From the NCBI GenBank assembly GCA_017792465.1, contig CP051234.1:3318501-3382500 (forward strand): 64,000 nucleotides of DNA. The letters run 5' to 3'. The DNA is from Filomicrobium sp. Its GTDB lineage: Bacteria > Pseudomonadota > Alphaproteobacteria > Rhizobiales > Hyphomicrobiaceae. Position numbers and translations under genes: made by a program. This document shows, piece after piece, positions 1-64,000 of this stretch; position 1 is the first letter of the stretch, and each line of letters starts with the position of its first letter. The notes beneath the pieces were generated by a model. That model searched no databases and was not told the DNA's origin. It saw only the letters and a list, made by a program, of their open reading frames with translations.

Positions 1-50
1 TGGCCCGGCTGGTTCAGGCCGAGGTCAATTCTGGGAAAAAGGATATAAAA

Positions 51-266
51 ATGGCTGCAAATGTTGGCTCGATTGATCGCGTGCTCCGGCTCATCATCGG
101 TGCGATCCTGATTGCGTTGCCGTTCGTCATGCCGAACCTGGAGATCTGGGGTAATCCGATCTTCTATTACGGCGCTCTCATCATCGGTGCTGTCAACATT
201 CTGACGGCGCTCGTTCGCTTCTGTCCCGCTTATACGCTGATAGGCGTCAATACCTGCGGGCGCTAA
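51..266 (+). CDS. DUF2892 small inner-membrane protein
   Basis: A 71-residue protein of the DUF2892 type, the membrane domain also found fused to rhodanese in YgaP. Residues 8-12 (IDRVL) form the family's usual amphipathic start. They are followed by two hydrophobic helices at about 13-30 and 38-58 and a short tail with two cysteines (FCP near 58 and NTCGR at the end). An AAGGAT ribosome site lies 6-7 bases before the ATG. The family's function is unknown; it probably sits in the cytoplasmic membrane. What lies upstream is cut off by the window edge. Confidence 0.85.
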   Translation: MAANVGSIDRVLRLIIGAILIALPFVMPNLEIWGNPIFYYGALIIGAVNILTALVRFCPAYTLIGVNTCGR

Positions 267-488
267 GGCGCGCGCTCTTCCGCCTCTCTCTCCTTTGCGT
301 TCCCCTGACTGCCGGTTCGTTGCCCATAGGCTTCGGACCGGTTTTTTCATTGCCCAATAAACTCGAGGCGTTGTTGCTGGCGAGGGTTTCAGCGACGACA
401 GGTTGTGCTAACGTGGCCGGCCCTTCTTGACTTCTGGCGTCTTGATATTGGCGTGCACGCTGCAGGGGCAAAGAGAACGTTTGGAGCA

Positions 489-1025
489 ATGGACGGTTTG
501 ACAATCATTCCCGCAATCGACGCCGACGGGCGGCTCTACCGCGTGGAAAAAATGGAGGCGCATCGCCAGGATCTTCTGCATCTGGCGATTTCCGTTTTCG
601 TTTTTTCGGCGGGCCGGCTGCTTATTCAGAAGCGGGCGGCGGGCAAGTATCACAGTGGCGGTCTGTGGGCCAATTCCTGTTGCACGCATCCCGATTGGGG
701 AGAGGATCTGGAAGAGGCCGCCCATCGTCGCCTGCGAGAAGAGTTGTCGATGACGGTCCCTCATTTGGAGCATCGCAGTACCCTCGACTATAGGGCGCAG
801 GTGGCTGACGATCTGTGGGAGCACGAGCGCGTCCACGTCTTCCGTTATGCCTGTGATCAAGAGATGGCGCTGCCGACTGCGGTGCCTGAGGAAGTGAGCG
901 AGACGCGTTGGGTCGATGTTGGCGACCTGCGCTCGCAGGTGGATCGATATCCGCAGCAGTTCGCGCCGTGGTTTCGCATCTATGTGGCGCGGTGGGACGA
1001 GTTGGACCTTGGCTATGCGGCTTGA
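489..1025 (+). CDS. idi: Isopentenyl-diphosphate delta-isomerase (type 1, Nudix)
   Basis: Interconverts isopentenyl diphosphate and dimethylallyl diphosphate in isoprenoid synthesis, in the cytoplasm. The 178-residue product has the type 1 signatures. The NSCCTHP motif carries the catalytic cysteine (Cys65) and metal-binding histidine. A Nudix-like REEL segment lies near 83-86, and WEHER near 110-114 supplies the acidic catalytic residue. An earlier in-frame start exists at 405, but the E. coli-like N-terminus begins at 489, so I use that ATG although its ribosome site (GGAG, very close) is poor. The gene converges on the RND operon, only 60 bases away. Sugar-phosphate isoprenoid pathway organisms do not strictly need Idi, so it probably tunes flux here. 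Confidence 0.93.
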   Translation: MDGLTIIPAIDADGRLYRVEKMEAHRQDLLHLAISVFVFSAGRLLIQKRAAGKYHSGGLWANSCCTHPDWGEDLEEAAHRRLREELSMTVPHLEHRSTLDYRAQVADDLWEHERVHVFRYACDQEMALPTAVPEEVSETRWVDVGDLRSQVDRYPQQFAPWFRIYVARWDELDLGYAA

Positions 1026-1085
1026 GGGCTCAAGCGCCGGCTTACGAGACTGGTGGCGTTTCGGCCAAACCAAATCCGCAAATTT

Positions 1086-4000
1086 CTAGCTTTCGGCTTG
1101 GAACCGGCTTTCGGCGTCGGCCATTTCTTCCTGCACGCGTTTGATGCTGTCGGTGCGCGGTTTCACGAGACCGGCAATCAGGACATAGAGCGCAGGCGTC
1201 AGCAGAAGTGTGAATATGCCGGCGAGACCCAGGCCGCCGAAGATCACCCAGCCAATCGAGGCGCGTGCTTCTGCTCCAGGACCCGAACCGTAGATCAAGG
1301 GCAGACCGGCAAGAACGGTCGAGAACATCGTCATGGCGATCGGGCGCAGGCGTACGACCGAGGCTTCGCGGGCAGCTGCATAAACCTCGCGGCCCTGGTC
1401 GCGAAGCTGGTCGGCGAATTCGACCATGAGAATGGAGTTCTTGGCCATGATGCCGATCAGCATCAAGATCCCGATCTGGCTGTAGATGTTGATCGACGTG
1501 CCGGTGAGGGCCAGGGCGAAGATCGCCGCGCAGATGCCGAAGGGCACGGTGAAGAGCACGATGACGGCGCTGGTGATGCTCTCGAACTGGGCGACCAGGA
1601 CGAGGAAGACGATCAGGAACGCGAGGCCGTAGGTCAGTGTCACGCCGTGCGAGGTTTCGTCCAGCTCGGCGGCTTCATCGAGAAACAGCAGGCCATAGCC
1701 AGGTTTCAGCTTTTCGAGGGCCAATTCACGGATGGCATCGACGGCTTCGCGCAGGGTTACGTCTTCGGCGGCGTCGGCGAAGATCTCGACGGCGCGGCGC
1801 TGACCGTGGCGGTCAAGCTCAGCGGGGACGGCTTTTTCTGAAAGGGTGACAAGCTGGGACAGCGAGACGAGGCTGCCGTCAGATGCCGACACATAGAGGT
1901 TCTGAAGGTCAGCGGGATCTTTGATGGCGCCGGTTGCGGCCTGGGCAATGATCGGAACGCGCTCGTCGTCGATGGTCAGTTCGGCAACCTCATCGTTGTC
2001 GACGAGGACTTTGGCGGTGGCGGCGAGATTGTCGATTGGCACGCCAAGGTCGGCGGCGCGCCGGCGGTCGATCTTGAGTTCGAGTTGTGGCTGGGTGGCG
2101 CGGAATTCGACGCGCAGGTTTTCGACCTGCGGGACGTCTTCGTCGAGCGCGACGGCAAGCGCATTGGCCTGTTCGGCGATCGCTTCGTAGTTTGAGCCCG
2201 TCAACGCGAAGCGGATGCCGCCATTTGCGTTGCGAAGTCCAAGGCTGTTCTGGCGCCTGACGCGGGCCTGGGCGCCGGGAATGTCTGACAGCAACTTGTT
2301 AACGCTGCGGGCGATCTCACCTTCGCTGATCTTGCGTTGCGACCAGTCGACCAGACGCGCATCGATTTGGCCGCGGTTCAAGTCATAGCGGCCGGTGATG
2401 GAGAACAAGCCGGTGGCGACCGATTGGTCGACATAAGGCTGGAGAATATGCTCAACCTGTTCGACCTGCCGGTCGGTATATTTGAGGCCGACGCCGTCGG
2501 GCCCTGTCAGGCGAACCGTGATCAAGCCACGGTCCTCTTCGGGGATCAGTTCTTCGTCGAGGGTCTGATAGCACAGCACCGCTCCGGCGACGACGAACCC
2601 GCATAGGCCAACCGTTATGAGTGGCGCCGTGAGTACGACTGCAAGCGCTTTCTCGTAGGCTCGCGCGAAGGCATCGCCGATGATCGTCAACAGGCTTTTG
2701 CGGGGTTCTGCGTCCAGGTCAAGCGCCGGCAAGCGGGCGGCCAGCATCGGGACGATCGTCAGGGCGACAAACGACGAGATGCAGACCGTGACGGCGAGGA
2801 CGAAGCCGAATTCGCCAAACAGGCGGCCGGCTGTCGAAGGCAGGAACGAGATCGGGACAAAGACCGAGACCAGTGTTGCCGTTGTCGCGACGACAGCGAA
2901 GAAGACCTGCCGGGAGCCGAGGACGGCGGCGGCGTGGGGCTTATATCCGAGCGCGCGCAGGCGCTGAATGTTTTCAAGGACGACGATGGCGTCGTCAACG
3001 ACGAGACCGGCCGCCAGAACAAGTGCCAACAGTGTAATGAGGTTGATCGAAAAGCCCATCAGCCAAGTTGCTGCGATGGTTCCTATCAAGGCGACGGGTA
3101 TGGTCGCAGCGGGAATGAGCGCGGCGCGGATCTGGCCGAGGAACAAGGCGATGACGGCGACGACTATGATGACGGCGAGCGCCAGACTGAAGATGACTTC
3201 GCGGATCGCGCCGGTGATGAAGACGGCGTCGTCGGAAGTCGTCGAAATCGTCATATAGCGGCGCTGTGCGTTGAGGCGGGCGACGGTCTTTTTGATGTCA
3301 TCGGAAATCGCGACCGTATTCGATTGGGCGCGCCGGACGATGCCGAGGCTGATGACGCGGCGTCCGTTCAACCTGACAATGCTTTCGGAGTCGGCCGGGC
3401 CGAAGTGGGCGCTGGCAACATCGCCGATGCGGATGGGATCGCGGACGATGAGGTCTTCGACGGCTTTGGGGTCGGTTACTGAGGCGTTGGCGCGAACAAG
3501 GACTTCCTGCTCGTCGGAAGCGAAACTGCCGGCGGGGACGTCGTAGCGGGCGCGCTCCAGGACGTTCACCACGTCGGTGACCGAAAGCGCGAAACTTGCC
3601 AGCTTCATTGGATCGAGGACGACACGCAAGACGCGTTCGCGCTCGCCAAAGAGCTCAACGTCGGCGACGCCGCTGATGGTGATCAGCTCAGGCACGATTT
3701 CGTTTTCGACTTTGCGGGTCAGCTCTTCAATCGGCAGCGTACCGCTAGAAACGGCAAGCTGGATGATGGGTTGAGAATCGCTGTCGGCCTTGATGACGAA
3801 CAGGTCCTCCAGGCCATCAGGCAGTTCGCGCTGAACGCGGCTGACGGCCTCGCGCATGTCGTTGGCGGCATCGATGAGGTCGATCGATGGCTTGAAGGTC
3901 GCGCGGATGCGGAAGTTGCCTTCTTCTGAAGATGAACGGACTTCCGTGATGCCGTTGACGCGGGCGACGGCGGCTTCGACCTTGGCGGTAATTTCGGCGT

Positions 4001-4205
4001 CGATGGTTTCGGGCGAACCGCCGGGATAGTTGGCACGGACGGTGACGATGGGCCGGTCGACGTCGGGGAGTTCACGCACTTCGATACCGAAGACGGCGGC
4101 GACACCGGCAACGATAATCAGAAGGTTCATGACGATTGCGAGATAGGGCCGGCTGACGCTCATGGCCGAGATACCGCTGCCGGCTGGATTGGCATGCTGG
4201 CTCAC
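1086..4205 (-). CDS. RND efflux permease (HAE1/AcrB-like)
   Basis: A 1039-residue inner-membrane proton-driven exporter subunit. It has the RND layout: TM1 near 20-42, a large periplasmic loop, a cluster of helices near 335-540, a second periplasmic loop, and a C-terminal helix cluster near 860-1010. TM4 carries the paired aspartates Asp404-Asp405 (LVVDDAIVV) that relay protons in drug and organic-solute exporters. Metal-type RND pumps differ at this site, so heavy-metal export is unlikely. The start follows the stop of its membrane-fusion partner by 5 bases, so the two are co-transcribed. No outer-membrane factor is nearby; the pump presumably borrows a TolC-type channel. The substrate cannot be read from sequence. 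Confidence 0.93.
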   Translation of the reverse strand: MSQHANPAGSGISAMSVSRPYLAIVMNLLIIVAGVAAVFGIEVRELPDVDRPIVTVRANYPGGSPETIDAEITAKVEAAVARVNGITEVRSSSEEGNFRIRATFKPSIDLIDAANDMREAVSRVQRELPDGLEDLFVIKADSDSQPIIQLAVSSGTLPIEELTRKVENEIVPELITISGVADVELFGERERVLRVVLDPMKLASFALSVTDVVNVLERARYDVPAGSFASDEQEVLVRANASVTDPKAVEDLIVRDPIRIGDVASAHFGPADSESIVRLNGRRVISLGIVRRAQSNTVAISDDIKKTVARLNAQRRYMTISTTSDDAVFITGAIREVIFSLALAVIIVVAVIALFLGQIRAALIPAATIPVALIGTIAATWLMGFSINLITLLALVLAAGLVVDDAIVVLENIQRLRALGYKPHAAAVLGSRQVFFAVVATTATLVSVFVPISFLPSTAGRLFGEFGFVLAVTVCISSFVALTIVPMLAARLPALDLDAEPRKSLLTIIGDAFARAYEKALAVVLTAPLITVGLCGFVVAGAVLCYQTLDEELIPEEDRGLITVRLTGPDGVGLKYTDRQVEQVEHILQPYVDQSVATGLFSITGRYDLNRGQIDARLVDWSQRKISEGEIARSVNKLLSDIPGAQARVRRQNSLGLRNANGGIRFALTGSNYEAIAEQANALAVALDEDVPQVENLRVEFRATQPQLELKIDRRRAADLGVPIDNLAATAKVLVDNDEVAELTIDDERVPIIAQAATGAIKDPADLQNLYVSASDGSLVSLSQLVTLSEKAVPAELDRHGQRRAVEIFADAAEDVTLREAVDAIRELALEKLKPGYGLLFLDEAAELDETSHGVTLTYGLAFLIVFLVLVAQFESITSAVIVLFTVPFGICAAIFALALTGTSINIYSQIGILMLIGIMAKNSILMVEFADQLRDQGREVYAAAREASVVRLRPIAMTMFSTVLAGLPLIYGSGPGAEARASIGWVIFGGLGLAGIFTLLLTPALYVLIAGLVKPRTDSIKRVQEEMADAESRFQAES

Positions 4206-4210
4206 GGGGC

Positions 4211-5419
4211 TTAGCCTTTCCTGCCGGAGGGCTGGGTGTCCGATTTTGCTTTGGAAGCGCCGCTCTCTTGCCTGGACGATTTGGGCGGATCGTTGCTGCC
4301 GATACTTTCAGGCTCATCGTTCCTGTCGGCGCGATAGACCACGTCCTTGCCATCACGCAAGCGCTGGACGCCTTCGGTGACGACGAGGTCACCGGCTTTC
4401 AATGGGCCATCGATCAGAATGATTTCGTTCTTGCGGCGGATGGTTGTTACGACGGTGCGTTTGGCTTTGTTGTCCTTGACGAGCCAGACGTAGCTGTCGC
4501 CCAGGTTCCATTGCAGCGAAAGCTCGGGAACGAAGGGGTAGACCTTGCCGGGCAGCGGCAAATCGATGGTGAAGGACATGCCGGGGCGCAACTGGTCGTC
4601 GCCGTTCGGGAATATGGCGCGGACCATGATGGTTCGCGAGACCGGATCGATGCGGCTGTCGATATTGCCGATTATGCCGGCAAAGGCTTTGCCGGCGTAA
4701 CCCGGGGTTCGGCCTTCAAGGCGGTCGCCCAGCTTGATGCGCGGCAGAAACTTCTCAGGCACCTTGAACTCGACGTAAAGCTCGGAGCGGTCATCGAGGG
4801 TTAGAAGTTCGGTCTGGGGGTTGATCCGGTCTCCAAGTTCGACTTTCGGGATGCCGACAATGCCGTTGAATGGTGCGCGGATGGTCCGTTCACTCAAAGC
4901 CTCCTCGGCCTGGCGCAGCTGGATCTTGGCGCGATCAACTGCGATGGCGGCATCCTCGACATTGGCGGTCGAACTCACGTTCTTGCTGCGCAGATAGAGC
5001 GCGCGTTCGTGTTTCTGCTGCGCATCATCGACGGCCTTGCGGGCATAGTCGACGGCGAGGGTCGCGTTGGTGAGGTCGAGCTTCAGAAGTTCTTGACCTT
5101 CGATGACGCGATCACCGGAGGCGGCCGGAAACGAGATGATTTCGCCTTCGGTTTTGGAGAAGATCGTGACGGATCGTTTCGCCCTTGCGGTTCCGATTGC
5201 CGCGATCATCAGGTCGTCGCGCTTTTCGCCGACTTTGGCGACGATCACGGGCGCACTTTGAGACTTATGATCTTTGGATTTTGCTTCCGGTTCCGGCGTT
5301 TTTTGCAGGCTTGCCAACGCTTCGCCGAGGTCATCGCGCGCGAGAAAGGCCGCCCCGCCGAGCCCGAAAGCGATGGCCAGTATCACGACCTGCGATGTTA
5401 ACGACCAAGGCTTGGCCAA
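4211..5419 (-). CDS. RND membrane-fusion protein (periplasmic adaptor)
   Basis: A 402-residue HlyD/AcrA-type adaptor. An N-terminal anchor helix at about 10-26 is followed by a charged linker (30-55) and the first half of a lipoyl domain. An alpha-hairpin near 120-175 follows, then the second lipoyl half with the characteristic IRAPFNGIVG segment near 182-191 and beta-barrel domains to about 330. The C-terminus is a highly charged tail (Lys/Ser/Asp rich) that looks disordered. It would bridge the permease encoded immediately downstream to an outer-membrane channel. The upstream RND pair ends 288 bases away, so all four genes could share a transcript or this pair could have its own promoter. 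Confidence 0.9.
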   Translation of the reverse strand: MAKPWSLTSQVVILAIAFGLGGAAFLARDDLGEALASLQKTPEPEAKSKDHKSQSAPVIVAKVGEKRDDLMIAAIGTARAKRSVTIFSKTEGEIISFPAASGDRVIEGQELLKLDLTNATLAVDYARKAVDDAQQKHERALYLRSKNVSSTANVEDAAIAVDRAKIQLRQAEEALSERTIRAPFNGIVGIPKVELGDRINPQTELLTLDDRSELYVEFKVPEKFLPRIKLGDRLEGRTPGYAGKAFAGIIGNIDSRIDPVSRTIMVRAIFPNGDDQLRPGMSFTIDLPLPGKVYPFVPELSLQWNLGDSYVWLVKDNKAKRTVVTTIRRKNEIILIDGPLKAGDLVVTEGVQRLRDGKDVVYRADRNDEPESIGSNDPPKSSRQESGASKAKSDTQPSGRKG

Positions 5420-5707
5420 GGGGACGTTTCCTTTTGGGGTGCCGCTCGGATTTCAGTCTACCCGCTTTCACGACGAGTTCCGAGATTTTGTGTACTCAAA
5501 TAGTGAAAACTTGGACGAAGTCGAGCACGATCATTTGATCGCTGTGGCCGAATTATTTTTCTCAATATATTCAAATCCTTAGTTTGGGCCGCGAGGGCCA
5601 GGTTGTTGCCATTGGATGCGATCTCATAGCGCCCCGGCCGGATGAGCGGGGTTCGATGGCCTTTGAATTAGGCGGAACGCACGACCGGCAGCGTTGACTG
5701 TGGTTGT

Positions 5708-8700
5708 TCAGGCCGCGGTCGGCTGTGGCGTTTTGCGGCCCGCACGCGCCAGGAGCCGCGGTAGTCGTCTGGCGCTTTTGATGTGGCGCGAGAGATCGTG
5801 CTGGATGGCCAGCATGGCCGGTGTCAGGAACAGCACCAACAGCATGCCGAACCCTAGCCCGTAAGCCAGCGTGATCACGGTTGGCTTCAAGAACAGCGCC
5901 TGGCGGCTGGTTTCAAAGAGCAGCGGTGCAAGCCCGCCAACGGTCGTGAGCGTTGTCAGCAGCACGGCGCGCAGGCGGTCGCAGGTTCCAGAAACGATAG
6001 CGCTGTGGATGTCCGAGGTCGGCGATTTTTCGTCGATCGTCGTCACCAGCACGATCGAGTCGTTGATGATGATCCCGGCCATGCCAATGAGGCCGACGAT
6101 CGAAAACATGCTGAGCGGGACGCCGTGGAGGTAATGGCCCCAGACGGTTCCGATCAGACCGAAGGGTATGACCAGCATGACGATAAGCGGCCTTGTCCAG
6201 GAGGCGAAGACCCAGGCCAGCACGCAATAGATGCCGATGATGGCGGCTGTGAATCCGATCAATGCGTCGGACAGGAACTCATTTTCCTGTTCGGCCAGGC
6301 CGCCAAGGGACCAGTTGATACCGTAGTGAGCGGCAACGTCCGGCAGGATCGTTTCTTTCAAGGCGGTCATCACTTCGGCAGACGTGGCTGGGTCGTCGCC
6401 CAGTTCGCCGGTGACGACAATACGCCGGTCGCCGTTTTCGCGGCGGATCGAGGAGAATCCTTCGACTTCCTTGAAGGTGGCGATTTCCGACAGCGGGACG
6501 AAGCCACCGTCGGCCATCGGCAGGCTGACGTCAAAGAGGAAGGAGTTGCCGACTTCGCGTTGGGGAAGGCGAACCTTGGCGATGATCTGGCCGTCGTCGC
6601 GCGGGAGTTTGACGGCTTCGACGCCATCAAGACGCTGACGCAAGGCCGTCGCGATGCTTTCGGTCGTGAAGCCCAAGGCTTCGCCCTTCGGCGTCGGGGT
6701 GACGACGAGTTCGGGGCGGTCGTAGGACATGTCATCTTCGAGGCCTGAAACAGCCGGGAAGCGTGCCAGTTGGCTTTTCACCATTTCAGCAGCGGCTTTC
6801 AGCGTTTCTTCCGAAGCCCCATCGAGGCGGACGCTGATTGCATCACCGCCGGGCCCCGAGCGGTCGCCACGTAACGCCAGTGTTTCGAGAAGCGGCTGGC
6901 GCTGGATCTCATCCTGCCAATCGCGCAGGAAGTCGAAGGCGCTATAGGGGCGCAGGTCGGGGTCGATGAGTTCGATGTCGTAGCCGGCGAGCTGGTCAGG
7001 CTCTTTGGTGTCGGCATTCGACAGGCCGCGTCCGGTGGTGGCGCCGATCTTGGCGATGGCGATTTTCACAGGCGCTGCGCCATACTTCTCAGCGTAGGTT
7101 TTGTCGACGGCTTTCAAAGCGCGGTCGAGTTCGGCGACCATCGCCTTAGTGTCGTCGCGGCTGGCGCTGTCGAGCATGGCGATGTTGGCGCGGACGGTGG
7201 CGCGTTCGGGCGACGAGAAGAACTGCCACCTCACGGTACGATCGAGGACCGCAGACACCGAGATCGACAACAGCAACAGCGCGCCTGCCAAGACCGGATA
7301 GCGCAGCTTGACGACGAGCCGCATGACCGGCTGGAAGACCTGGTCGCGGAACTTGTCGAAGCCTTTGTTGACGAATTTGCTCGGCAAATCGAGCAGGCTC
7401 GTGCGGCCGCCGTGTGCCAGCGAATGGCGCATATGCGCAGGCAGGATCAGGAAGGATTCCAACAGGCTCGCGAGGATGACGACGGCGACCGTGAAAGGCA
7501 GGTCGGAGATCATCTTGCCGAAGCGTCCGCCGATGAGTGCGAGGACTGCGAAAGCAATCACCGTCGTAACGGATGCACTGAAGACCGGCGCGGTCATACG
7601 CTGTGCGGCGGTGGCTGCGGCTTCATCAGGCGGCAAGCCGTCACGCGCCAGGCGGTCGGTGTGTTCGCCGACGACGATGGCGTCATCAACGACGATGCCC
7701 AGGCAGATGATGAGCGCGAACAGCGAGATCATGTTGAGGGTGAAGCCGAAGGCATACATCATTGCGATGGTTGCGGCCATGGCAACCGGGATGCCGGCGC
7801 TGACCCACAGTGCGGTGCGCGAGGACAAAAACAGGAACAGCAGGATGACGACCACGGCCAATCCCTGCAGGCCGTTTTCGAGAAGAATGTCGAGGCGGTC
7901 GCGGATCGCCTGTGCGCGCGGATGAACGAGCGCCATTTCGACGCCTTGCGGCAACGAGCCTTGCAGGTCTGCAACCGTTTTTTCGACGAGCGCCTGGATG
8001 GCGAGCGCATCGCCTTTGGCGTCGCGGTTGACTTCGAGCAAAACCGCCGGGCGGCCATCCTGAAAGAAAGCGATTTCGCGGTCGAGACCGATGTCACCGA
8101 CATTTGCCACGTCGGCGAGCGTGATCTTCTCGCCGTTAGCGCCGGAGCGAACCGAGATGCTGGCGAGTGCTTCCGGTGTCAATGGCTTGGAGGCTGCGCG
8201 CACGCGCGCGCCGGTGCGTTCGATGGCTCCGACCGGCTTAGTTCCGGTTTCGGCTTTGATGGCGTTGGCGATATCGGCAAGCGTCAGGCCATAGCGTTCG
8301 AGGTCCGCGCTGCGTACGTCGATGCGCACCTCAGGATCGGAGATACCGGAGATGTCAACAAGCGGAACGCCCTTGCGGAAGAGTGCGGTCTGCAACTCTT
8401 CGGCTGAGCGCTTCAGAGTTGTAATGTCGGTGTTGCCAGCGACGAGGACGTCGGTGACACGGTCGCGCCAGCGGCGTGGCTGGATCACGGGCTTTTCGAT
8501 GTCGTCAGGCAGACCGCTGACCTGGTCGACGGCGGCCTTGACCTCGTTCATGGCCTGGTTGATGTCGGTCGATGGTTCGAATTCGAGCGTGATCGTTGCC
8601 GCACCGGTGCGTGCGACAGAGGTTGCTTCCTTGACGCCTTCAACGGTTCGCAGCTGGGGTTCGACACGAGCGACAACGGCCTCATCCATTTCCTTCGGGC

Positions 8701-8896
8701 CGGCGCCCGGCCAGGAGAAGCTCACATTGACCTGCTCAACAGCAACGTCGGGGAAGAACTGAGCCCGGATGCGGAGGCCGGCGGCGATGCCGGCAACCAT
8801 CATCAAGACGAGGAGGAGGTTGGCTGCCGTGCGGTGCTGCACGAAGTAGCCCAGAATGCCGAAGCGCTGGCCAAGGGAGGTCGATGAGCGGCTCAT
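5708..8896 (-). CDS. RND efflux permease (second system)
   Basis: A 1062-residue RND permease, clearly diverged from the one downstream. TM1 lies near 25-45, and the proton-relay pair Asp404-Asp405 is in IVVDDAIVVGEH. The two periplasmic porter regions and two membrane clusters are in their normal places. It belongs to the AcrB-like permeases whose TM1 follows a HRTAANLLL-type segment. Its start overlaps the stop of the adaptor gene by 4 bases (ATGA), showing translational coupling. The product acts in the inner membrane as a proton antiporter. The substrate is unknown, and no specific local regulator was found. Confidence 0.93.
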   Translation of the reverse strand: MSRSSTSLGQRFGILGYFVQHRTAANLLLVLMMVAGIAAGLRIRAQFFPDVAVEQVNVSFSWPGAGPKEMDEAVVARVEPQLRTVEGVKEATSVARTGAATITLEFEPSTDINQAMNEVKAAVDQVSGLPDDIEKPVIQPRRWRDRVTDVLVAGNTDITTLKRSAEELQTALFRKGVPLVDISGISDPEVRIDVRSADLERYGLTLADIANAIKAETGTKPVGAIERTGARVRAASKPLTPEALASISVRSGANGEKITLADVANVGDIGLDREIAFFQDGRPAVLLEVNRDAKGDALAIQALVEKTVADLQGSLPQGVEMALVHPRAQAIRDRLDILLENGLQGLAVVVILLFLFLSSRTALWVSAGIPVAMAATIAMMYAFGFTLNMISLFALIICLGIVVDDAIVVGEHTDRLARDGLPPDEAAATAAQRMTAPVFSASVTTVIAFAVLALIGGRFGKMISDLPFTVAVVILASLLESFLILPAHMRHSLAHGGRTSLLDLPSKFVNKGFDKFRDQVFQPVMRLVVKLRYPVLAGALLLLSISVSAVLDRTVRWQFFSSPERATVRANIAMLDSASRDDTKAMVAELDRALKAVDKTYAEKYGAAPVKIAIAKIGATTGRGLSNADTKEPDQLAGYDIELIDPDLRPYSAFDFLRDWQDEIQRQPLLETLALRGDRSGPGGDAISVRLDGASEETLKAAAEMVKSQLARFPAVSGLEDDMSYDRPELVVTPTPKGEALGFTTESIATALRQRLDGVEAVKLPRDDGQIIAKVRLPQREVGNSFLFDVSLPMADGGFVPLSEIATFKEVEGFSSIRRENGDRRIVVTGELGDDPATSAEVMTALKETILPDVAAHYGINWSLGGLAEQENEFLSDALIGFTAAIIGIYCVLAWVFASWTRPLIVMLVIPFGLIGTVWGHYLHGVPLSMFSIVGLIGMAGIIINDSIVLVTTIDEKSPTSDIHSAIVSGTCDRLRAVLLTTLTTVGGLAPLLFETSRQALFLKPTVITLAYGLGFGMLLVLFLTPAMLAIQHDLSRHIKSARRLPRLLARAGRKTPQPTAA

Positions 8897-10407
8897 GAGC
8901 GATTCTCCTTGCGTGCCATGCGGCGTTCGATTCGTTCAACAATGTACTGCTCGGGCTCGGCCTTCTGGAGTTCGTCGAGCAGTTTTGTCCTGATGCGCTC
9001 AGGCATGCTTTCGCGTCCTTTGACGTAAGCGATGAGCGCGGCGCGGCGGCTTTCGTCGAAGTCGTGGACTGCGGCCGTCGTCGTTTCGTTCGCTTTGGGT
9101 TTTGCGGCGGCAACCGGCGGCACGGTGGACGTTTGAGGACTGACGTTCTTCGGTTTGACCTTCAGGCCGCGGGCGAGGAACGGCAGGCGACGCTCGACAT
9201 AGCGCGCGCCGAAGGGGACATCTGCGACGATGATCTTCTCACCCTGGCGGCGAACGATGCGCGCCTTGTGCTCTTGCAGCCGGTTATCTTTGCCGATGAT
9301 GAGGATGCGGCCATCGAGCGTGGCAGCGTCGGCGGGGATGACGGCGACTTGATCCATTTTGGGTTCGGCGACACTGACGCTGACGAAGTCGCCGGGGCGC
9401 AATGCAGATGCGTCTCCGCCTGTAATGCGGGCGAAGACCGTGCGGCCGGCCTGCGTCGAGGCAATGGCTGCCGGGCGCTCCAGGATGGCGGTTGCGACGA
9501 CGTCGTTGTCGGCAAGGTCAAGCGTGACCGTTGCAGGCAGGGCTGCGAGCTTGTCGCGGTCGTCGGATTTGACGAGGCGGCCGAACTCTTCGTTGCGGAC
9601 AGGGAATGAGACCTCGAGCGACGCAGGGTCGATGAGCAATCCGAGCTTTTCGTTTTGGGCAACGCGGCGGCCAAGGGTCAAGGCGACCTCGTTGAGCCGG
9701 CCTGAGAAGGGGGCGCGATAGGTCGTATCGTTGAGGGCGCGTTCGGCGTCCGACAATGTCAGGCGCGCGCGTTCCACTCCGGCCACGGCTTTGTCGATGC
9801 GGGCTTTGAGCGCAAGAATTTCGCGTTCCTTGGCGATGACACCTTGTTCGGCTGCCGACACGGCGAGGACTGCGTCGTCGCGGACGGTCGAAGTCGTCAG
9901 CTTCTTGGCGAAGAGCTGCGTCTTGCGGGCGAGGTCGGCGCGGCGAAGCTTTTCTTCCGCGCGTGCGGCTTCAAGTTCAGCTTCGAGGTGCTTCTGCGTG
10001 GCTGCAGCTTCGTCCTGCTCCGTTTCTGCTTGGGCGAGGGCTGCCCGCGCGTCAACGACGCGCCGTTCAGCCAACTCTGGGTCGATGCGGAACAGAAGCT
10101 CGCCGGCCTTCACCGTCATGCCGTCGCGGAAATTGGAAGAGATTTCGGTGACCGGACCGGCGGCGGGCGCGCGGATCTCGAGACTGTTCCAGGTCTGGAC
10201 CTTGCCATAGGCCGAAATCTTCGGCGTGACGCTCGTGGCTTTGAGGGTTCCGGCGTCAACAGCGTAAAGCCTTTCACGCGCGGGAGATCCTTTGCGGTTT
10301 TGAGCGGTCGTGATTGAATCAAAAAGTGTCCAGCCGGCAGCTGCGGTAAGTGCCAGCGTCGTTAGGATCAGTCCTAACCCTGTGACTGCGCGAACAAGAA
10401 AGCGCAT
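8893..10407 (-). CDS. RND membrane-fusion protein (second system, extended)
   Basis: A 504-residue periplasmic adaptor. An N-terminal hydrophobic segment at about 8-26 acts as signal or anchor. The lipoyl half-motif near 95-115, a long coiled-coil hairpin (about 120-225, Ala/Glu/Arg rich) and the TYRAPFSGRL segment that closes the lipoyl domain follow in order. It is about 100 residues longer than the usual adaptor. The extra C-terminal part (430-504) is charged and ends in a helix with repeated Arg-Met/Arg-Lys. It is first in the four-gene RND run. The region upstream (10408-10765) shows no clear promoter on this strand. Confidence 0.9.
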   Translation of the reverse strand: MRFLVRAVTGLGLILTTLALTAAAGWTLFDSITTAQNRKGSPARERLYAVDAGTLKATSVTPKISAYGKVQTWNSLEIRAPAAGPVTEISSNFRDGMTVKAGELLFRIDPELAERRVVDARAALAQAETEQDEAAATQKHLEAELEAARAEEKLRRADLARKTQLFAKKLTTSTVRDDAVLAVSAAEQGVIAKEREILALKARIDKAVAGVERARLTLSDAERALNDTTYRAPFSGRLNEVALTLGRRVAQNEKLGLLIDPASLEVSFPVRNEEFGRLVKSDDRDKLAALPATVTLDLADNDVVATAILERPAAIASTQAGRTVFARITGGDASALRPGDFVSVSVAEPKMDQVAVIPADAATLDGRILIIGKDNRLQEHKARIVRRQGEKIIVADVPFGARYVERRLPFLARGLKVKPKNVSPQTSTVPPVAAAKPKANETTTAAVHDFDESRRAALIAYVKGRESMPERIRTKLLDELQKAEPEQYIVERIERRMARKENRS

Positions 10408-10765
10408 TGAAGCCTCCTAAACGAAATCGTCCCCTTCGAAGCATGCGCAATTTGCAGCAGTCGATGTGAACGCGGACAAACTTGAAAGTTCATCCCTTGT
10501 TCATGTTTGCAGAGGTGAGCGCGCTGCGATGCGCCACGACGCGTCATCGGTCGAACGTGTTGCAATCGTGAAATGTTAAGTGATGCTGTCGCCGCTCGGC
10601 TGAGCCGGACTGATCTGCCGCAGATCTCGGTTTCGGAACCATCCTTAGAAGCGGGCGTTTTATTTCCAAGTTCGCAGCTCGTTGAGGCGCTGCGTTAGGA
10701 TCAACGTACCATGCTGACACCCATCTGAGGGATTACTTGAGTGGTTGGAATGAGGAGGTTTCGAC
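10408..10765. other. Intergenic region between the RND operon and a 45-residue gene
   Basis: No coding potential was seen. On the plus strand the right half holds one EcfG-type promoter (10635-10659) feeding the small gene at 10766. The left half must contain the RND promoter on the minus strand, but I could not recognise it. Confidence 0.6.
10635..10659 (+). promoter_or_regulatory. EcfG-type promoter for the 45-residue gene
   Basis: GGAAC, 17 bases, then GTT preceded by C, the pattern known for EcfG sigma factors (GGAAC-N16/17-cGTT). It is 106 bases upstream of the start at 10766 and on the same strand. Confidence 0.7.
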
Positions 10766-10903
10766 ATGGCAAAGATGAACTTTGCGGTCATTGCGGCGCT
10801 GAGTGTAGCGATCGCAGTTTTGGGCTATCTCTATTACATGCAGACGCAAAACGACGTCACTGTGCGCATTGATGTGCCAGGTGTAGAAGTCCAAGCGAAC
10901 TGA
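10766..10903 (+). CDS. Small membrane protein, 45 residues, stress-linked
   Basis: A short gene with a strong ribosome site (GAGGAGG, 7 bases before the ATG). It encodes one N-terminal hydrophobic helix (about residues 5-23, ending in YLYYM) and a short polar tail rich in Val and Asp. The tail (about 24-45) would lie outside the membrane. It is framed by an EcfG-type promoter upstream and a strong terminator downstream (10987-11034), so it is a single-gene stress transcript. I do not recognise a named family. The helix-plus-tail design resembles small stress proteins of rhizobia, but no function can be assigned. Confidence 0.75.
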   Translation: MAKMNFAVIAALSVAIAVLGYLYYMQTQNDVTVRIDVPGVEVQAN

Positions 10904-10986
10904 CGGCATTGGACGTCTCGGCAGCGCCCGGGGTCGGCGTCTACTGGGACCAAGATCGACGCAGTTCAAAAATCCAGAAATGATAG

Positions 10987-11034
10987 AAGTTTCTGTCTGT
11001 CGAAGACGTCTTCGGCCAGGCAGGAACTTTTTTT
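10987..11034 (+). terminator. Rho-independent terminator of the 45-residue gene
   Basis: A 13-pair outer stem (10987-10999 with 11017-11029, two G-U pairs) enclosing an inner palindrome CGAAGACGTCTTCG, followed by seven T. It sits just before the convergent kinase gene ends at 11046. Confidence 0.85.
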
Positions 11035-11045
11035 GTTTCGGCGCA

Positions 11046-12461
11046 TCAATGGATTGCCAGCGACGAGCTGCCGACCTGAAGCCTGATCGACAGGTTGGGA
11101 TGTTCATCATGGATTTCGAGGCGACCGCTCAGCGCTGAAGTTGCAAGCGTTTTCGCCAGCGACAAGCCAACACCTTTTTTGGGCCGGTTGTTTATTGTCG
11201 ATTTGGCCTGTTTGGCTTCCTTTTCAAGCCAATAGATTTCCAGATGCTTGGTGCAGTCATCCGAGTCTTCGCATTGCCTGTCATCAACCAGGGCCCATGA
11301 CACGCTAAGTTCGGAAGCTCTCGCATCCAATGCGCCGCTTTCAGCGGCGTTCAACGCAAGTTCGTTCAGAACAAGGCCCAGACTTTGCACGGCTGTGGGG
11401 GTGATTTTCACATCCGGACCTTCGAATTTAAAGACAACGGATCCGTTTTTTTGCATATCGGTATATGGACGCAGTTGTGCTTCGATCAGTCGGCTCAGGT
11501 TTGGGGCCGACCAATCGCGCTCAACGAGAACGTCCTGGCAAATCGCCATCGCGCGCAAGCGCGATTCGAATGCGGGGAGGAAAATTCTGGTCTCAGGTTT
11601 TGCCACGGCCAAACGTCGGGCGATGCTCATAAGAATGGAGAGCTGGTTCTTGGTGCGGTGGGAAACTTCGAGCAAAGCTTCCTTGAGGATTTCTTCCCGG
11701 CGACGCTTGTCGGTCGTTTCGACGCTCACGGTCAGGACGCCCTGGATCACACCGTTTTCATCATAGTAGGGTTCAACAGTGATATCGAAATAGCGTAGGC
11801 GGGGCTGGCCATCTTCGTCCATGACAATACAAAGCTCGGTCGTGATGTCGGATCCGGTTTCGATGACCTCGCGCTTCGCTCTGGTTGCGATCTGGGCAGG
11901 TTCTGCTGGAAGAATGTCTTCGTCCGTTTTGTCGATCAGATCGGGCGCGTTGAACCCATCCGGGGCGTTTCTGATCCAAACATACCGCAAGTTTGTATCC
12001 TGCATCGAGACCGTGATCTGGCTGTCTCGCAGAGCGACGCGCAGACGCCGTTCCTGCTCATGGATTTCGCTGGTTCGCTCCTTGACGCGATCTTCAAGTT
12101 CATCGCGAGAGCGTTGCAGGCGCCGCAAAGTTCGCCGATGTGCTTCGACGCGATGGTGCAGTGCTGATATCAGGCGGGATTGAAACGCCGTTTGAGATAA
12201 GACGGCTATGGCCAGGGATGCAGCTGCCGATCCGGCAACGGCAAGGACGGCGAATGGGACGCTGAGTGGCGTGGCTTCACCCGACAGCAATGCGAAATGG
12301 AAAGCGCCGATGGATGCAAGACCCAGGGCAAGAGACGTCATCCAGAACTTGAAGCGCCAGCCGAAACTCGGATTGTGCAGGAGAAACGCGATCAACGCGG
12401 TCGCACCGGCTAAAAGCGTTGCTCCTGCCAAAATATGCGCGACTTCGCTGGTGACTAACAT
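11046..12461 (-). CDS. HWE/HisKA_2 sensor histidine kinase with PAS domain
   Basis: A 471-residue membrane kinase. Three hydrophobic helices occupy about 5-28, 37-58 and 65-90. A coiled coil (105-140) leads into a PAS domain (about 142-250). The phosphoacceptor is His268 in EVSHRTKNQL. The N-box (LGLVLNELALNA) and a divergent G-box complete the HisKA_2-type catalytic domain. Kinases of this class are the known phosphodonors of PhyR in alphaproteobacteria, so this may feed the PhyR encoded 6 kb away; that link is inference. An EcfG-type promoter at 12615-12640 points towards it, suggesting positive feedback. The PAS ligand is unknown. Confidence 0.88.
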   Translation of the reverse strand: MLVTSEVAHILAGATLLAGATALIAFLLHNPSFGWRFKFWMTSLALGLASIGAFHFALLSGEATPLSVPFAVLAVAGSAAASLAIAVLSQTAFQSRLISALHHRVEAHRRTLRRLQRSRDELEDRVKERTSEIHEQERRLRVALRDSQITVSMQDTNLRYVWIRNAPDGFNAPDLIDKTDEDILPAEPAQIATRAKREVIETGSDITTELCIVMDEDGQPRLRYFDITVEPYYDENGVIQGVLTVSVETTDKRRREEILKEALLEVSHRTKNQLSILMSIARRLAVAKPETRIFLPAFESRLRAMAICQDVLVERDWSAPNLSRLIEAQLRPYTDMQKNGSVVFKFEGPDVKITPTAVQSLGLVLNELALNAAESGALDARASELSVSWALVDDRQCEDSDDCTKHLEIYWLEKEAKQAKSTINNRPKKGVGLSLAKTLATSALSGRLEIHDEHPNLSIRLQVGSSSLAIH

Positions 12462-12612
12462 TCAATCGGCATCCCACATGTTAACTCCGCCTGCAATTCA
12501 AAGTTCTCTCGAAAGCTGAAACTGTCTAACGCGAACTGGGTGTCGTCATTGAGTTATGTCATTCAAAGAAATGCAATTTTCGTTGACTTGATCAAGTCGT
12601 TTCAATCGAGGT

Positions 12613-12638
12613 GGAACGTACAATAGGCATTGAAAGTT
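12613..12638 (+). promoter_or_regulatory. EcfG-type promoter for a candidate small RNA (plus face)
   Basis: GGAAC, 18 bases, GTT on the plus strand. The next feature in this direction is a non-coding stretch closed by a terminator at 12785-12830. Confidence 0.5.
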
Positions 12639-12640
12639 CC
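12615..12640 (-). promoter_or_regulatory. EcfG-type promoter for the PAS kinase (minus face of a palindromic site)
   Basis: Read on the minus strand: GGAAC, 18 bases, GTT. The same DNA reads GGAAC-N18-GTT on the plus strand because the site is GGAAC...GTTCC. It lies about 150 bases before the kinase start. Confidence 0.55.
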
Positions 12641-12644
12641 AACT

Positions 12645-12830
12645 CCTTTTTGAGTGCGCAAACATTGCTGTCCTCTCAGGGCGTGCCGTCTTCATGGTGG
12701 GTTGTTCACCATATCTTCTGTGCTGAGAAGGATGGAACTGGCTTCGCACGGATGAACTCATGCCGTTTGTCTTTACCAAACGGTAAAATGGCCCGGAACC
12801 GGGTTTCCCCAGTTCCAAGCCATTTTTTAT
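12645..12830 (+). ncRNA. Candidate stress-induced small RNA
   Basis: About 185 bases between an EcfG-type promoter and a terminator hairpin on the same strand. No credible reading frame with a ribosome site was seen; the longest ATG-started pieces close to the promoter are 7-10 codons. The sequence contains pyrimidine-rich single-strand candidates (AACTCCTTTTT, TGTCCTCTC) of the kind that pair with ribosome sites, and a small hairpin CCGTTTG...CAAACGG just before the terminator. I recognise no known RNA family. Identity as an RNA gene is inferred from the promoter-terminator pair alone. Confidence 0.4.
12785..12830 (+). terminator. Terminator hairpin, plus strand, with possible two-way action
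   Basis: AAAATGGC pairs with GCCATTTT and the inner GGAAC pairs with GTTCC, followed by a run of six T and ATT. It would end the candidate RNA on the plus strand; on the minus strand it follows the DUF1328 gene that stops at 12846. Confidence 0.75.
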
Positions 12831-12845
12831 TATCTTTCGTCTTAT

Positions 12846-13025
12846 CTAACGAACAGATGCGGTTCCTCGCCCCAACAGGTGCATGATCAGCATTGCGGCA
12901 AAGATGATGATGAAAACGTAAAACAGCAACTGCGCAACTCCGGCGAATGCGGATGCGATGCCACCGAAGCCAAGTGCGGCAGCAACCAGAGCGGCGATGA
13001 GGAACGCGATGGCCCAGCTCAACAT
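12846..13025 (-). CDS. DUF1328 (YtjA-like) small membrane protein A
   Basis: A 59-residue, almost wholly hydrophobic protein with two helices and the family's central GFGGIAS turn. The start has a good ribosome site (AAGGAGA, 5 bases before the ATG). DUF1328 proteins are common in proteobacteria, often stress-induced, with no defined activity. A second copy lies at 15635. An EcfG-type promoter is 38 bases upstream of the start and a hairpin terminator follows the stop, so the gene is probably transcribed alone. Confidence 0.88.
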
Positions 13026-13062
13026 GTCTATCTCCTTCAGATTATTTATCTGCTGCAGGGGA

Positions 13063-13087
13063 AACGCCGCACACTGCCGCAGGTTCC
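13063..13087 (-). promoter_or_regulatory. EcfG-type promoter for DUF1328 copy A
   Basis: Minus strand GGAAC, 17 bases, GTT preceded by C. The GTT is 38 bases before the start at 13025. Confidence 0.72.
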
Positions 13088-13164
13088 GTCGTTATTGGGC
13101 AGGTGATTTTTTTGCTTCTCGATATCACTGAAGCAAGCTGCCGGCTGGCAGGGCGTGCACCGCT

Positions 13165-14853
13165 TTACTTTGAGCTTCGCAGCGATGTTTCTTCTTCAAG
13201 CCGCGCCAGGGGGACGTCGAACTCGTAGAGCAAACCATCTTTTTCGTAGGCGATTTCCGGGCGGCTCAAACCCCCGTGCGCGATCGACTGCTTCAAGAGC
13301 GTTTGGCCGAAGCCGCTTGATTCAGGTTCATTTACGGCTGGGCCGCCGGCTTCTTTCCAGCGAAAGCGAAGGGTGTCTTCGCCGTCAACCGGAACGATCC
13401 TCCATCGCAAATCGACGCGGCCGGCGGGCACGGACAACGCGCCGTGCTTGACCGCATTGGTCGCCAGTTCATGGAGGACGAGGGCAAACATCTGGGCGGT
13501 ATTGGCGTTCATCGAGACGTCGGGTCCGTGTATCGAAGCGCGTGCGCCAAACGGTTGAAGTTCGGCGGCGGTCAGTTCGCGCATCGAGACGCCGCGCCAG
13601 GAGTTGTTCACCAGATGGGAATGCGCGCGCGCGAGGGCATGCAGGCGCTGCAAGAAGAGTTCTCGTGCTTCTTTCAGGGGACGGCCATCGACAAGGCTGC
13701 GGTTGGCGACCGACTGTACAACAGCCAGCGAGTTCTTCACCCTGTGCGCCAGTTCACGGGTGAGCAGTTCCATTCGGGCATTGCTCATGTTGGCTTCGTG
13801 CTGGCGCAGGGCGGCGGAGCCGACGAGACCAGAAAGAAGCACACTGAGCGTCAGGCCCACGAAGAGTGCTGCCCAGGCAGGGGTATAGTCGACGGCGCGC
13901 TCGAATTTTGGTGTTGATGCGAGGGCGATGTCCCATCGTACGCCGTAGAGCTCCAGAAAGCCTTTTTGAACAAATTTGGCTTGGTGGTTCGCATCGCCGG
14001 AGTCTTTCGCATCATCATATATCACATCTGTCTTGTCTCCGATCACCGGTGCGGTGATTCGGATGTCAGCGTTGCTTTTGATGTCGAGCCGTTCGCGTTT
14101 CAAGACCGCTTCGACGAGGTTGCCAATACGGAAAGGGGAATAGACGAATCCCTTGATGGTCTGCCGCCGCTCTTCGACGGTGTCGGGCATTTGAAAGCCC
14201 GAGTAGATGGGGAGGTACAACAGGAAACCGGCCTGGATGTCCGACTTGGTTTCCTGGACGAGTTTGACGGCGCCGGAAGCGGCAGGCAGTCCGGTGTCGC
14301 GCGCTCTGGCCATCGCTGTGCGCCGGACCGGCTCGGAATACATGTCGTAACCGAATGCGCGTTTGTTTCGCCAGTCGAACGGCTCAATAAAAATGATTGC
14401 CGAATAGGTTTTCCGATTGCCTTGCGGCGTGACTTTGAAATTCTCGAATCCTTCGTCGCGGACGCGCTGCTCGACAGTAGCGAGCTGGTTTGCCGGGAAC
14501 ATCACGGAGTAGCCGATACCCTGCTGGCCTGGATATCTGCGGGTGACCTGCACAACGTCAAGATAGCGGCGAAAATCGCGGCGTGAAATCGTGGGGTTGG
14601 TCTGGACCAAGGACGCCGCACCGGACAACACCTGCTCGTAGGCGGTCATGCTGCGTTCAAGTTCACCGGTGAAAGCCAGCAACAGGTCGTCGAATGCGTT
14701 CTTGGCAGTGCCATCGATGCTGACGACAAAAAAGCGCCAGGCCAGAAGCGTTGCAAATAACGATAGACCAAAAACCAGCCAGCTCACTTTAAAGATCGGT
14801 GAGGCCAGCCATCGTATTAATCGCCAAAAGTCCCCACGGTAATTTGATAGCAC
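13165..14853 (-). CDS. CHASE-domain HWE/HisKA_2 sensor histidine kinase
   Basis: A 562-residue membrane kinase. TM1 (about 22-44) and TM2 (about 325-348) flank an extracytoplasmic CHASE domain of about 270 residues, recognisable from the PGQQGIGY and FDWRNKRAFGYDMYSEP segments. The cytoplasmic part has His370 in ELAHRVKNSLAVV, the Arg-rich stretch after it, the N-box (LVLHELATNAVKHGAL) and a C-terminal ATPase domain, the classic HWE arrangement. CHASE domains bind small organic ligands outside the cell. With the PAS kinase nearby it is a likely input to PhyR, and it has its own EcfG-type promoter. No cognate receiver gene is adjacent, as is usual for kinases that act on PhyR. Confidence 0.9.
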   Translation of the reverse strand: MLSNYRGDFWRLIRWLASPIFKVSWLVFGLSLFATLLAWRFFVVSIDGTAKNAFDDLLLAFTGELERSMTAYEQVLSGAASLVQTNPTISRRDFRRYLDVVQVTRRYPGQQGIGYSVMFPANQLATVEQRVRDEGFENFKVTPQGNRKTYSAIIFIEPFDWRNKRAFGYDMYSEPVRRTAMARARDTGLPAASGAVKLVQETKSDIQAGFLLYLPIYSGFQMPDTVEERRQTIKGFVYSPFRIGNLVEAVLKRERLDIKSNADIRITAPVIGDKTDVIYDDAKDSGDANHQAKFVQKGFLELYGVRWDIALASTPKFERAVDYTPAWAALFVGLTLSVLLSGLVGSAALRQHEANMSNARMELLTRELAHRVKNSLAVVQSVANRSLVDGRPLKEARELFLQRLHALARAHSHLVNNSWRGVSMRELTAAELQPFGARASIHGPDVSMNANTAQMFALVLHELATNAVKHGALSVPAGRVDLRWRIVPVDGEDTLRFRWKEAGGPAVNEPESSGFGQTLLKQSIAHGGLSRPEIAYEKDGLLYEFDVPLARLEEETSLRSSK

Positions 14854-14929
14854 TCTGATTTTAGCTCCTTCAGGGGTGCGGTCATAGGGGCACGGTTTGG
14901 TCGGAATTTCGATGAATCAGTCGAGAAGC

Positions 14930-14954
14930 AACTTGAATATAGCCGCTATGTTCC
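14930..14954 (-). promoter_or_regulatory. EcfG-type promoter for the CHASE kinase
   Basis: Minus strand GGAAC, 17 bases, GTT. The GTT is 77 bases before the kinase start at 14853. Confidence 0.62.
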
Positions 14955-15004
14955 ATTTCTCGCATCGATTTTTGGCCAGTGCGACGTTGTTTGCACCCTT
15001 CAAT

Positions 15005-15029
15005 GGAACCTTCTCGTGGCCGCGGCGTC
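15005..15029 (+). promoter_or_regulatory. Probable EcfG-type promoter for the DUF992 gene
   Basis: GGAAC, 17 bases, then GTC (preceded by C) in place of GTT; 45 bases before the start at 15074. One mismatch makes it weaker than its neighbours. Confidence 0.45.
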
Positions 15030-15073
15030 AAACCTATAAGCCCCGAAACAAAAGCAATAGTTGGAGGACCGAT

Positions 15074-15562
15074 ATGAGGCCTTATCGACAGGCTACAATT
15101 TGTGGTCTTTGTTTAACGCTTTGTGCATCTGCGACAGCGTTTGGCGCCGAGCCGATCGCCAATGTCGGCTCTTTGACCTGTGAACTTGCAGGGCCGCAGG
15201 ATGTGCCGGCGAAGGAGCGCACAGTCGCCGAGATTAATTGTCGCTTCGACGCGATCGTTGGGGTCGATTTTGCGATCGACGGCCGTATCGAGCGTGTTGC
15301 CAGTTCTGGCGAGCGGGATACCCCCGCCATCCTGTCCTGGGCGGTGCTTGCGCCCACGCCGCGCATTGATGCCAAGCAACTGGCCGGCCGATTCACCGGG
15401 ACGGTGGCCGACAAGCGCTTGGATGAATCCAAAAGCAAAGGCGGACTTTTTGCCACTTCGGGAAATGGCATCATTTTGCGCCCATTGCGCGCGTTGCCCG
15501 AAGGTTTGGACGAAGCAGGCATCACGATCCTAATCCTGGATGATCCGACCGTGAAAGTTTAG
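15074..15562 (+). CDS. DUF992 secreted/periplasmic protein
   Basis: A 162-residue protein with a signal peptide (about 1-24, cleavage likely after AFG-A) followed by the DUF992 fold. The signature VGSLTCEL opens the mature part, a second Cys lies in INCRF, LSWAVLAPT follows in the middle, and the end has a RPLRALPEG beta-rich segment. The two cysteines probably form a disulfide. The start at 15074 is preceded by GGAGGA; an in-frame start at 14897 has no ribosome site and would bury the signal peptide. DUF992 proteins are typical of Hyphomicrobiales and have no known function. The Ser/Lys-rich insert near 115-125 is unlike the usual glycine-rich loop of the family. Confidence 0.8.
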   Translation: MRPYRQATICGLCLTLCASATAFGAEPIANVGSLTCELAGPQDVPAKERTVAEINCRFDAIVGVDFAIDGRIERVASSGERDTPAILSWAVLAPTPRIDAKQLAGRFTGTVADKRLDESKSKGGLFATSGNGIILRPLRALPEGLDEAGITILILDDPTVKV

Positions 15563-15573
15563 GCCGATTGTTG

Positions 15574-15599
15574 GGAACGATTTGCCTTTCAATGACGTT
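15574..15599 (+). promoter_or_regulatory. EcfG-type promoter for DUF1328 copy B
   Basis: GGAAC, 18 bases, GTT preceded by C; the GTT is 36 bases before the ATG at 15635. Confidence 0.7.
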
Positions 15600-15634
15600 T
15601 CTTTATTGAGCTATTCAAATAAAAGGAGGTTCCC

Positions 15635-15814
15635 ATGATCGGGTGGGCCATCACATTTTTGATTGTTGCACTGATCGCCGCGGTACTCGGCTTCGGTGGC
15701 GTTGCTGCCGTGTCTGTCGAAATGGCGAAACTGGTTTTCTGGGTCTTCTTGATCCTGTTTGCGATTTCACTCATCTATGCACTCATCACCGGACGCAGGC
15801 CTCCGGCACCGTAG
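15635..15814 (+). CDS. DUF1328 (YtjA-like) small membrane protein B
   Basis: A 59-residue protein with the same length and plan as the copy at 12846. Helix 1 is at about 3-17, the GFGGVAA turn follows, and helix 2 is at about 29-50. A near-perfect ribosome site (AAAGGAGGT) precedes the ATG. Its own EcfG-type promoter and a strong terminator (15847-15878) make it a single-gene transcript. The sequence differs from copy A through most of both helices, so the duplication is old. The function is unknown; the product is probably a membrane-stress protein. Confidence 0.9.
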
Positions 15815-15846
15815 CATAGACTGAGCAGGCAGACGCTTGAACACTG

Positions 15847-15878
15847 CGCTCCTCGCCGACATGGCGAGGGGCGTTTTT
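15847..15878 (+). terminator. Terminator of DUF1328 copy B
   Basis: An 11-pair stem (15847-15857 with 15863-15873, one G-U pair), a 5-base loop and five T. Confidence 0.88.
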
Positions 15879-16152
15879 GTTTTGCGCGGGAGGAGGTTTG
15901 AGGCTGGGACTGATTTTGGCGGGCGGCTAATGGCAGGACAGCTGATGTCAGGGGAATTCGTAACGCAGACGGTGGAGGGCCGGCGAAGAACGTTGAGCTT
16001 GACATCGGTCAAAGGCCAATATGCTCCCAGATCTCCAGATCTTTAAGCTAACTGGCATAGCTCAAGGGACCACACGAAGGTTGCGGTAAGGTAGAAGGCC
16101 AGCACTTGGTTGAGATCCCATCCGGGTGTGGCTGGCTCGAAAATCTAAAATA
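15879..16152. other. Intergenic stretch without a recognised gene
   Basis: No convincing reading frame was found. There is a possible housekeeping promoter on the plus strand (TTGACA at 15999-16004 and TATGCT at 16020-16025, spacing 15, shorter than ideal). It is followed by a doubled AGATCT and GC-rich inverted segments up to the hairpin at 16160-16183. A small RNA is possible but the evidence is thin. Confidence 0.3.
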
Positions 16153-16183
16153 AAAAAATCCGCCGAAAATCTATTCGGCGGAC
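16153..16183 (-). terminator. Terminator of dps
   Basis: A 9-pair stem (16160-16168 with 16175-16183) with a 6-base loop, followed on the minus strand by seven T. Confidence 0.88.
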
Positions 16184-16210
16184 TTTTGGGATTAAATCGT
16201 TATCTCAGAA

Positions 16211-16717
16211 TTATCCCGCGACGATGGCGCGAAGCATCCAAATTGCTTTTTCGTGGAAAGTCATGCGCGCGACGAGCATATCGGTGGTGACGAGATCGTC
16301 TGCTTCTTCGGACTTGATGGCCAGTTCGCGCATTGACCGAACGATGGCTTCGTGGTCGGCGACGAGAGATTCGACCATGGCTTCAGCACTTGCGATGGAC
16401 TTTGCTTCGGCCAGATCCGCATTCTTGGTCATAGCGGCAAAGCTGACAGGCGTCGTCAGTCCCAAGGCCCGGATACGTTCAGCAAGCACGTCGGTGGCTG
16501 CGAACAAGTCGTTGTATTGGGCTTCGGTCAGTTCGTGGAGCGGCAGAAACAAGGGTCCCACGACGTTCCAGTGGTAGACATGCGTTTTGACGAGCAGCAT
16601 GTAGGTGTCGCCGAGAATCTGGGCCAATTCCTTTGAAATCTCTTTTCGGGCCGTTGCCGTGATGCCGGTTTTTACATCCTCTTTGGATGGTTTCACATTC
16701 AGTGCTTTGGTCGCCAT
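16211..16717 (-). CDS. dps: Dps-family DNA-protecting ferritin
   Basis: A 168-residue ferritin-like protein that stores iron, consumes peroxide and coats DNA in stressed cells. The inter-subunit ferroxidase residues are visible: His49 (HVYHW), His61 (LHELTE), Asp76 and Glu80 (TDVLAER). Relative to E. coli Dps, the Asp between the second His and the Asp/Glu pair is replaced by Glu65. A Lys-rich N-terminal tail (about 1-25) suits DNA binding. It follows a 50-residue membrane-protein gene by 44 bases, and both lie behind an EcfG-type promoter. The arrangement ends in a strong terminator. Confidence 0.93.
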   Translation of the reverse strand: MATKALNVKPSKEDVKTGITATARKEISKELAQILGDTYMLLVKTHVYHWNVVGPLFLPLHELTEAQYNDLFAATDVLAERIRALGLTTPVSFAAMTKNADLAEAKSIASAEAMVESLVADHEAIVRSMRELAIKSEEADDLVTTDMLVARMTFHEKAIWMLRAIVAG

Positions 16718-16761
16718 TTTGTACTCCTGTCAATGCAATTGGGGTGGTTGTCGGATGGGGT

Positions 16762-16914
16762 TTAGAAATTGAAGTACGTGTAGAGGACGGCGGCTGCGAT
16801 CGCGGCCAGAACCAACGACACGATCAAGATCTTGAAGACAGGCCGTTCGATTTGCGCCTGGCGGGCTTCGCGTGCCGAAAGTTTGATTTCGTCGTTCGTT
16901 TGAGTGGACGACAT
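16762..16914 (-). CDS. Small tail-anchored-type membrane protein, 50 residues, upstream of dps
   Basis: A short gene with a clear ribosome site (AGGAGG, 7 bases before the ATG). The N-terminal half is polar and charged (residues 1-26, Lys/Arg/Glu), followed by one hydrophobic helix (about 27-46) and the ending YTYFNF. This is the topology of a protein held by its C-terminus with its charged part in the cytoplasm. It is probably co-transcribed with dps from the EcfG-type promoter at 17039-17063. No family was recognised. Confidence 0.72.
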   Translation of the reverse strand: MSSTQTNDEIKLSAREARQAQIERPVFKILIVSLVLAAIAAAVLYTYFNF

Positions 16915-17038
16915 ATTTTGCCTCCTGCGTATGGGTGTGGGTGAGTGACTGCGGTTCGCGATTGCGTCGTGGTTTGCTTGCTTGCTGGCTTGCCTACGCG
17001 CGGCGAAACAAACGCGGTCGTTTGTTCGTCAGGTGAAA

Positions 17039-17063
17039 AACTCGCAGGCGTTGGCGAGGTTCC
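17039..17063 (-). promoter_or_regulatory. EcfG-type promoter for the 50-residue gene and dps
   Basis: Minus strand GGAAC, 17 bases, GTT; about 125 bases upstream of the start at 16914. Confidence 0.65.
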
Positions 17064-17111
17064 AGATTCACTGTGAAACGAGCGACTTAAAGCCTGATGG
17101 AAGTCATAAAG

Positions 17112-17142
17112 AAAAAAAGGCCGTACGACTTTCGCACGGCCT
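17112..17142 (-). terminator. Terminator of nepR-ecfG
   Basis: An 11-pair stem (17118-17128 with 17132-17142, one G-U pair), a 3-base loop and seven T on the minus strand, 40 bases after the ecfG stop. Confidence 0.88.
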
Positions 17143-17181
17143 GCCTCATCTATCGATTTTGGTTCGTGAGCGCTTTTGCAG

Positions 17182-17742
17182 CTAGCCCCGGGCGATAGGG
17201 TCGCCAGCAACCAAAACGGTATTTCCGTATTGGTCGCCGGAAAAACTATCGTCAGCATCCAATTGCATGATTTCGGCGAGCCGGGTCCGGGCGCGGCTGA
17301 CACGGCTCTTGATGGTGCCGACTGCGCAATCAGAGATTTCGGCGGCTTGCTCGTAGCTGAAGCCTTCAGCGGCGACGAGCACAAGCGCTTCGCGCTGGTC
17401 GTCGGGAAGTTCGTTGAGCGCTGCGGATAGATCTTGGACGTCGATATGTCCTTGTTGCTGCGGCTGAACTGAAAGACGGGATGAGTATTCACCGTCTGTG
17501 TCGGCCAATTCTCGGCGGCCTTTGCGATATTGCGAAAAGTAGGTGTTGCGCAAAATCGTGAATAGCCAGGCCTTGAGGTTGGTGCCGTCCTCGAAGCTGT
17601 CGATCTTGTTCCACGCTTTCACCAAAGTCTCCTGGACCAAGTCGTCGGCACGGTCGGAGGTGCCGCACAAAGAGATGGCGAAGGCGCGTAGGTTGGGCAT
17701 CGCCTCGATGAGGCGATCTTTCAAGTCAGTCGATACTGCCAT
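17182..17742 (-). CDS. ecfG: General stress response ECF sigma factor EcfG
   Basis: A 186-residue ECF sigma factor. Region 2 spans about 10-78 (SDRADDLVQETLVKAW and the FTILRNTYFSQYRK promoter-melting segment). Region 4 spans about 105-160 (LPDDQREALVLV, then the helix-turn-helix YEQAAEISDCAVGTIKSR). It directs polymerase to GGAAC...GTT promoters, held inactive by NepR until PhyR is phosphorylated. It starts 6 bases after the nepR stop with a GAGGAG ribosome site inside the end of nepR. This gene order and the divergent phyR define the alphaproteobacterial stress module. About 25 residues follow region 4 and end in a short Gly/Asp-rich tail. Confidence 0.96.
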   Translation of the reverse strand: MAVSTDLKDRLIEAMPNLRAFAISLCGTSDRADDLVQETLVKAWNKIDSFEDGTNLKAWLFTILRNTYFSQYRKGRRELADTDGEYSSRLSVQPQQQGHIDVQDLSAALNELPDDQREALVLVAAEGFSYEQAAEISDCAVGTIKSRVSRARTRLAEIMQLDADDSFSGDQYGNTVLVAGDPIARG

Positions 17743-17748
17743 GGTAAG

Positions 17749-18000
17749 TCACTCCTCACCGCGATCTGCAGTGTCTGGTGCGTCTTCACCCTCTTTCGCC
17801 GGCGCGTGATCGAGCTTATCGAGCAGCTGCATTAGCTTGTCCGGAATCGGTTCCTGCAGCATCTCGTCATATCTAGCCTTGAGCTTCCGTCCGACCGCAT
17901 CTACGGCCTGGGGCGGCATAGGACTGTTGAGCTTCCCCGCCTTCTGATTATTGTCGCTCACCACTTTTGATCCTTGCATCGTGTCGCTCTGTCTTTCCAT
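17749..18000 (-). CDS. nepR: Anti-sigma factor NepR
   Basis: An 83-residue protein with the NepR core at about 36-63 (VGRKLKARYDEML, then EPIPDKLMQLLDKLD), two helices that grip EcfG or the sigma-like half of PhyR. The N- and C-terminal arms are polar and low in complexity, as expected for the disordered ends of the family. It is the first gene of the nepR-ecfG unit and has an EcfG-type promoter at 18082-18106, so the module is autoregulated. An internal Met at residue 8 is an alternative start. No strong ribosome site distinguishes the two. Confidence 0.95.
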   Translation of the reverse strand: MERQSDTMQGSKVVSDNNQKAGKLNSPMPPQAVDAVGRKLKARYDEMLQEPIPDKLMQLLDKLDHAPAKEGEDAPDTADRGEE

Positions 18001-18081
18001 TCATCATAATACACGATTAGGCCCGTCTCGGTTGAAATTCATCTACAACCACATTGTCAGGTATACTAAATGCTCGAACAC

Positions 18082-18106
18082 AACGCCCGTTCGGAGCTTT
18101 GGTTCC
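18082..18106 (-). promoter_or_regulatory. EcfG-type promoter for nepR-ecfG
   Basis: Minus strand GGAAC, 17 bases, GTT preceded by C, 82 bases before nepR. It is back to back with the phyR promoter, only 8 bases apart. Confidence 0.8.
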
Positions 18107-18114
18107 ATCGTTGC

Positions 18115-18139
18115 GGAACTTTTTGCTAAGCTGCAGGTT
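18115..18139 (+). promoter_or_regulatory. EcfG-type promoter for phyR
   Basis: GGAAC, 17 bases, GTT preceded by G; 97 bases before the phyR start. Confidence 0.78.
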
Positions 18140-18236
18140 AGCCTACGGTTAAGCTTGGCAAACCAAGGCCAAAAGGCTCAGAATTCACGCGCTTCCAGGA
18201 GCAGGACGCGCACCTTCAAGCGAGGAAATCTCTCCG

Positions 18237-19040
18237 ATGTCTTTAGCTAAGACGATCACTCCACACATTCCCTATCTGCGTCGCTTTGCACGGGCACTTA
18301 CTGGCGCGCAAGCGAGCGGTGATGCGTATGTGCAGGCCACCATCGAGGCTCTTGTCGAAGATCCTTCGGGTTTCCCGACCGACATCGATGCCCGCAGTGG
18401 CATTTTTCAGGTGTTCCTGAAAATCTGGAACTCGGTCGACGTCAACAAATCTGGCGGCAGCGATTTCGCTGGAGGCGATGCCGGACCTATCGAGCGTCGC
18501 CTCTCCAGTTTAACGCCGATCTCCAGGCAAGCGTTCCTTCTCGTTCACGTCGAAGAATTTTCAAAAGAAGATGCCGCGGCTGTCCTTTTGAAGTCGCAGT
18601 CCGAACTTGATGAGCTGCTGGCACAGGCTGCGTCGGAAATGGCCGAGCAGGTGGCAACGGATGTTCTCATTATCGAGGATGAGCCGTTGATCGCGGTCGA
18701 CATCGAGGAAATCGTAGTGTCGCTGGGTCACTCGCCGATTGGCGTCGCACGGACCCGCAGCGAGGCCGTGGCAATGTGCAAAGGTCAATCGCCGGGTCTC
18801 GTTTTGGCTGACATTCAGCTGGCCGACGGCAGTTCTGGGATCGATGCCGTCAACGATCTGCTCAAGCAGTTTTCAGCACCCGTCATCTTTATCACGGCTT
18901 ATCCGGAGCGCCTTTTGACCGGTGACCGGCCGGAGCCGGCCTTCCTGATGACCAAGCCGTTCCAGCCGGAGATGCTGAAAGCGATCATCAGCCAGGCTTT
19001 GTTCTTTGAACAGTCGGCCGCTCTCAAGAACGCATCTTAA
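18237..19040 (+). CDS. phyR: General stress response regulator PhyR
   Basis: A 267-residue response regulator with inverted layout. Residues 1-130 form a sigma-like domain that mimics EcfG to sequester NepR. Residues 141-258 form a receiver with the phosphoacceptor Asp192 (LVLADIQL), the acidic pair in IIEDEP, and the conserved Lys in TKPFQPE. The segment VIFITAYPERLL corresponds to the FATGUY receiver signature of this family. Phosphorylation, by HWE kinases in characterised species, opens the protein so NepR is released from EcfG. It is divergent from nepR-ecfG and ends at a bidirectional terminator. Confidence 0.97.
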   Translation: MSLAKTITPHIPYLRRFARALTGAQASGDAYVQATIEALVEDPSGFPTDIDARSGIFQVFLKIWNSVDVNKSGGSDFAGGDAGPIERRLSSLTPISRQAFLLVHVEEFSKEDAAAVLLKSQSELDELLAQAASEMAEQVATDVLIIEDEPLIAVDIEEIVVSLGHSPIGVARTRSEAVAMCKGQSPGLVLADIQLADGSSGIDAVNDLLKQFSAPVIFITAYPERLLTGDRPEPAFLMTKPFQPEMLKAIISQALFFEQSAALKNAS

Positions 19041-19101
19041 GGATTGAGGTGTTCGCACCAATTTCTGTGCGATCGATCGCTAGTCGTTTGAAGATAAAAA
19101 G

Positions 19102-19133
19102 AGGCCGCTCCGAAGCTCGGAGCGGCCTTTTCT
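19102..19133. terminator. Bidirectional terminator between phyR and the CsbD gene
   Basis: A perfect 12-pair stem (19102-19113 with 19117-19128) with a 3-base loop. T-rich flanks follow on the plus strand and, read the other way, on the minus strand. Confidence 0.9.
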
Positions 19134-19156
19134 AGTTGACGAATGGTTGCCGATCT

Positions 19157-19354
19157 TTAGTGGCGGCTCATCCATTCATCGATCTGTTTTTTTGCCTCTT
19201 CGCGGGCGACGCCATAACGTTCCTGGATCAGGCCTTCGAGTTCTTCGCGGCGGCCTTCGATCCGGTCGAGTTCGTCGTCGGTGAGTTTGCCCCACTGCTG
19301 CTGGAACTCGCCTTTATATTGTTTCCACTTACCTTCGATTTGATCCCAATTCAT
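19157..19354 (-). CDS. CsbD-family stress protein
   Basis: A 65-residue hydrophilic protein with the CsbD signature WDQIEGKWKQYKGEF followed by WGKLTDDEL and an acidic/basic helical tail. CsbD proteins are abundant under general stress control in many bacteria and have no defined activity. It lies 60 bases after the PRC-barrel gene on the same strand without its own EcfG-type site, so it is probably the second gene of that transcript. Confidence 0.92.
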   Translation of the reverse strand: MNWDQIEGKWKQYKGEFQQQWGKLTDDELDRIEGRREELEGLIQERYGVAREEAKKQIDEWMSRH

Positions 19355-19414
19355 GATCGTTACTCCGTGTTGACTATAATTTCTAACGCCATTCTGTCGG
19401 TCGTTGAGCCAAGG

Positions 19415-19996
19415 TTATTTGGTCGACGTTTCAGGATTCTTTTCTGTGTCTTCCTTAGACATCGACTTCTTGGCGGAGTCGTAGCCTTCCTCGACCTTTT
19501 CCTTGGCCGCTTCGTAGCTGGCCTTCACATTTTCCTTGGCCTTTTCGTAAGCCTTGGATGCTGCATCTGAGGCTTCGCTTGCGCGCTGTCTCAGCGTCTT
19601 GTGGTCGGACTTGAACTCTGGTGCGTTCTTAAGTTCGCTTTTGGTGATTTCGACCATGGCAACGCGCTCACCATCAGCATTCTTTTTCAGTTCGACGCTG
19701 TCATAGGGGAGGCCGACGTTCTTTTCGCCGAGACCAAGGAAACCACCGACACCGGCAACAACCGAGACGATCTTGCCGTCTTCACCGAAGACGAGGTCGT
19801 TGATGTCGCCAATCGTTTCGTCGTTAGCGTTCTTGATCGGAGCGCCGATCCAGTCGGATGCGCTGATGCCGTTGGTGCCGACCGTCGTTACGAATGCGGT
19901 GTCAGCCGTAGGAGCCGTCTGGGCGGCTGGCTGTTCGGCAAGAGCGGGTGCGGCGAGGGCGAGTGCGAGCGTACTCGCAAGAATAACCTGTTTCAT
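19415..19996 (-). CDS. Exported PRC-barrel protein with helical tail
   Basis: A 193-residue protein. A signal peptide (about 1-20, ending ALA) is followed by a short linker, a PRC-barrel domain at about 41-125 (IGAPIKNANDETIGDINDLVF and the GFLGLGEKNVGL loop), and an Ala/Lys/Glu/Tyr-rich amphipathic tail (135-193). The tail resembles the eleven-residue repeats of late-embryogenesis-like proteins. The start at 19996 is chosen because it has an AAGGAGGATT ribosome site and gives a proper signal peptide; a start 14 codons earlier does not. The location is probably periplasmic. The EcfG-type promoter is at 20048-20072. The gene at 20962 carries two copies of the same domain. Confidence 0.85.
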   Translation of the reverse strand: MKQVILASTLALALAAPALAEQPAAQTAPTADTAFVTTVGTNGISASDWIGAPIKNANDETIGDINDLVFGEDGKIVSVVAGVGGFLGLGEKNVGLPYDSVELKKNADGERVAMVEITKSELKNAPEFKSDHKTLRQRASEASDAASKAYEKAKENVKASYEAAKEKVEEGYDSAKKSMSKEDTEKNPETSTK

Positions 19997-20047
19997 GGAA
20001 CTTAATCCTCCTTCATGGGTGCCGCGCTGTCGCGGCATCGCTGTGAA

Positions 20048-20072
20048 AACGTGGTTGGAGTCTCAGAGTTCC
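20048..20072 (-). promoter_or_regulatory. EcfG-type promoter for the PRC-barrel/CsbD unit
   Basis: Minus strand GGAAC, 17 bases, GTT preceded by C; the GTT is 52 bases before the start at 19996. Confidence 0.75.
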
Positions 20073-20136
20073 GAAAATGCAGGCGAGTTTTTTATTCGTT
20101 TTTCATGGAACCAAGCGTCGCTCGATTGCATTGGGG

Positions 20137-20162
20137 GGAACCTTTGTTTTCGGCTCTGTGTT
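20137..20162 (+). promoter_or_regulatory. EcfG-type promoter for the ExoD-like gene
   Basis: GGAAC, 18 bases, GTT; 38 bases before the ATG at 20201. Confidence 0.62.
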
Positions 20163-20200
20163 GTTTCTTAAGATTTGTATCCAGGGATCGAGGAGAGCGC

Positions 20201-20830
20201 ATGATGGCGATCGAGGCAGCCGGCACTATTAATAATGACGAGGGTACGAAGGCGGACAAAAACACGCCGCGTCTGTCTGAACTCTTGGAACGCCTGGTTT
20301 CTGAAACCGATGGCAAGACTGTCTCGATTGACGAAATTCTCGATGCGCTCGGCAGCCAGTCGTTCGGTCCGATGTTGCTCATCCCGGCGATCATTGCGGT
20401 TGCACCGACGGGAGCGATCCCGGGCATGTCACTCATCACTGGTACGATTATCTTCCTCGTCAGCCTGCAAATGCTGATTGGCCGTGAACACATCTGGTTG
20501 CCCAAGCGCGTGACCGGTTTCGAGTTCGATCGCAGCAAGCTCAAATCATCTGTGTCCGCGGCCAAGCCTTGGACCGATTGGTTGCAGGATCTGTTTTCTC
20601 ACCGGCTGACGTTTCTGGTTGAGCAGCCTGCGCTGAAATTGATTGCGGTCACTTGCATGCTGCTCGCCGCCTCGATGTTTCCGCTCGCATTGCTGCCGTT
20701 TGCCGTTGCAGTTCCTGGGACTGCAGTCGGGTTGTTCGCGTTGGGTGTCACGATGCGTGACGGGTTGCTCGTTGCTCTTGGCTACGCTTTGGCTCTGGCT
20801 GCCGCCTATCTGATCTGGACGGTGATCTGA
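20201..20830 (+). CDS. ExoD-family exopolysaccharide-associated membrane protein
   Basis: A 209-residue ExoD-type protein. A hydrophilic N-terminus (1-45) is followed by the family segment GSQSFGPMLLIPAIIAVAP and GAIPGMSL, then hydrophobic helices at about 50-95, 145-170 and 175-207. In rhizobia exoD is needed for normal exopolysaccharide and alkaline tolerance; the biochemical role is unknown. The start at 20201 (ATGATG) has an AGGAG site 5 bases upstream. Promoter and position put it in the EcfG regulon. Confidence 0.85.
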   Translation: MMAIEAAGTINNDEGTKADKNTPRLSELLERLVSETDGKTVSIDEILDALGSQSFGPMLLIPAIIAVAPTGAIPGMSLITGTIIFLVSLQMLIGREHIWLPKRVTGFEFDRSKLKSSVSAAKPWTDWLQDLFSHRLTFLVEQPALKLIAVTCMLLAASMFPLALLPFAVAVPGTAVGLFALGVTMRDGLLVALGYALALAAAYLIWTVI

Positions 20831-20863
20831 TTTTTCTGACCTCGAGTTCTTTTTGAAAAGTTC

Positions 20864-20888
20864 GGAACCAGCAGGAAGTGTTTCGGTT
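20864..20888 (+). promoter_or_regulatory. EcfG-type promoter for the double PRC-barrel gene
   Basis: GGAAC, 17 bases, GTT preceded by G; 73 bases before the start at 20962. Confidence 0.72.
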
Positions 20889-20961
20889 GGACATGGACTA
20901 CGCGATCTTCCCGCAGCCCATTGCGTAGACGACACCGTTTTAAGAAAAAAGGAGCTTGAAG

Positions 20962-22227
20962 ATGAAACGCTCAATCATGTTTTTTGCTGCATCCGCGACG
21001 GCCATGCTTGCCGCCGGATCTGCTTATGCAGACTGCAAACAGGAATTGACTGAATTGCCGCGCAATTTCGCGACGGCCGCGACTGAAGATAGCGGTATGA
21101 CGAAGGGTCAGATCCGTCGCCTGCACAACGCCGCGAAGATCCTCGCCCGCAATGGGTATGAGGATGCTTGTGCGGAAGTTGTCGATGTGTTGAGAGGCGA
21201 TGCCGACCGTGACGAACAGGCAAGTCTTGAAGCGGACGGCGACCGGGTCAAAGACGCCAAGAACGTCCGGAAAGCCGAAGCAGCCGAGCCTGTCATCGAT
21301 GCAGACGGCAACTTCTCGACCAACGGAATGATCGGCTCTGAAGTCTATTCGTCGACGACCGGTGAAGCCATCGGTGATATCGAAGACATTCTCATGGGGC
21401 GCAAGAACCAGAGCGTCGTGATCGGTCATGGCGGTATGCTCGGTCTTGGTGAAAAGCGGATCAAGGTTTCCCTGGACGATCTGAAAGTTCATCCGCAGGA
21501 CAACACCTATTATCTGGCGATGACGCCTTCGCAGATTGAGGGTTTGCCGGCCGTCGTGAAAAAGGACAACCGTTGGGTTGTTGAGCCTGCGGACGCAAAG
21601 CAGCGTACAGGCATGACGTCGAACAAATCTTATAAGCAGGCTTCCAAGGCGACGAGCGATCGCGATAACGACGCGGCCGCCAACCGTCGTTCGACCGAAA
21701 AGTCCTTATCGGAAAAAGCCTCTGAAACGATGAAAACGGCTCAGCATTCGGCTGAGAAGTTGATGAGAGATGCCAAGCAAGCAGGTCGCAATGCGGCTGA
21801 TGCCGGGCGGGATGCCGTCGCAGAAGCGAAATCGAATATGAGAAAAGGTTCGCTGTCTTCCAATCTGAAGGGCTCAACGGTTTCCTCCAACGAGCTTGTC
21901 GGCAGCTGGGTCTATACTTCGGCTGCAGAGGACGGTTCGAAAAAGGTTGGTGAGATTGAGGATCTGATCGTCGACTTGAGGGGTTCGAACCACTCGATCG
22001 TGCTTGGTCACGGCGGGTTCCTGGGTCTTGGCGAGAAGCGCATCAAGATCAACATCTCTGATCTCGACTACGACGCCGCGCAGGACCGTTATTTCGTGAA
22101 CATCTCGGAAAACCAGCTGAAGCGCGCCGCAGGCCTGGAAAAGGTTGACGACCGCTGGGTTGGCGAGCCGGTTTCGGCTCAGGACCGAACCTATAAGAAA
22201 TCGAAGAGCGATTCTCAGGTCCAATAA
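20962..22227 (+). CDS. Exported protein with two PRC-barrel domains
   Basis: A 421-residue protein. A signal peptide (about 1-23, ending AYA) is followed by a short Cys-containing helical domain (24-80) and PRC-barrel 1 (about 105-190). A long charged, Ala/Lys-rich linker (about 200-300) leads to PRC-barrel 2 (about 310-395). Both barrels share the GHGGxLGLGEKRIK loop, so the second arose by duplication. The linker resembles the tail of the protein at 19415. The ATG at 20962 is preceded by AAAAAAGGAG. The product is likely periplasmic, perhaps bridging two ligands or membranes; its function is unknown. It ends in a textbook terminator. Confidence 0.85.
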   Translation: MKRSIMFFAASATAMLAAGSAYADCKQELTELPRNFATAATEDSGMTKGQIRRLHNAAKILARNGYEDACAEVVDVLRGDADRDEQASLEADGDRVKDAKNVRKAEAAEPVIDADGNFSTNGMIGSEVYSSTTGEAIGDIEDILMGRKNQSVVIGHGGMLGLGEKRIKVSLDDLKVHPQDNTYYLAMTPSQIEGLPAVVKKDNRWVVEPADAKQRTGMTSNKSYKQASKATSDRDNDAAANRRSTEKSLSEKASETMKTAQHSAEKLMRDAKQAGRNAADAGRDAVAEAKSNMRKGSLSSNLKGSTVSSNELVGSWVYTSAAEDGSKKVGEIEDLIVDLRGSNHSIVLGHGGFLGLGEKRIKINISDLDYDAAQDRYFVNISENQLKRAAGLEKVDDRWVGEPVSAQDRTYKKSKSDSQVQ

Positions 22228-22301
22228 TTGGTGTGGAATTTTTTGACGTCTCCGTTCGGTCTCGCGATCCCCGTCGCGGACCAGCAAACAGAGCGTCAGC
22301 C

Positions 22302-22337
22302 TGCCGGGGTTGTTTCGACAGCCCCGGCATTTTTTTT
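22302..22337 (+). terminator. Terminator with a TTCG tetraloop
   Basis: A 12-pair stem (22302-22313 with 22318-22329, one G-U pair), loop TTCG, then eight T. It ends the double PRC-barrel transcript. Confidence 0.93.
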
Positions 22338-22450
22338 GGTGTCCGTCGTCTGGGAACCAATCGCGTGCTTGTGAATTATTGTAACGAGGCACTTTGGCTT
22401 GGCTTATTGCGTTGGCCATATCGAACACCATTGAGAAGAGAGTGAGTGGT

Positions 22451-23569
22451 ATGGATCAAACTCCTGCCGCGCAAGCCGATGCGTCGATTGAGACTGCGCA
22501 AACCGATGACGGCCCTGTCATCGTTCTATCCGACGCGAATAAACGTTCGATTTCGATCACGGGGATCTTCGTTCTGTTGTGTTTGGCGGCGCTCTATTTC
22601 GCGGCCAACATCCTCATTCCGATCGCGCTCGCCCTTTTGTTGAGCATGCTGTTCAGTCCGGTCGTGCGTTACGGAGCGCGCGTGGGGATCCCTGCACCAT
22701 TGACTGCTGCTGTGACGGTCGTCCTGACATTGGCGGTGATCATCGCGGGAATTTACGGCTTATCGGGTTCGGCCCAAGAATGGGTCGAGAAGGTGCCGCG
22801 GAACTTTTACCGCATTGAAGACCTTATGCGGTCGATGAAAGAACCGATCGAGAAGATCAAGGTCGCGACCGAGCGTGTCGAATCGGTCACCGAGATCGAT
22901 GGAAAGCAGCCGGTTAAGGTGCGTGTTGAACGACCTGGCGTGGCGGAGCAGGTTCTCACTGGCACGCCAAGCATCATCGCTTCGATCGGTATCGTGGTCA
23001 TGCTGTTGTATTTCCTGCTCGCTTCGGGAGATACGTTCGTTCGCAAGGCTGTCGAGCTGGTGCCGGCGCTCAAGGACAAGAAGCGCGTCGTCGAGATCTT
23101 GCGAAGCATGCAAGCGGATATCTCGTATTACCTGATCAGTCTGACGCTCCTGAACCTCAGCATGGGTCTTGTGGTCGGTCTCGTTAGTTGGTCGATTGAT
23201 CTGCCCAACCCCGTTTTGTGGGGCGTCGTTGTCAGCGTGTTGAGCTTTGCACCGTTTGCCGGCTCGGCGGTGATCAGTCTCATTTTGTCGTTTGTCGGCC
23301 TTCTCAGTTTCAGCGACCTTTATCTCGCGCTTACGCCGCTGGCGACTTATCTCGTCGTGATGTTCATCACTAATAACCTGATCGTTCCGCACCTGCTGGG
23401 TCAGAGGCTGGCGCTTAATCCAGTGGCGATATTTGTTTCGATCATCTTCTGGGGATGGTTGTGGGGGGTTATCGGCGCCTTGCTGGCGGTCCCGCTGCTG
23501 GCGGCTTTCAAGATCATTTGCGATCGCATCGACAGCATGCAGCCGGTGGCCGAATTTCTGTCACCTTGA
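22451..23569 (+). CDS. AI-2E family transporter A
   Basis: A 372-residue membrane protein of the AI-2E/PerM family. Two N-terminal helices (about 35-75), a third near 85-107, and a polar segment (110-180) precede a C-terminal cluster of helices. Motifs are the NPVLWGVVVSVLSFAPF-type segment near 253-268 and the family ending LNPVAIFVSIIFWGWLWG. Members include quorum-signal exporters and sodium/proton antiporters, so the substrate is open. I use the ATG at 22451; a GTG three codons earlier is possible. A GGAAC box lies at 22353 but its downstream partner is ATT, so EcfG control is uncertain. A paralogue is at 28604. Confidence 0.88.
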   Translation: MDQTPAAQADASIETAQTDDGPVIVLSDANKRSISITGIFVLLCLAALYFAANILIPIALALLLSMLFSPVVRYGARVGIPAPLTAAVTVVLTLAVIIAGIYGLSGSAQEWVEKVPRNFYRIEDLMRSMKEPIEKIKVATERVESVTEIDGKQPVKVRVERPGVAEQVLTGTPSIIASIGIVVMLLYFLLASGDTFVRKAVELVPALKDKKRVVEILRSMQADISYYLISLTLLNLSMGLVVGLVSWSIDLPNPVLWGVVVSVLSFAPFAGSAVISLILSFVGLLSFSDLYLALTPLATYLVVMFITNNLIVPHLLGQRLALNPVAIFVSIIFWGWLWGVIGALLAVPLLAAFKIICDRIDSMQPVAEFLSP

Positions 23570-23615
23570 GGCTTGGATCTCGCTTGCGCGGGGAAGCGTC
23601 GTTAGCGCGAATGCG

Positions 23616-23641
23616 GGAACTCCAAACCGGGTGAATGCGTT
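23616..23641 (+). promoter_or_regulatory. EcfG-type promoter for the 260-residue membrane protein
   Basis: GGAAC, 18 bases, GTT preceded by C; 62 bases before the start at 23704. Confidence 0.68.
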
Positions 23642-23703
23642 TACGAAGTGCCGAGAATTCGGCGGCCCGATAATCGCCCAATGAAAATTTTTGGAGTTTC
23701 CCC

Positions 23704-24486
23704 ATGTCATTCGCGGAAAGTGAAACAATGGAACACCGGTCGATGCCGCCGCTCGACAAGCAGTCGAAAGCCAAGGATCCCAATGATCTCCCCAAGCCTT
23801 CCGAACGGCTGCCGGAAATTATCATCTATGGGCATTCGGGTCTGTTTTACTGGTGGCCGGTTTGGGTCTTCGGCTATATCGCGGCGGCGATTACGTATGC
23901 GTCCGGTTCGCCGTTCATTGCCGATAAGGGGGAGCAAATTCTCGTCCATCAAAGTCCGGGCCTTGGGCTTGGCTATATCGGTGTCATGCTCGCAACACTT
24001 TTGATCACGAACGGTCGCATGCGCGGCATCTATTCTGTTGCTGTCTTGCTGGCTGTCGCTCTTGTCTTCGTCACCCTGGCCTGGGCCGGGTTGCTGGATG
24101 ATCTCATCAAGCTTCTGCCGGAAATTTCGGTGCACATGAACGCCGGCTTCTACGCCGTCTTCTCTTCTGCGCTATTCGTAATCTGGGCGCTTGCCTTTTT
24201 TGTTTTCGACCGATTGACGTATTGGCGTGTGCGCCCGGGCCAGCTCACCAAAGAGAAGTGGATTGGCGATAGTGCCGAAAGCTTCGATACGCGCGGCATG
24301 CTGTTTGAAAAACACGGCGAAGACTATATGCGCCACCGGCTTCTTGGGCTCGGTTCGGGTGACTTGCGTCTGACCACTGCGGGCGCCAAGAAATCGACGA
24401 TTGAGATTCCTGACGTGCTGTTCGTCGACCGGACTGTCGATCACGTGCAGCGCTTGATCGCCATTGAGCCGACGGATTTGCAATAA
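23704..24486 (+). CDS. Conserved membrane protein with a C-terminal PH-like domain
   Basis: A 260-residue protein. A polar N-terminus (1-40) leads to four hydrophobic helices at about 45-67, 88-105, 110-130 and 145-168. A soluble C-terminal part (about 170-260) is rich in beta-prone segments and starts YWRVRPGQLTKE. This part looks like a bacterial PH-type domain, though I could not confirm it. A second Met at residue 9 is an alternative start. The EcfG-type promoter links it to the stress regulon. It converges on the DUF2254 gene. Function unknown. Confidence 0.75.
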   Translation: MSFAESETMEHRSMPPLDKQSKAKDPNDLPKPSERLPEIIIYGHSGLFYWWPVWVFGYIAAAITYASGSPFIADKGEQILVHQSPGLGLGYIGVMLATLLITNGRMRGIYSVAVLLAVALVFVTLAWAGLLDDLIKLLPEISVHMNAGFYAVFSSALFVIWALAFFVFDRLTYWRVRPGQLTKEKWIGDSAESFDTRGMLFEKHGEDYMRHRLLGLGSGDLRLTTAGAKKSTIEIPDVLFVDRTVDHVQRLIAIEPTDLQ

Positions 24487-24614
24487 GCTGCCTTGAGCCG
24501 ACAGACGGGCCTGGCAGGGCTTGCAGGCTGGATGAAGATCCGTGAGGTTGAATCCTGGCCCGCGTGCCCAGCATCCGAAAATTACGCGAAATCACGGACA
24601 CCTGTGCTGCGTCT

Positions 24615-25967
24615 TCAAGAGGATGCGTGCAGGTGTTCTTCTATCTGTTTGGCGATTGCGCGCAGGCGATCTTTTTCGGTTTCGAGCAGAAGTGCTGCTT
24701 CGGCTCTCTGTAGCGCGTCTTGAGAATGGCTGTAAGCTGCTTTTCGCATTGCTTCATCACCCATCTGGGCGAGCGAAAGAAAAGCTTTTTGGAGCCGTAT
24801 CTGGACCTCAACGACGCGTGCGCCGTCTCTGGCGATGGGGGCGAAGAGGTCGTCGAACAGATCGTTCGTATCTAGCGCAGGGACGAAGACATGGTCGCAG
24901 ACTGGTTCGGATGTGGTGGCGCCATCCGGATTTCCGGTATGGGACCAGCGTGCCAGCAAGCGGACACCGCGGCCAATGACATCGATCGCTGTGCCGGCAT
25001 CGTTCATGGCCGGTGAAAGGGCGCGCGAACCCACTTCGCCGAGTACTGAGAGGCCGAAGCGTGGATCCTGAGTATAGGAGCGTTCATGTGCGATTTCGAA
25101 TGCGCGCCGGATTTCGGCGAGACATTCCTTGCTGCCGTCGAGAGATTTCAAGAACGCGGCGTGAGGTTTCCTCGGGGTTTCAGCCTCTTTGGATTTCGCG
25201 TTTGCGGGAAAGAGTTCAGCCAGTGGTTTTGCTGTGTGGGCGAAGGCGCCAGGCAGGCAGTGTAGGTGGATTTCTGCGTCAAGCTGCCGGGCGGCCTGTT
25301 CCAGGGCCTGCATATCGACGAATGCGACGTAGCCGATTGTCTCGGGGAAGATCTGGTGGCCGCTGTCCCTTGCTTTTAGGCGTTCTTCATTCAGCTTGTT
25401 GCCGCCGAGGTAAGGGGTTTCCAGGCGCACGTCGATGGCGTTCGCTGTCGCATCTTCCACTCTGGCAGTGGTTTCCCCGACGCGGCCAAGGCGCGTGAGA
25501 TGATCGATCCAGCTCAACATCGTGAAAACGATAATTCCGATGACGCCGATGCTGACGACAAAGAGAACGAAGCGGCCTTTTTCGGAATAATAGCCGGTGT
25601 TGAGAGCGGCGATGCCAACGAGCGAGAACAGGAACGATCCGAGGAAGACCGCCAGCGCGTTCTGGGTTGTCGGGTCTTCGCGCATGAGGCGTGTGGCGCG
25701 TGGCGTGACGTTGCTCGCCGCAGCCGAATAGGATGCGACCATTACGCTTAGCGAAAACGTCGTGACGGCGAGCATGCTGGAGGCCAGGATGTTGAGGATC
25801 TGGTGGACGGCGTCCGAACCGATCTTGGCCGGGATCGTGTCGGGCACCAACGGGGCGATTTTGACTGCGAGCAAGGCGGCGGCGACGCCGAACACGGCGA
25901 ACATGGAAGCGCGCACCCACATCAGTTCGGCAAGCTTTTCGAACCGTCGACGCCATAGTGAGATCAT
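24615..25967 (-). CDS. DUF2254 membrane protein
   Basis: A 450-residue protein of the DUF2254 family. Four helices in the N-terminal third (about 18-40, 55-82, 105-125, 130-152) carry the family motif TTFSLSVMVASYSAAASNVTPR. A large soluble domain follows with the signature ALSPAMNDAGTAIDVIGRG near 315-333. The function is unknown; members are widespread in proteobacteria. No EcfG-type site was found in the 400 bases upstream, so its link to the stress island is only positional. Confidence 0.9.
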   Translation of the reverse strand: MISLWRRRFEKLAELMWVRASMFAVFGVAAALLAVKIAPLVPDTIPAKIGSDAVHQILNILASSMLAVTTFSLSVMVASYSAAASNVTPRATRLMREDPTTQNALAVFLGSFLFSLVGIAALNTGYYSEKGRFVLFVVSIGVIGIIVFTMLSWIDHLTRLGRVGETTARVEDATANAIDVRLETPYLGGNKLNEERLKARDSGHQIFPETIGYVAFVDMQALEQAARQLDAEIHLHCLPGAFAHTAKPLAELFPANAKSKEAETPRKPHAAFLKSLDGSKECLAEIRRAFEIAHERSYTQDPRFGLSVLGEVGSRALSPAMNDAGTAIDVIGRGVRLLARWSHTGNPDGATTSEPVCDHVFVPALDTNDLFDDLFAPIARDGARVVEVQIRLQKAFLSLAQMGDEAMRKAAYSHSQDALQRAEAALLLETEKDRLRAIAKQIEEHLHASS

Positions 25968-26377
25968 TGCTTTCGTCCCGTCGTTATTGCGCCAAGCGGG
26001 CGGCTAGAGGTGTGTGTGAAGTGGTGGTTTTGCAAGCGGCCAAAGCCATCATAGCGCGTTTTTGCGGTTTGATCGTTTTCGGTTTTTGGCAAGGTTGATC
26101 GGCTGCCTGCCTAGGTAAGGGAATGCGCTTTTTTTGGGAAGGAGCAAGGGCAGAGGCAAGAGGGCAGCGGGGTAAAATGCTTGGATCTCATGTGACAGTA
26201 ACGAGACCGTGTGGATGGCGTGGATTGCGGTTCCCTATTGCCCGCAGCTCAAGGGGCAGGATGTGTCGTTTTAATCAAACCAGCCGGCAGCTGACGAGAT
26301 CACGATGACTCTTGGACCGCGATACAAATGTCATGCGGAATATGCACCGGTCCTCAGTTTTGTCTGGAGCCCATATG
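25968..26377. other. Intergenic stretch without a recognised gene
   Basis: No coding potential, RNA family or EcfG-type site was seen. Near its right end CAGTTTTG and CAAAACTG pair around the stop of the host-attachment-type gene, a possible weak terminator for it. The DUF2254 promoter must lie in the left part but is not evident. Confidence 0.4.
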
Positions 26378-26770
26378 TCAGTTGTCAAAACTGGCTTCGA
26401 TGACTCTTGCAATTTCGTCGGTTGGCGCATTGATCAGCGTCTTGGGAATTTCGGCGACCAGGCAAGCTTTGACTTCTTCGTGCAGAACCGGGCGCAGCTC
26501 GCCGAGCGTTTCCGGGTCGGCGACGATGATGAGTTTTGAGAACTCTTTATTGTAGGCACGCTTGTAGAGATCGTGCGCCAATTGCTTGGCGAACGTGGCT
26601 TCATCGGTATCCTGTTCGGAAGATTCCGGCGGGCGCTTTCCCGAGGGACCGTCGTCATTGAGGTTCTTGGGTTCAAGATCCTCCAAGTACCGATAGTAAT
26701 TGTCGTTCAATCGATCGAAATGTTTGGCGATCTCACCCGAAGCGACGATGACCCTGATTTTCTCATCCAT
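26378..26770 (-). CDS. Host-attachment (PF10116-type) protein
   Basis: A 130-residue soluble protein resembling the family named for attachment of Agrobacterium to plant cells. It opens with IRVIVASGEIAKHF, has FAKQLAHDLYKRAY and LIIVADPETLGELRPVL in the middle, and ends with LVAEIPKTLINAPTDEI, the order of conserved blocks in that family. I choose the ATG at 26770, which has AGGGAG upstream, over longer starts that lack a ribosome site. The fold resembles peptide-release-factor-like domains, and the real function is unknown. It may be the last gene of the DUF883 unit. Confidence 0.82.
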   Translation of the reverse strand: MDEKIRVIVASGEIAKHFDRLNDNYYRYLEDLEPKNLNDDGPSGKRPPESSEQDTDEATFAKQLAHDLYKRAYNKEFSKLIIVADPETLGELRPVLHEEVKACLVAEIPKTLINAPTDEIARVIEASFDN

Positions 26771-26908
26771 GTCCGGTGAACTCCCTATCGGTTGCATTTG
26801 GCAGCTGGCGCCCGTCGCTTTCTTCATGCGATGATCGCCAGACAGATTTGTTGTCGTGCGGTTGGACTTGCGACCCGCGGCGCCCGATAGTCTGATTTGG
26901 TGGGCGCG

Positions 26909-27319
26909 TCAGCTGCGCTTCTTGATGCTTCGTGCCGCGTTCAAGCCGAGCATGAAAGCGGAGATGCCCACTTGCAGTGCGCCGAACGTATCGACGGCCT
27001 CTTCAGCTTCTTCGTCGAGCGCATCGCTCAGTTTTTCTGCCGTGGTTTCGTCGTCGGCATATTTTTCGATGTTGTCGAGGATGGCGGGCATCCAAAAGAA
27101 AAGAACGCCAAGCGCGCAGCAGCCGCCTGCCAGAAACATCGATGCGTTCAATGTTCCAAACTGCGTTTGGAGATAGAAGAAGGTCGCGGTCAACACGAAG
27201 ATCAATGCGGCGATCATCAGGATGGCAGAAATGCCGCTCCAGACGATTTTGCGTTCGACGCTGTCGACCGCTCGACTAGCAAGGCGCGAAGCAGTGTATG
27301 TGAGGGCGCTGCCCAGCAT
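26909..27319 (-). CDS. Holin-like small membrane protein
   Basis: A 136-residue protein with two central hydrophobic helices (about 27-50 and 57-80), an N-terminal amphipathic segment, an acidic stretch (85-112) and a C-terminal short hydrophobic helix ending KKRS. The two-helix core resembles the phage-holin-like envelope proteins that often accompany DUF883 genes. Here it follows two DUF883 genes with a 16-base gap. No phage genes are present, so a lysis role is unlikely; it is probably an envelope stress protein. Confidence 0.68.
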   Translation of the reverse strand: MLGSALTYTASRLASRAVDSVERKIVWSGISAILMIAALIFVLTATFFYLQTQFGTLNASMFLAGGCCALGVLFFWMPAILDNIEKYADDETTAEKLSDALDEEAEEAVDTFGALQVGISAFMLGLNAARSIKKRS

Positions 27320-27335
27320 GTCCGACCTCGAAGGT

Positions 27336-27539
27336 TTAGCGGCGTGCGATCATCGCAAGCAAAAGCCCGACGCCTGCAGCGGTTGACACTGCCGCAACAG
27401 GGTTGCGGCGGATAAGGCGCTCAAGGCGATCGACTTGATACTGTGCTGCGACCTGAGCCTTTTCAGCGACTTCGCCGACGCGTTCGGCGGTTTCGTTTGC
27501 AGCGACTTCCAGCTTGTTTTTGGCGGTTGTCTGATCCAT
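27336..27539 (-). CDS. DUF883 (ElaB/YqjD-like) protein A
   Basis: A 67-residue protein. A long amphipathic helix (about 1-43) leads to RLIRRNPVAAVSTAAGVGLLLAMIARR, the single C-terminal membrane helix typical of ElaB/YqjD. In E. coli YqjD ties ribosomes to the membrane in stationary phase; whether that holds here is unknown. The start at 27539 follows GGGAGAAGG. It is second in a tight minus-strand unit (19-base gap after the previous stop). Confidence 0.85.
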   Translation of the reverse strand: MDQTTAKNKLEVAANETAERVGEVAEKAQVAAQYQVDRLERLIRRNPVAAVSTAAGVGLLLAMIARR

Positions 27540-27558
27540 CTGGACCTTCTCCCTTAGG

Positions 27559-27840
27559 TTAACGGGTGACGACGAGGCCGACGAGAAAGCCGATGCCGGC
27601 GGCAACAAGTGCTGCCTGCGTCGGGTTCTTGCGGATGGTTGATTCTAGCTGGCCTAGGTTCTTTTCGGCCATGTCCTTGGCGGAACTCACGGCGCCGCCC
27701 AGTTCGCTGTCGGCCAGCTTCTTTACTGAGCTGGTGAGGTCTGCCACGTCGGCGCGTAGGTTTTCATAGCTTTCCTTGACGTCGCGCTTGGCCATGTTCG
27801 ACTCAACATTTCGCTTAGCGTCTTCAATTACGTTGGTCAT
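27559..27840 (-). CDS. DUF883 (ElaB/YqjD-like) protein B
   Basis: A 93-residue protein with the same plan as its neighbour: a long charged helix (1-65) and a C-terminal RKNPTQAALVAAGIGFLVG membrane helix ending VVTR. The ATG at 27840 has an AAGGAG site 7 bases upstream; the longer open frame upstream is promoter DNA. It is the first gene of the unit DUF883-DUF883-membrane protein, and possibly the host-attachment-type gene, behind the EcfG-type promoter at 27886-27910. Confidence 0.88.
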   Translation of the reverse strand: MTNVIEDAKRNVESNMAKRDVKESYENLRADVADLTSSVKKLADSELGGAVSSAKDMAEKNLGQLESTIRKNPTQAALVAAGIGFLVGLVVTR

Positions 27841-27885
27841 CGATGATCTCCTTGAGATAAGGACGTGAAACTGTGTCGACGTGAG

Positions 27886-27910
27886 AACGCAGGAGGGGGC
27901 CGGCGGTTCC
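27886..27910 (-). promoter_or_regulatory. EcfG-type promoter for the DUF883 unit
   Basis: Minus strand GGAAC, 17 bases, GTT preceded by C; 46 bases before the start at 27840. Confidence 0.75.
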
Positions 27911-27969
27911 CGCTCGGGCACGCAATTCACGAAGTTGGGAGGCAGCGGTCTGGCGAATTGATGCGCGTT

Positions 27970-27994
27970 GGAACAATGGATCGGCGGCGGAGTT
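27970..27994 (+). promoter_or_regulatory. EcfG-type promoter for the divergent DUF883-like/AI-2E unit
   Basis: GGAAC, 17 bases, GTT; 63 bases before the start at 28057. With 27886-27910 it forms a second divergent pair. Confidence 0.65.
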
Positions 27995-28056
27995 TCAACG
28001 ATCAAGTTCTCGCCCATGCAAATCGGCAAAACCGCCTTTTTTTAATGGAGTTACCT

Positions 28057-28596
28057 ATGTCGATCTCCAGCGCGTTAAGTGATGTCAGCGTCGGAAATAC
28101 CGGAAGTCTGCAGGCGCAGTCCCCCACTGGTGCCGGGCCCGGTCCGGCGGCAATGTCGGCCGACGATGAAGATCGCGCGACGCTCGAACAGCTTTCCGAA
28201 ACCGTCGCCGAGCTTAAAGCCATCGTTGCCCACAAAGCAAAGCAAGCGCATGTCCAGACGGCGATGACGGTACGTCAATACCCGTTCACAGCGGTGCTTT
28301 TGGCCGGCGGAGCCGGTGCGCTCATCGGACTTGCCCTGACGCGTCGCTCACCATCGCGCCGCAGCTATGACTCACGGGCGATGGCTGCCGTCCCAAGCTA
28401 TGAAGCAATTCAGCGCTCGATTCCCAGTTATCAATCGCTCGAGGCCCCGACGATGAATTCGCTATCGCGACGTTTTGAGCATTTGGTTGACCAGATTTCA
28501 GGAATTGATCCGAATGCCATCGGGCAACCTGCGATCGATGCGGCCAAGGATCTATATGGCATGTTCCGCAACGCGATGAATTCGATCGCGAAGTAA
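28057..28596 (+). CDS. DUF883-like membrane-anchored protein
   Basis: A 179-residue protein. A polar N-terminus (1-35) is followed by a charged helix (40-70) and a DUF883-like membrane segment VRQYPFTAVLLAGGAGALIG near 73-92 that ends in ALTRR. A Ser/Arg/Tyr-rich C-terminal region of about 85 residues then follows. The extension after the helix is unusual, because DUF883 proteins normally stop there. Start 28057 has GGAG 6 bases upstream. The next gene (AI-2E transporter B) begins 8 bases after the stop, so the two are co-transcribed. Confidence 0.78.
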   Translation: MSISSALSDVSVGNTGSLQAQSPTGAGPGPAAMSADDEDRATLEQLSETVAELKAIVAHKAKQAHVQTAMTVRQYPFTAVLLAGGAGALIGLALTRRSPSRRSYDSRAMAAVPSYEAIQRSIPSYQSLEAPTMNSLSRRFEHLVDQISGIDPNAIGQPAIDAAKDLYGMFRNAMNSIAK

Positions 28597-28603
28597 AATA
28601 GAG

Positions 28604-29764
28604 ATGCCCGCGCAGCAAAAGTTCACGGCCCGTTTCGGCGCCTTGCCCCGTTCCGCATTGTCGATGCGGACGGCGGGCCAGATTGAATCGGTCGATCATT
28701 TCTTCGGAAAGCTGACGCGCTTTTCGATCATCGGTCTTTTCATCATCGCTTTGGCCGCGGGCCTTTATGCGGGCCAATATGTATTGGCTCCGGTGATCGC
28801 CGCGATCCTTGTCGGCTTCACGCTTCGCCCTCTGAGTATCTGGATCGAACGACGTGGGCTTCCAAGTTCTGTGTCGGCTGGTTTAATCGTTGTCGCGCTG
28901 ATCGCGGTGATGGGTGTTGCTGTCTACTCCCTCGCGGTTCCGCTGGAATCCTGGTCGAGCAGGTTGCCGGAGATCAGCACCCGGCTGATGGACGAGTGGT
29001 CGAAGTTGTCCGAGCCGATCGAAAAAATCAAAAAAGTCGAGAAGACCGTCAAGCAGGCGACCGACGATGAGACTACGACAGAGGTTCGCATCAAGCAGCG
29101 CGGCGTAGTTTCTGACATCATTTCGTCGGCGGCTGATATCGTCTCGCGGCTTATTTTGTTTGTGGGCTGTCTTTATTTCTTTCTGGCGACGCGTACGAGT
29201 TTGAATCGCAGCGTTTTAAGGTCGTCGCCGACGCCGAAGCTTCGGCTGAGGAGCCTCAGAATTCTTCGGGATATCGAGGGGTTCTTGTCGAAGTATTTCG
29301 CTTCAATCGCGGCGATCAACGTCGGTTTCGGCATCGTCGTCGGGATCGCGATGTACCTGCTCGGGCTGCCGCAGCCTTACCTGTGGGGCGCGATGGCGGC
29401 GGTCCTGAACTTCGCGCTCTTCGTTGGGCCGGCGGCGATGACCATCATTCTTCTTGGCGTCGGGATTTCGACATTCCCTGATACGGTCCAGGCCGTTGCA
29501 CCGGCGCTCACGTATGTCGGTTTGAACATGCTCGAGGGGCAGTTTGTAACGCCGACATTGCTCGGCGAGCGCCTTACGCTCAATCCGTTGGTTGTCCTGA
29601 TCTCCATTGCGTTCTGGCTATGGTTATGGGGCCCGATTGGCGCGTTCCTCGCGGTGCCGATTCTGATCATGGGGACAATCATTTTCTATCACGTCTCGCC
29701 GTTCTCGGACCTGCCTGCAAACAGCAAGGATTCGAGCGACGACGAGACCAAGAAAGCCGCTTAA
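28604..29764 (+). CDS. AI-2E family transporter B
   Basis: A 386-residue paralogue of the transporter at 22451. Two helices lie near 40-80, another near 88-112, and a polar lysine-rich segment near 130-165. The C-terminal cluster has PQPYLWGAMAAVLNFALF near 250 and LNPLVVLISIAFWLWLWGP near 330. The tail is acidic and hydrophilic. It is translated from a weak ribosome site just after the DUF883-like gene, which suggests coupling. The substrate is unknown. Confidence 0.88.
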   Translation: MPAQQKFTARFGALPRSALSMRTAGQIESVDHFFGKLTRFSIIGLFIIALAAGLYAGQYVLAPVIAAILVGFTLRPLSIWIERRGLPSSVSAGLIVVALIAVMGVAVYSLAVPLESWSSRLPEISTRLMDEWSKLSEPIEKIKKVEKTVKQATDDETTTEVRIKQRGVVSDIISSAADIVSRLILFVGCLYFFLATRTSLNRSVLRSSPTPKLRLRSLRILRDIEGFLSKYFASIAAINVGFGIVVGIAMYLLGLPQPYLWGAMAAVLNFALFVGPAAMTIILLGVGISTFPDTVQAVAPALTYVGLNMLEGQFVTPTLLGERLTLNPLVVLISIAFWLWLWGPIGAFLAVPILIMGTIIFYHVSPFSDLPANSKDSSDDETKKAA

Positions 29765-29862
29765 GCGAAGCTGAGTTTCGTCCGATGCAGACGGTGTATT
29801 GGGTGGTAGGCGTGTGCGTGTTGGCCTGACGGGCGCTGGAATTGGTATGCGACGAAAAACTC

Positions 29863-30402
29863 TCAATCCTTGATCCAGTCGCCGCATCTGGGCGGTTCGG
29901 AATTACCCCACGGCATGATCGGTACGGTGGACGTTGAATTCTTGGGGCTGCCCTCAATCAACTTGTCGCTATAGACCACGTAGACCAGGACATTGCGCTT
30001 GGCGTCGCAGCCGCGAACGATGCGCATTTTCTTGAAGAACAGTGACCGGCGCTGACGGAAGGCTTCATCGCCTTGGCCCAGTTTTTTCGTGAATGAGACC
30101 GGTCCGACCTGGCGGCAGGCCAGGGAGACGTCGGAGAGTTCTTCGGCGAGGCCGAGCCATCCTGTCCATCCGCCTTTTTCAGGCACTGTGAAATGACAGG
30201 CGACGCCTTTGACGGCCGGATCGTCGATGGCATAGACGGCGAGCTTGTGATCGGGTGACAAGAATTTCCAGACGGTTGATTTTTTGAAGATCAAATCGGG
30301 TTCGTCGGCTGCCAGCGTCTGGCTGAAATTTCCGAGGCTTGCACAAGAGCACAACGCTGCAACGAGGCAGGATCTCAGCAGGCGTGGCGAACTGTGCTTC
30401 AT
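29863..30402 (-). CDS. creA: CreA-family periplasmic protein
   Basis: A 179-residue protein with a signal peptide (about 1-31, cleavage near TLA-AD). The CreA core has VYAIDDPAVKGVACHFT, a GWLGLAEELSDVSLACRQ segment with the paired cysteines, and the conserved VYVVYSDKLIEGSPKNSTS near 141-159. CreA is periplasmic and of unknown function. No co-transcribed creBCD-like genes are present. The gene converges on AI-2E transporter B. Confidence 0.9.
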   Translation of the reverse strand: MKHSSPRLLRSCLVAALCSCASLGNFSQTLAADEPDLIFKKSTVWKFLSPDHKLAVYAIDDPAVKGVACHFTVPEKGGWTGWLGLAEELSDVSLACRQVGPVSFTKKLGQGDEAFRQRRSLFFKKMRIVRGCDAKRNVLVYVVYSDKLIEGSPKNSTSTVPIMPWGNSEPPRCGDWIKD

Positions 30403-30554
30403 GTCGATTTTCCTTCGCGTCTAAATCCAAGAGGCGGCACTTTTTCTATCAACGCAGAGGCAGCGCGTGCGTCCTTGCGCTCGTTGAGTAAAGCACTGCC
30501 TGAGTAGTTTGTTCCGACCCGTGTGCGGCCCTAACGAATTCGACGACAAACCCT

Positions 30555-30580
30555 GGAACTAATGGCGTTTGCAAGAGGTT
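30555..30580 (+). promoter_or_regulatory. EcfG-type promoter for the DUF892 gene
   Basis: GGAAC, 18 bases, GTT preceded by G; 40 bases before the start at 30621. Confidence 0.7.
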
Positions 30581-30620
30581 GACGATTTGATCTTAGATAA
30601 CATTCGACTGGAGGACGACC

Positions 30621-31112
30621 ATGTCGGGACCCAAAAATCTCGAAGATCTTTTTCTGCACACGCTGAAGGACATTTACTACGCCGAAAACCAGCTCCTGAA
30701 GGCCATTCCGAAGATGGAGGAGAAGGCCTCGAACGCTTCGCTCAAGAAGGGTTTCAAGGCGCATCTCAAGCAGACTGAATCGCACGTTGAACGGCTCGAA
30801 AAAGTATTCGAGCTTTGTGAGGTCGAACCGTCTGGCGAGAAGTGCGATGCGATTGAGGGCATTATCAAAGAAGCCCAATCCGTGATGTCCGAAGTGAAGG
30901 ACGCGGAAACGCGCGACGCCGCCATCATTGCCGCAGCACAAGCCGTTGAGCATTACGAAATCGCACGCTATGGCGCTTTGGTTTCGTGGGCCGAACGTCT
31001 GGGCATGGACGAAGCCAAGAACATTCTGCGCGATACGCTTGCTGAAGAAAAAGACGAAGACAGCAAGCTGACACGGCTCGCAGAAGACAAGTTGAACGCC
31101 AAGGCCGCATAA
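30621..31112 (+). CDS. DUF892 (YciE/YciF-like) ferritin-like protein
   Basis: A 163-residue, all-helical protein. It begins with NLEDLFLHTLKDIYYAENQL, the family start that supplies the first iron-ligand Glu. It also has HLKQTESHVERLEKVF and AQAVEHYEIARYG, which carry the Glu/His pairs of a four-helix ferritin-like bundle. E. coli YciE/YciF are stress-induced homologues. It is transcribed alone between an EcfG-type promoter and the terminator at 31172-31210. An iron or oxidative-stress role is likely but unproven. Confidence 0.92.
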   Translation: MSGPKNLEDLFLHTLKDIYYAENQLLKAIPKMEEKASNASLKKGFKAHLKQTESHVERLEKVFELCEVEPSGEKCDAIEGIIKEAQSVMSEVKDAETRDAAIIAAAQAVEHYEIARYGALVSWAERLGMDEAKNILRDTLAEEKDEDSKLTRLAEDKLNAKAA

Positions 31113-31171
31113 AGACGGTCTCTCCAATCCGCGCCTGACTAAACAATGCGGATAGAAGATGAAGCGTGAGT

Positions 31172-31210
31172 GTGCCACAGTTCGAAATATTTCGAGCTGT
31201 GGCACTTTTT
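31172..31210 (+). terminator. Terminator of the DUF892 gene
   Basis: A 9-pair GTGCCACAG/CTGTGGCAC stem extended by an inner TTCGAA-type pairing, followed by five T. It ends 43 bases before the next gene. Confidence 0.88.
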
Positions 31211-31253
31211 GCGAGGTGCTAAGGTCGTTCTATCGATTTTTGGGGTATGCGTG

Positions 31254-32078
31254 ATGGCTTTTGATATCTCGACTCTTTTCTTATTGATGTTTGCGCTGAT
31301 GGCGCTGCAACCGTTTATACTCGGCCGCTGGTTTGCCATGCAGCGTGCCCAAGCGATCCGAGCCATTGAGCAGAAGCGCAAGAGCCGCGTCATTACGATG
31401 ATTCATCGGCAGGAGACGCGCAGCCTTTTGGGGTTTGCGCAGTCGCGCTACATCGATCTGGAAGATGCTCAGACGATCATTGCAGCGATCAAGGAAACGC
31501 CCCCCGATCATCCGATCGATTTGATCCTGCATACGCCCGGCGGGCTTGTCCTGGCGGCGATGCAAATCGCGCGTGCGGTTGAGGCGCACAAAGGCAAGGT
31601 GACGGTTTTGGTGCCCGTTTATGCGATGTCGGGCGGAACGCTGATCGCCTTGGCGGCGGACGAAATCGTGATGGGTGAATTTTCGGTTCTTGGCCCGATC
31701 GATCCGCAGATCAGTGGTCTGCCGGCGGCCAGCATCGTCAAAGCGCGAGATTCAAAACCTGTCGAGAACGTCTTCGATCTCACCTTGGTGCTTGCCGATG
31801 TTAGCGAGAAGGCACTCGAGCAGGTGAAGCGTGGGGCGGTCGAGATACTGACGCCGCGCATCGATGCGGAGAAGGCGCGCGCTCTTGCTGAGAAGCTCGC
31901 TGGGGGACATTGGACGCATGACTATGCGTTGACGCCGGAGGAAGCCAGTGCGCTCGGGTTGCCCGTAAAGGTGGGGATGCCACAGGAGGTCTTGAACCTG
32001 ATGAAGCTATATCCGCAACCGGTGCAGCGGACGGGAGTCGAGTATCTGCCGGTCGAGTTGCCGCGCGGTAAGGGCTAG
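31254..32078 (+). CDS. Clp-fold serine protease, SDH (PF01972) family
   Basis: A 274-residue protein. One N-terminal hydrophobic helix (about 5-24) anchors a Clp/SppA-like domain. LILHTPGGLVLAAMQIARAV near 90-109 forms the oxyanion region. Ser126 in VYAMSGGT is the probable nucleophile, followed by ADEIVMGEFSVLGPIDPQ. The family is called serine dehydrogenase proteinase but is best viewed as a membrane-bound peptidase. The ATG at 31254 is chosen because an earlier frame start would lie inside the preceding terminator. No close operon partner was found. Confidence 0.88.
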   Translation: MAFDISTLFLLMFALMALQPFILGRWFAMQRAQAIRAIEQKRKSRVITMIHRQETRSLLGFAQSRYIDLEDAQTIIAAIKETPPDHPIDLILHTPGGLVLAAMQIARAVEAHKGKVTVLVPVYAMSGGTLIALAADEIVMGEFSVLGPIDPQISGLPAASIVKARDSKPVENVFDLTLVLADVSEKALEQVKRGAVEILTPRIDAEKARALAEKLAGGHWTHDYALTPEEASALGLPVKVGMPQEVLNLMKLYPQPVQRTGVEYLPVELPRGKG

Positions 32079-32319
32079 CTTTCGGTGGCTGCCTTCTCGG
32101 CCCTAATTGGCTAATTGGTTAAAGAATTTTGGCTTGGACTTTTTGCCAAGACGATCCCAGACATAGCCGACCGGGCAGGTGCAGAATATATATCGTTGGC
32201 TATTTTAACTTCTGAAAGACAGGGAGTTGACCGAGTTTTACCTGGCGCAACTTTCAATGAGGCCGGTCATTTCGAGATTCTTGCCCAATTTTATTTGCTT
32301 ATGACTTTCAAAAAATCCC

Positions 32320-33063
32320 TCAATGCGATTCGGGGTACACGCCTTTTAGGACAACATCGAAATGCGCTTTGACATTTTCGTTGCAGTTGCAGGATCGTCT
32401 GCGAAGGGACTCTGGATCGCAGACAATGAGTGCGCCTCTGGCCGTTTTCAAGACGCCGTCGGCTTTGAATGACTGGATAACGCGGCTGGTGTAACTGCGG
32501 CCGACACCCATTAACGATGCGAGCTGTTCGTGGGTCATGGCCACAGTGTCGCTTTCGGTGCGGTCCATTGCCGCTAGGATCCACTTCGCGGTTCTTTGTT
32601 CGATGGAGTGGATCGCGTTGCAGGCGGTGGCCTGGAATATCTGCGCTAGAAGGCAGTCTGCGTAGCGCGCAAACAGGCGTCTGAAGCTGACTGACTCTTC
32701 TTTCGCGGCTTGAATGCTGGCGATCGAGGCCTTCATGAATTGGCCGCTATGCTTAACCGTAATCAGGCAATAGGCCGGCAAGAACCCTGTGCTAACGATC
32801 CCGCCAACGGCGCCTTCGCGGCCGACGAGGACGGTTTCGATTTCGCGTCCTTCGTCAGAAACGACCATATACGACACGAGGCTGGGTCCGAGCGGAAAAT
32901 AGACCTGGCCAACATTGTCGCCGGGTTTGTACAAAAGGTCGCCCACTTCCCGAGCTTCCTTGCTCAAAAAGGGCTCTATTAATGCGAAATCATTGTCGCA
33001 AAGGGCGCTTAGAAGATTGCTATCTGGCCTTTTAGTAGAATTTTGAATGTTTGCGACATCCAT
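32320..33063 (-). CDS. Crp/Fnr-family transcriptional regulator
   Basis: A 247-residue regulator. A cyclic-nucleotide-binding-like beta roll lies at about 20-140, a dimer helix at about 140-165, and a Crp-type helix-turn-helix at about 185-215 (MTHEQLASLMGVGRSYTSRVIQSF). No FNR-type cysteine cluster is present at the N-terminus, and the cAMP-contact residues are not conserved, so the signal is unknown. The C-terminal tail has a CNCNENV motif after the DNA-binding domain. An EcfG-type promoter and a 16-base palindrome lie in the 180 bases upstream, shared with the divergent bphO. Confidence 0.9.
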   Translation of the reverse strand: MDVANIQNSTKRPDSNLLSALCDNDFALIEPFLSKEAREVGDLLYKPGDNVGQVYFPLGPSLVSYMVVSDEGREIETVLVGREGAVGGIVSTGFLPAYCLITVKHSGQFMKASIASIQAAKEESVSFRRLFARYADCLLAQIFQATACNAIHSIEQRTAKWILAAMDRTESDTVAMTHEQLASLMGVGRSYTSRVIQSFKADGVLKTARGALIVCDPESLRRRSCNCNENVKAHFDVVLKGVYPESH

Positions 33064-33088
33064 TTTTATTCTTCCCGGTTATTCCATG

Positions 33089-33104
33089 TGTTCACTAGTG
33101 AACA
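33089..33104. promoter_or_regulatory. Perfect 16-base palindrome, probable operator
   Basis: TGTTCACTAGTGAACA reads the same on both strands. It lies 26 bases before the Crp-like gene, just downstream of its predicted EcfG-type -10 element, and between it and the divergent heme oxygenase gene. The TGTTCAC/GTGAACA halves fit a Crp/Fnr-class site, so autoregulation is plausible. Confidence 0.6.
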
Positions 33105-33112
33105 GACATATT

Positions 33113-33137
33113 AACCCTCGTGGACTAATAAGGTTCC
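33113..33137 (-). promoter_or_regulatory. EcfG-type promoter for the Crp-like regulator
   Basis: Minus strand GGAAC, 17 bases, GTT preceded by G; 50 bases before the start at 33063. Confidence 0.6.
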
Positions 33138-33240
33138 CGCACTCGGCCAATTGCGCGGCTATGGAGCGCTTGCTTCCGAGGGGCGGCACACGTATGAATT
33201 TTGGCGTGGTGGCAGAATGCCCCGTTAGTATGGAGCAGGT

Positions 33241-33786
33241 ATGGGTCCTCGACGACGCGCACTTAAAAGCGCGACCGAGGCAGCTCACGGCGCACTTGAC
33301 AGAAGTCTCGGCCCGATAACCGATCGAGCTGCCTATCTAAACTATCTTCGCGTCATGACGGCATTTCGAATTGGTGTCGAGGGTCAGCTCGCGAAACGAT
33401 CGGCGAACGGGCCGGTTTCAGTTCTTGAACTCAGTGGGGATCTCGTCGCCGACTGCCAAGACCTTCAAGTCATCGCACCACCTGCGCCACCGTTTGAACT
33501 TGGCGATCGCGATGAAGACGTTATGGGCACGCTTTACGTCCTTGAGGGATCTGCTCTGGGTGCTCGTGTGCTGATTGGTCAGGCCGAGGCATTGGGGTTG
33601 GATGCAACGTTTGGGGCGCGTCATTTGGCGAGGCAGGTGAAGGCCGGTGACCGGTGGGTCGAATTCCAGGCTATCCTGGAGACGACTGACGGTCTGGATG
33701 TCGATGCTTTGATTGCCGCGGCGCTTAGGGTTTTTGCCTTCGGGCAGTCTGTAGCAGAGGCGGAGTTGAATGCCGAGTCAGGTTGA
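33241..33786 (+). CDS. bphO: Biliverdin-forming heme oxygenase
   Basis: A 181-residue bacterial heme oxygenase. It opens heme to biliverdin, iron and CO, giving the chromophore for the phytochrome encoded next. The proximal ligand is His16 (LKSATEAAHGALD), and the distal-helix signature GTLYVLEGSALGARVL near 96-111 includes the Gly/Ser flexible stretch. An AGCAGGT site precedes the ATG. The last 17 bases overlap the start of bphP, so the two are translationally coupled. The symbol is given by context with bphP. Confidence 0.9.
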   Translation: MGPRRRALKSATEAAHGALDRSLGPITDRAAYLNYLRVMTAFRIGVEGQLAKRSANGPVSVLELSGDLVADCQDLQVIAPPAPPFELGDRDEDVMGTLYVLEGSALGARVLIGQAEALGLDATFGARHLARQVKAGDRWVEFQAILETTDGLDVDALIAAALRVFAFGQSVAEAELNAESG

Positions 33787-36316
33787 TCTGACCACTTGCG
33801 ATAAAGAGCCGATCCACATACCGGGCAGCATACAGGTTCACGGGTGCTTGCTGGTGTGTGATGCTGGTGGCGGCAAGGTCCTACGCTTCTCGGAAAATGC
33901 GATCGCGATGCTGAGCCTTGACGGTGCTCCGAACGGCAAGGCGCTGCGTGACTTGTTCCCTCCCGATGTGGTCCATGAACTGTTGAACGGATTGGCCAAG
34001 TCGTCCGATCCTCGCCGCCCCGGCCTATTGCGGAATTTGTCGATGGGTGCGGCGGGCGAGTTCGATATCGCGTGCCACACGTATCAAGGGCTTGCTCTGT
34101 TCGAGTTTGAGCCGGTCGCTATAGGGACGCAGCAAGGCGATCCATTGGAGATCGCAAGAGCGTTGATCGCGAAAACGCTGGGCCTCGACGATGAAGGCGC
34201 GCTTTTGAAAAAAGTTCCGCGCTTTCTCCAGGCTCTGCTCGGTTACGACCGGGTGATGATGTATAAGTTTGGTGACGATGGATCGGGCAAGGTCGTTGGC
34301 GAAGCCAAGACGCCGAAGCTGGAATCCTTTCTTGGGCAGTATTTTCCGGCCGCCGACATCCCTGCGCAGGCGCGCGCTTTGTATCTTCAAAATACCATCC
34401 GGATCATTACCGATTCGGCTGGAAACAAGAGTGTCATCGTTCCGGAAACCGATGCCTCCGGCGCACCGCTCGATCTTTCGTTTGCTCACCTTCGCAGCGT
34501 TTCACCGATCCATCTGGAATATCTGCGCAACATGGGCGTCGCGGCGTCGATGTCGATTTCGATCATTGTCGAAGGCAAGCTGTGGGGGCTTATTGCCTGC
34601 CACCATTATTCGCCCAAGACCTTGAACATGTCGCAACGCGTTGCAGCGGAACTTTTCGGAGATTTCCTGTCGCTGCATCTGACGTCGGTCTATCATCGCG
34701 ACCGGGCTGATACGACGCTGCGCATGCGCGAGGCGCTGGATCGGATTTTGGCAACGACGACCTTCCACAACTCGGCGGAAGAGTTCCTGCGCGAATCCCT
34801 TCCCGATCTGATGACTGTCGTGGCGTCAGATGGCGTCGGGCTATGGATGAACGGTCAGTGGAGCTCTCAAGGCTCGGCGCCACCACCGCAATTTGTGCCG
34901 AAGCTTTCGCGTCTTGCCGCTGAGGCTTGCGACAACGCGGTTTGGGCGACGCACGCACTGTCTGAGCGGATTCCGCAGGCGGAGGATTTTTCATCGGATG
35001 CCGCCGGTGTCATGGCCATTCCGCTGTCACTCACGCAACCGGACTTTCTGTTCTATTTCCGCAAGGAGAAGCTACAGACCTTGGAATGGGCCGGCGATCC
35101 CAACAAGGTTTATACGACCGGGCCGAATGGCGATCGGCTGACGCCCAGAAAGAGCTTCGCGGTTTGGAAGGAGACAGTCAAAGGCCAGTCAGACCCGTGG
35201 ACGGAAAGCGATCGCAGTGCCGCCAATGCCGTTATGCATGGCATTCGCGAAGTGATGATGCGGCACAGCGAGATTCTCAGCAAAGAGCGCAAGAAGTCCG
35301 AAGTGCGGATGCGTGTGCTGAACGACGAACTCAATCACCGGGTCAAGAATATCCTGGCGTTGATCAAATCGCTTGTGAATCAGCCTGTGGGCAATGCGGA
35401 GAGCATCGAAGCGTTCGTGAAAGGCCTCAAGGGTCGTATTCTTGCGCTTTCGCATGCGCACGATCAGGTCGTTCGATCGGACGGCGGTGGCATGTTGCGG
35501 CAGTTGCTGCAAGCGGAGTTGTCGCCGTACATGTCGAACCAGGTGCAGTTGACGGGACGAGACGTCGGTCTGGATTCGCGCGCATATTCGGTGCTGGCCT
35601 TGGTCATTCACGAACTGGCGACGAACGCTGCGAAGTACGGCAGTTTGTCGACGACCGAAGGGCGTTTGGACGTGAACTGGTCGCAGTCGGATCAGGGATT
35701 GCACATCAACTGGCGCGAGCAAGGTGGCCCGCCGGTTCGTGCGCCTCAGCGTCAGGGTTTTGGATCGGTTCTGCTCGGCCGCAGTATTCCTTATGATCTG
35801 CAAGGCGAGTCCAACGTCGAATATCTGGAGACGGGCGTCACTGCGGAATTCCTGATTCCATCCAAGTTTGTGATCGAACTGCCTGAGCAAATTTTGGCTG
35901 CGGCGAAGCCGAAAATGGCGCTGCCTGCAGAGGTGGTGAGCATCGAAGGGTCTTCTGTTCTGATTGTCGAAGACCAGCTTGTCATCGCCTTGGAAGCTGA
36001 AGACATGCTGCGCGAACTCGGCGCCACGTCTTTGACGACGGTGGGCACGGCTGCCGATGCGCTAACCGCAATTGACGCTTCCCCGCCTGACTTCGTTGTT
36101 CTCGACGTCAACCTGGGCTCAAGCAATTCGCTGGCTGTCGCCGACGAGCTTAAACTGCGGAATATTCCGTTCGTTTTCGCGACTGGTTATGGCGATTCGG
36201 TTATGATCCCCGACCCGCTGCGAGATGTTTACATTGTCCGCAAGCCCTATACGTCGGAGGCTCTTGAACAAGGTCTGCAGCAGGCTGCCGCCGATTGCAA
36301 TCGGAGCGTAGAATAG
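33770..36316 (+). CDS. bphP: Bacteriophytochrome: PAS-GAF-PHY-HWE kinase-receiver
   Basis: An 848-residue red/far-red light sensor kinase. The biliverdin attaches to Cys10 (DLTTCDKEPIH). The PAS (about 10-115), GAF (130-315, with PAADIP at 193-198 and the chromophore-pocket His240) and PHY (325-500, with the tongue motif PRKSF at 459-463) domains make the photosensor. The kinase is HWE-type: His523 in ELNHRVKNILAL, N-box LVIHELATNAAKYGSL, and GFGSVLLGRSI. A C-terminal receiver (about 728-845) has Asp779 as phosphoacceptor and Lys825 in VRKPY. The fused receiver makes it a hybrid kinase whose phosphate may be passed on or held as a sink. It may modulate PhyR, though that is inference. Confidence 0.95.
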   Translation: MPSQVDLTTCDKEPIHIPGSIQVHGCLLVCDAGGGKVLRFSENAIAMLSLDGAPNGKALRDLFPPDVVHELLNGLAKSSDPRRPGLLRNLSMGAAGEFDIACHTYQGLALFEFEPVAIGTQQGDPLEIARALIAKTLGLDDEGALLKKVPRFLQALLGYDRVMMYKFGDDGSGKVVGEAKTPKLESFLGQYFPAADIPAQARALYLQNTIRIITDSAGNKSVIVPETDASGAPLDLSFAHLRSVSPIHLEYLRNMGVAASMSISIIVEGKLWGLIACHHYSPKTLNMSQRVAAELFGDFLSLHLTSVYHRDRADTTLRMREALDRILATTTFHNSAEEFLRESLPDLMTVVASDGVGLWMNGQWSSQGSAPPPQFVPKLSRLAAEACDNAVWATHALSERIPQAEDFSSDAAGVMAIPLSLTQPDFLFYFRKEKLQTLEWAGDPNKVYTTGPNGDRLTPRKSFAVWKETVKGQSDPWTESDRSAANAVMHGIREVMMRHSEILSKERKKSEVRMRVLNDELNHRVKNILALIKSLVNQPVGNAESIEAFVKGLKGRILALSHAHDQVVRSDGGGMLRQLLQAELSPYMSNQVQLTGRDVGLDSRAYSVLALVIHELATNAAKYGSLSTTEGRLDVNWSQSDQGLHINWREQGGPPVRAPQRQGFGSVLLGRSIPYDLQGESNVEYLETGVTAEFLIPSKFVIELPEQILAAAKPKMALPAEVVSIEGSSVLIVEDQLVIALEAEDMLRELGATSLTTVGTAADALTAIDASPPDFVVLDVNLGSSNSLAVADELKLRNIPFVFATGYGDSVMIPDPLRDVYIVRKPYTSEALEQGLQQAAADCNRSVE

Positions 36317-36376
36317 AGCGATAGGCATGTAGCTGGCGGTTCCCGCGCGGGCGACACCGATACTCCAAAGGCAAGA

Positions 36377-36410
36377 CGCCCCGAATGCGAGGGGTTTCGC
36401 GTTCGGGGCG
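36377..36410. terminator. Bidirectional terminator between bphP and degP
   Basis: A 13-pair stem (36377-36389 with 36398-36410, one G-U pair) with an 8-base loop, flanked by CTTCTT on one side and TCTT on the other strand. It serves two convergent genes. Confidence 0.78.
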
Positions 36411-36437
36411 CTTCTTGGTCGGCACTGACAGGTTTTG

Positions 36438-38021
36438 TTAGCCGACCGGGAGGGCGACGTAGCGCTCGTTATCGGAGTGCTGGATCAGAGCCAGCGTATG
36501 TTGGCGTCCGTGCTTCTTGGCATTTCTGATCGCGGCTTCCAGGTCCCCGGGCGTGGCGATCGTCTGGTTGCCAACCTTCTTGATGACATCACCGGCCTGG
36601 ATCCCCAGATCGGCGGCTGGTCCGCTCGGATCGACGGCGAGGACTGCGACGCCGGTATCGCCTGCGCCTTCGACGCTGGAGGCTGGGGCGATCTTGATGC
36701 CGAGTTCAGAAACCGCGCTTTCTGAATCCGCAGCGGAGGCAACCTTCTGCGGCTCGTTTTTCATCTGTCCAAGGTGGACTGAGAGGTCTTCGGTCTTACC
36801 GTTTCTGAAGATGGTCAGGCCGACACGGGTTCCCGGAGCCAGATTGGCAATCTTGCGGGCCAGATCGCGGGCGTCCTTGATGTTGTCGTCACCGACCTTG
36901 GTGATGATGTCGCCCGATTTCAGACCGGCTGTGGCTGCGGGGCTATCTGGCTGCGGCGCGGAGATGAGTGCGCCGTGCGCCGACTTCAGACCGAGGCTAT
37001 CGGCGATCGGAGCTGTGACCGGCTGCACTTGAACACCGAGCCAACCGCGTTCGACGTGACCTTTGGTGCGCAACTGAGACACGACTTCGGTCACGACCGG
37101 GGCGGGGATGTCGAAGGCGATGCCGACGTTGCCGCCGGATGGTGAAAAGATCGCGGTGTTGACGCCGATAACCTCGCCATCAAGGTTGAAGGTTGGGCCG
37201 CCGGAGTTGCCGCGGTTGACGGAGGCGTCGATCTGGATGAAGTCGTCATAAGGACCGCTGCCGATGTCACGTCCCTTGGCGGAGACGATCCCGGCCGTTA
37301 CCGTGCCGCCTAGGCCGAAGGGGTTCCCCATAGCGACGACCCACGAGCCGATTGGAGGCGTCGAATCCGAAAGCTTGACGTAGGGGAAGTCGGAGCGTCC
37401 AGAAACTTTCAGTAGTGCAACGTCGGTTTTTGGATCGGTGCCGACCACTTTGGCCGGTAGCGTCGTGCCATCGTCCATTACGATCTCGACGTCGACGGCG
37501 TTGTCGACGACGTGGTTGTTGGTGACCAGATAACCGTCAGGCGAAATAAAGAAGGCGGAGCCTTGTCCGCGGATAATCTGTGGCTTCGAGGGCGCGCTTT
37601 GCCAGCCCTGGCCTTGTCCTTGATCGCCGAACTGAGGGAAGAGCTTTTCAAATGGCGTTCCCTTGAAAGGGTTTTGGCCTTGAGCCATCGACAACTGCGG
37701 TTCGGATTTGGCTTTGACGCGGACCGATACGACGGCAGGCTTGAGCGCTTTGACAAGGTCGACGAAGTTCGGCATCTGCGCCGTCTTCATCGTTTCCGTA
37801 TTGGTGAGCAGTTCCGATTGAGGCGCGCCTTTCGAGGCCAGAGCCTGGGCGCTGGTGATTGGGCCGGCCGCAAGCATGGTGGCGATGAGCGCGGCGGCGG
37901 CGACGCCTGTGAAAAGCTGACCGCGCTTAGTCTTCAGTGGGGATCGGCTATGCGGTGGTTCACCGATCGGCTCGGCTGAAACGGATTTCGATTGGGGGGA
38001 CTTTGTTCCATCGTCTTTCAT
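36438..38021 (-). CDS. degP: DegP/HtrA-type periplasmic serine protease
   Basis: A 527-residue Do-type protease and chaperone for misfolded envelope proteins. A Lys/Arg-rich N-terminus is followed by a membrane/signal helix (about 38-58). The catalytic triad is His170 (VTNNHVVD), Asp200 (PKTDVALL) and Ser273 (NRGNSGGPTF). Two PDZ domains follow at about 300-395 and 435-520. The long, charged cytoplasmic N-terminus suggests the helix may stay uncleaved. I place the start at 38021, which has CAGGAG upstream; an open frame extends 57 codons further without a ribosome site. No sigmaE-type regulator is adjacent. Confidence 0.93.
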   Translation of the reverse strand: MKDDGTKSPQSKSVSAEPIGEPPHSRSPLKTKRGQLFTGVAAAALIATMLAAGPITSAQALASKGAPQSELLTNTETMKTAQMPNFVDLVKALKPAVVSVRVKAKSEPQLSMAQGQNPFKGTPFEKLFPQFGDQGQGQGWQSAPSKPQIIRGQGSAFFISPDGYLVTNNHVVDNAVDVEIVMDDGTTLPAKVVGTDPKTDVALLKVSGRSDFPYVKLSDSTPPIGSWVVAMGNPFGLGGTVTAGIVSAKGRDIGSGPYDDFIQIDASVNRGNSGGPTFNLDGEVIGVNTAIFSPSGGNVGIAFDIPAPVVTEVVSQLRTKGHVERGWLGVQVQPVTAPIADSLGLKSAHGALISAPQPDSPAATAGLKSGDIITKVGDDNIKDARDLARKIANLAPGTRVGLTIFRNGKTEDLSVHLGQMKNEPQKVASAADSESAVSELGIKIAPASSVEGAGDTGVAVLAVDPSGPAADLGIQAGDVIKKVGNQTIATPGDLEAAIRNAKKHGRQHTLALIQHSDNERYVALPVG

Positions 38022-38500
38022 TGTTCGGACTCCTGGTTTGAATGTTTTTTGGGGCGCTGCTGGACGGCGCGAGAGGAGGGAGCGGGGAGCAACCAGGATG
38101 GATCTTGTCAGGTCGCACCTATCGGGAACGTTGCCGTTTCCATAAAGGCCCGTAAGGAAGTTCACATCCGCGGGAGCGGTTGGGCTGTGCAACCTTTTCA
38201 GCTGTCATATCACTGAGTTTGGGTGCCCAGCTGCCGGTGACCTAGCAACTCATCGACCGAAAAATGCTTTTTGCCGGCCATCTGTGGGCTGAAGGCTTCG
38301 ACGTTGCGTCATCTTTAGTTTGAGGCCTGGTGAGGCGGAATAAACGCTTTCACGGCGCTTCAGCGTGGCGGCGTTCGTAAGCGTCGTTCTGGAAGTTCGA
38401 AATAGCTCGTAGCTAAAAAATGAAAATGGTTGCTGAAAATTTCATGGATGCGCAGTTTCGCGTCAAATAACGCGAAAGTTGCGACCAGGGAGCGACCCCA
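38022..38500. other. Divergent promoter region between degP and xsc
   Basis: No gene is present. The right end holds an 11-base near-palindrome TGAAAATTTCA at 38434-38444 and a perfect inverted repeat at 38456-38477, both just before xsc and probably part of its control region. No EcfG-type promoter faces xsc or degP. Confidence 0.5.
38456..38477. promoter_or_regulatory. Inverted repeat immediately upstream of xsc
   Basis: TTTCGCGT, 6 bases, ACGCGAAA: a perfect 8+8 repeat ending 23 bases before the xsc ATG. It could be an operator or a hairpin in the xsc leader. The run of A/T in the spacer favours a protein-binding site. Confidence 0.55.
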
Positions 38501-40282
38501 ATGAAGATGACGACGGAAGAGGCTTTTATCAAAGTGCTGCAGGCTCACGGCATCGACAATGCCTTTGGCATTATCGGTTCGGCCATGATGCCGATCTCGG
38601 ATCTCTTCCCGGCAGCCGGAATTAAATTCTGGGACTGTGCCCACGAAGTGAATGCCGGTATGATTGCTGACGGCTACACGCGCTCGACGGGCAAGATGTC
38701 GATGGCGATTGCTCAGAACGGTCCGGGCATCACCAACATGGTGACGCCGATCATCACGGCCTACTGGAACCATACACCGTTGCTTCTGGTGACGCCTCAG
38801 GCTTCCAACAAGACGATCGGCCAAGGCGGCTTCCAGGAAGTTCAGCAGATGGCGATGTTTGAAGATTGCGTCTGCTATCAGGAAGAAGTTCGCGATGCAT
38901 CGCGCATTGCCGAAGTCTTGAACCGCGTCATTCTGAAAGCCTTCCGCGGTTCGGCGCCAGCTCAAATTAACGTTCCGCGCGATATTTGGACCCAGGTGAT
39001 CGATATCGATCTGCCGCAGATCGTGAAGATCGAACATCCGCCAGGCGATCCGGATGCCATCGCGCAAGCTGCGGCGTTGCTGTCTTCAGCCAAGTTCCCG
39101 GTCATCCTTAATGGCGCTGGTGTGATCCTCGCGGGGGCAATTCCTGCGTCTGCCGCGCTGGCCGAGAAGCTTTCGGCGCCGGTGTGCTGCAACTATCAGC
39201 ACAACGATGCATTCCCTGGTGGGCATCCGCTTTATTGCGGTCCGCTGGGTTATAACGGCTCGAAGGCCGGGATGGAGATGATCTCGAAGGCGGATGTGGT
39301 TCTCGCCTTGGGCACGCGTCTCAACCCGTTCTCATCGCTGCCTGCCTATCAGACGGAATACTGGCCGAAAGACGCCAAGATCATTCAGGTCGACATCAAT
39401 GCCGACCGTATTGGTCTGACCAAGCGTGTGGCCGTCGGTATCCAGGGCGATGCCCGCAAGGTTGCCGAAGAGATCCTGGCGAAGCTCGATCCGACAGCTG
39501 GTGATGCCGGCCGCGAAGATCGCCTCGCCATGGTGGCGCAGACCAAGTCGCGCTGGGCGCAGCAGCTGTCTTCGATGGATCACGAAGACGACGATCCGGG
39601 TGTCACGTGGAACGCGCGTGCCCGTGATCGCGAGCCTGATCGGATGAGCCCGCGTCAGGCATGGCGCGCCATTCAGGCGGCTCTGCCGGAGGACGTGATC
39701 ATCTCCACCGACATCGGCAACAACTGCGCCATCGGTAATGCCTATCCGGTCTTTGAAAAGGGCCGCAGATATCTGTCGCCAGGTTTGTTCGGGCCATGCG
39801 GTTACGGCCTGCCATCAATTCTTGGCGCCAAGATCGGCTGTCCCGATGTGCCTTGCGTCGGCTTCGCAGGCGATGGTGCGTTCGGCATCTCGATGAACGA
39901 GATGACGGCATGCGGTCGCAACGACTGGGAGCCGATCACGATGGTGATCTTCCGCAACTATCAATGGGGTGCGGAAAAGCGCAACACGACGCTTTGGTTC
40001 GATGACAACTTTGTCGGTACCGAGCTTAACCTCGGTGTCGACTACGCCAAGGTTGCCGATGCTTGCGGCCTCAAAGGCGTCAGAGTGTTGACGACCGATG
40101 AGCTGACGGAAGCTCTGCGCACGGCCATCAAGGAACAGATGGAGAATCGCGTCACGACCTTTATCGAGGTCGTTTTGAACCAGGAACTGGGCGAGCCGTT
40201 CCGTCGCGACGCCATGAAGACGCCGAATGTCGTCGCCGGCATCGACCGCGAAGACATGCGTCCGCAAACACCGCGGGTTTGA
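38501..40282 (+). CDS. xsc: Sulfoacetaldehyde acetyltransferase
   Basis: A 593-residue thiamine-diphosphate enzyme that converts sulfoacetaldehyde and phosphate to acetyl phosphate and sulfite in the cytoplasm, the central desulfonation step for C2 sulfonates. The glutamate that activates the cofactor is Glu49 (CAHEVNAGM). The GDG...N cofactor motif begins at GDGAFGISMNEMTACGRN near 453. The family-specific NNCAIGNAYP and FRNYQWGAEKRN segments distinguish Xsc from acetolactate synthases. The start has a CAGGGAG site. The next gene is pta, which uses its product; soeABC, which would remove its sulfite, follows. Confidence 0.97.
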   Translation: MKMTTEEAFIKVLQAHGIDNAFGIIGSAMMPISDLFPAAGIKFWDCAHEVNAGMIADGYTRSTGKMSMAIAQNGPGITNMVTPIITAYWNHTPLLLVTPQASNKTIGQGGFQEVQQMAMFEDCVCYQEEVRDASRIAEVLNRVILKAFRGSAPAQINVPRDIWTQVIDIDLPQIVKIEHPPGDPDAIAQAAALLSSAKFPVILNGAGVILAGAIPASAALAEKLSAPVCCNYQHNDAFPGGHPLYCGPLGYNGSKAGMEMISKADVVLALGTRLNPFSSLPAYQTEYWPKDAKIIQVDINADRIGLTKRVAVGIQGDARKVAEEILAKLDPTAGDAGREDRLAMVAQTKSRWAQQLSSMDHEDDDPGVTWNARARDREPDRMSPRQAWRAIQAALPEDVIISTDIGNNCAIGNAYPVFEKGRRYLSPGLFGPCGYGLPSILGAKIGCPDVPCVGFAGDGAFGISMNEMTACGRNDWEPITMVIFRNYQWGAEKRNTTLWFDDNFVGTELNLGVDYAKVADACGLKGVRVLTTDELTEALRTAIKEQMENRVTTFIEVVLNQELGEPFRRDAMKTPNVVAGIDREDMRPQTPRV

Positions 40283-40364
40283 CCCTACTCTTGCGGCAAC
40301 TGGGGGCGCGGTTCTGCTGCGCCCTCTTCTTCACTTTCCCTCAGCTCTTCTCCTCGGTCGACCG

Positions 40365-41405
40365 ATGACGCTGCTTGACGATATCTGCAATGCATCTCGG
40401 GAAGCATGTCCGCGCATCGTCCTGTCCGAAGGTGCCGATCTGCGCGTGATCGAAGCGGCTTTGCGGGCGAAGGCCGACGGGCTGGTGACGCCTGTCCTGG
40501 TTGGCAATGAGCAGGACATTCGCGACCAACTCGCAAAACAAAATGGCTTGGATCAGTTCGAGGTCCATGACCCTTTAACGTCCAAGAAGCTGGACGAGTA
40601 TGCTGCGGCTTATTTCGAGCTGCGCCGCCATCGTGGCGTCAGTGCGGATGATGCGCTGAAAGCGATGGAGACCGGTCTTGGCTTCGCCGCGATGATGGTG
40701 CGCCGCGGGGACGCCGATGGGACGATCGGAGGCGCTGTCGCAACGACAGCCGAAACGGTGCGGACCGCGCTGCAGATCATCGGCAAGGCTGACGATGTCG
40801 ATGTGGTGTCGAGCTGCTTCTTGATGCTCTTGAAGGAGCCTTTTCAGAGGCCGGTGGTGTTCGCGGATTGCGGCCTCATCATGCAGCCGACTTCTCAGGA
40901 ACTCGCTAACATCGCGATTGCGTCTGCAAAGTCGCTGAAGGCTTTGGCCGGCCAGGAGCCGCGGGTTGCGATGCTGTCGTTTTCAACGATGGGCAGTGCC
41001 GATCCCGATGCGCATGAATCGATCAACCGCATCCGCAAAGCGATTGAGTTGATCAAGGAGCGGGCGCCGGATTTGGTTGTCGACGGTGAGATCCAATTCG
41101 ATGCGGCCATCATTCCGGAAATTGCCGCGCGCAAGGCCCCTTCGTCGGTGCTGCAGGGCGATGCCAACGTCTTCGTTTTTCCGAGTCTGAGCGCCGGCAA
41201 CCTAGGCTACAAAATTGCCGAGCGGATCGGCGGGGCAATTGCTCTTGGCCCGATCCTGCAAGGCCTGGCGCACCCGGCAAACGATCTGTCTCGCGGCTGC
41301 AGTGCGCAAGACGTCTATCAAATGATTGCAATTACCGGTGCACAGGCCGCTTCACTCAAGAATGCTAACGGTGCCGATGAAGAAAGGCGCGCCCGTGTCA
41401 GGTGA
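40365..41405 (+). CDS. pta: Phosphate acetyltransferase
   Basis: A 346-residue PTA-type enzyme that converts acetyl phosphate plus CoA to acetyl-CoA, completing carbon assimilation from the Xsc reaction. It is the short form lacking the N-terminal DRTGG/AAA regions of E. coli Pta. Conserved parts are RIVLSEGADLRVIEAA at the N-terminus, MMVRRGDADGTIGGAVATTAETVR in the middle (about 110-133), and the C-terminal NVFVFPSLSAGNLGYKI segment with GPILQG. The ATG at 40365 lacks a strong ribosome site but is the first Met after xsc that fits the family. Its end overlaps the start of soeA. Confidence 0.94.
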   Translation: MTLLDDICNASREACPRIVLSEGADLRVIEAALRAKADGLVTPVLVGNEQDIRDQLAKQNGLDQFEVHDPLTSKKLDEYAAAYFELRRHRGVSADDALKAMETGLGFAAMMVRRGDADGTIGGAVATTAETVRTALQIIGKADDVDVVSSCFLMLLKEPFQRPVVFADCGLIMQPTSQELANIAIASAKSLKALAGQEPRVAMLSFSTMGSADPDAHESINRIRKAIELIKERAPDLVVDGEIQFDAAIIPEIAARKAPSSVLQGDANVFVFPSLSAGNLGYKIAERIGGAIALGPILQGLAHPANDLSRGCSAQDVYQMIAITGAQAASLKNANGADEERRARVR

Positions 41406-44247
41406 ACCCGTAATTGATCTCAGCGTTCCGGTTGGCGACAAGGTAGAGAAGACGACGTGCTACATGTGCGCGTGCCGTTGCGGGATCAACGTGCATCTGC
41501 GCGACGGCAAGGTTCGCTATATCGAAGGCAACCGCGATCATCCTGTGAATAAGGGCGTTCTGTGCGGCAAGGGTTCTGCCGGGATCATGCAGCACTACTC
41601 GCCGGCGCGCTTGCGGGCGCCGATGAAGCGGGTTGGGCCGCGTGGCTCCGGTCAGTTCGAAGAGATTTCTTGGGACGAAGCGCTGGGGCTGGCAACCGAT
41701 TGGCTGTCAGACGTTCGCAAGAAAGATCCCAAGCAGCTGGCGTTTTTTACCGGCCGCGACCAAAGCCAATCGCTCACCGGCTTGTGGGCGATGCAATTCG
41801 GCACGCCGAACTTTGCGGCTCATGGCGGCTTTTGTTCGGTCAACATGGCGGCTGGCGGGCTTTACACGTTCGGCGGGGCGTTCTGGGAATTCGGTGATCC
41901 CGATTGGGAGCTGACCAAGTATTTCATGCTGTTCGGCGTGGCCGAAGATCACGCCTCCAACCCGATCAAGATGGGGATTGGCCTCCTTAAAGAGCGTGGC
42001 GCGAAGATCGTGTCGGTCAACCCTGTGCGCACCGGATATAACGCGGTTGCCGACGAGTGGGTTGGTATCCGGCCTGGTACGGACGGGCTGTTTGTCGGCG
42101 CGTTGATCCATGAGCTTTTCCGCAACCAAACCGTCGATCTGGATTATCTTGTTCGTTATACCAACGCGCCATGGCTCGTTATCGAGGATCCGGGCGCCAA
42201 GGATCATGGGCTGTTTGCGCGTGGCGAAGATGGCGATCCGCTCGTCTACGACAAGGCAAGCGGCGGGTTCGCGAGCGCAATGCGGGTCGATACGACGCCG
42301 GCCCTGACGGGTGTGCGCACCCTTGAAGACGGGCGCAAGGCGCGGCCGGTCTTCGAACTGATGGCCGAGCGCTATCTCGGCGACGAATATAGTCCTGCAG
42401 CCGTTGCATCGCAGATCGGTGTTGCTGCCGAAGACATCCGCCGGATCGCCAAAGAGCTGGCCAACGTTGCCTTCGAGCAGGAAATCGTACTCGACCAGCC
42501 ATGGACGGACTGGGCGGGACGACGGCACGAGAAGATGATCGGCCGTCCGGTGTCCATGCATGCGATGCGTGGGATTTCGGCTCATTCCAACGGGTTTCAC
42601 ACCTGCCGGCTGATCCACATTCTGCAGATTCTGTTGGGCTCGATCGATTGCCCGGGCGGTTTCCGATACAAGCCGCCTTACCCCAAGCAGGCACCGCCGT
42701 GGCTGCTGCCGCATGGGGCATTGCAGGATATCCGGCCGGAGGAGCCGCTGGGTGGTCCGCATCTGGGTTTCCCGCTCGGCCCTCAGCACTTGCTCATCGA
42801 TGACGACAAGCCCGCCCGCATCGACAAAGGGTTCAGCTGGGATGCGCCGATGTCCGCGCATGGGTTGATGCATATGGTCATCAACAACGCGGCCAAGCAG
42901 GACCCCTACAAGATCGACGTCCTCTTCATGTACATGGCGAACATGGCCTGGAACTCGTCGATGAATGTTCCCGGCACCATCGAGAACCTGACGGCGAAGG
43001 ACGATAACGGCGACTACGTCATCCCGAAGATCATCTACTCGGATGCCTACTATTCCGAGATGGTGCCTTACGCGGATCTCATCCTGCCGGACACCACGTA
43101 TCTTGAGCGCTGGGATTGCATCTCGTTGCTCGACCGGCCGATTTCGACGGCTGAGATGGCGGCCGATTCCATTCGCCATCCTGTCGTCAAGCCCGACCGC
43201 GATGTGCGCGGCTTCCAGGAAGTTCTCATCGATCTGGCGGCGCGGCTTGGCTTTCCAGCTTTCACGAACGAAGACGGCTCGGCGAAGTTCCCGGGCGGTT
43301 ATCCAGACTACATGGTCAATCATGAGCGCAAGCCGGGTGTCGGCCCGCTTGCGGGCTGGCGGGGTAAGGACGGCTCGCGCGTTGGTCGAGGCGATCCGAA
43401 CCCCGACCAGCTGCAGCGGTATCTTGAGAACGGCGCATTCTTTGCCCACGAGCTCACGCCTGAACAGGCCTATTTCAAGCATGCCAACAAGGCGTATCTG
43501 GAATGGGCCGTGGATGTCGGTTTCCGCACGGTCGCCAAGCCGACGATCTTCCAGCTTTATTGTGAGCCGTTGCAGGCCTTCCGATTGGCTGCCGAAGGTC
43601 ATGGCGAGCGCCAGCCGCCTGAGAGCCATCGCGAACGTATCCGCACGTATTTCGATCCGCTGCCGTTCTGGTATCAGCCGTTCGAAGAGGCGATGGTGGC
43701 AGATGGCGACTACCCGCTGCATGCCATTACGCAGCGGCCGATGCATATGTACCATTCGTGGGGCAGTCAGAACGCGTGGCTGCGCCAGATCACGGCTGCC
43801 AACCGGCTCTACATCCATCATGATCTCGGCAAATCTGTCGGTGTGAAAGACGACGACTGGGTGTGGCTGGCGTCGCATCAGGGCCGCGTCAAATGCCAGG
43901 TGCGGCTGATGGACGGATGTAACCGCGATACGGTCTGGACGTGGAACGCCATCGGCAAACGGCGTGGCGCGTGGGGGCTTGATGACGACTCGCCGGAAGC
44001 CAACCAGGGCTTCCTCCTCAACCATCTGATTTCGGAACTCCTGCCGGAAGGCGGTGGCGGGTATCGCTATTCCAACTCCGACCCGATTACCGGTCAGGCG
44101 GCCTGGTTTGATTTGCGCGTTTCGATCAAGCGGGCGGATGGAGATGGCGAGACGGAACCGCGCTTCGAGCCAACAGCTCGCGGCGGGCTGCCACCTTCTC
44201 CCGATAAACTTGCCTATGGCGAAGAATTCAAGAAGGCGGACCGATGA
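41377..44247 (+). CDS. soeA: Sulfite dehydrogenase (quinone), molybdopterin subunit SoeA
   Basis: A 956-residue molybdopterin oxidoreductase of the DMSO-reductase superfamily. The N-terminal [4Fe-4S] site is CYMCACRCG plus a later Cys in VLCGKG. There is no Tat signal, placing the enzyme on the cytoplasmic face, as known for SoeABC and unlike periplasmic SorAB. With SoeB and SoeC it would oxidise the sulfite released by Xsc to sulfate and pass electrons to quinone. The family also contains thiosulfate and polysulfide reductases; the xsc-pta context and absence of Tat support Soe. The ATG at 41377 has no clear ribosome site; a GTG at 41395 with AAAGG upstream is equally plausible. Either start overlaps pta. 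Confidence 0.9.
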   Translation: MKKGAPVSGEPVIDLSVPVGDKVEKTTCYMCACRCGINVHLRDGKVRYIEGNRDHPVNKGVLCGKGSAGIMQHYSPARLRAPMKRVGPRGSGQFEEISWDEALGLATDWLSDVRKKDPKQLAFFTGRDQSQSLTGLWAMQFGTPNFAAHGGFCSVNMAAGGLYTFGGAFWEFGDPDWELTKYFMLFGVAEDHASNPIKMGIGLLKERGAKIVSVNPVRTGYNAVADEWVGIRPGTDGLFVGALIHELFRNQTVDLDYLVRYTNAPWLVIEDPGAKDHGLFARGEDGDPLVYDKASGGFASAMRVDTTPALTGVRTLEDGRKARPVFELMAERYLGDEYSPAAVASQIGVAAEDIRRIAKELANVAFEQEIVLDQPWTDWAGRRHEKMIGRPVSMHAMRGISAHSNGFHTCRLIHILQILLGSIDCPGGFRYKPPYPKQAPPWLLPHGALQDIRPEEPLGGPHLGFPLGPQHLLIDDDKPARIDKGFSWDAPMSAHGLMHMVINNAAKQDPYKIDVLFMYMANMAWNSSMNVPGTIENLTAKDDNGDYVIPKIIYSDAYYSEMVPYADLILPDTTYLERWDCISLLDRPISTAEMAADSIRHPVVKPDRDVRGFQEVLIDLAARLGFPAFTNEDGSAKFPGGYPDYMVNHERKPGVGPLAGWRGKDGSRVGRGDPNPDQLQRYLENGAFFAHELTPEQAYFKHANKAYLEWAVDVGFRTVAKPTIFQLYCEPLQAFRLAAEGHGERQPPESHRERIRTYFDPLPFWYQPFEEAMVADGDYPLHAITQRPMHMYHSWGSQNAWLRQITAANRLYIHHDLGKSVGVKDDDWVWLASHQGRVKCQVRLMDGCNRDTVWTWNAIGKRRGAWGLDDDSPEANQGFLLNHLISELLPEGGGGYRYSNSDPITGQAAWFDLRVSIKRADGDGETEPRFEPTARGGLPPSPDKLAYGEEFKKADR

Positions 44248-44993
44248 CCTCGCTGCCGGCAACGACAAATAAAAAACTTGGGCTGGTCATCGACCTTGAT
44301 ATCTGTGTGGGCTGTCATGCCTGTGCGACGAGTTGCAAGGAGTGGAATACCGGCGGGTATAGTGCGCCTTTGTCGGATCACGATCCTTATGGTGGCGATC
44401 CCTCTGGCGCCTGGCTCAATCGCGTCCATGCGTTCGAAGTTGGCGAAGGGGCGAACGCGAAGACGGTGCATTTTCCACGCTCGTGTCTGCATTGCGAGAC
44501 GCCGGATTGCGTCACGGTTTGTCCAACTGGGGCATCCTACAAGCGCGAGGAAGACGGCATCGTTCTCGTTAATCCCGACACGTGCATCGGTTGCAAGCTA
44601 TGCTCGTGGGCGTGTCCCTATGGCGCGCGCGAATACGATTACGACGACGGGGTGATGAAGAAATGCACGCTGTGCGTCGATCGGATCTACAACGAGTCGA
44701 TCCCGGAAGTGGACCGCATCCCCGCATGCGTTCGAGCCTGCCCAACCGGCGCGCGCGGTTTCGGCGATTTGGGCGATCCCGATAGCGATGTTTCAAAGAA
44801 CGTTGCGGCGCGCGGCGGCTACAACTTGCTAGATGAGTTCGGCTACAAGCCGGTCAATAAGTACCTGCCGCCGCGTGCGCCGGTTTCTGTTGCGGGTACC
44901 AAGTCAGATAGACCGGCTGAGCAGGTTCCAAAGCCGGACGGTTCCGCCGTCGAAAGGCTCTTCGCCTGGGCTGATCAAGCACTGTCACGATAA
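44244..44993 (+). CDS. soeB: SoeB, four-cluster iron-sulfur subunit
   Basis: A 249-residue ferredoxin-like subunit with four cysteine groups: CVGCHACATSC, CLHCETPDCVTVC, CIGCKLCSWAC, and CTLC paired with CVRAC. These bind four [4Fe-4S] clusters that relay electrons from SoeA to the membrane subunit. It starts inside the soeA stop (ATGA), so the two are translationally coupled. There is no signal peptide, which agrees with a cytoplasmic complex. About 40 residues at the C-terminus are Pro/Lys-rich and probably contact SoeC. Confidence 0.92.
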   Translation: MTSLPATTNKKLGLVIDLDICVGCHACATSCKEWNTGGYSAPLSDHDPYGGDPSGAWLNRVHAFEVGEGANAKTVHFPRSCLHCETPDCVTVCPTGASYKREEDGIVLVNPDTCIGCKLCSWACPYGAREYDYDDGVMKKCTLCVDRIYNESIPEVDRIPACVRACPTGARGFGDLGDPDSDVSKNVAARGGYNLLDEFGYKPVNKYLPPRAPVSVAGTKSDRPAEQVPKPDGSAVERLFAWADQALSR

Positions 44994-45005
44994 AAAGGCG
45001 GACCC

Positions 45006-45947
45006 ATGCATCCAGCTTATTCGGTTATCGTTTTCACGACCGCCTCCGGGGCTGGTTATGGATTGCTGTTTTGGCTATCGCTCGCGCAAGTGTTCGGTTT
45101 GATGCCGGTCGATCGCTGGCTTTCGTTCACGCAGATCGTTGTCGCTTTGGGACTCATCACGGCTGGGCTCATTTCGTCGACGCTGCATCTTGGTCATTCC
45201 GAACGGGCCATCGGAGCTTTCTCGCAATGGCGTACGTCGTGGCTGTCGCGGGAAGGCGTGGCGGCGGTCGCGACCTATGTGCCGTCGGGACTGATGGCTT
45301 TCATCTGGCTTCTCGGCGTTGAGACTTCGTGGGTGATCCCGCTGGCGTTGCTTAGCGCTGCGGGTGCGGTCGTGACTGTCTACTGTACGGGGATGATCTA
45401 TGCCTCGCTGCGCACCATCCGGCAGTGGTATCTGGGGCTTGTGCCGGCGAATTATCTGGTTCTCGCTGCTGTGACGGGTGCGCTCTTGTTTGCTTTGACG
45501 ACTGCGATCTTCGAGCAGGTTCCGGCATGGGTCTCCGTTGCGTGTCTCATCGGTCTTGCCACTGCTGCAGCGTTGAAATCCTGGTACTGGCAGACGATCG
45601 ATGCCGATCCTGGAAAATATACCGCCGAGATGGCGACGGGGCTTGGGCATATCGGTAAGGTTCGTCCGCTCGATCCGCCGCATACCCGGCCCAACTTCGT
45701 GATGCGCGAGATGGGCTATGCGGTCGCACGCAAGCATGCCGAGAAGTTGCGCCGGTTCGTTTTGTTGGGGCTCTTTGCCGTGCCAGCCTTCATGGTTCTG
45801 ATTGCGCTGCTGCTCGGGATAGGTGCGCCGGTGTTCTATCTTATCGCGACGTGTGTCGCCGCCGTCGGCATCATCGTCGAACGCTGGCTGTTCTTTGCCG
45901 AAGCCGAGCATGTTTCCATGCTGTTTTATGGTCACGAGCGCGCTTGA
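45006..45947 (+). CDS. soeC: SoeC, DmsC-type membrane anchor
   Basis: A 313-residue DmsC-family protein with eight hydrophobic helices (about 8-30, 42-62, 84-106, 108-133, 146-168, 173-190, 253-275, 279-300). Such subunits anchor the iron-sulfur and molybdenum subunits and hand electrons to the quinone pool. The HLGHSERAIGAFSQWRTSWLSREG segment near 60-83 is the family's conserved loop. It follows soeB by 12 bases with an AAAGGCGG site. It closes the plus-strand run. Confidence 0.92.
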   Translation: MHPAYSVIVFTTASGAGYGLLFWLSLAQVFGLMPVDRWLSFTQIVVALGLITAGLISSTLHLGHSERAIGAFSQWRTSWLSREGVAAVATYVPSGLMAFIWLLGVETSWVIPLALLSAAGAVVTVYCTGMIYASLRTIRQWYLGLVPANYLVLAAVTGALLFALTTAIFEQVPAWVSVACLIGLATAAALKSWYWQTIDADPGKYTAEMATGLGHIGKVRPLDPPHTRPNFVMREMGYAVARKHAEKLRRFVLLGLFAVPAFMVLIALLLGIGAPVFYLIATCVAAVGIIVERWLFFAEAEHVSMLFYGHERA

Positions 45948-46182
45948 CGCCGAGACGTTTCGGTCTGTCTGCCCAGATTAGGATCTCTGATCGGATTGAG
46001 GTGCCGCAATTGCAGCCCTGCGGGTCCGCGTCGTCGGAGCGTGCATCGCTTTGCGCGCGGCAAAGCGCATTCACGTGCACGTCACCGGGATCAGCAAGCG
46101 GGTGCGAGGCTCTGGGTTAGGTTGAGAGTCGCGAGAAGCGTTGTCGCTGTCGCGTGCTTCGCTTCAGCCAACCCAATTCAAT

Positions 46183-46902
46183 TCAAGCGGCCGAGCCCGC
46201 GGTGGCGTGAAGTGGACGATGATGGTTCGTCCGCGTGCGTTTCGGGATTTGGGGCAGAGTGTCGGAGGGGCTGAGGCCGCGATAGGACCGCGTCACCGCC
46301 TGCACCAATTGCGTGCGGCTGCGCACGTCGCCCTTGTCGAAGATGCGGTTGATGTGCCGCTTGATCGTCGGCTCGGTCACGCCAAGCTTCTTGCTGATGC
46401 TGATATTGCTGAGGCCGTCGCAGATCAATTGCAGGACATCGAGCTCTCTGGGCGTCAACGTCTTGGTGTTCTTGGGTGGGAACGCCGGCGTGATGCGGGT
46501 GTCGATTTTCGATTTTGCCTCATCAGCATCGTGCGCTTCAAGCCCTGCAAAATAGACCAGAGTGTCGGTGAGAAGTTCAAGCTCCCAGGCTTTTTTCACG
46601 AAGCCTTTGGCGCCCAATAGGAACGCGAACTTTCGAAGATCGGGATGTTCCTGGCCCGAGATGACGACGATGCGCGCATTCGGCAATGCCAGTCTCAATT
46701 GCAGCAGGCCGATCAGGCCGCGCGAGTCGGGAAGCCCGAGGTCGAGGAAAACGGTCTTGGGTTCTTCGCTTCGACGCACGACATGCAAAGCCTGTTTCAG
46801 AGACGCGCAATTGCGCACGCCGTTGCGACCTTGAACGGGTTTGATCGCCGTTCCGATGCCGGCGCGAATTAACGGATGATCATCGACAACTAGGACATTC
46901 AT
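46183..46902 (-). CDS. NarL/FixJ-type response regulator
   Basis: A 239-residue regulator. The receiver (about 1-120) has acidic residues at 7-8 (VVDDHP), Asp54 as phosphoacceptor (VFLDLGLPDS) and a Lys near 104. The LuxR-type DNA-binding domain (about 148-205) has LTPRELDVLQLICDGLSNISIS and VTEPTIKRHINRIF. A basic 30-residue tail (PKRTRTNHHR) follows. No kinase gene is adjacent. It sits between the soeABC end and the ligase arm, transcribed towards soeC, so a role in sulfonate control is possible but unsupported beyond position. Confidence 0.9.
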   Translation of the reverse strand: MNVLVVDDHPLIRAGIGTAIKPVQGRNGVRNCASLKQALHVVRRSEEPKTVFLDLGLPDSRGLIGLLQLRLALPNARIVVISGQEHPDLRKFAFLLGAKGFVKKAWELELLTDTLVYFAGLEAHDADEAKSKIDTRITPAFPPKNTKTLTPRELDVLQLICDGLSNISISKKLGVTEPTIKRHINRIFDKGDVRSRTQLVQAVTRSYRGLSPSDTLPQIPKRTRTNHHRPLHATAGSAA

Positions 46903-47044
46903 GATTCAGGGCCTTTAACAGGTTCGCCGCCAGACTTGATTTTCGAAGCGGCGGCAAACGCTATCTTGAGACTTCTTCCTTTCGCTTCGATCCGATTTTT
47001 TCAACTGAGAGTGCTGCTCATCCTTTAGCTGCTCGCGGCCTTCG

Positions 47045-47887
47045 TCAGTGCGACACCAGAACCGGCACGTTCATCTCGGCCAGGACGCCGGTGGTCATGC
47101 TTCCAAACAGCATGGCCCCCAGTTTGCCGCGGCCGAAAGCGCCCATGACGAGGAGGTCGGGATCGGTCGTGCCGCAATAGTCGAGGACGGCGCGTGCTGC
47201 TGATTGCCTGCCCGGCGCGATGCGGATTTCCTTGGCATCGACGCCGTGTTTCTTGAGATGAGCGACAATGTCGGTTGCAGAAAGCGGCGCGTAGGGGTCC
47301 TCGCTGCTTTTCTTGCCTTCGACGACGAGGACATCGAGCTTCTTTTTCGTTTCCAGGATCTGCATCGCGTCTGAGAGTGCGCGTGATGCCGACCGGCTCC
47401 CGTCCCAGGCGATGGCTGCGGTTTCTTTGAACTCGCGCGGCTCATAATTTTCGGGGACGATGATCAAGGGTTTGCCGATGCTGTGGATCAGCTCTTCGGG
47501 TTGAAGTACGCCTTGTTCGCGGCGGATCGCGCGGGCGAACTGTCCTGTGATGAGGATGTCATAGAAGCGTCCGCGGCGTGCCAAGGCGACGCCGGCATTG
47601 CCGGTCAGAACCTCCCAGGCGACCTTGCCGCTGAAACCAAGTTCGGTGATCTTCTCGCGGAATTCCTTTTCGACGTCGATGGCTTTTTGCTTGGCGCTAT
47701 CCTGGATGTGCTCAAGCACGTCGGAGGAGATCCAGCGTTCGAAGTCTTTTTGGATCTTGGCCGGGCAAGAGACATGAAGCCCGGTCAATTCCGCATCGTA
47801 TTTTTGCGCCATACGGACGGCGTATTTCAGCGCCGAGCGGGCAGCGGGGCTTCCATCGTAAGCGATTGCCAAATCCCTGATTGCCAT
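47045..47887 (-). CDS. Universal stress protein, two UspA domains (copy A)
   Basis: A 280-residue tandem UspA protein. Domain 1 (about 1-145) opens IRDLAIAYDGSPAARSALKYAV. Domain 2 (about 155-280) opens AIAWDGSRSASRALSDA and ends with the nucleotide-loop sequence LVMGAFGRGKLGAMLFGSMT, which fits the ATP-binding GxxGxG-S pattern. It lies on the same strand as the sulfonate ligase genes, 123 bases after the alpha-subunit stop. A second tandem copy is at 61427. Confidence 0.92.
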   Translation of the reverse strand: MAIRDLAIAYDGSPAARSALKYAVRMAQKYDAELTGLHVSCPAKIQKDFERWISSDVLEHIQDSAKQKAIDVEKEFREKITELGFSGKVAWEVLTGNAGVALARRGRFYDILITGQFARAIRREQGVLQPEELIHSIGKPLIIVPENYEPREFKETAAIAWDGSRSASRALSDAMQILETKKKLDVLVVEGKKSSEDPYAPLSATDIVAHLKKHGVDAKEIRIAPGRQSAARAVLDYCGTTDPDLLVMGAFGRGKLGAMLFGSMTTGVLAEMNVPVLVSH

Positions 47888-47929
47888 AGCACCGTCTCCG
47901 TCAACTCTTTGTTTGTCGCGGCACCCGGT

Positions 47930-47965
47930 TTCAGCGACGACGGACTTTTTTCCATCGTCGCTGAA
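47930..47965. other. Intercistronic inverted repeat after the ligase alpha gene
   Basis: TTCAGCGACGA pairs with TCGTCGCTGAA (11 pairs) across a 14-base loop. It is not followed by T on the minus strand, so it is more likely an mRNA-stabilising or processing hairpin, or a protein site, than a rho-independent terminator. Confidence 0.5.
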
Positions 47966-48010
47966 GTTCGCGTGTCATATGTTGCCGTGCCCGAGACCGA
48001 TCTTCGTTCG

Positions 48011-48892
48011 TTATGCGGCGTTCGAGGCAAGGCGTTCTTTCAACAGTCCCGGCAAGGCGCTTGGTGTGTCGGCCACTGCAACGCCGGCAGCTTCCAGCGC
48101 TGCGCGCTTCGATGGGTAGTCTCCCTTGCCGCCTGACACGATGGCGCCGGCGTGCCCCATCTTCTTGTCGGGCGGGGATTGCCGGCCGGCGATGAATGAG
48201 ACCACCGGCTTTTTCATTGTCTTTGCGAATTCGGCTGCATCCTCTTCGGCGTTGCCACCGATCTCGCCGCAAAGGACGACGCCGTCGGTGCCAGGATCGT
48301 CGTTGAGGATCTTCAGCGCATCCACCGAGGTCGTTCCGATCATGGGATCGCCGCCGACGCCGTAGAACGCCGACTGTCCGAGCCCTTGCTGGGTGAGCAT
48401 GAGGCTGATCAACGTGCCGAGGCTGCCGGAGCGTGAGATTACGCCGATCCGGCCGGGCTTAAAGACGCGGTCGTTGAACGCCGGCATGATCCCGACGAAA
48501 CATTCGCCCGGCGTCACCAGCCCGGCCGTGTTGGGCCCCACGATCTGCGTGTTGTTTGCTGCGGCGGCGACATGCATTTCCATGACGTCGTGTGCGGGGA
48601 TGTGTTCGGTCAGGCAGACGAGCATCTTGGCGCCGGCTTCGCAGGCATCGATCGCTGCATCCTTGGCCATCGCCGGCGGAATGAACATGACCGAAATATC
48701 GAAGGGCTGCTCTTTTGCGGCATCCTTGGCGGTTGCGAAGATCGGCACGCCCAAGTGCTGTTGACCTGCTTTTCGCGGGTTGACGCCGCCAATGATTGTC
48801 GAGCCATAGGCCTGCATGGCCTCGCTCCAGAAGGTACCCTGTTTGCCGGTGATACCTTGAACGAGGATTTTATGGTGCTTCCTGGGGATCAT
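48011..48892 (-). CDS. ADP-forming acyl-CoA ligase, alpha subunit (candidate sulfoacetate-CoA ligase)
   Basis: A 293-residue succinyl-CoA-synthetase-type alpha subunit. The N-terminal CoA-binding Rossmann domain is seen in ILVQGITGKQGTFW. The active-site histidine that carries phosphate is His247 in MGHAGAIVSGGKG. It starts inside the beta-subunit stop (ATGA overlap). The housekeeping sucCD pair would normally lie with TCA-cycle genes. This pair sits directly downstream of sauS and the transporter, so I infer that it activates sulfoacetate to sulfoacetyl-CoA in place of the AMP-forming SauT of Cupriavidus. Alternatives are malate or succinate as substrate. Confidence 0.85.
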   Translation of the reverse strand: MIPRKHHKILVQGITGKQGTFWSEAMQAYGSTIIGGVNPRKAGQQHLGVPIFATAKDAAKEQPFDISVMFIPPAMAKDAAIDACEAGAKMLVCLTEHIPAHDVMEMHVAAAANNTQIVGPNTAGLVTPGECFVGIMPAFNDRVFKPGRIGVISRSGSLGTLISLMLTQQGLGQSAFYGVGGDPMIGTTSVDALKILNDDPGTDGVVLCGEIGGNAEEDAAEFAKTMKKPVVSFIAGRQSPPDKKMGHAGAIVSGGKGDYPSKRAALEAAGVAVADTPSALPGLLKERLASNAA

Positions 48893-50028
48893 GCGTTCAC
48901 TCTCTCGTTGGCGGCGGCAACGGCGGCTTTGACCGCATCGTCCATCAGTTCGAACGGCTCGATTCCAAGGCGTTCCTTTACGAGTGCGATGGCTTCGTCT
49001 TCCCCGGTCCCGTGAATGGTGAAAAAGACGGGGATGTCGGGTTTGAGTTCCTGCCACGCGTTGACGACACCTTCGGCCATGACGTCGGTGCGCGCGAAGG
49101 CGCCGCAGAAATTGACGAGCAGGCTTTTGATGTTGGGGTTTTCAAGAAGGATCGAGAGGGCGGTTTTGGCCTTGGTGTAGGCTTCGCCACCGACTTCGAG
49201 GAAGTTGGCCGGTTCGCCGCCATAAAACGCGATGACGTCCATCGTCGTCATGGTGAGGCCGGCGCCATTGGCGATGACTCCGACGGAGCCGCCAAGCTCG
49301 ATGTACTTCAAGCCTTCGGCGGCGGCCTTCTTTTCCAGCTCGGTGAGCTTTTCAGGCGCGGCCTGAGGCGTGATCTCTTCCTGGCGGTAGCTCGCGCTGT
49401 CGTCGACCGTCAGCTTGCAATCGAGAGCTATGATCTTGTTGTCGCCGGTGATGACGAGCGGGTTGATTTCCAACAGTTCGGCATCAAGTCCGCGGAAGGC
49501 CTGGTAGAGCGACAGCATGGTTTCGACCAGTTGGTCTTCGACCGCTTCGAGATCCAGACCTTTGATCAGGTCGCGCGCGATGTCGGCCGTTAGACCTGTC
49601 GTGATCGAGACGGGCGCCTTGCGCATGGCGTTCGGATCTTCCTCGGCGGCTTCTTCAACGTCCATGCCGCCCATGTGCGAGAACAGCACCATTGGGCCCT
49701 TGGTCGCGTTGTCGTTGACGATCGCCAGGTAGAGCTCTCTGGCGATATTTGTCTGCGCTTCGACGAGGATCTTCTCGACCGGCCAGCCGCCAATCGTCAT
49801 GCCGATAATGTTGGCGGCATGGGATCCGGCTTCGTCGGGCGTGGAGGCGAGCTTGATGCCTCCGGCCTTGCCGCGTTTGCCGGTTGGGACTTGTGCCTTG
49901 ACCGCGCATGGACCGATCTTCTTGGCGGCGGCGGTTGCTTCACCGGCACTTGTTGCCAGTACGCTTTCTGGAACGGCAATGCCGTATTTCTTCAGAAGCG
50001 GTTTGGCCGCGTGTTCTTCAAAATTCAT
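48889..50028 (-). CDS. ADP-forming acyl-CoA ligase, beta subunit (candidate sulfoacetate-CoA ligase)
   Basis: A 379-residue ATP-grasp subunit. The N-terminus (MNFEEHAAKPLLKKYGI) and KAQVPTGKRGKAGGI near 42-56 are the nucleotide-binding start. ELLEINPLVI and ALDCKLTVDD near 190-215 give the metal ligands. The C-terminal domain has FLEVGGEAYTKAKTALSI near 275. In succinate enzymes the corresponding segments are more regular (VKAQVHAGGRGKAGGV; GGGA near the acyl site). The Gly-Glu-Ala here may reflect a different acid. Start 50028 has AAGGAT upstream; it begins 17 bases after the sauS stop. Confidence 0.85.
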   Translation of the reverse strand: MNFEEHAAKPLLKKYGIAVPESVLATSAGEATAAAKKIGPCAVKAQVPTGKRGKAGGIKLASTPDEAGSHAANIIGMTIGGWPVEKILVEAQTNIARELYLAIVNDNATKGPMVLFSHMGGMDVEEAAEEDPNAMRKAPVSITTGLTADIARDLIKGLDLEAVEDQLVETMLSLYQAFRGLDAELLEINPLVITGDNKIIALDCKLTVDDSASYRQEEITPQAAPEKLTELEKKAAAEGLKYIELGGSVGVIANGAGLTMTTMDVIAFYGGEPANFLEVGGEAYTKAKTALSILLENPNIKSLLVNFCGAFARTDVMAEGVVNAWQELKPDIPVFFTIHGTGEDEAIALVKERLGIEPFELMDDAVKAAVAAANERVNA

Positions 50029-50044
50029 CGCCTGGATATCCTTC

Positions 50045-51499
50045 CTACTTCCCGTATTTCGACCAATAAGGACCAAAGAGTTCTTCTTCGGAGGGCTGGT
50101 CTTTCGGGATTGTTGTCACGAGGTGCGTGATGTTGATGAAGTGGCGATAATTCAGGTTCTCGGAGATCGTGTTGCCGGCCCAGGTTCCGCCTCCCATCGA
50201 TAGAGTGAAGGGCAGGCAGTTATCGAAGCTGCCACCGTTTCCGAAGGTGTGCGCCTGATTGACCAGGATGCGAACGACGTCGGTTTCTGCGGCAAGTTCG
50301 CGGGCGTGCTCCAGGTTCTTGGTATGGATGCCGGCTGAGTGGCCTTTGCCGGTTACGTCAAGAATGTCGTGCACGATCTTCTTGGCTTCTGCGAAATCCT
50401 TGGCCCGATAGACGGTCAAGACGAGTGACAGCTTCTCGTCAGCGAAGGAGTGTTTGCCACCGACGCTTTGCTGCTCGACCATGAAGAACTTGCTTGACTG
50501 GGCGTCTTCGGGAAGCTTCATGACCTTGGCGAAAACATCGGCGTCCTTGGCGATGACGGCGCGATTGAGTTTGCCGTTTACCCAAAGAGTATCGCCAACC
50601 GATTGGCACTCTTCAGCCGAGCATCTCCAGCCACCGGCGCGTTCGAGGGCGGCGATGGCGTCCTCATAGACGTCATCGAGAATAACGATTGCGTTCTCCG
50701 ATGAGCATGAGGTCGAGTTGTCGAAAATCTTGGAGGCGCAGATCTTCACTGCAGCGTCGTCAAGATCGGCGGTCGAGTCGATGATGACAGGCACGTTGCC
50801 GGCGCCGACGCCGATGGCGACGGTTCCCGACTGCATGGCGCGCTTGACGTTGTTCTGGGAGCCGGTGACGACGGCCAGGTTGACCTGGTTCATCAGCTCC
50901 TGGGTCATCTCCTTCGAGACCGGGGTCGGCATGAGCTGAACAAGGTCTTCGGGGTGTCCAGCCTTCTTCAGCTCGGCGCGCATCATATCGACGGTCTTGG
51001 CCGTGGTGATGGCTCCGGCAGGCGAAGGCGCAATGATGACGGCGTTGCCGCCCTTCACTGCCATCATGGCCTTATTGACCGGCGTGGCTGCAGGGTTCGT
51101 CGATGGGCACACGGCGGCGACAACGCCGACGGGTTTACCGTATTTGACAAGGCCGCGTTCCGGCTCTTCGCTGATCACGCCGACGGTCTTGGCGCGGATG
51201 AGATCGCGCAAGGTCCCGAACGTTTTGCGGGTGTTCTTGATGATCTTCGATTCAACGTTGCCGAGGCCGGTATCCTCGACGGCGAGTTCGGCGAGCATCT
51301 TGGCGTTTTCGGGTTTGTAGATCGACCAGGCGAGTGCTCGGACGGCGTCGTCAACGCGCTCCTGGTCGGTGTTTTCGTAGGCTTCCATCGCGGCGTGGGC
51401 GCGGGCAACGATGGCTGCCACTTTGGCTTTTGGATTGTCGGCGGTATCTGAATCCGCTTTGCGATCACTGTTGATTGCGCCGGCACTCAACAAAGTCAT
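50045..51499 (-). CDS. sauS: CoA-acylating sulfoacetaldehyde dehydrogenase SauS
   Basis: A 484-residue acylating aldehyde dehydrogenase that would reduce sulfoacetyl-CoA to sulfoacetaldehyde for Xsc. The cofactor region (CPSTNPAATPVNK near 131-143), GVGAGNVPVII near 230-240 and the catalytic Cys265 (NSTSCSSENAIVI) are intact. The family also contains acetaldehyde and succinate-semialdehyde-CoA enzymes. The call rests on the single-domain length, the SauS-like C-terminal stretch and the presence of xsc-pta-soe nearby. The start has AGGAGC 6 bases upstream. A long hairpin lies in the gap before it. Confidence 0.85.
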   Translation of the reverse strand: MTLLSAGAINSDRKADSDTADNPKAKVAAIVARAHAAMEAYENTDQERVDDAVRALAWSIYKPENAKMLAELAVEDTGLGNVESKIIKNTRKTFGTLRDLIRAKTVGVISEEPERGLVKYGKPVGVVAAVCPSTNPAATPVNKAMMAVKGGNAVIIAPSPAGAITTAKTVDMMRAELKKAGHPEDLVQLMPTPVSKEMTQELMNQVNLAVVTGSQNNVKRAMQSGTVAIGVGAGNVPVIIDSTADLDDAAVKICASKIFDNSTSCSSENAIVILDDVYEDAIAALERAGGWRCSAEECQSVGDTLWVNGKLNRAVIAKDADVFAKVMKLPEDAQSSKFFMVEQQSVGGKHSFADEKLSLVLTVYRAKDFAEAKKIVHDILDVTGKGHSAGIHTKNLEHARELAAETDVVRILVNQAHTFGNGGSFDNCLPFTLSMGGGTWAGNTISENLNYRHFINITHLVTTIPKDQPSEEELFGPYWSKYGK

Positions 51500-51571
51500 T
51501 GTCAGCTCCTGATCAGCTCCTAGAAATTCAGACCCTAGTTCCGCACGTGTTTTTTGCTGGCGGCGTTTATT

Positions 51572-51624
51572 TGATGTGGCCGCAGCTCTCCCGTCTGTGC
51601 CGGGGAGGCGGCGCAGCCACATCA
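51572..51624. other. Long imperfect hairpin between the transporter binding-protein gene and sauS
   Basis: TGATGTGGCCGC pairs with GCAGCCACATCA (one mismatch), enclosing a second short pairing CTCCC/GGGGAG. It lies in the 171-base gap on the transcribed strand. No T-run follows in the minus direction. This is typical of a stability or processing element that lets the binding-protein mRNA accumulate above the enzyme genes. Confidence 0.55.
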
Positions 51625-51670
51625 GTTCTTGAATTGCGAAGTCTCTTGTCTTTGAAGTCGAAACTTCGGC

Positions 51671-52627
51671 TTAGAGGTTAGCGAGCAATTCCTTGAGGAA
51701 CTTCTCGCGGCGTTCCCACATGGCTTTCACTTCATCGCGGTTCATGACGCGCAGAGGTGAACCACCGGCGGTCATCTGTTTGACAACGCGCTTGTTCTTG
51801 AACATCTCTGGAATCTTGGCGGCGAGCTTGTCGATGACATCTTGCGGGGTGCCCTTGCGGACCATGATGCCGCGGAAGTTCACCGATGAATCGTCAACGT
51901 CGAGTCCTTGCTCTTTCATCGTCGGGACGTCGGGAAGGAAATCCTTGTCGCGTTCCAGGTCGGCGATGCCGAGGATCTTGAGGCTGTCGCGGCTGCGGTA
52001 GGCGTCAGACAGGTTGTTGACGCCGGCCATGACCTGACCGCCCAGGACCGACTTCAGTGCTGGAGCGCCGCCTTTGTGCGGAACGTATTTGAGCTCTGCG
52101 CCGACTGCTTTTTCAATTTGCAGGAAGGCGATGTGGTGTCCGACGTAGAGACCAGCACCGGAAACGGTGATTTTTCCAGGGTTGGCCTTGGCGTATTCTA
52201 CGACGTCCTTCATCGAGTTGAAGGGGCTGTCCTTGTTGACGACGAACACGGCCGGGTCTGCACCCCAGTTGGCAATCGGTTCGAGGTTGTCGATCGTGTA
52301 CTTGGTCTTGAATTTGATCGACTGCGCGATGAAGTGCGGGACGTTATAGGCTGCAAGGTCGTAGCCGTCGGTCGATGCGGAAGAGGCGAAAGCGTTCCAG
52401 CCGATCTTGCCGCCTGCACCGGGCTTGTTGAGGATTACGATCGGTTGGCCCAGATACTCCTCATTGCCAGCGACCATGGTGACGATGCGTGCCTGGAAGT
52501 CGGTTGCGCCGCCGGGGCTATAGGCGACCGTCATGCTGACCGGCCGATCGGGATAATCTCCGGCGGTCAATGGAGAAGCAAAAGCCAACATGGCCGTTGC
52601 TGCCAGTCCAAGTGTAAATTTCTTCAT
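51671..52627 (-). CDS. TTT-family periplasmic solute-binding protein (TctC-like)
   Basis: A 318-residue exported binding protein of the tripartite tricarboxylate transporter class. A signal peptide (about 1-22, ending LTA) is followed by the family start YPDRPVSMTVAYSPGGATDF, whose PGGATD loop contacts the carboxylate of the ligand, then PGAGGKIGW, and GAGLYVGHHIAFLQIEKA. These proteins bind small carboxylates. Next to sauS the ligand is probably sulfoacetate, which is inference. It is third in the transporter run. Confidence 0.92.
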   Translation of the reverse strand: MKKFTLGLAATAMLAFASPLTAGDYPDRPVSMTVAYSPGGATDFQARIVTMVAGNEEYLGQPIVILNKPGAGGKIGWNAFASSASTDGYDLAAYNVPHFIAQSIKFKTKYTIDNLEPIANWGADPAVFVVNKDSPFNSMKDVVEYAKANPGKITVSGAGLYVGHHIAFLQIEKAVGAELKYVPHKGGAPALKSVLGGQVMAGVNNLSDAYRSRDSLKILGIADLERDKDFLPDVPTMKEQGLDVDDSSVNFRGIMVRKGTPQDVIDKLAAKIPEMFKNKRVVKQMTAGGSPLRVMNRDEVKAMWERREKFLKELLANL

Positions 52628-52686
52628 TAGGCAGTCTCCTCAAGTCGTTGTTTTGGGCACCCTTGATTTGGGCTTCTTATGCCCTG

Positions 52687-53163
52687 CTAAATCAACAAGC
52701 CGCGTGGTGTCTGCACCTGCAGGAGCAGGTTAAACACGACGTAGACGAGTGACATAAATCCGGCTGTGATCACGATCCTTTTCAGCCAGACTTTCGGTGA
52801 CGTGTGTGGTTCAGGATCGTAGATGGAGAACATCGCGAAAAAACCGAGCGCCGAGCCGGCGTAGAAGCCGAGCACTGGCAGGGCGATAAAGACCGTGGCG
52901 AGCATTAGGACGGCTGCTGGAGAGACCTTGATGACTTGGTCCTGGGTAAAGCCGACGCCTGTGCGATTGGCACCTCTGAGCGCCCGCACCAGGGCCATTG
53001 TGCCAAGCAGGACGAGCGTGACCGCGATCAGCTGCGGGAAGAGGTAAGGTTGCGGGTCCTCAACCGTGAAGCTCGTGAAGCCGACCCAGAGCCCAAGTCC
53101 TAGGAGAGCAACGGCAGGGATGGTTTGCTGGAAGCGTCCGGAGACTTGCGTGTATTCGCTCAT
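52687..53163 (-). CDS. TTT-family small membrane subunit (TctB-like)
   Basis: A 158-residue protein with four hydrophobic helices (about 15-30, 42-60, 78-105, 120-147), the size and topology of TctB. Its start overlaps the stop of the large subunit by 4 bases (ATGA). A 59-base gap separates it from the binding-protein gene. It is required for assembly of the transporter, but its exact role in transport is not known. Confidence 0.88.
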   Translation of the reverse strand: MSEYTQVSGRFQQTIPAVALLGLGLWVGFTSFTVEDPQPYLFPQLIAVTLVLLGTMALVRALRGANRTGVGFTQDQVIKVSPAAVLMLATVFIALPVLGFYAGSALGFFAMFSIYDPEPHTSPKVWLKRIVITAGFMSLVYVVFNLLLQVQTPRGLLI

Positions 53164-54671
53164 GCGATGGCCTCTCTTTCGGATTCCATCCGACGAATGC
53201 GGATTTCGGTTGCGACCGAGTAAGCGATCGAAGCAATAACCAGAACGATCAGGAAGATGTTGAGGGGGCCGGTGCAGAAGTAACGGAGCATGCCATCGCC
53301 TGCTTCTGCGATAATGCGGCCCTGTACGTAGTTGTTCTCCGCGATCGGCCCGAGGATGACGCCCAAGACGAGAGGCGCGGGGCTGAAGCCGTATTTGGAG
53401 AGGAAGTACATCCCCAGTCCAAGGACGAGCATGACGACGACATCAGAATACGAACTTTGCACCGAGTAGGCCCCGAAGATGCCGAGCACCAAGACGGCAC
53501 TGGCAAGAATCGGTGGTGGAATGCGCACAACATGTGCGGCCCATTTGGCAACCCAGAGCCCAAAGACGAGCATCAAGAGCTGGCCGACCAGCAGCGAGTT
53601 GATGAAGGCCCAGGCGACGTCGCCGTGCTTCTCGAACAGGTTGGGGCCGGGGAAAATGCCGTGAATAAGCAGTCCGCCGAGAAGGACGGCCGCGGTTGGG
53701 CTGCCTGGAACCGACAAGGTCAGCAACGGAACGAGTGACGGTCCGACCATCGCGTTGTTGGCCGTTTCGGCGGCGACCACGCCTTCGCTTTCGCCGGTTC
53801 CGAAGCGATCGCGGTTGGGCGAGTAGCGGCGGGCCTGATCATAAGAAACGAGCCCGGCGATCTGCCCACCGGCTCCGGGAATGAGGCCGACGACGATACC
53901 GACGACAGCACCGATGATGGTGGCGCGAGTCTTGGAGAGTGTTTCGTAGATCGACTTGACGATGCTGTGTGGCTTGACCCTGACGACTTCCATGTCGCGC
54001 CTGACACGGCCGGTTTCGAGCATTTCAAGAACTTGAGGGATGGCGAACAAGCCGATGAGCGCGGCGATGATATGGATCCCGCCTTCAAGGTGCTCAGAGA
54101 AAATGAAGCGCTCCACGCCCTGGATCGAGTCGTAGCCGATCATCGAGATCCAAAGCCCGAGCGCTCCCGCCAAGAGGCCTTTCACGACGGATTTGGAATC
54201 CAAGGAGCCGATGATCGTGATGCCGAGAATGGCGATCCAGAACATGTGCGATGGACCGAAGCCCAAGGCGAACTGGGCCAGAAACGGCGTGAGGAAGATC
54301 AAGACGAAGATGCCGATGACGCCGCCGATGAACGAGGAGATGAAACAGATCTGGAGGGCCTTTGCCGCCTCACCTTTCTTGGCCATCGCGTTGCCATCGA
54401 GTGCGGTTGCAATGTTCGCCGGGGCTCCTGGTATTTTCAGGAGGATCGCACTGATCGCGCCGCCGGCGACAGTTGCCGTATAGGCGGCACCCAGCAGCAT
54501 CAGGCCGTGGATTGGAGTCATATGGAAGGTGAAGGGAATAAGTAGTGCAACGGCCATTGTCGGTGACAGGCCAGGCGTTGCTCCAAGCAACAAGCCGCCG
54601 ATTGTCCCGCCGCAGAGTATGGCCATTGATGTCAGCGTGAATACAGGCCCGAAGTGCTGTAAGAATTCCAC
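53160..54671 (-). CDS. TTT-family large membrane subunit (TctA-like)
   Basis: A 503-residue permease with about 11-12 hydrophobic helices and the TctA motifs GATPGLSPTMAVALLIPFT near 30-48 and IPGAGGQIAGLVSYDQARR near 285, plus SEGVVAAETANNA near 313-325. It moves the solute delivered by the binding protein, using an ion gradient. No ATG starts the frame upstream of these motifs. I use the GTG at 54671, with AGGGTGG upstream, because it gives the family length. A TTG at 54779 would add 36 polar residues. Confidence 0.9.
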   Translation of the reverse strand: MEFLQHFGPVFTLTSMAILCGGTIGGLLLGATPGLSPTMAVALLIPFTFHMTPIHGLMLLGAAYTATVAGGAISAILLKIPGAPANIATALDGNAMAKKGEAAKALQICFISSFIGGVIGIFVLIFLTPFLAQFALGFGPSHMFWIAILGITIIGSLDSKSVVKGLLAGALGLWISMIGYDSIQGVERFIFSEHLEGGIHIIAALIGLFAIPQVLEMLETGRVRRDMEVVRVKPHSIVKSIYETLSKTRATIIGAVVGIVVGLIPGAGGQIAGLVSYDQARRYSPNRDRFGTGESEGVVAAETANNAMVGPSLVPLLTLSVPGSPTAAVLLGGLLIHGIFPGPNLFEKHGDVAWAFINSLLVGQLLMLVFGLWVAKWAAHVVRIPPPILASAVLVLGIFGAYSVQSSYSDVVVMLVLGLGMYFLSKYGFSPAPLVLGVILGPIAENNYVQGRIIAEAGDGMLRYFCTGPLNIFLIVLVIASIAYSVATEIRIRRMESEREAIA

Positions 54672-55249
54672 TGATTTCCACCCTGGTACTTTGGATTCCG
54701 CCGGAGCTTTTTGCGCTGCCTGACGGTCCGATCTGTTGTTGTTGACGCACAATCCTGCATCATGAAAACGTCGTCGCAATGAGTTTCATTTTGAAGGATC
54801 ATGCTGGCGTTTCGGCGCTTCTTTACGAGCGCTTGAAGTGCTCATAGCAGGACTTGCGGCGCTCCGATCACCGACGACATTCGTTACTGAACATCGTCTT
54901 CTAGATGGTGTCCGAGAGGCATCAAGGCGTGGTAGGAACGTCTCTGTCATGCTTCGCCGACGTCGCGAAAGTCGTAGTTGGAGACAGGTTGAGCATCCCA
55001 GTCAAGGCGCTGATAATTAATAAATAATCTGAATGAAACCGGATTGTGCGCGCGCGGCCTTGCAGCTTCATTTCATCTTGTGTTTGCAGGTCTCCGGGCT
55101 TGTTTTGTAGCGGGCGAATTTTTCACTTTTTTTGTCAGGAAACGCGAAGCGCGTGCGGTGCAACAGGAGACGGTTGACGCGCGCTGGGATGGAATGAAAA
55201 TGAAAAGCATGTTCTAAAATTTTCAATCCGGGCATTATGTAGGTCGCAA
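54672..55249. other. Divergent promoter region of the transporter run and the LacI-type gene
   Basis: No gene is seen. Candidate operators: TGAAACCGGATTGT at 55034-55047, an imperfect palindrome centred on CCGG as LacI-family sites often are; and TGAAAAT with ATTTTCA 17 bases apart at 55195-55225, ending 24 bases before the LacI start. The minus-strand promoter for the transporter run was not identified. Confidence 0.4.
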
Positions 55250-56296
55250 ATGGCACGCAAAGTTCTCAGAAAAGGTTTGCCGAGCATCACGGAAGTGGCA
55301 TCGCGTGCGGCGGTCTCGCCGGCAACCGTGTCGCGCTATTTCAATTCGCCAGAGATGGTGAAAGAAGGCACGCGCGAGCGCATCGCCCAGGTGGTCAACG
55401 AACTGGGATATGTTCCGCATGCTGCAAGCAGGCTGAGCCCGAACAGCAGCGGTACGATCGGACTTGTCGTTCCGACGATCGACAATGCGATCTTTTCGGA
55501 AATGATCCAGGAGTTCTCGTCGACGCTATTCCGGAATGCCCAGACCATGTTGATTGGGACCCACAATTACGATCTTGGGCGGGAGGCGATCTTGACGGAG
55601 TCACTGCTTCAGCACGGGATCGATGCCATCGCTTTGATTGGTCTGGTTCATAACGACGAGACGTTGCAGCAGCTCAACCGTTACAAGATTCCTTCGATCA
55701 TGTTGTGGAACTATCGCGCGCGTCAGCCATGGCCGTGTATCGGCTTTGATAATCGCGAAGCGGCTGCGGCTGCGATCAAGCACCTTATTGATCTAGGGCA
55801 CGATGATATTCTGCTGTTGTTGGCTGAGACCTCTGCAAACGATCGCGCGGCGGACCGTCGTTCCGGGGCTTTGGCGGCGTTAAAGGCGACAGGCAATCCG
55901 GCAGTGGCGGAGCGCCGGATCGTGTGTCCCTATGAAGTGCAGGCCTGCAAAACCATTGTGATGGACTATTTGCGGGAAGGTCGTAGACCGACTGCGATTT
56001 TTGCCGCGAACGACGTCATCGCCCAAGGCGCGATGTTTGCCTGCCTCGCACTTGGCATTCGCTTGCCCGAGGAAATGTCGATCATCGGGATTGGTGATTT
56101 CAGGGGATCGTCCTCGATCGAGCCGGGCCTGACGACCATGCGGGTGCCGGCGAAGCGCATCGGTCGCCGTGCCGCCGAAGCGCTGGTCGAAATGATCAAC
56201 TGGCCTGCGGCTGCGCTGGATCATGGCTATAAGTATACCGCCGAGCTGATCGAGCGTGGGTCTACGGCTGCACCGCCTGTCAAGGTTCGGTCCTGA
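55250..56296 (+). CDS. LacI-family transcriptional regulator
   Basis: A 348-residue repressor-type regulator. The helix-turn-helix is at about 12-33 (ITEVASRAAVSPATVSRYFN), the hinge helix near 55-62, and the periplasmic-binding-like sensor domain from about 68 on (IGLVVPTIDNAIFSEMIQEF). It is divergent from the transporter-sauS-ligase run, the usual position of a local regulator. It probably senses sulfoacetate or a derived intermediate. The DNA-binding half is conventional but is preceded by a basic extension (ARKVLRKGLP). Confidence 0.93.
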   Translation: MARKVLRKGLPSITEVASRAAVSPATVSRYFNSPEMVKEGTRERIAQVVNELGYVPHAASRLSPNSSGTIGLVVPTIDNAIFSEMIQEFSSTLFRNAQTMLIGTHNYDLGREAILTESLLQHGIDAIALIGLVHNDETLQQLNRYKIPSIMLWNYRARQPWPCIGFDNREAAAAAIKHLIDLGHDDILLLLAETSANDRAADRRSGALAALKATGNPAVAERRIVCPYEVQACKTIVMDYLREGRRPTAIFAANDVIAQGAMFACLALGIRLPEEMSIIGIGDFRGSSSIEPGLTTMRVPAKRIGRRAAEALVEMINWPAAALDHGYKYTAELIERGSTAAPPVKVRS

Positions 56297-56450
56297 TCGG
56301 GACCCGGCAACGCGGATTTTGAGATCCAAGGCGTACCGATGTTTCGCCTATTGCGACGCTTTCTCGCCCGAGGGAGGTTCTGCCGCGAATTGGCTTGCCA
56401 GCAGGGGTAGGGGCCAATTCACGGCAGGGGTGGTTTAAGCGTCGGTCAGG

Positions 56451-57182
56451 TTATTCGCTCATGTCTGCGGTCACGATGCTATCGGAAAAACTCTGGTAGG
56501 CAGTTTCGAACTGTTTAGCCATCTCATCGGGAAACAAATGGAAGTCGCCTGCCGCGAGGGCTGCGACAATGCCTTCCGAGACGACCGACGTCGGGACACC
56601 TTCGAGACCGGCCTGTTTCGCCATGTCGGTGTCAATCGGTCCGGGATGGACGCTGAGCACGCTGACGCCTTGGGCGCCCAGTTCCTCTCGCAGTGCTTGG
56701 GTCAGAGAATATGAAGCAGCCTTTGAGGCTGAATACGTTGCGACGACGGGAAAGTTTTTGATCGAGGCGACCGAATTGAGCTGAACCAGTGCGCCCTTGT
56801 TTGATTTCAGGATGTCGGCAAATGCTTCGACAACGCGGAGCAATCCAAAAACGTTGACGTCGAGTTCCTTCCTGAGGGCTGCCTCGGTGTCCTGGCCAAG
56901 GGCGGATGAAGGCACGAGTACGCCGGCATTGTTGACGAGGATCTCGGTATCGTTGGCCTGTTTCGCGAGGCGTTTGATCGAGCCGGCATCGGACAGGTCC
57001 GCTTGCAGCGTCTCGACTTTGTTGCCGAACTTCTCTTCCAGGGATTTCGCCGATTCTGGATTGCGCACGGCAAGATAGACCTTCTTGGCGCCGTGCTTGA
57101 TGAACGATTCAACGATTGCAGCACCGATCCCTCGGTTTGCGCCGGTGACCAGTGCGACTTTGTTTTCGACTGAGATACCCAT
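56451..57182 (-). CDS. SDR-family oxidoreductase
   Basis: A 243-residue short-chain dehydrogenase. The cofactor loop is TGANRGIG (13-20), Asn-Asn-Ala-Gly is near 84-87, and the catalytic set is Ser137, Tyr150 and Lys154 (YSASK). Arg40 and the residues around it after the second strand favour NADP(H). It is divergent from the tetR gene, and two identical-core palindromes lie just upstream of its start. The substrate is unknown; such pairs often respond to reactive aldehydes or quinones. Confidence 0.92.
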   Translation of the reverse strand: MGISVENKVALVTGANRGIGAAIVESFIKHGAKKVYLAVRNPESAKSLEEKFGNKVETLQADLSDAGSIKRLAKQANDTEILVNNAGVLVPSSALGQDTEAALRKELDVNVFGLLRVVEAFADILKSNKGALVQLNSVASIKNFPVVATYSASKAASYSLTQALREELGAQGVSVLSVHPGPIDTDMAKQAGLEGVPTSVVSEGIVAALAAGDFHLFPDEMAKQFETAYQSFSDSIVTADMSE

Positions 57183-57294
57183 GATTGCTATCCTTTTTGG
57201 CTAATACCCGTGTGCTTTCCTCAGATGGAAGGGCATGGTCTGCTGAAATCTGTTGCGGGTTTCCCCCGTCTTAGGACTCGCATATGGGGATGTA

Positions 57295-57310
57295 TTGAGT
57301 GATCGCTCAA
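57295..57310. promoter_or_regulatory. TetR-type operator 1
   Basis: TTGAGTGATCGCTCAA, a 16-base palindrome with one imperfect base pair in the centre. It shares 15 of 16 bases with operator 2, centre-to-centre distance 24. Confidence 0.78.
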
Positions 57311-57318
57311 TAGCTTAT

Positions 57319-57334
57319 TTGAGTGATCACTCAA
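57319..57334. promoter_or_regulatory. TetR-type operator 2
   Basis: TTGAGTGATCACTCAA, a perfect 16-base palindrome between the divergent SDR and tetR genes, 65 bases before the tetR start. The TGAGTGATCACTCA core is of the kind bound by TetR-family autoregulators. Confidence 0.82.
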
Positions 57335-57398
57335 GTGTGATGGATTTCGGCTGGCGGGGAGCAGGACAGATCACAACGGCTTGACTATCTGGAAGGCA

Positions 57399-58031
57399 AT
57401 GAAACGAGCACGCCCATACGATCGTGAGGCTGCACTCGATGCGGCGCTGAACCTGTTCTGGACGAGGGGGTATCACGCGACGTCGCTGAAAGACCTCGAA
57501 GCCGCGTTGGACATGAAGCCGGGCAGTATTTATGCGGCCTTCTCCAGCAAGGAGGCGCTTTATCTCGCTGCGCTGGAACGCTATTTCCGGCAGAACCGGG
57601 ATAGCTTGCGGACCATCGGCGAAGAAGCTGGCTCGCCGCTCAAAGCGCTTGCCGATTTGATGCGCAACGTTGCCCGGTGTTCTAATGACGATCCGAATTG
57701 CCGTCCCTGCATGCTGATCAAGACGCTCGTCGATGTCACGACAGACGATGACGAGATCGCACGGTACTCACGCCAATACCTTGATGAAATGAGGGGCGAA
57801 TTCGTCTCATTATTCGAGTTGGCGAAGTCCAAGGGGGAACTGCCGCCGGACGCCGATCCGGTGCGGCTGGCGCGGCGCTACCAATCCGAATTGTCCGCGC
57901 TCAAGATCGAGGCGCATTGCGCAATCGATCGCGAAGGACTGTTCGCACTGGCCGAAGATTTGGCGCAGCAAGTCGAGCAACTTCGTGTGTCCCCCGGCAA
58001 AGCGAAGAAACGAGCCAAGCGCAGCTCATAA
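57399..58031 (+). CDS. TetR-family transcriptional regulator
   Basis: A 210-residue regulator. The DNA-binding domain is at about 5-55 (AALDAALNLFWTRGYHATSLKDLEAALDMKPGSIYAAF), followed by a helical ligand domain with Cys97, Cys104 and Cys107 (CSNDDPNCRPCML). The three cysteines in ten residues are shared by relatives that sense electrophiles, so thiol-based sensing is possible. The ATG at 57399 with GGAAGG upstream is preferred to a TTG six codons earlier. A Lys/Arg-rich tail ends the protein. It probably represses the SDR and itself. Confidence 0.92.
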   Translation: MKRARPYDREAALDAALNLFWTRGYHATSLKDLEAALDMKPGSIYAAFSSKEALYLAALERYFRQNRDSLRTIGEEAGSPLKALADLMRNVARCSNDDPNCRPCMLIKTLVDVTTDDDEIARYSRQYLDEMRGEFVSLFELAKSKGELPPDADPVRLARRYQSELSALKIEAHCAIDREGLFALAEDLAQQVEQLRVSPGKAKKRAKRSS

Positions 58032-58198
58032 CGCGTTTGCGCGTGGATGGGTTTCAATCCGCGCCGGCGCTTCCTTTCGAAGGTTGATCAAGGGCGTGTG
58101 GTTGGACGAATAGCAGCAGTTGCGTTGCGATATGCGACATCAGCATGCGATGGCGACTGGATTGGTTTTCGTTTCCAGGCATCGGCAGATAGATAGAG

Positions 58199-58224
58199 TT
58201 CGGGGCGCCGAAACGCGCCCCGAA
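58199..58224 (-). terminator. Hairpin after the RTX gene
   Basis: A 10-pair stem TTCGGGGCGC/GCGCCCCGAA with a 6-base loop, 60 bases after the stop. There is no T-run, so termination may need Rho. Confidence 0.5.
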
Positions 58225-58284
58225 TCTTAAAGCCTGGCAAGTCAGGACTTGCTGGATCGTTTGAATGACGAGTTGCTCTGGCGA

Positions 58285-60852
58285 TCAGAGCAACACGGCC
58301 CCATCATCGAAGATGATTTTCTCGACATCGACGAGGACATTGCGGCCGAGATCCCCAACATTGTCGGTTACAACAACCACGCCTGACTGACCTTCGGTAA
58401 TCGTGAAGTCGTCTTTTGACCCTGCGAACCTCGCGATGTCGAACTGAGCGCCGCCATCAATGCGGTCATTGCCCGCTTCATCGAAAATGACGTCGTTGCC
58501 ACCGTCGCCAAAAATGCGGTCGTTGCCGCTGCCGCCGAACAGACGATCATTGCCGGAACCACCGAAGAGACGGTCATTGCCGGCTTCGGCACGTAGGACA
58601 TCGGACCCGGCATTGCCGACGAGCAAGTCGTTGCCTGCACCACCGTAGATCCGATCGTTTCCGTCTCCGCCTCGAAGAATATCATTGCCGTCGCCGGCCA
58701 CCATCAAGTCATTTCCGGTGCCACCCAGAAGGCGGTCGTTTCCAGCATCGTCGCGCAGAATGTCATTTCCATCCGCACCGATAAGGATATCGTTACCATC
58801 CTCACCGAACAGCCTGTCGTTTCCGTCCTCGCCGTCCATGGCATCGTTGCCATCGCCGCCGGTTATGGTGTCGTCGCCATCGCCACCAAAAATGCGGTCA
58901 TCGCCGTCGTCTCCCAGCAGGATGTCAGCGTCTGCGCCACCATCCAACAAATTGGCGCCGAGATTGCCGGTGATGGTATTGACGATGCCGTTGCCGGTGA
59001 CGTCGATGTCCGCCTCGCCATCAAGCGTGATGTTGCTGACCCCAGGATCGAGAACGAGTTCGATGCCAGTGGCACCGGCTGCCCCTTCGACCAACAGATC
59101 ATCCACGTCGACGGCGACAGGGCTTTCGCCCGAATAGTCACCGGCCGCGATGTTGAGCGTGTACATGGCCGACGCTGCCGCGATGGCGTCCGTAATCGTG
59201 TTGAAGGCGCCAACGAAGTTTGAAGAGTCGTCAAACAACTGCACGGGACCGACGACGCTGATCAAGACGTTGTCTCCGGCAAAGTATGCCGCTTCCACAT
59301 TCATCAGCGTGTCGGTGCCTTCGTCGCCATCGCCGGCATTGTTGTCGACGACGCTGGCGATGCCGATGACATGACCGCCGCCATCCATCTCAAGCGTGAT
59401 GGTGTAGTCAGACGAGTTGCCTGCGTAGTTTGCGGTGTCGTAGTCGTCGCCACCGTCGATGGTGTCGTCTTCAAGGCCGCCGGTAATGGTATCGTCACCA
59501 GCCAGAGCCGAGATCGTGTTGGCTCCGTCGCTGCCGGTCAGATCGTCGATTTCGTCGGTGCCGATCACGTTCTCGATGCTGATGAGCGTGTCGGTGTCGC
59601 CGTAGGTGTCGGTGGCGGTCCCGGCGCCAAGATCGACGGTTACGCCGCTCATGCCGTCTTCGGCCGAGTAGTCGACCGTGTCGATACCGTCTGCGCCATC
59701 GAGCGTATCGTTAGAAGCGAGCCCGGTCAGGATATCGTCACCGTCTGTGCCAAGGAGGCTGTCGACGTCGGGAGAGCCGATCAACGTGTTGCCGCTGAAG
59801 CTGATATTGGTTGCTCCGGTGACGACGATGAACGGGCCGATTGGCGTCTCTAGCCCCACGGCGACGTTGTTGTTTTCGAGAATGTTATTCTCGACGGTCA
59901 CGTTGTCCGGTTTCGGGGTGCCGCGAGATTCGCCGTTGTAGTCGATGCCGATGGCAATCCCGTAGCCCGTGCTGCCTTCGACAGTGTTTCCAGAGACAAC
60001 GACGTCGGAGTGGAAGATGTCGATCCCGTTTTCGCCCGAACCCGTGACGATATTATTGGAGACCGTGCCGCCGTTTGAATCGGGGTTGCCGAAGCCGCGG
60101 CGCGTTCCGAAGACAATGCCGCTGTCGCCCTCGTAGTCGGTCACAATGTTGCTGTCGACGGTGGTGTTCTGCGAGTAGTAGATATAGATGCCACCGTTGT
60201 CGTAGCCGCCGATCACCTCGTTCAGTTCGACGGTGTTGCCGGTTGACGTTGATCCGCTTGATGAGCCGCTAATGTTGATGCCGTCATTGGTGGCATAGAC
60301 GAGGTTATGATCAATCGTTCCGGAATCGTGATTGTAGAGAACCAATGCATCGTCGCCGGCATTGTGGACGATGTTGTAGCTGATCTTCGCGCCGCTATCT
60401 CCGCCAACGCCGCCATTGCCATCCGAGGTGATCAGGTCAGCTGACGTGTTGAAGAATTCAAATCCGTTGACTTCGACATCATCGGCGCGAATGCGGAATA
60501 CCTGGGTGCCGCCCTCACCATCGATGATGGATTCCGCTGCGCTGCCTTGGGTGCGCAGCCCGGCATCGGTGCGGGGATCGACATCGCACTGGGCTCCCAG
60601 AATGCGCATGCCGTCGAACTCAATATCGATCGGTGCACCGCCAGTTGAGTATTCTCCGGCACCGACGACGATCGTGTGGTTCGCCCCGGCATGCGCGCCG
60701 GACACAGCGGCATTGATCGGGGTCGTGCTCTGTACGAAATCGACCCCCATTGGAGGGACGACGACGTTTTCGCTATAGATGGCAATCAGTGTATCGGTGT
60801 CGTCATAGACGTACACCTGTTCGGCCGGGCTGGCCGCAAACGCGCCTGACAT
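58285..60852 (-). CDS. Parallel beta-helix / RTX calcium-binding protein
   Basis: An 855-residue acidic protein. Residues 100-355 form a right-handed parallel beta-helix (repeated NTVxxN-type rungs). Residues 365-475 form a first RTX-like block. Residues about 535-600 resemble residues 12-90 (LFDDSSNFVGAF against VYDDTDTLIAIY; AAGDYS against GAGEYS), so the front module appears duplicated. Residues 625-800 are a run of GGxGxDxxx calcium-binding nonapeptides. The end (VDVEKIIFDDGAVLL) is the usual type I secretion tail. No signal peptide and no ABC/HlyD secretion genes are close. The beta-helix lacks the DPHD/DPHE catalytic motif of alginate epimerases, so a structural or adhesive role is as likely as an enzyme. 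Confidence 0.85.
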   Translation of the reverse strand: MSGAFAASPAEQVYVYDDTDTLIAIYSENVVVPPMGVDFVQSTTPINAAVSGAHAGANHTIVVGAGEYSTGGAPIDIEFDGMRILGAQCDVDPRTDAGLRTQGSAAESIIDGEGGTQVFRIRADDVEVNGFEFFNTSADLITSDGNGGVGGDSGAKISYNIVHNAGDDALVLYNHDSGTIDHNLVYATNDGINISGSSSGSTSTGNTVELNEVIGGYDNGGIYIYYSQNTTVDSNIVTDYEGDSGIVFGTRRGFGNPDSNGGTVSNNIVTGSGENGIDIFHSDVVVSGNTVEGSTGYGIAIGIDYNGESRGTPKPDNVTVENNILENNNVAVGLETPIGPFIVVTGATNISFSGNTLIGSPDVDSLLGTDGDDILTGLASNDTLDGADGIDTVDYSAEDGMSGVTVDLGAGTATDTYGDTDTLISIENVIGTDEIDDLTGSDGANTISALAGDDTITGGLEDDTIDGGDDYDTANYAGNSSDYTITLEMDGGGHVIGIASVVDNNAGDGDEGTDTLMNVEAAYFAGDNVLISVVGPVQLFDDSSNFVGAFNTITDAIAAASAMYTLNIAAGDYSGESPVAVDVDDLLVEGAAGATGIELVLDPGVSNITLDGEADIDVTGNGIVNTITGNLGANLLDGGADADILLGDDGDDRIFGGDGDDTITGGDGNDAMDGEDGNDRLFGEDGNDILIGADGNDILRDDAGNDRLLGGTGNDLMVAGDGNDILRGGDGNDRIYGGAGNDLLVGNAGSDVLRAEAGNDRLFGGSGNDRLFGGSGNDRIFGDGGNDVIFDEAGNDRIDGGAQFDIARFAGSKDDFTITEGQSGVVVVTDNVGDLGRNVLVDVEKIIFDDGAVLL

Positions 60853-61426
60853 GGCAAACTCCCCAACGCATTACAAAAATAAATATTCGACCTGCTGGCC
60901 TCGCCACGAGGGCCGGCACGTCTGTGGAATTAAGACCACATATGCACTATTGCCCAAGATTGTTGTGGATACGAGTCAAGTTTTTGGTTGGCTAGTTGCG
61001 CCAGTGTCACTTAGCGAGGGCCTCGGGCGACCGTTTTTTTCTCTTCCTTCGGTCAGCCGACTGACGATGTGCTGGCTGAATTATTGCGGACGTGAGTCAG
61101 AGTGTGTGCGCTCTCGGCGTTCTCAAGCGAAACGCCAGGGGTATTTCGGCTGAAGATTTGGGCAGGTTTCAGCGGCTGGATTTGCCAGACGGCTGGCTGG
61201 CGTGAAATGGCAGGTGCAGCGCAGATCTGTGCGGCAAAGACTTAGATTTTTCGATTGGAGAATTCTGGTTTCTGGTTCGCGCAGCCAGTTTGATTTGCAG
61301 GTCAGGCGATCGCTATCAGCCGATGTCAGGGGGCGGGCCTGACTATCCAGGTGTCCAAGAGACCCAGCGGACGTCGGTCACGGCCGAATAACCTCGCACG
61401 CCGCGGGGCGGGCGAGGCGATTGGCG
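60853..61426. other. Intergenic stretch upstream of the RTX gene
   Basis: No convincing gene, RNA or EcfG-type site was found. A GTCAG/CTGAC inverted repeat with a 4-base spacer lies near 61052-61065. The RTX promoter (minus strand) must be in the left part, which is A/T-rich near 60870-60890. Confidence 0.4.
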
Positions 61427-62284
61427 TCAGCGGAAAAGCAGGATCGGGATCTTGCACGAGCGGATCATCTCGGTGGTGGTGCTTCCGATGATGAGCGTGC
61501 GTATCCGAGAATGCCCATAGGCGCCCATAATGAGCAGGTTGAAGTCGCCGTCCCTGACGGCGTCGCTGATGACAACTTCGGGCTGACCGGAGACAACGCG
61601 CGCTTCCGCTTCATAACCGGCTTCGCGCAATCGCGCGGTCGCTTGTTCCAGCCGGGCGTTTTCCGGTCCGTTCTTGTCTCCGGCCCGCAAGAGTTCCAGT
61701 TTCAGTCCGCCGAAGCTGGCATGCGTTTTTGAGATGTAGGAAACGGCGCGCTCGATACTGTCACCGCCGTCGAAGGCGATCAGCACTTTTTCGATGGGCT
61801 TGAAGGCGCGCGATGTCACAAGTACGGGCTTGGCGCTTGCGCGCGCCACGCGTTCGATATTCGACCCTAGATGGAGCTTGGCAAAATCGGCAGCTTCGCC
61901 GCGCTTGCCAATCACGATCAGATCGGCATCACTTTCCAATTCCTGCATGGTCTCGACGAGGTCGCCAAACCGCAGCTTCGTTGTGACGTTCTCCAGTCCC
62001 TGCTCGGCGAGCCGTTCTTTGGCGGCGGCGAGAATAAGGCGTCCACGCTTCTGGGCGAGTTTTCCTGCGGCTTCATCGCTTGCGGCCAGTTCGGCCAACA
62101 GGAGGTCGCGGGCGTTGGCGTTCAGCGCCCCGCTCAGGTTTTGCTGGGATGCTGAGAGATCTCGCCGCCCAAGAACGTGCACGACTTCAGCACCGGCTTG
62201 CAGGCGCGCAGCAACCCAAGCGGTGTGGTCGCAGACGCTATCGGCGTAAACCGAGGCGTCGACGAATGAGAGGATCTTCGACAT
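61427..62284 (-). CDS. Universal stress protein, two UspA domains (copy B)
   Basis: A 285-residue tandem UspA protein. Domain 1 (1-150) opens ILSFVDASVYADSVCDHTAW. Domain 2 (160-285) opens KVLIAFDGGDSIERAVSYIS and contains LLIMGAYGHSRIRTLIIGSTT, the nucleotide loop. Domain 1 lacks the full ATP loop, as is common in tandem Usps. It starts 11 bases after the stop of the SulP transporter, so they form one unit, the known pairing of SulP porters with Usp proteins. It is only distantly similar to copy A at 47045. Confidence 0.92.
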   Translation of the reverse strand: MSKILSFVDASVYADSVCDHTAWVAARLQAGAEVVHVLGRRDLSASQQNLSGALNANARDLLLAELAASDEAAGKLAQKRGRLILAAAKERLAEQGLENVTTKLRFGDLVETMQELESDADLIVIGKRGEAADFAKLHLGSNIERVARASAKPVLVTSRAFKPIEKVLIAFDGGDSIERAVSYISKTHASFGGLKLELLRAGDKNGPENARLEQATARLREAGYEAEARVVSGQPEVVISDAVRDGDFNLLIMGAYGHSRIRTLIIGSTTTEMIRSCKIPILLFR

Positions 62285-62295
62285 GCGTTTCCTTC

Positions 62296-63777
62296 TCAGT
62301 GGCCCATCAGGCGTTCGAATGCGCCCGGTTTGTCATGAATAGCAAGTTTGTCCACGAGTGTCTCACTGGCTTCGTTCAGGCCAACGATATCCACCGTTGC
62401 GCCTTCGCGACGCAATTTCAGGACGACCATGTCGAGGGCCGTGACGCTGGAAATGTCCCAGATGTGCGCCGAGGAGACGTCGATAGTTACCCGTTCCAGC
62501 GCTTCCTTGAAGTCGAACGCGTTGGTGAAGTCTTCACCCGAAGCGAAGAAGAGCTGGCCCTCGACCTTATAGGTCCGATGCGTGCCATCTTCAGACAGAA
62601 CAGAGGTGACGCGGAAAATCTGCGCAACCTTCCAGGCAAAGAACAGCGCCGACAACAGAACCCCGATAAAAACACCGATTGCCAGATTATGGGTCAGCAC
62701 GACTCCGGCGACGGTCGAAACCATGACGATGCTTGAGCTGCGCGGGTGCTCTTTAAGGTTGGCGAATGACGACCAGCTGAAGGTGCCGACGGAAACCATG
62801 ATCATGATCGCAACGAGTGCGGCCATCGGGATCATCGCAACCCATTTTCCGAGAACGACGACAAAGAACAACAAGAAGACGCCTGCCAAGAAACAGGACA
62901 GCCTTCCGCGGCCTCCCGACTTCACGTTGATGACCGACTGGCCGATCATCGCGCAGCCGGCCATTCCGCCAATGAAGCCGGTGGCCATGTTGGCAATACC
63001 CTGGCCGATACATTCGCGGTTCTTGTTGCTCGGGGTATCGGTCAGTTCGTCGACGATCTGCGCTGTCAACAGCGACTCGAGCAAACCGACGGCTGCTACC
63101 CCGACCGAATAGGGGAAGATGATCGCCAGCGTTTCAAATGTGAAGGGAACGTCTGGAATGAGGAAGGAGGGGAACGTCGAGGGGAGTTCGCCCATGTCGC
63201 CAACCGTTCTGACATCGAGCCCTAGCAGCAAGGTCAGCGCCGTTACAACCACAATGCAAATCAATGGGGATGGCACCGCCTGCGTGAGACGTGGAAACAG
63301 ATAGATGATGGCGAGGCCGACGGAGACCAGCACGTAGGTGATCCACGGAACGCCGATCAGTTCGGGCAACTGCGCCATGAATATCAGGATCGCCAATGCG
63401 TTGACGAACCCGGTCAAAACTGAGCGCGAAACAAAGCGCATTACCGAGCCCAGTCGCAGGGCCCCGGCGATGGCCTGCAAAATTCCTGCGAGTATGGTCG
63501 CGGCGAGCAGATATTGCAGGCCGTGTTCCTTAACAAGGCTCACCATCAAAACGGCGGTGGCCGCAGTCGCAGCCGAGATCATGCCCGGCCGGCCGCCGAA
63601 GATCGCTGTCAAAACGGCAATCGAGAAAGATGCATAGAGCCCGATCTTTGGGTCGACGCCGGCAATGATCGAGAAGGCAATGGCTTCGGGAATGAGGGCC
63701 AGGGCGACAACGAGCCCGGCGAGCACGTCGGCTCGCACGTTTGTTAGCCACTCGCCATAGAGTTTATCGAGTTTCAT
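62296..63777 (-). CDS. SulP-family anion transporter with STAS domain
   Basis: A 493-residue SulP porter. Transmembrane helices fill about 15-395, with the signatures [21 protein letters not shown] near 19-39 and [21 protein letters not shown] near 262-282. A cytoplasmic STAS domain follows (about 405-493, [16 protein letters not shown]). SulP members move sulfate, bicarbonate or other anions. Pairing with a Usp gene and the conserved Gly/Ala pattern resemble bicarbonate- or sulfate-type members, but selectivity cannot be read. A role in disposing of the sulfate made from sulfonates is speculative at 17 kb distance from soeC. Confidence 0.92.
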
Positions 63778-64000
63778 ACTTATCCATTATTTGCACTTGC
63801 CTGAGCGGTGATTGCGAGACCGCACGCAATCGGACCCGCAGCCCTAATCGGGGCGCCGGCATGTCGAAGATGGCAACGCTGGGGAAAGATTGACGCCAAA
63901 CTTAAAAGCAAGCTTGCGTTTGGCAAACGTCGCGTATGGCCGCACTTACGCGCTGGAAATGCGCAGAATAATTCGTCGTCGGTTAACGCTGTTGGATGCG
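63778..64000. other. Window end, upstream of the SulP gene
   Basis: Non-coding as far as visible. It should contain the promoter of the SulP-Usp unit on the minus strand, but no clear motif was recognised. Confidence 0.4.

Follow-up and report, generated by a model that had tools for sequence, protein, structure and literature searches.

The locus at positions 38501–56296 of the window, the whole stretch of 64,000 nucleotides that we analysed, lies in a Filomicrobium-like genome, closed and 4.47 Mb in size. We are confident in reading it as a SauCD-type locus for the inducible catabolism of sulfoacetate, a sulfur compound of wide occurrence, and predict that it leads from import to sulfate and acetyl-CoA. 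The preliminary description of this DNA had proposed sulfoacetate as the substrate. That proposal is supported by equivalog-level matches for SauS and Xsc, by synteny of sauS with sucCD-like genes, by co-occurrence of SauS with Xsc, and by a ligase pocket that differs from those of enzymes for succinate or malate.

Gene order, with predicted desulfonation and regulation

The genes xsc-pta-soeABC are on one strand. The opposite strand carries tctABC-sauS followed by sucC-like and sucD-like genes, here sauC and sauD, and a lacI gene is divergent from this row. All genes named in the preliminary description are present and the coordinates agree. In finer detail, the sucC-like and sucD-like genes share an ATGA overlap (48892/48889), as do tctB and tctA (53163/53160), and 16 bases separate sauS from sauC. 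The two arms are arranged tail to tail. Between them are genes for a LuxR-type response regulator (46183..46902, minus strand; PF00072, PF00196) and a universal stress protein (47045..47887, minus strand; PF00582), which may or may not belong to the pathway. Hence, with its arms on opposite strands and separated by other genes, the locus is not a single operon. A homologue of the universal stress protein is found 3' of xsc in two loci from the same genus (L178, L180).

In the plus-strand arm, xsc (38501..40282) encodes sulfoacetaldehyde acetyltransferase. The protein scores 910.4 bits against TIGR03457 (cut-off 676.4) and 1004.5 bits against NF005713 (cut-off 620), and a genome-wide search found a single xsc at E<=1e-200. 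Next is pta (40365..41405, plus strand; alternative upstream start possible at 40227), for a phosphate acetyltransferase matching PF01515 and TIGR00651 (354.7 bits; cut-off 311.2). Both proteins of the Xsc route are above equivalog cut-offs. Their established reactions would convert sulfoacetaldehyde and phosphate to acetyl phosphate and sulfite, and acetyl phosphate to acetyl-CoA.

Consecutive genes for molybdopterin, 4Fe-4S and membrane-anchor subunits follow on the same strand. The first (41377..44247; PF04879, PF00384, PF01568) encodes the soeA-like subunit of a probable sulfite dehydrogenase. Since this protein reached the cut-off of no NCBIfam model, the soeA name rests on domains and synteny. 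It has an ATGA overlap with the soeB-like gene (44244..44993; PF13247, 86.3 bits), and the soeC-like anchor gene is next (45006..45947; PF04976 DmsC, 49 bits). The SoeABC-type complex probably oxidises sulfite to sulfate. The genome has eight genes for TauE-type exporters, none of them in the window.

The opposing arm is headed by a transporter of the TTT type. All on the minus strand, tctA (53160..54671; PF01970, 448.5 bits) encodes the large membrane subunit, from a likely but not certain GTG start at 54671, tctB (52687..53163; PF07331, 54.8 bits) the small membrane subunit, and tctC (51671..52627; PF03401, 139 bits) the solute-binding protein. TctA, TctB and TctC all exceed Pfam cut-offs, and the transporter is the putative importer of sulfoacetate.

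The lacI-family gene divergent from tctA (55250..56296, plus strand; PF00356, PF13377) has a homologue in the equivalent divergent position in several relatives. We built a motif from eight sites, chosen by eye from the regions 5' of the relatives' lacI genes (none from L183). The best match in the window is a near-palindrome, ATGAAAA-N14-TTTTCAT with one mismatch, located 5' of tctA (54762..54789). With the motif built without the window, this site scored 26.5 bits, compared with a maximum of 17.0 among 20 mononucleotide shuffles, and it is the only one-mismatch site in the genome. It is a probable LacI site. A second and weaker operator-like site before lacI (55200..55227) scored 14.9 bits, inside the range of the shuffle maxima. 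It is one of nine two-mismatch sites in 4.47 Mb; a backward-read control pattern gave four sites in all. The weak operator-like sequence 5' of xsc (38420..38447; 10.4 bits) is also inside that range, is not significant and could be chance. We suggest that the divergent LacI governs tctABC-sauSCD, with release probably by sulfoacetate or a derivative.

The ligase pair and its likely substrate

The sauS gene (50045..51499, minus strand; longer start possible at 51622) encodes a CoA-acylating sulfoacetaldehyde dehydrogenase, with 787.4 bits against NF047625 (cut-off 600). From this equivalog match, SauS very likely reduces sulfoacetyl-CoA to sulfoacetaldehyde. Downstream, sauC (48889..50028, minus strand; PF08442) encodes the beta subunit, which is sucC-like with an ATP-grasp domain, and sauD (48011..48892, minus strand) the sucD-like alpha subunit of an ADP-forming ligase. 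Models of SucCD gave mixed results. SauC narrowly passed NF001913 (373.1; cut-off 370) and missed TIGR01016 (341.5; cut-off 375.55), and SauD narrowly passed NF004230 (343.5; cut-off 336) and missed TIGR01019 (342.2; cut-off 353.2). Because these NCBI succinate-CoA ligase models are just passed, automatic annotation would call the pair SucCD.

Those passes are one argument that the pair is a duplicated enzyme of the citric acid or serine cycle, acting on succinate or malate and placed beside sauS by chance. Another is that a SucCD is reported to activate 3-sulfinopropionate, a sulfur analogue (PMC6370202). We regard such a duplication as very unlikely, given the following evidence. Both canonical enzymes are encoded elsewhere in the genome (MtkA, 699 bits, cut-off 604; SucC, 560 bits, cut-off 370), and SauC scored 300.2 bits against the malate-CoA ligase model NF010647, below the cut-off of 604. 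In a quick tree, all 58 SauC rows (of 138, the loci of the SauC search having been thinned to every third and short same-locus copies omitted) formed one clade with SH-aLRT 100. This clade was apart from 31 SucC/MtkA rows and two odd paralogues.

The active site also argues against duplication. Residues of the succinate site have been named from the succinate complex 5CAE (PMC11489063). We counted them in distinct rows, comprising 106 SauC, 96 SauD, 30 SucC/MtkA and 24 SucD/MtkB types; 'Sau' rows were picked by length and by identity (≥48% for SauC, ≥52% for SauD) rather than by neighbours. Catalytic residues are kept, namely alpha N121, S155 and H247 in 96/96 SauD and beta G280 in 106/106 SauC. 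Residues for the far carboxylate of succinate are replaced. Thus, the alpha Tyr that holds this group is T160 in 88/96 rows (V in seven, A in one), and beta GI(V/M/N) is A-F-A or A-I-A at 310-312 in 106/106. The window pair has T160 and A310-F311-A312; the Tyr and GIV-type loop of SucCD are absent. In L196 and L197, the odd paralogues outside the 30, position 280 is R and positions 310-312 are G-M-Q; the alpha subunit of L197 has S at the Tyr place.

Finally, the preliminary description had suggested a neighbourhood search for sucCD-like genes next to sauS, and the arrangement proves to be conserved beyond chance. We searched with the sucC-like protein alone and examined the best 80 of 190 confirmed loci. 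Among these 80, sauS was directly upstream of sauC in 73, two were at a contig edge, and five had room but no sauS (L057, L058, L061, L073 and L087). In 78/80 of the same set, sauD followed sauC.

Use of another sulfonate, such as 3-sulfopropionate, is marginally less probable again. The precedent is HpfX-HpfYZ of Enterococcus gilvus, in which a SucCD-like ligase for 3-sulfopropionate, inactive on sulfoacetate, adjoins an acylating aldehyde dehydrogenase (PMC11489063). However, the HpfYZ signature given in that source is His at the Tyr place and beta GIN, as opposed to T and AFA here. Furthermore, SauS fits its own equivalog, and the one xsc of the genome is in the same locus. Least probable of all is the reverse direction, from sulfoacetaldehyde (derived from taurine, for example) to excreted sulfoacetate with a gain of ATP; SqwD-SqwKL of fermenters works in this way (PMC12890257) and the related reactions of HpfXYZ can run both ways (PMC11489063), but Xsc, Pta and SoeABC of the same locus would use up sulfoacetaldehyde, the gene row begins with an uptake-type TTT system, and the best score in this genome against the taurine-binding protein model was 82.9 bits (cut-off 304.25).

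These sequences are best read as a pathway in which SauCD activates sulfoacetate, SauS carries out the reduction and Xsc removes the sulfonate group. SauCD has the phospho-histidine, ADP-forming machinery at the sequence level, and its substrate is probably sulfoacetate. The pair would convert sulfoacetate to sulfoacetyl-CoA, and ATP to ADP, via the phospho-histidine H247. As a ligase of the ADP-forming type, SauCD should spend one phosphate bond per activation, compared with two for an AMP-forming ligase; the saving of one bond follows from the enzyme classes.

Genome co-occurrence and two SauS branches

Among the best 80 of 190 loci, xsc was present in 39/80 stretches and in 24/38 of those from loci longer than 20 kb. 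On an Azospirillum brasilense plasmid, tctCBA-sauS-sauC-sauD-soeABC, one small gene and xsc follow one another in a single direction. The tctCBA-sauS-sauC-sauD-soeABC run recurs in Indioceanicola profundi, where xsc is close by on the opposite strand. On a Rhodococcus plasmid, sauSCD adjoins xsc and genes for an MFS protein and a phosphotransacetylase. TTT-sauSCD-xsc is also present in the genome of a cultured strain of Filomicrobium insigne (L041 and L174).

We also compared whole genomes, with tests that ignore shared descent. In a sample of the class, Xsc was found in 20/24 genomes with an above-cut-off SauS and in 26/361 others (Fisher 3.5e-17). For relatives, the values were 20/23 and 6/36 (9.6e-8). 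Five SauCD genomes had no Xsc match: G226 (70% complete), G335 (100%, 30 contigs), G087 (90%), G385 (93%) and G388 (70%). The hard case among these is G335. The G087 stretch begins inside a 41% Xsc-like match.

In a survey of 49 genomes, selected by SauS alone above the curated cut-off, sauS was beside a sucCD-like pair in 31, beside an AMP-binding ligase of the SauT type in 11, beside neither in five and at a contig edge in two. The five SauS genes with no adjoining ligase count against the best reading, as do the five sauC loci with room but no sauS, the five SauCD genomes that lack an Xsc match and the non-significant site 5' of xsc. Loci of the SauCD type were more numerous than those of the SauT type in the class sample (14 vs 7) and among relatives (17 vs 2); a small phylum sample was reversed (2 vs 4), a further point against. 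Excluded from the survey were 17 SauS-like genes below the cut-off. Two of these (L159 and L160) have 44-45% identity to the window SauS, with an AMP-binding ligase adjoining or near. The other 15 have 36-42% identity; 14 form a distant branch of the SauS tree and L171, a 75-residue frame, was dropped. One of these 15, L168, has a doubtful 'T' label, given by weak 25-28% matches some kilobases off.

In a quick tree with a long-branch warning, SauS proteins of SauCD-type and SauT-type loci are on separate branches. With only these rows, one change is needed. Against all other rows, the SauT group needs three changes and the SauCD group seven, the latter because rows with no ligase sit within the SauCD branch. 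The Rhodococcus SauS (L206) has no firm position in this tree. Which kind of ligase, if any, adjoins sauS can largely be predicted from the SauS branch of the genome. The preliminary description held that the pair replaces SauT. A sucCD-like pair is indeed present, and the region 36001-58000 of the window has no match to five SauT-type proteins. 'Replaces' is misleading, given the separate SauS branch and the greater number of SauCD loci in the class sample and relatives. Judging by the separate branches, SauCD seems to exist in parallel with SauT and not as a local replacement of it. In a haloarchaeon, a third route via a CoA-transferase is possible.

We lean slightly towards the view that SauCD-SauS is an old, separately evolved module that moves as one unit, apart from SauT-SauS, and is probably the commoner in Alphaproteobacteria. 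It would have its own pocket (alpha T160-L161, beta AFA 310-312 and S/T337) and be freely combined with Xsc and with importers of the TTT or MFS type. If so, the SauCD pocket would be a second route by which the SucCD fold came to accept a sulfonate, unlike the His/GIN of HpfYZ.

Relation to known systems

SauT of Cupriavidus necator is an AMP-forming enzyme. That organism pairs SauT with the MFS carrier SauU; here there is SauCD with a TTT transporter, and a comparison of one SauU-type MFS protein with the region 36001-58000 of the window gave no match. The two systems share SauS and the route via sulfoacetyl-CoA and sulfoacetaldehyde (Weinitschke 2010, via PMC12625764).

The preliminary description mentioned ADP-forming sulfoacetate ligases in a few sulfonate degraders, rightly, since PMC12890257 describes both SqwKL and the SauCD of Bilophila wadsworthia. 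In sulfoquinovose fermenters, SqwD-SqwKL likewise combines an acylating dehydrogenase with an ADP-forming sulfoacetate-CoA ligase (Chu 2023, via PMC12890257). According to PMC12890257, that pair works towards sulfoacetate, with ATP gain, in anaerobes. Bilophila wadsworthia has SauCD with SauS (Liu 2023, via PMC12890257 and PMC12625764), so resembles the present locus in its ADP-forming two-subunit ligase, and PMC12625764 also describes a putative TTT transporter, SauXYZ. The fate of sulfoacetaldehyde differs: in Bilophila it is converted to isethionate for anaerobic cleavage by IseG, whereas here Xsc, Pta and SoeABC would yield acetyl-CoA and sulfate.

The gene combination is not new. For OTU3, a sponge symbiont of the Gammaproteobacteria, a 2025 paper predicted sauSCD together with a TTT transporter, and xsc and pta besides (PMC12625764). 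The enzyme set, predicted from sequence, is identical. That genome is an uncultured MAG from another class, its xsc and pta are discussed for taurine, and the passages of PMC12625764 on this symbiont do not mention LacI or soe linkage. The present analysis adds the active-site signature, the two-branch survey, the operator-like site before tctA and the possible haloarchaeal CoA-transferase route.

Plasmid records label the ligase pair succinate-CoA ligase, 'ATP-grasp domain-containing protein' or 'CoA-binding protein'. Given such labels, a search for sauT alone probably underestimates how often environmental Alphaproteobacteria use sulfoacetate. The residue signature offers a simple way to spot the right genes, and to probe how the SucCD fold turned to sulfonate. 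The energy-saving first step, known from a gut bacterium, is probably common to many related environmental bacteria.

Gene content and neighbourhood of the ligase pair

The window comes from a closed genome of 4.47 Mb, in which it occupies bases 3318501-3382500. In searches with the sucC-like protein, Filomicrobium and other Hyphomicrobiaceae are the nearest named relatives. All genes listed in the preliminary description were recovered between positions 38501 and 56296. The xsc-pta-soeABC and tctABC-sauS-sauC-sauD arms lie tail to tail on opposite strands, separated by response regulator and universal stress protein genes. Xsc and SauS exceed their curated equivalog cut-offs by wide margins, Pta is also above its cut-off, and the expected domains are present in SoeA, SoeB and SoeC.

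Using the sucC-like protein alone as query, we searched genome contigs, with one genome per species. This yielded 190 confirmed relatives, of which the best 80 were kept. The adjacency of sucCD-like genes and sauS, seen initially in the window only, is conserved in this set; sauS is directly upstream of sauC at 73 of the 80 loci. It is absent despite sufficient room at five (L057, L058, L061, L073 and L087) and a contig edge intervenes at two. The sucD-like gene follows at 78 of these 80 loci. The xsc gene falls within 39 of the 80 retrieved stretches, and within 24 of the 38 loci longer than 20 kb. One plasmid, from Azospirillum brasilense, has tct genes followed in a single direction by sauS, sauC, sauD, soeABC, a small gene and finally xsc. 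Indioceanicola profundi shares this order through soeABC, with xsc close by on the opposite strand. On plasmid pDK3 of Rhodococcus sp. DK17, sauSCD is accompanied by xsc and by genes for a phosphotransacetylase and an MFS protein. The neighbourhoods of L057, L058 and L073, from Hyphomicrobium and its kin, resemble one another; each has a sauCD-like pair with no sauS nearby.

Excerpted text of the review PMC12890257 reports SauCD with SauS for B. wadsworthia, and SqwKL for fermenters. In excerpts of PMC12625764, SauXYZ is named as the putative TTT system of B. wadsworthia. The paper also predicts that OTU3, a gammaproteobacterial sponge symbiont, has a cluster of sauSCD with TTT genes, and it finds sauSCD in 3 of 99 further bins. 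The OTU3 MAG also has xsc and pta, the same kind of set as the window. Given the B. wadsworthia and OTU3 precedents, the gene set of the window belongs to a kind already described. Within the excerpts retrieved from open PMC literature, no precedent was found for the active-site signature, the two-branch survey or the operator sites described below.

Substrate pocket of SauCD

SauC sequences group in a clade of their own (support 100), apart from the SucC and MtkA sequences encoded by the same genomes and their relatives. Elsewhere, the genome encodes one MtkA-type, one SucC-type and two more SucC-like genes. Active-site residues of the pig enzyme in complex with succinate (structure 5CAE) are listed in PMC11489063, section 14; we placed them on the present alignment by motif context, a mapping of our own. 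The residues assigned to phosphate and to the reacting carboxylate are conserved: N121, S155 and H247 of the alpha subunit in 96/96 distinct SauD proteins, and beta G280 in 106/106 distinct SauC proteins. The other carboxylate of succinate binds to a tyrosine and to the main chain of a GIV motif (PMC11489063). The place of the alpha tyrosine is taken by threonine in 88 of 96 distinct SauD proteins (V in 7, A in 1). At the GIV place, the 106 distinct SauC proteins have A-F-A (101) or A-I-A (5), versus G-I-M or G-I-N in 30/30 SucC and MtkA rows. Position 337 of the beta subunit is S, T or A in 106/106 SauC proteins and R in 30/30 SucC and MtkA rows. Taken together, the retained catalytic residues and the altered far-carboxylate residues indicate an ADP-forming ligase machine with a pocket unlike that of succinate or malate enzymes. 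The pocket also differs from the His/GIN pocket given in PMC11489063 for the 3-sulfopropionate enzyme HpfYZ. We infer that sulfoacetate would be its ligand.

Two other loci of the genome have unusual sucC-like genes. At one (L197 9625-16323, in C1:3030501-3050500), a further sucCD-like pair is located upstream of the gene for a formate dehydrogenase alpha subunit; the pair has an unusual pocket, with beta R280 and G-M-Q, and alpha S at the tyrosine place. The other (L196 8926-16577, in C1:2979001-2999000) has a sucC-like gene of that odd type; close to it are TTT-like genes and a gene for a thiamine-diphosphate enzyme, of the acetolactate synthase or 2-hydroxyacyl-CoA lyase kind, that scores below both cut-offs.

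Candidate operator sites and placement of xsc

An operator-like motif was picked by eye from regions upstream of lacI in relatives, leaving the window out. Across the 64 kb window, the motif matched best at 54762 (26.5 bits); the maximum of 20 mononucleotide shuffles was 17.0. In a genome-wide pattern search, the 54762 site was the single one-mismatch site. Nine sites had two mismatches, including one at 55200 that shares the intergenic region of the 54762 site; a control pattern read backward gave 4 sites genome-wide. The candidate site before xsc, at 38420, scored 10.4 bits and could be a chance occurrence. Since xsc immediately follows sauD in several relatives (L180, L146, L177), its placement in the window suggests relocation into a transcription unit of its own.

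SauS, its ligase and Xsc across genomes

We surveyed overlapping samples of 385 genomes from the class, 59 relatives and 398 from the phylum. Choice by ligase type was to be avoided, hence genomes were selected by SauS alone. SauS was above the curated cut-off in 49 genomes, including that of the window. Beside it were a sucCD-like pair (31), an AMP-binding ligase (11), neither (5) or a contig edge (2). SauCD outnumbered SauT by 14 to 7 in the class and 17 to 2 among relatives, versus 2 to 4 in the phylum; class and phylum combined gave 15 to 9. Thus, SauCD predominance is clearest close to the genome of the window. No AMP-binding gene beside sauS matched a curated SauT model, so the name SauT denotes position and family only.

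Xsc was found in 20/24 class genomes with SauS above the cut-off versus 26/361 others, and in 20/23 versus 6/36 among relatives, shared descent being ignored in both comparisons. For the class and relatives, respectively, Xsc accompanied SauCD in 11/14 and 15/17 genomes (that of the window counting in both), SauT in 6/7 and 1/2, and SauS without a ligase in 2/2 and 3/3. In these two samples, the SauCD genomes without an Xsc match were G226, G335, G087, G385 and G388. G335, which is 100% complete, has TTT genes, sauSCD and soeABC (locus L138) and no xsc match at E<=1e-200.

At loci L144, L158, L179, L190 and L192, SauS exceeds its curated cut-off and the surroundings contain no SauCD or SauT. 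Xsc is present in all five genomes; in L192, sauS and xsc are divergent. A separate case is plasmid NZ_CP149788.1 of the haloarchaeon Haloterrigena sp. KLK7 (L207 5934-11562), where TTT genes accompany a gene for a SauS-like protein 51% identical to that of the window. A family III CoA-transferase gene (PF02515, 409 bits) follows, with no annotated ligase, and xsc is not among the annotated genes of the 19 kb stretch. The CoA-transferase is possibly a third way to sulfoacetyl-CoA.

In the tree built from 71 SauS-like proteins, one branch (SH-aLRT 99) comprises 14 SauT-type rows plus a single row from a contig edge. Another (SH-aLRT 95) holds 33 SauCD-type rows along with the five rows that lack a ligase and one further contig-edge row. 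The Rhodococcus SauCD row fits neither with support. If SauCD and SauT rows alone are counted, one change of ligase type is enough. The LacI-TctABC set occurs with both SauT (L153, L154, L198) and SauCD (L146, L147, L149). Importers also vary among SauCD loci, with another TTT system in L174 and L177 and an MFS gene in L142, L182 and L200. Hence, SauS keeps to its own kind of ligase, while the regulator and importer are exchanged.
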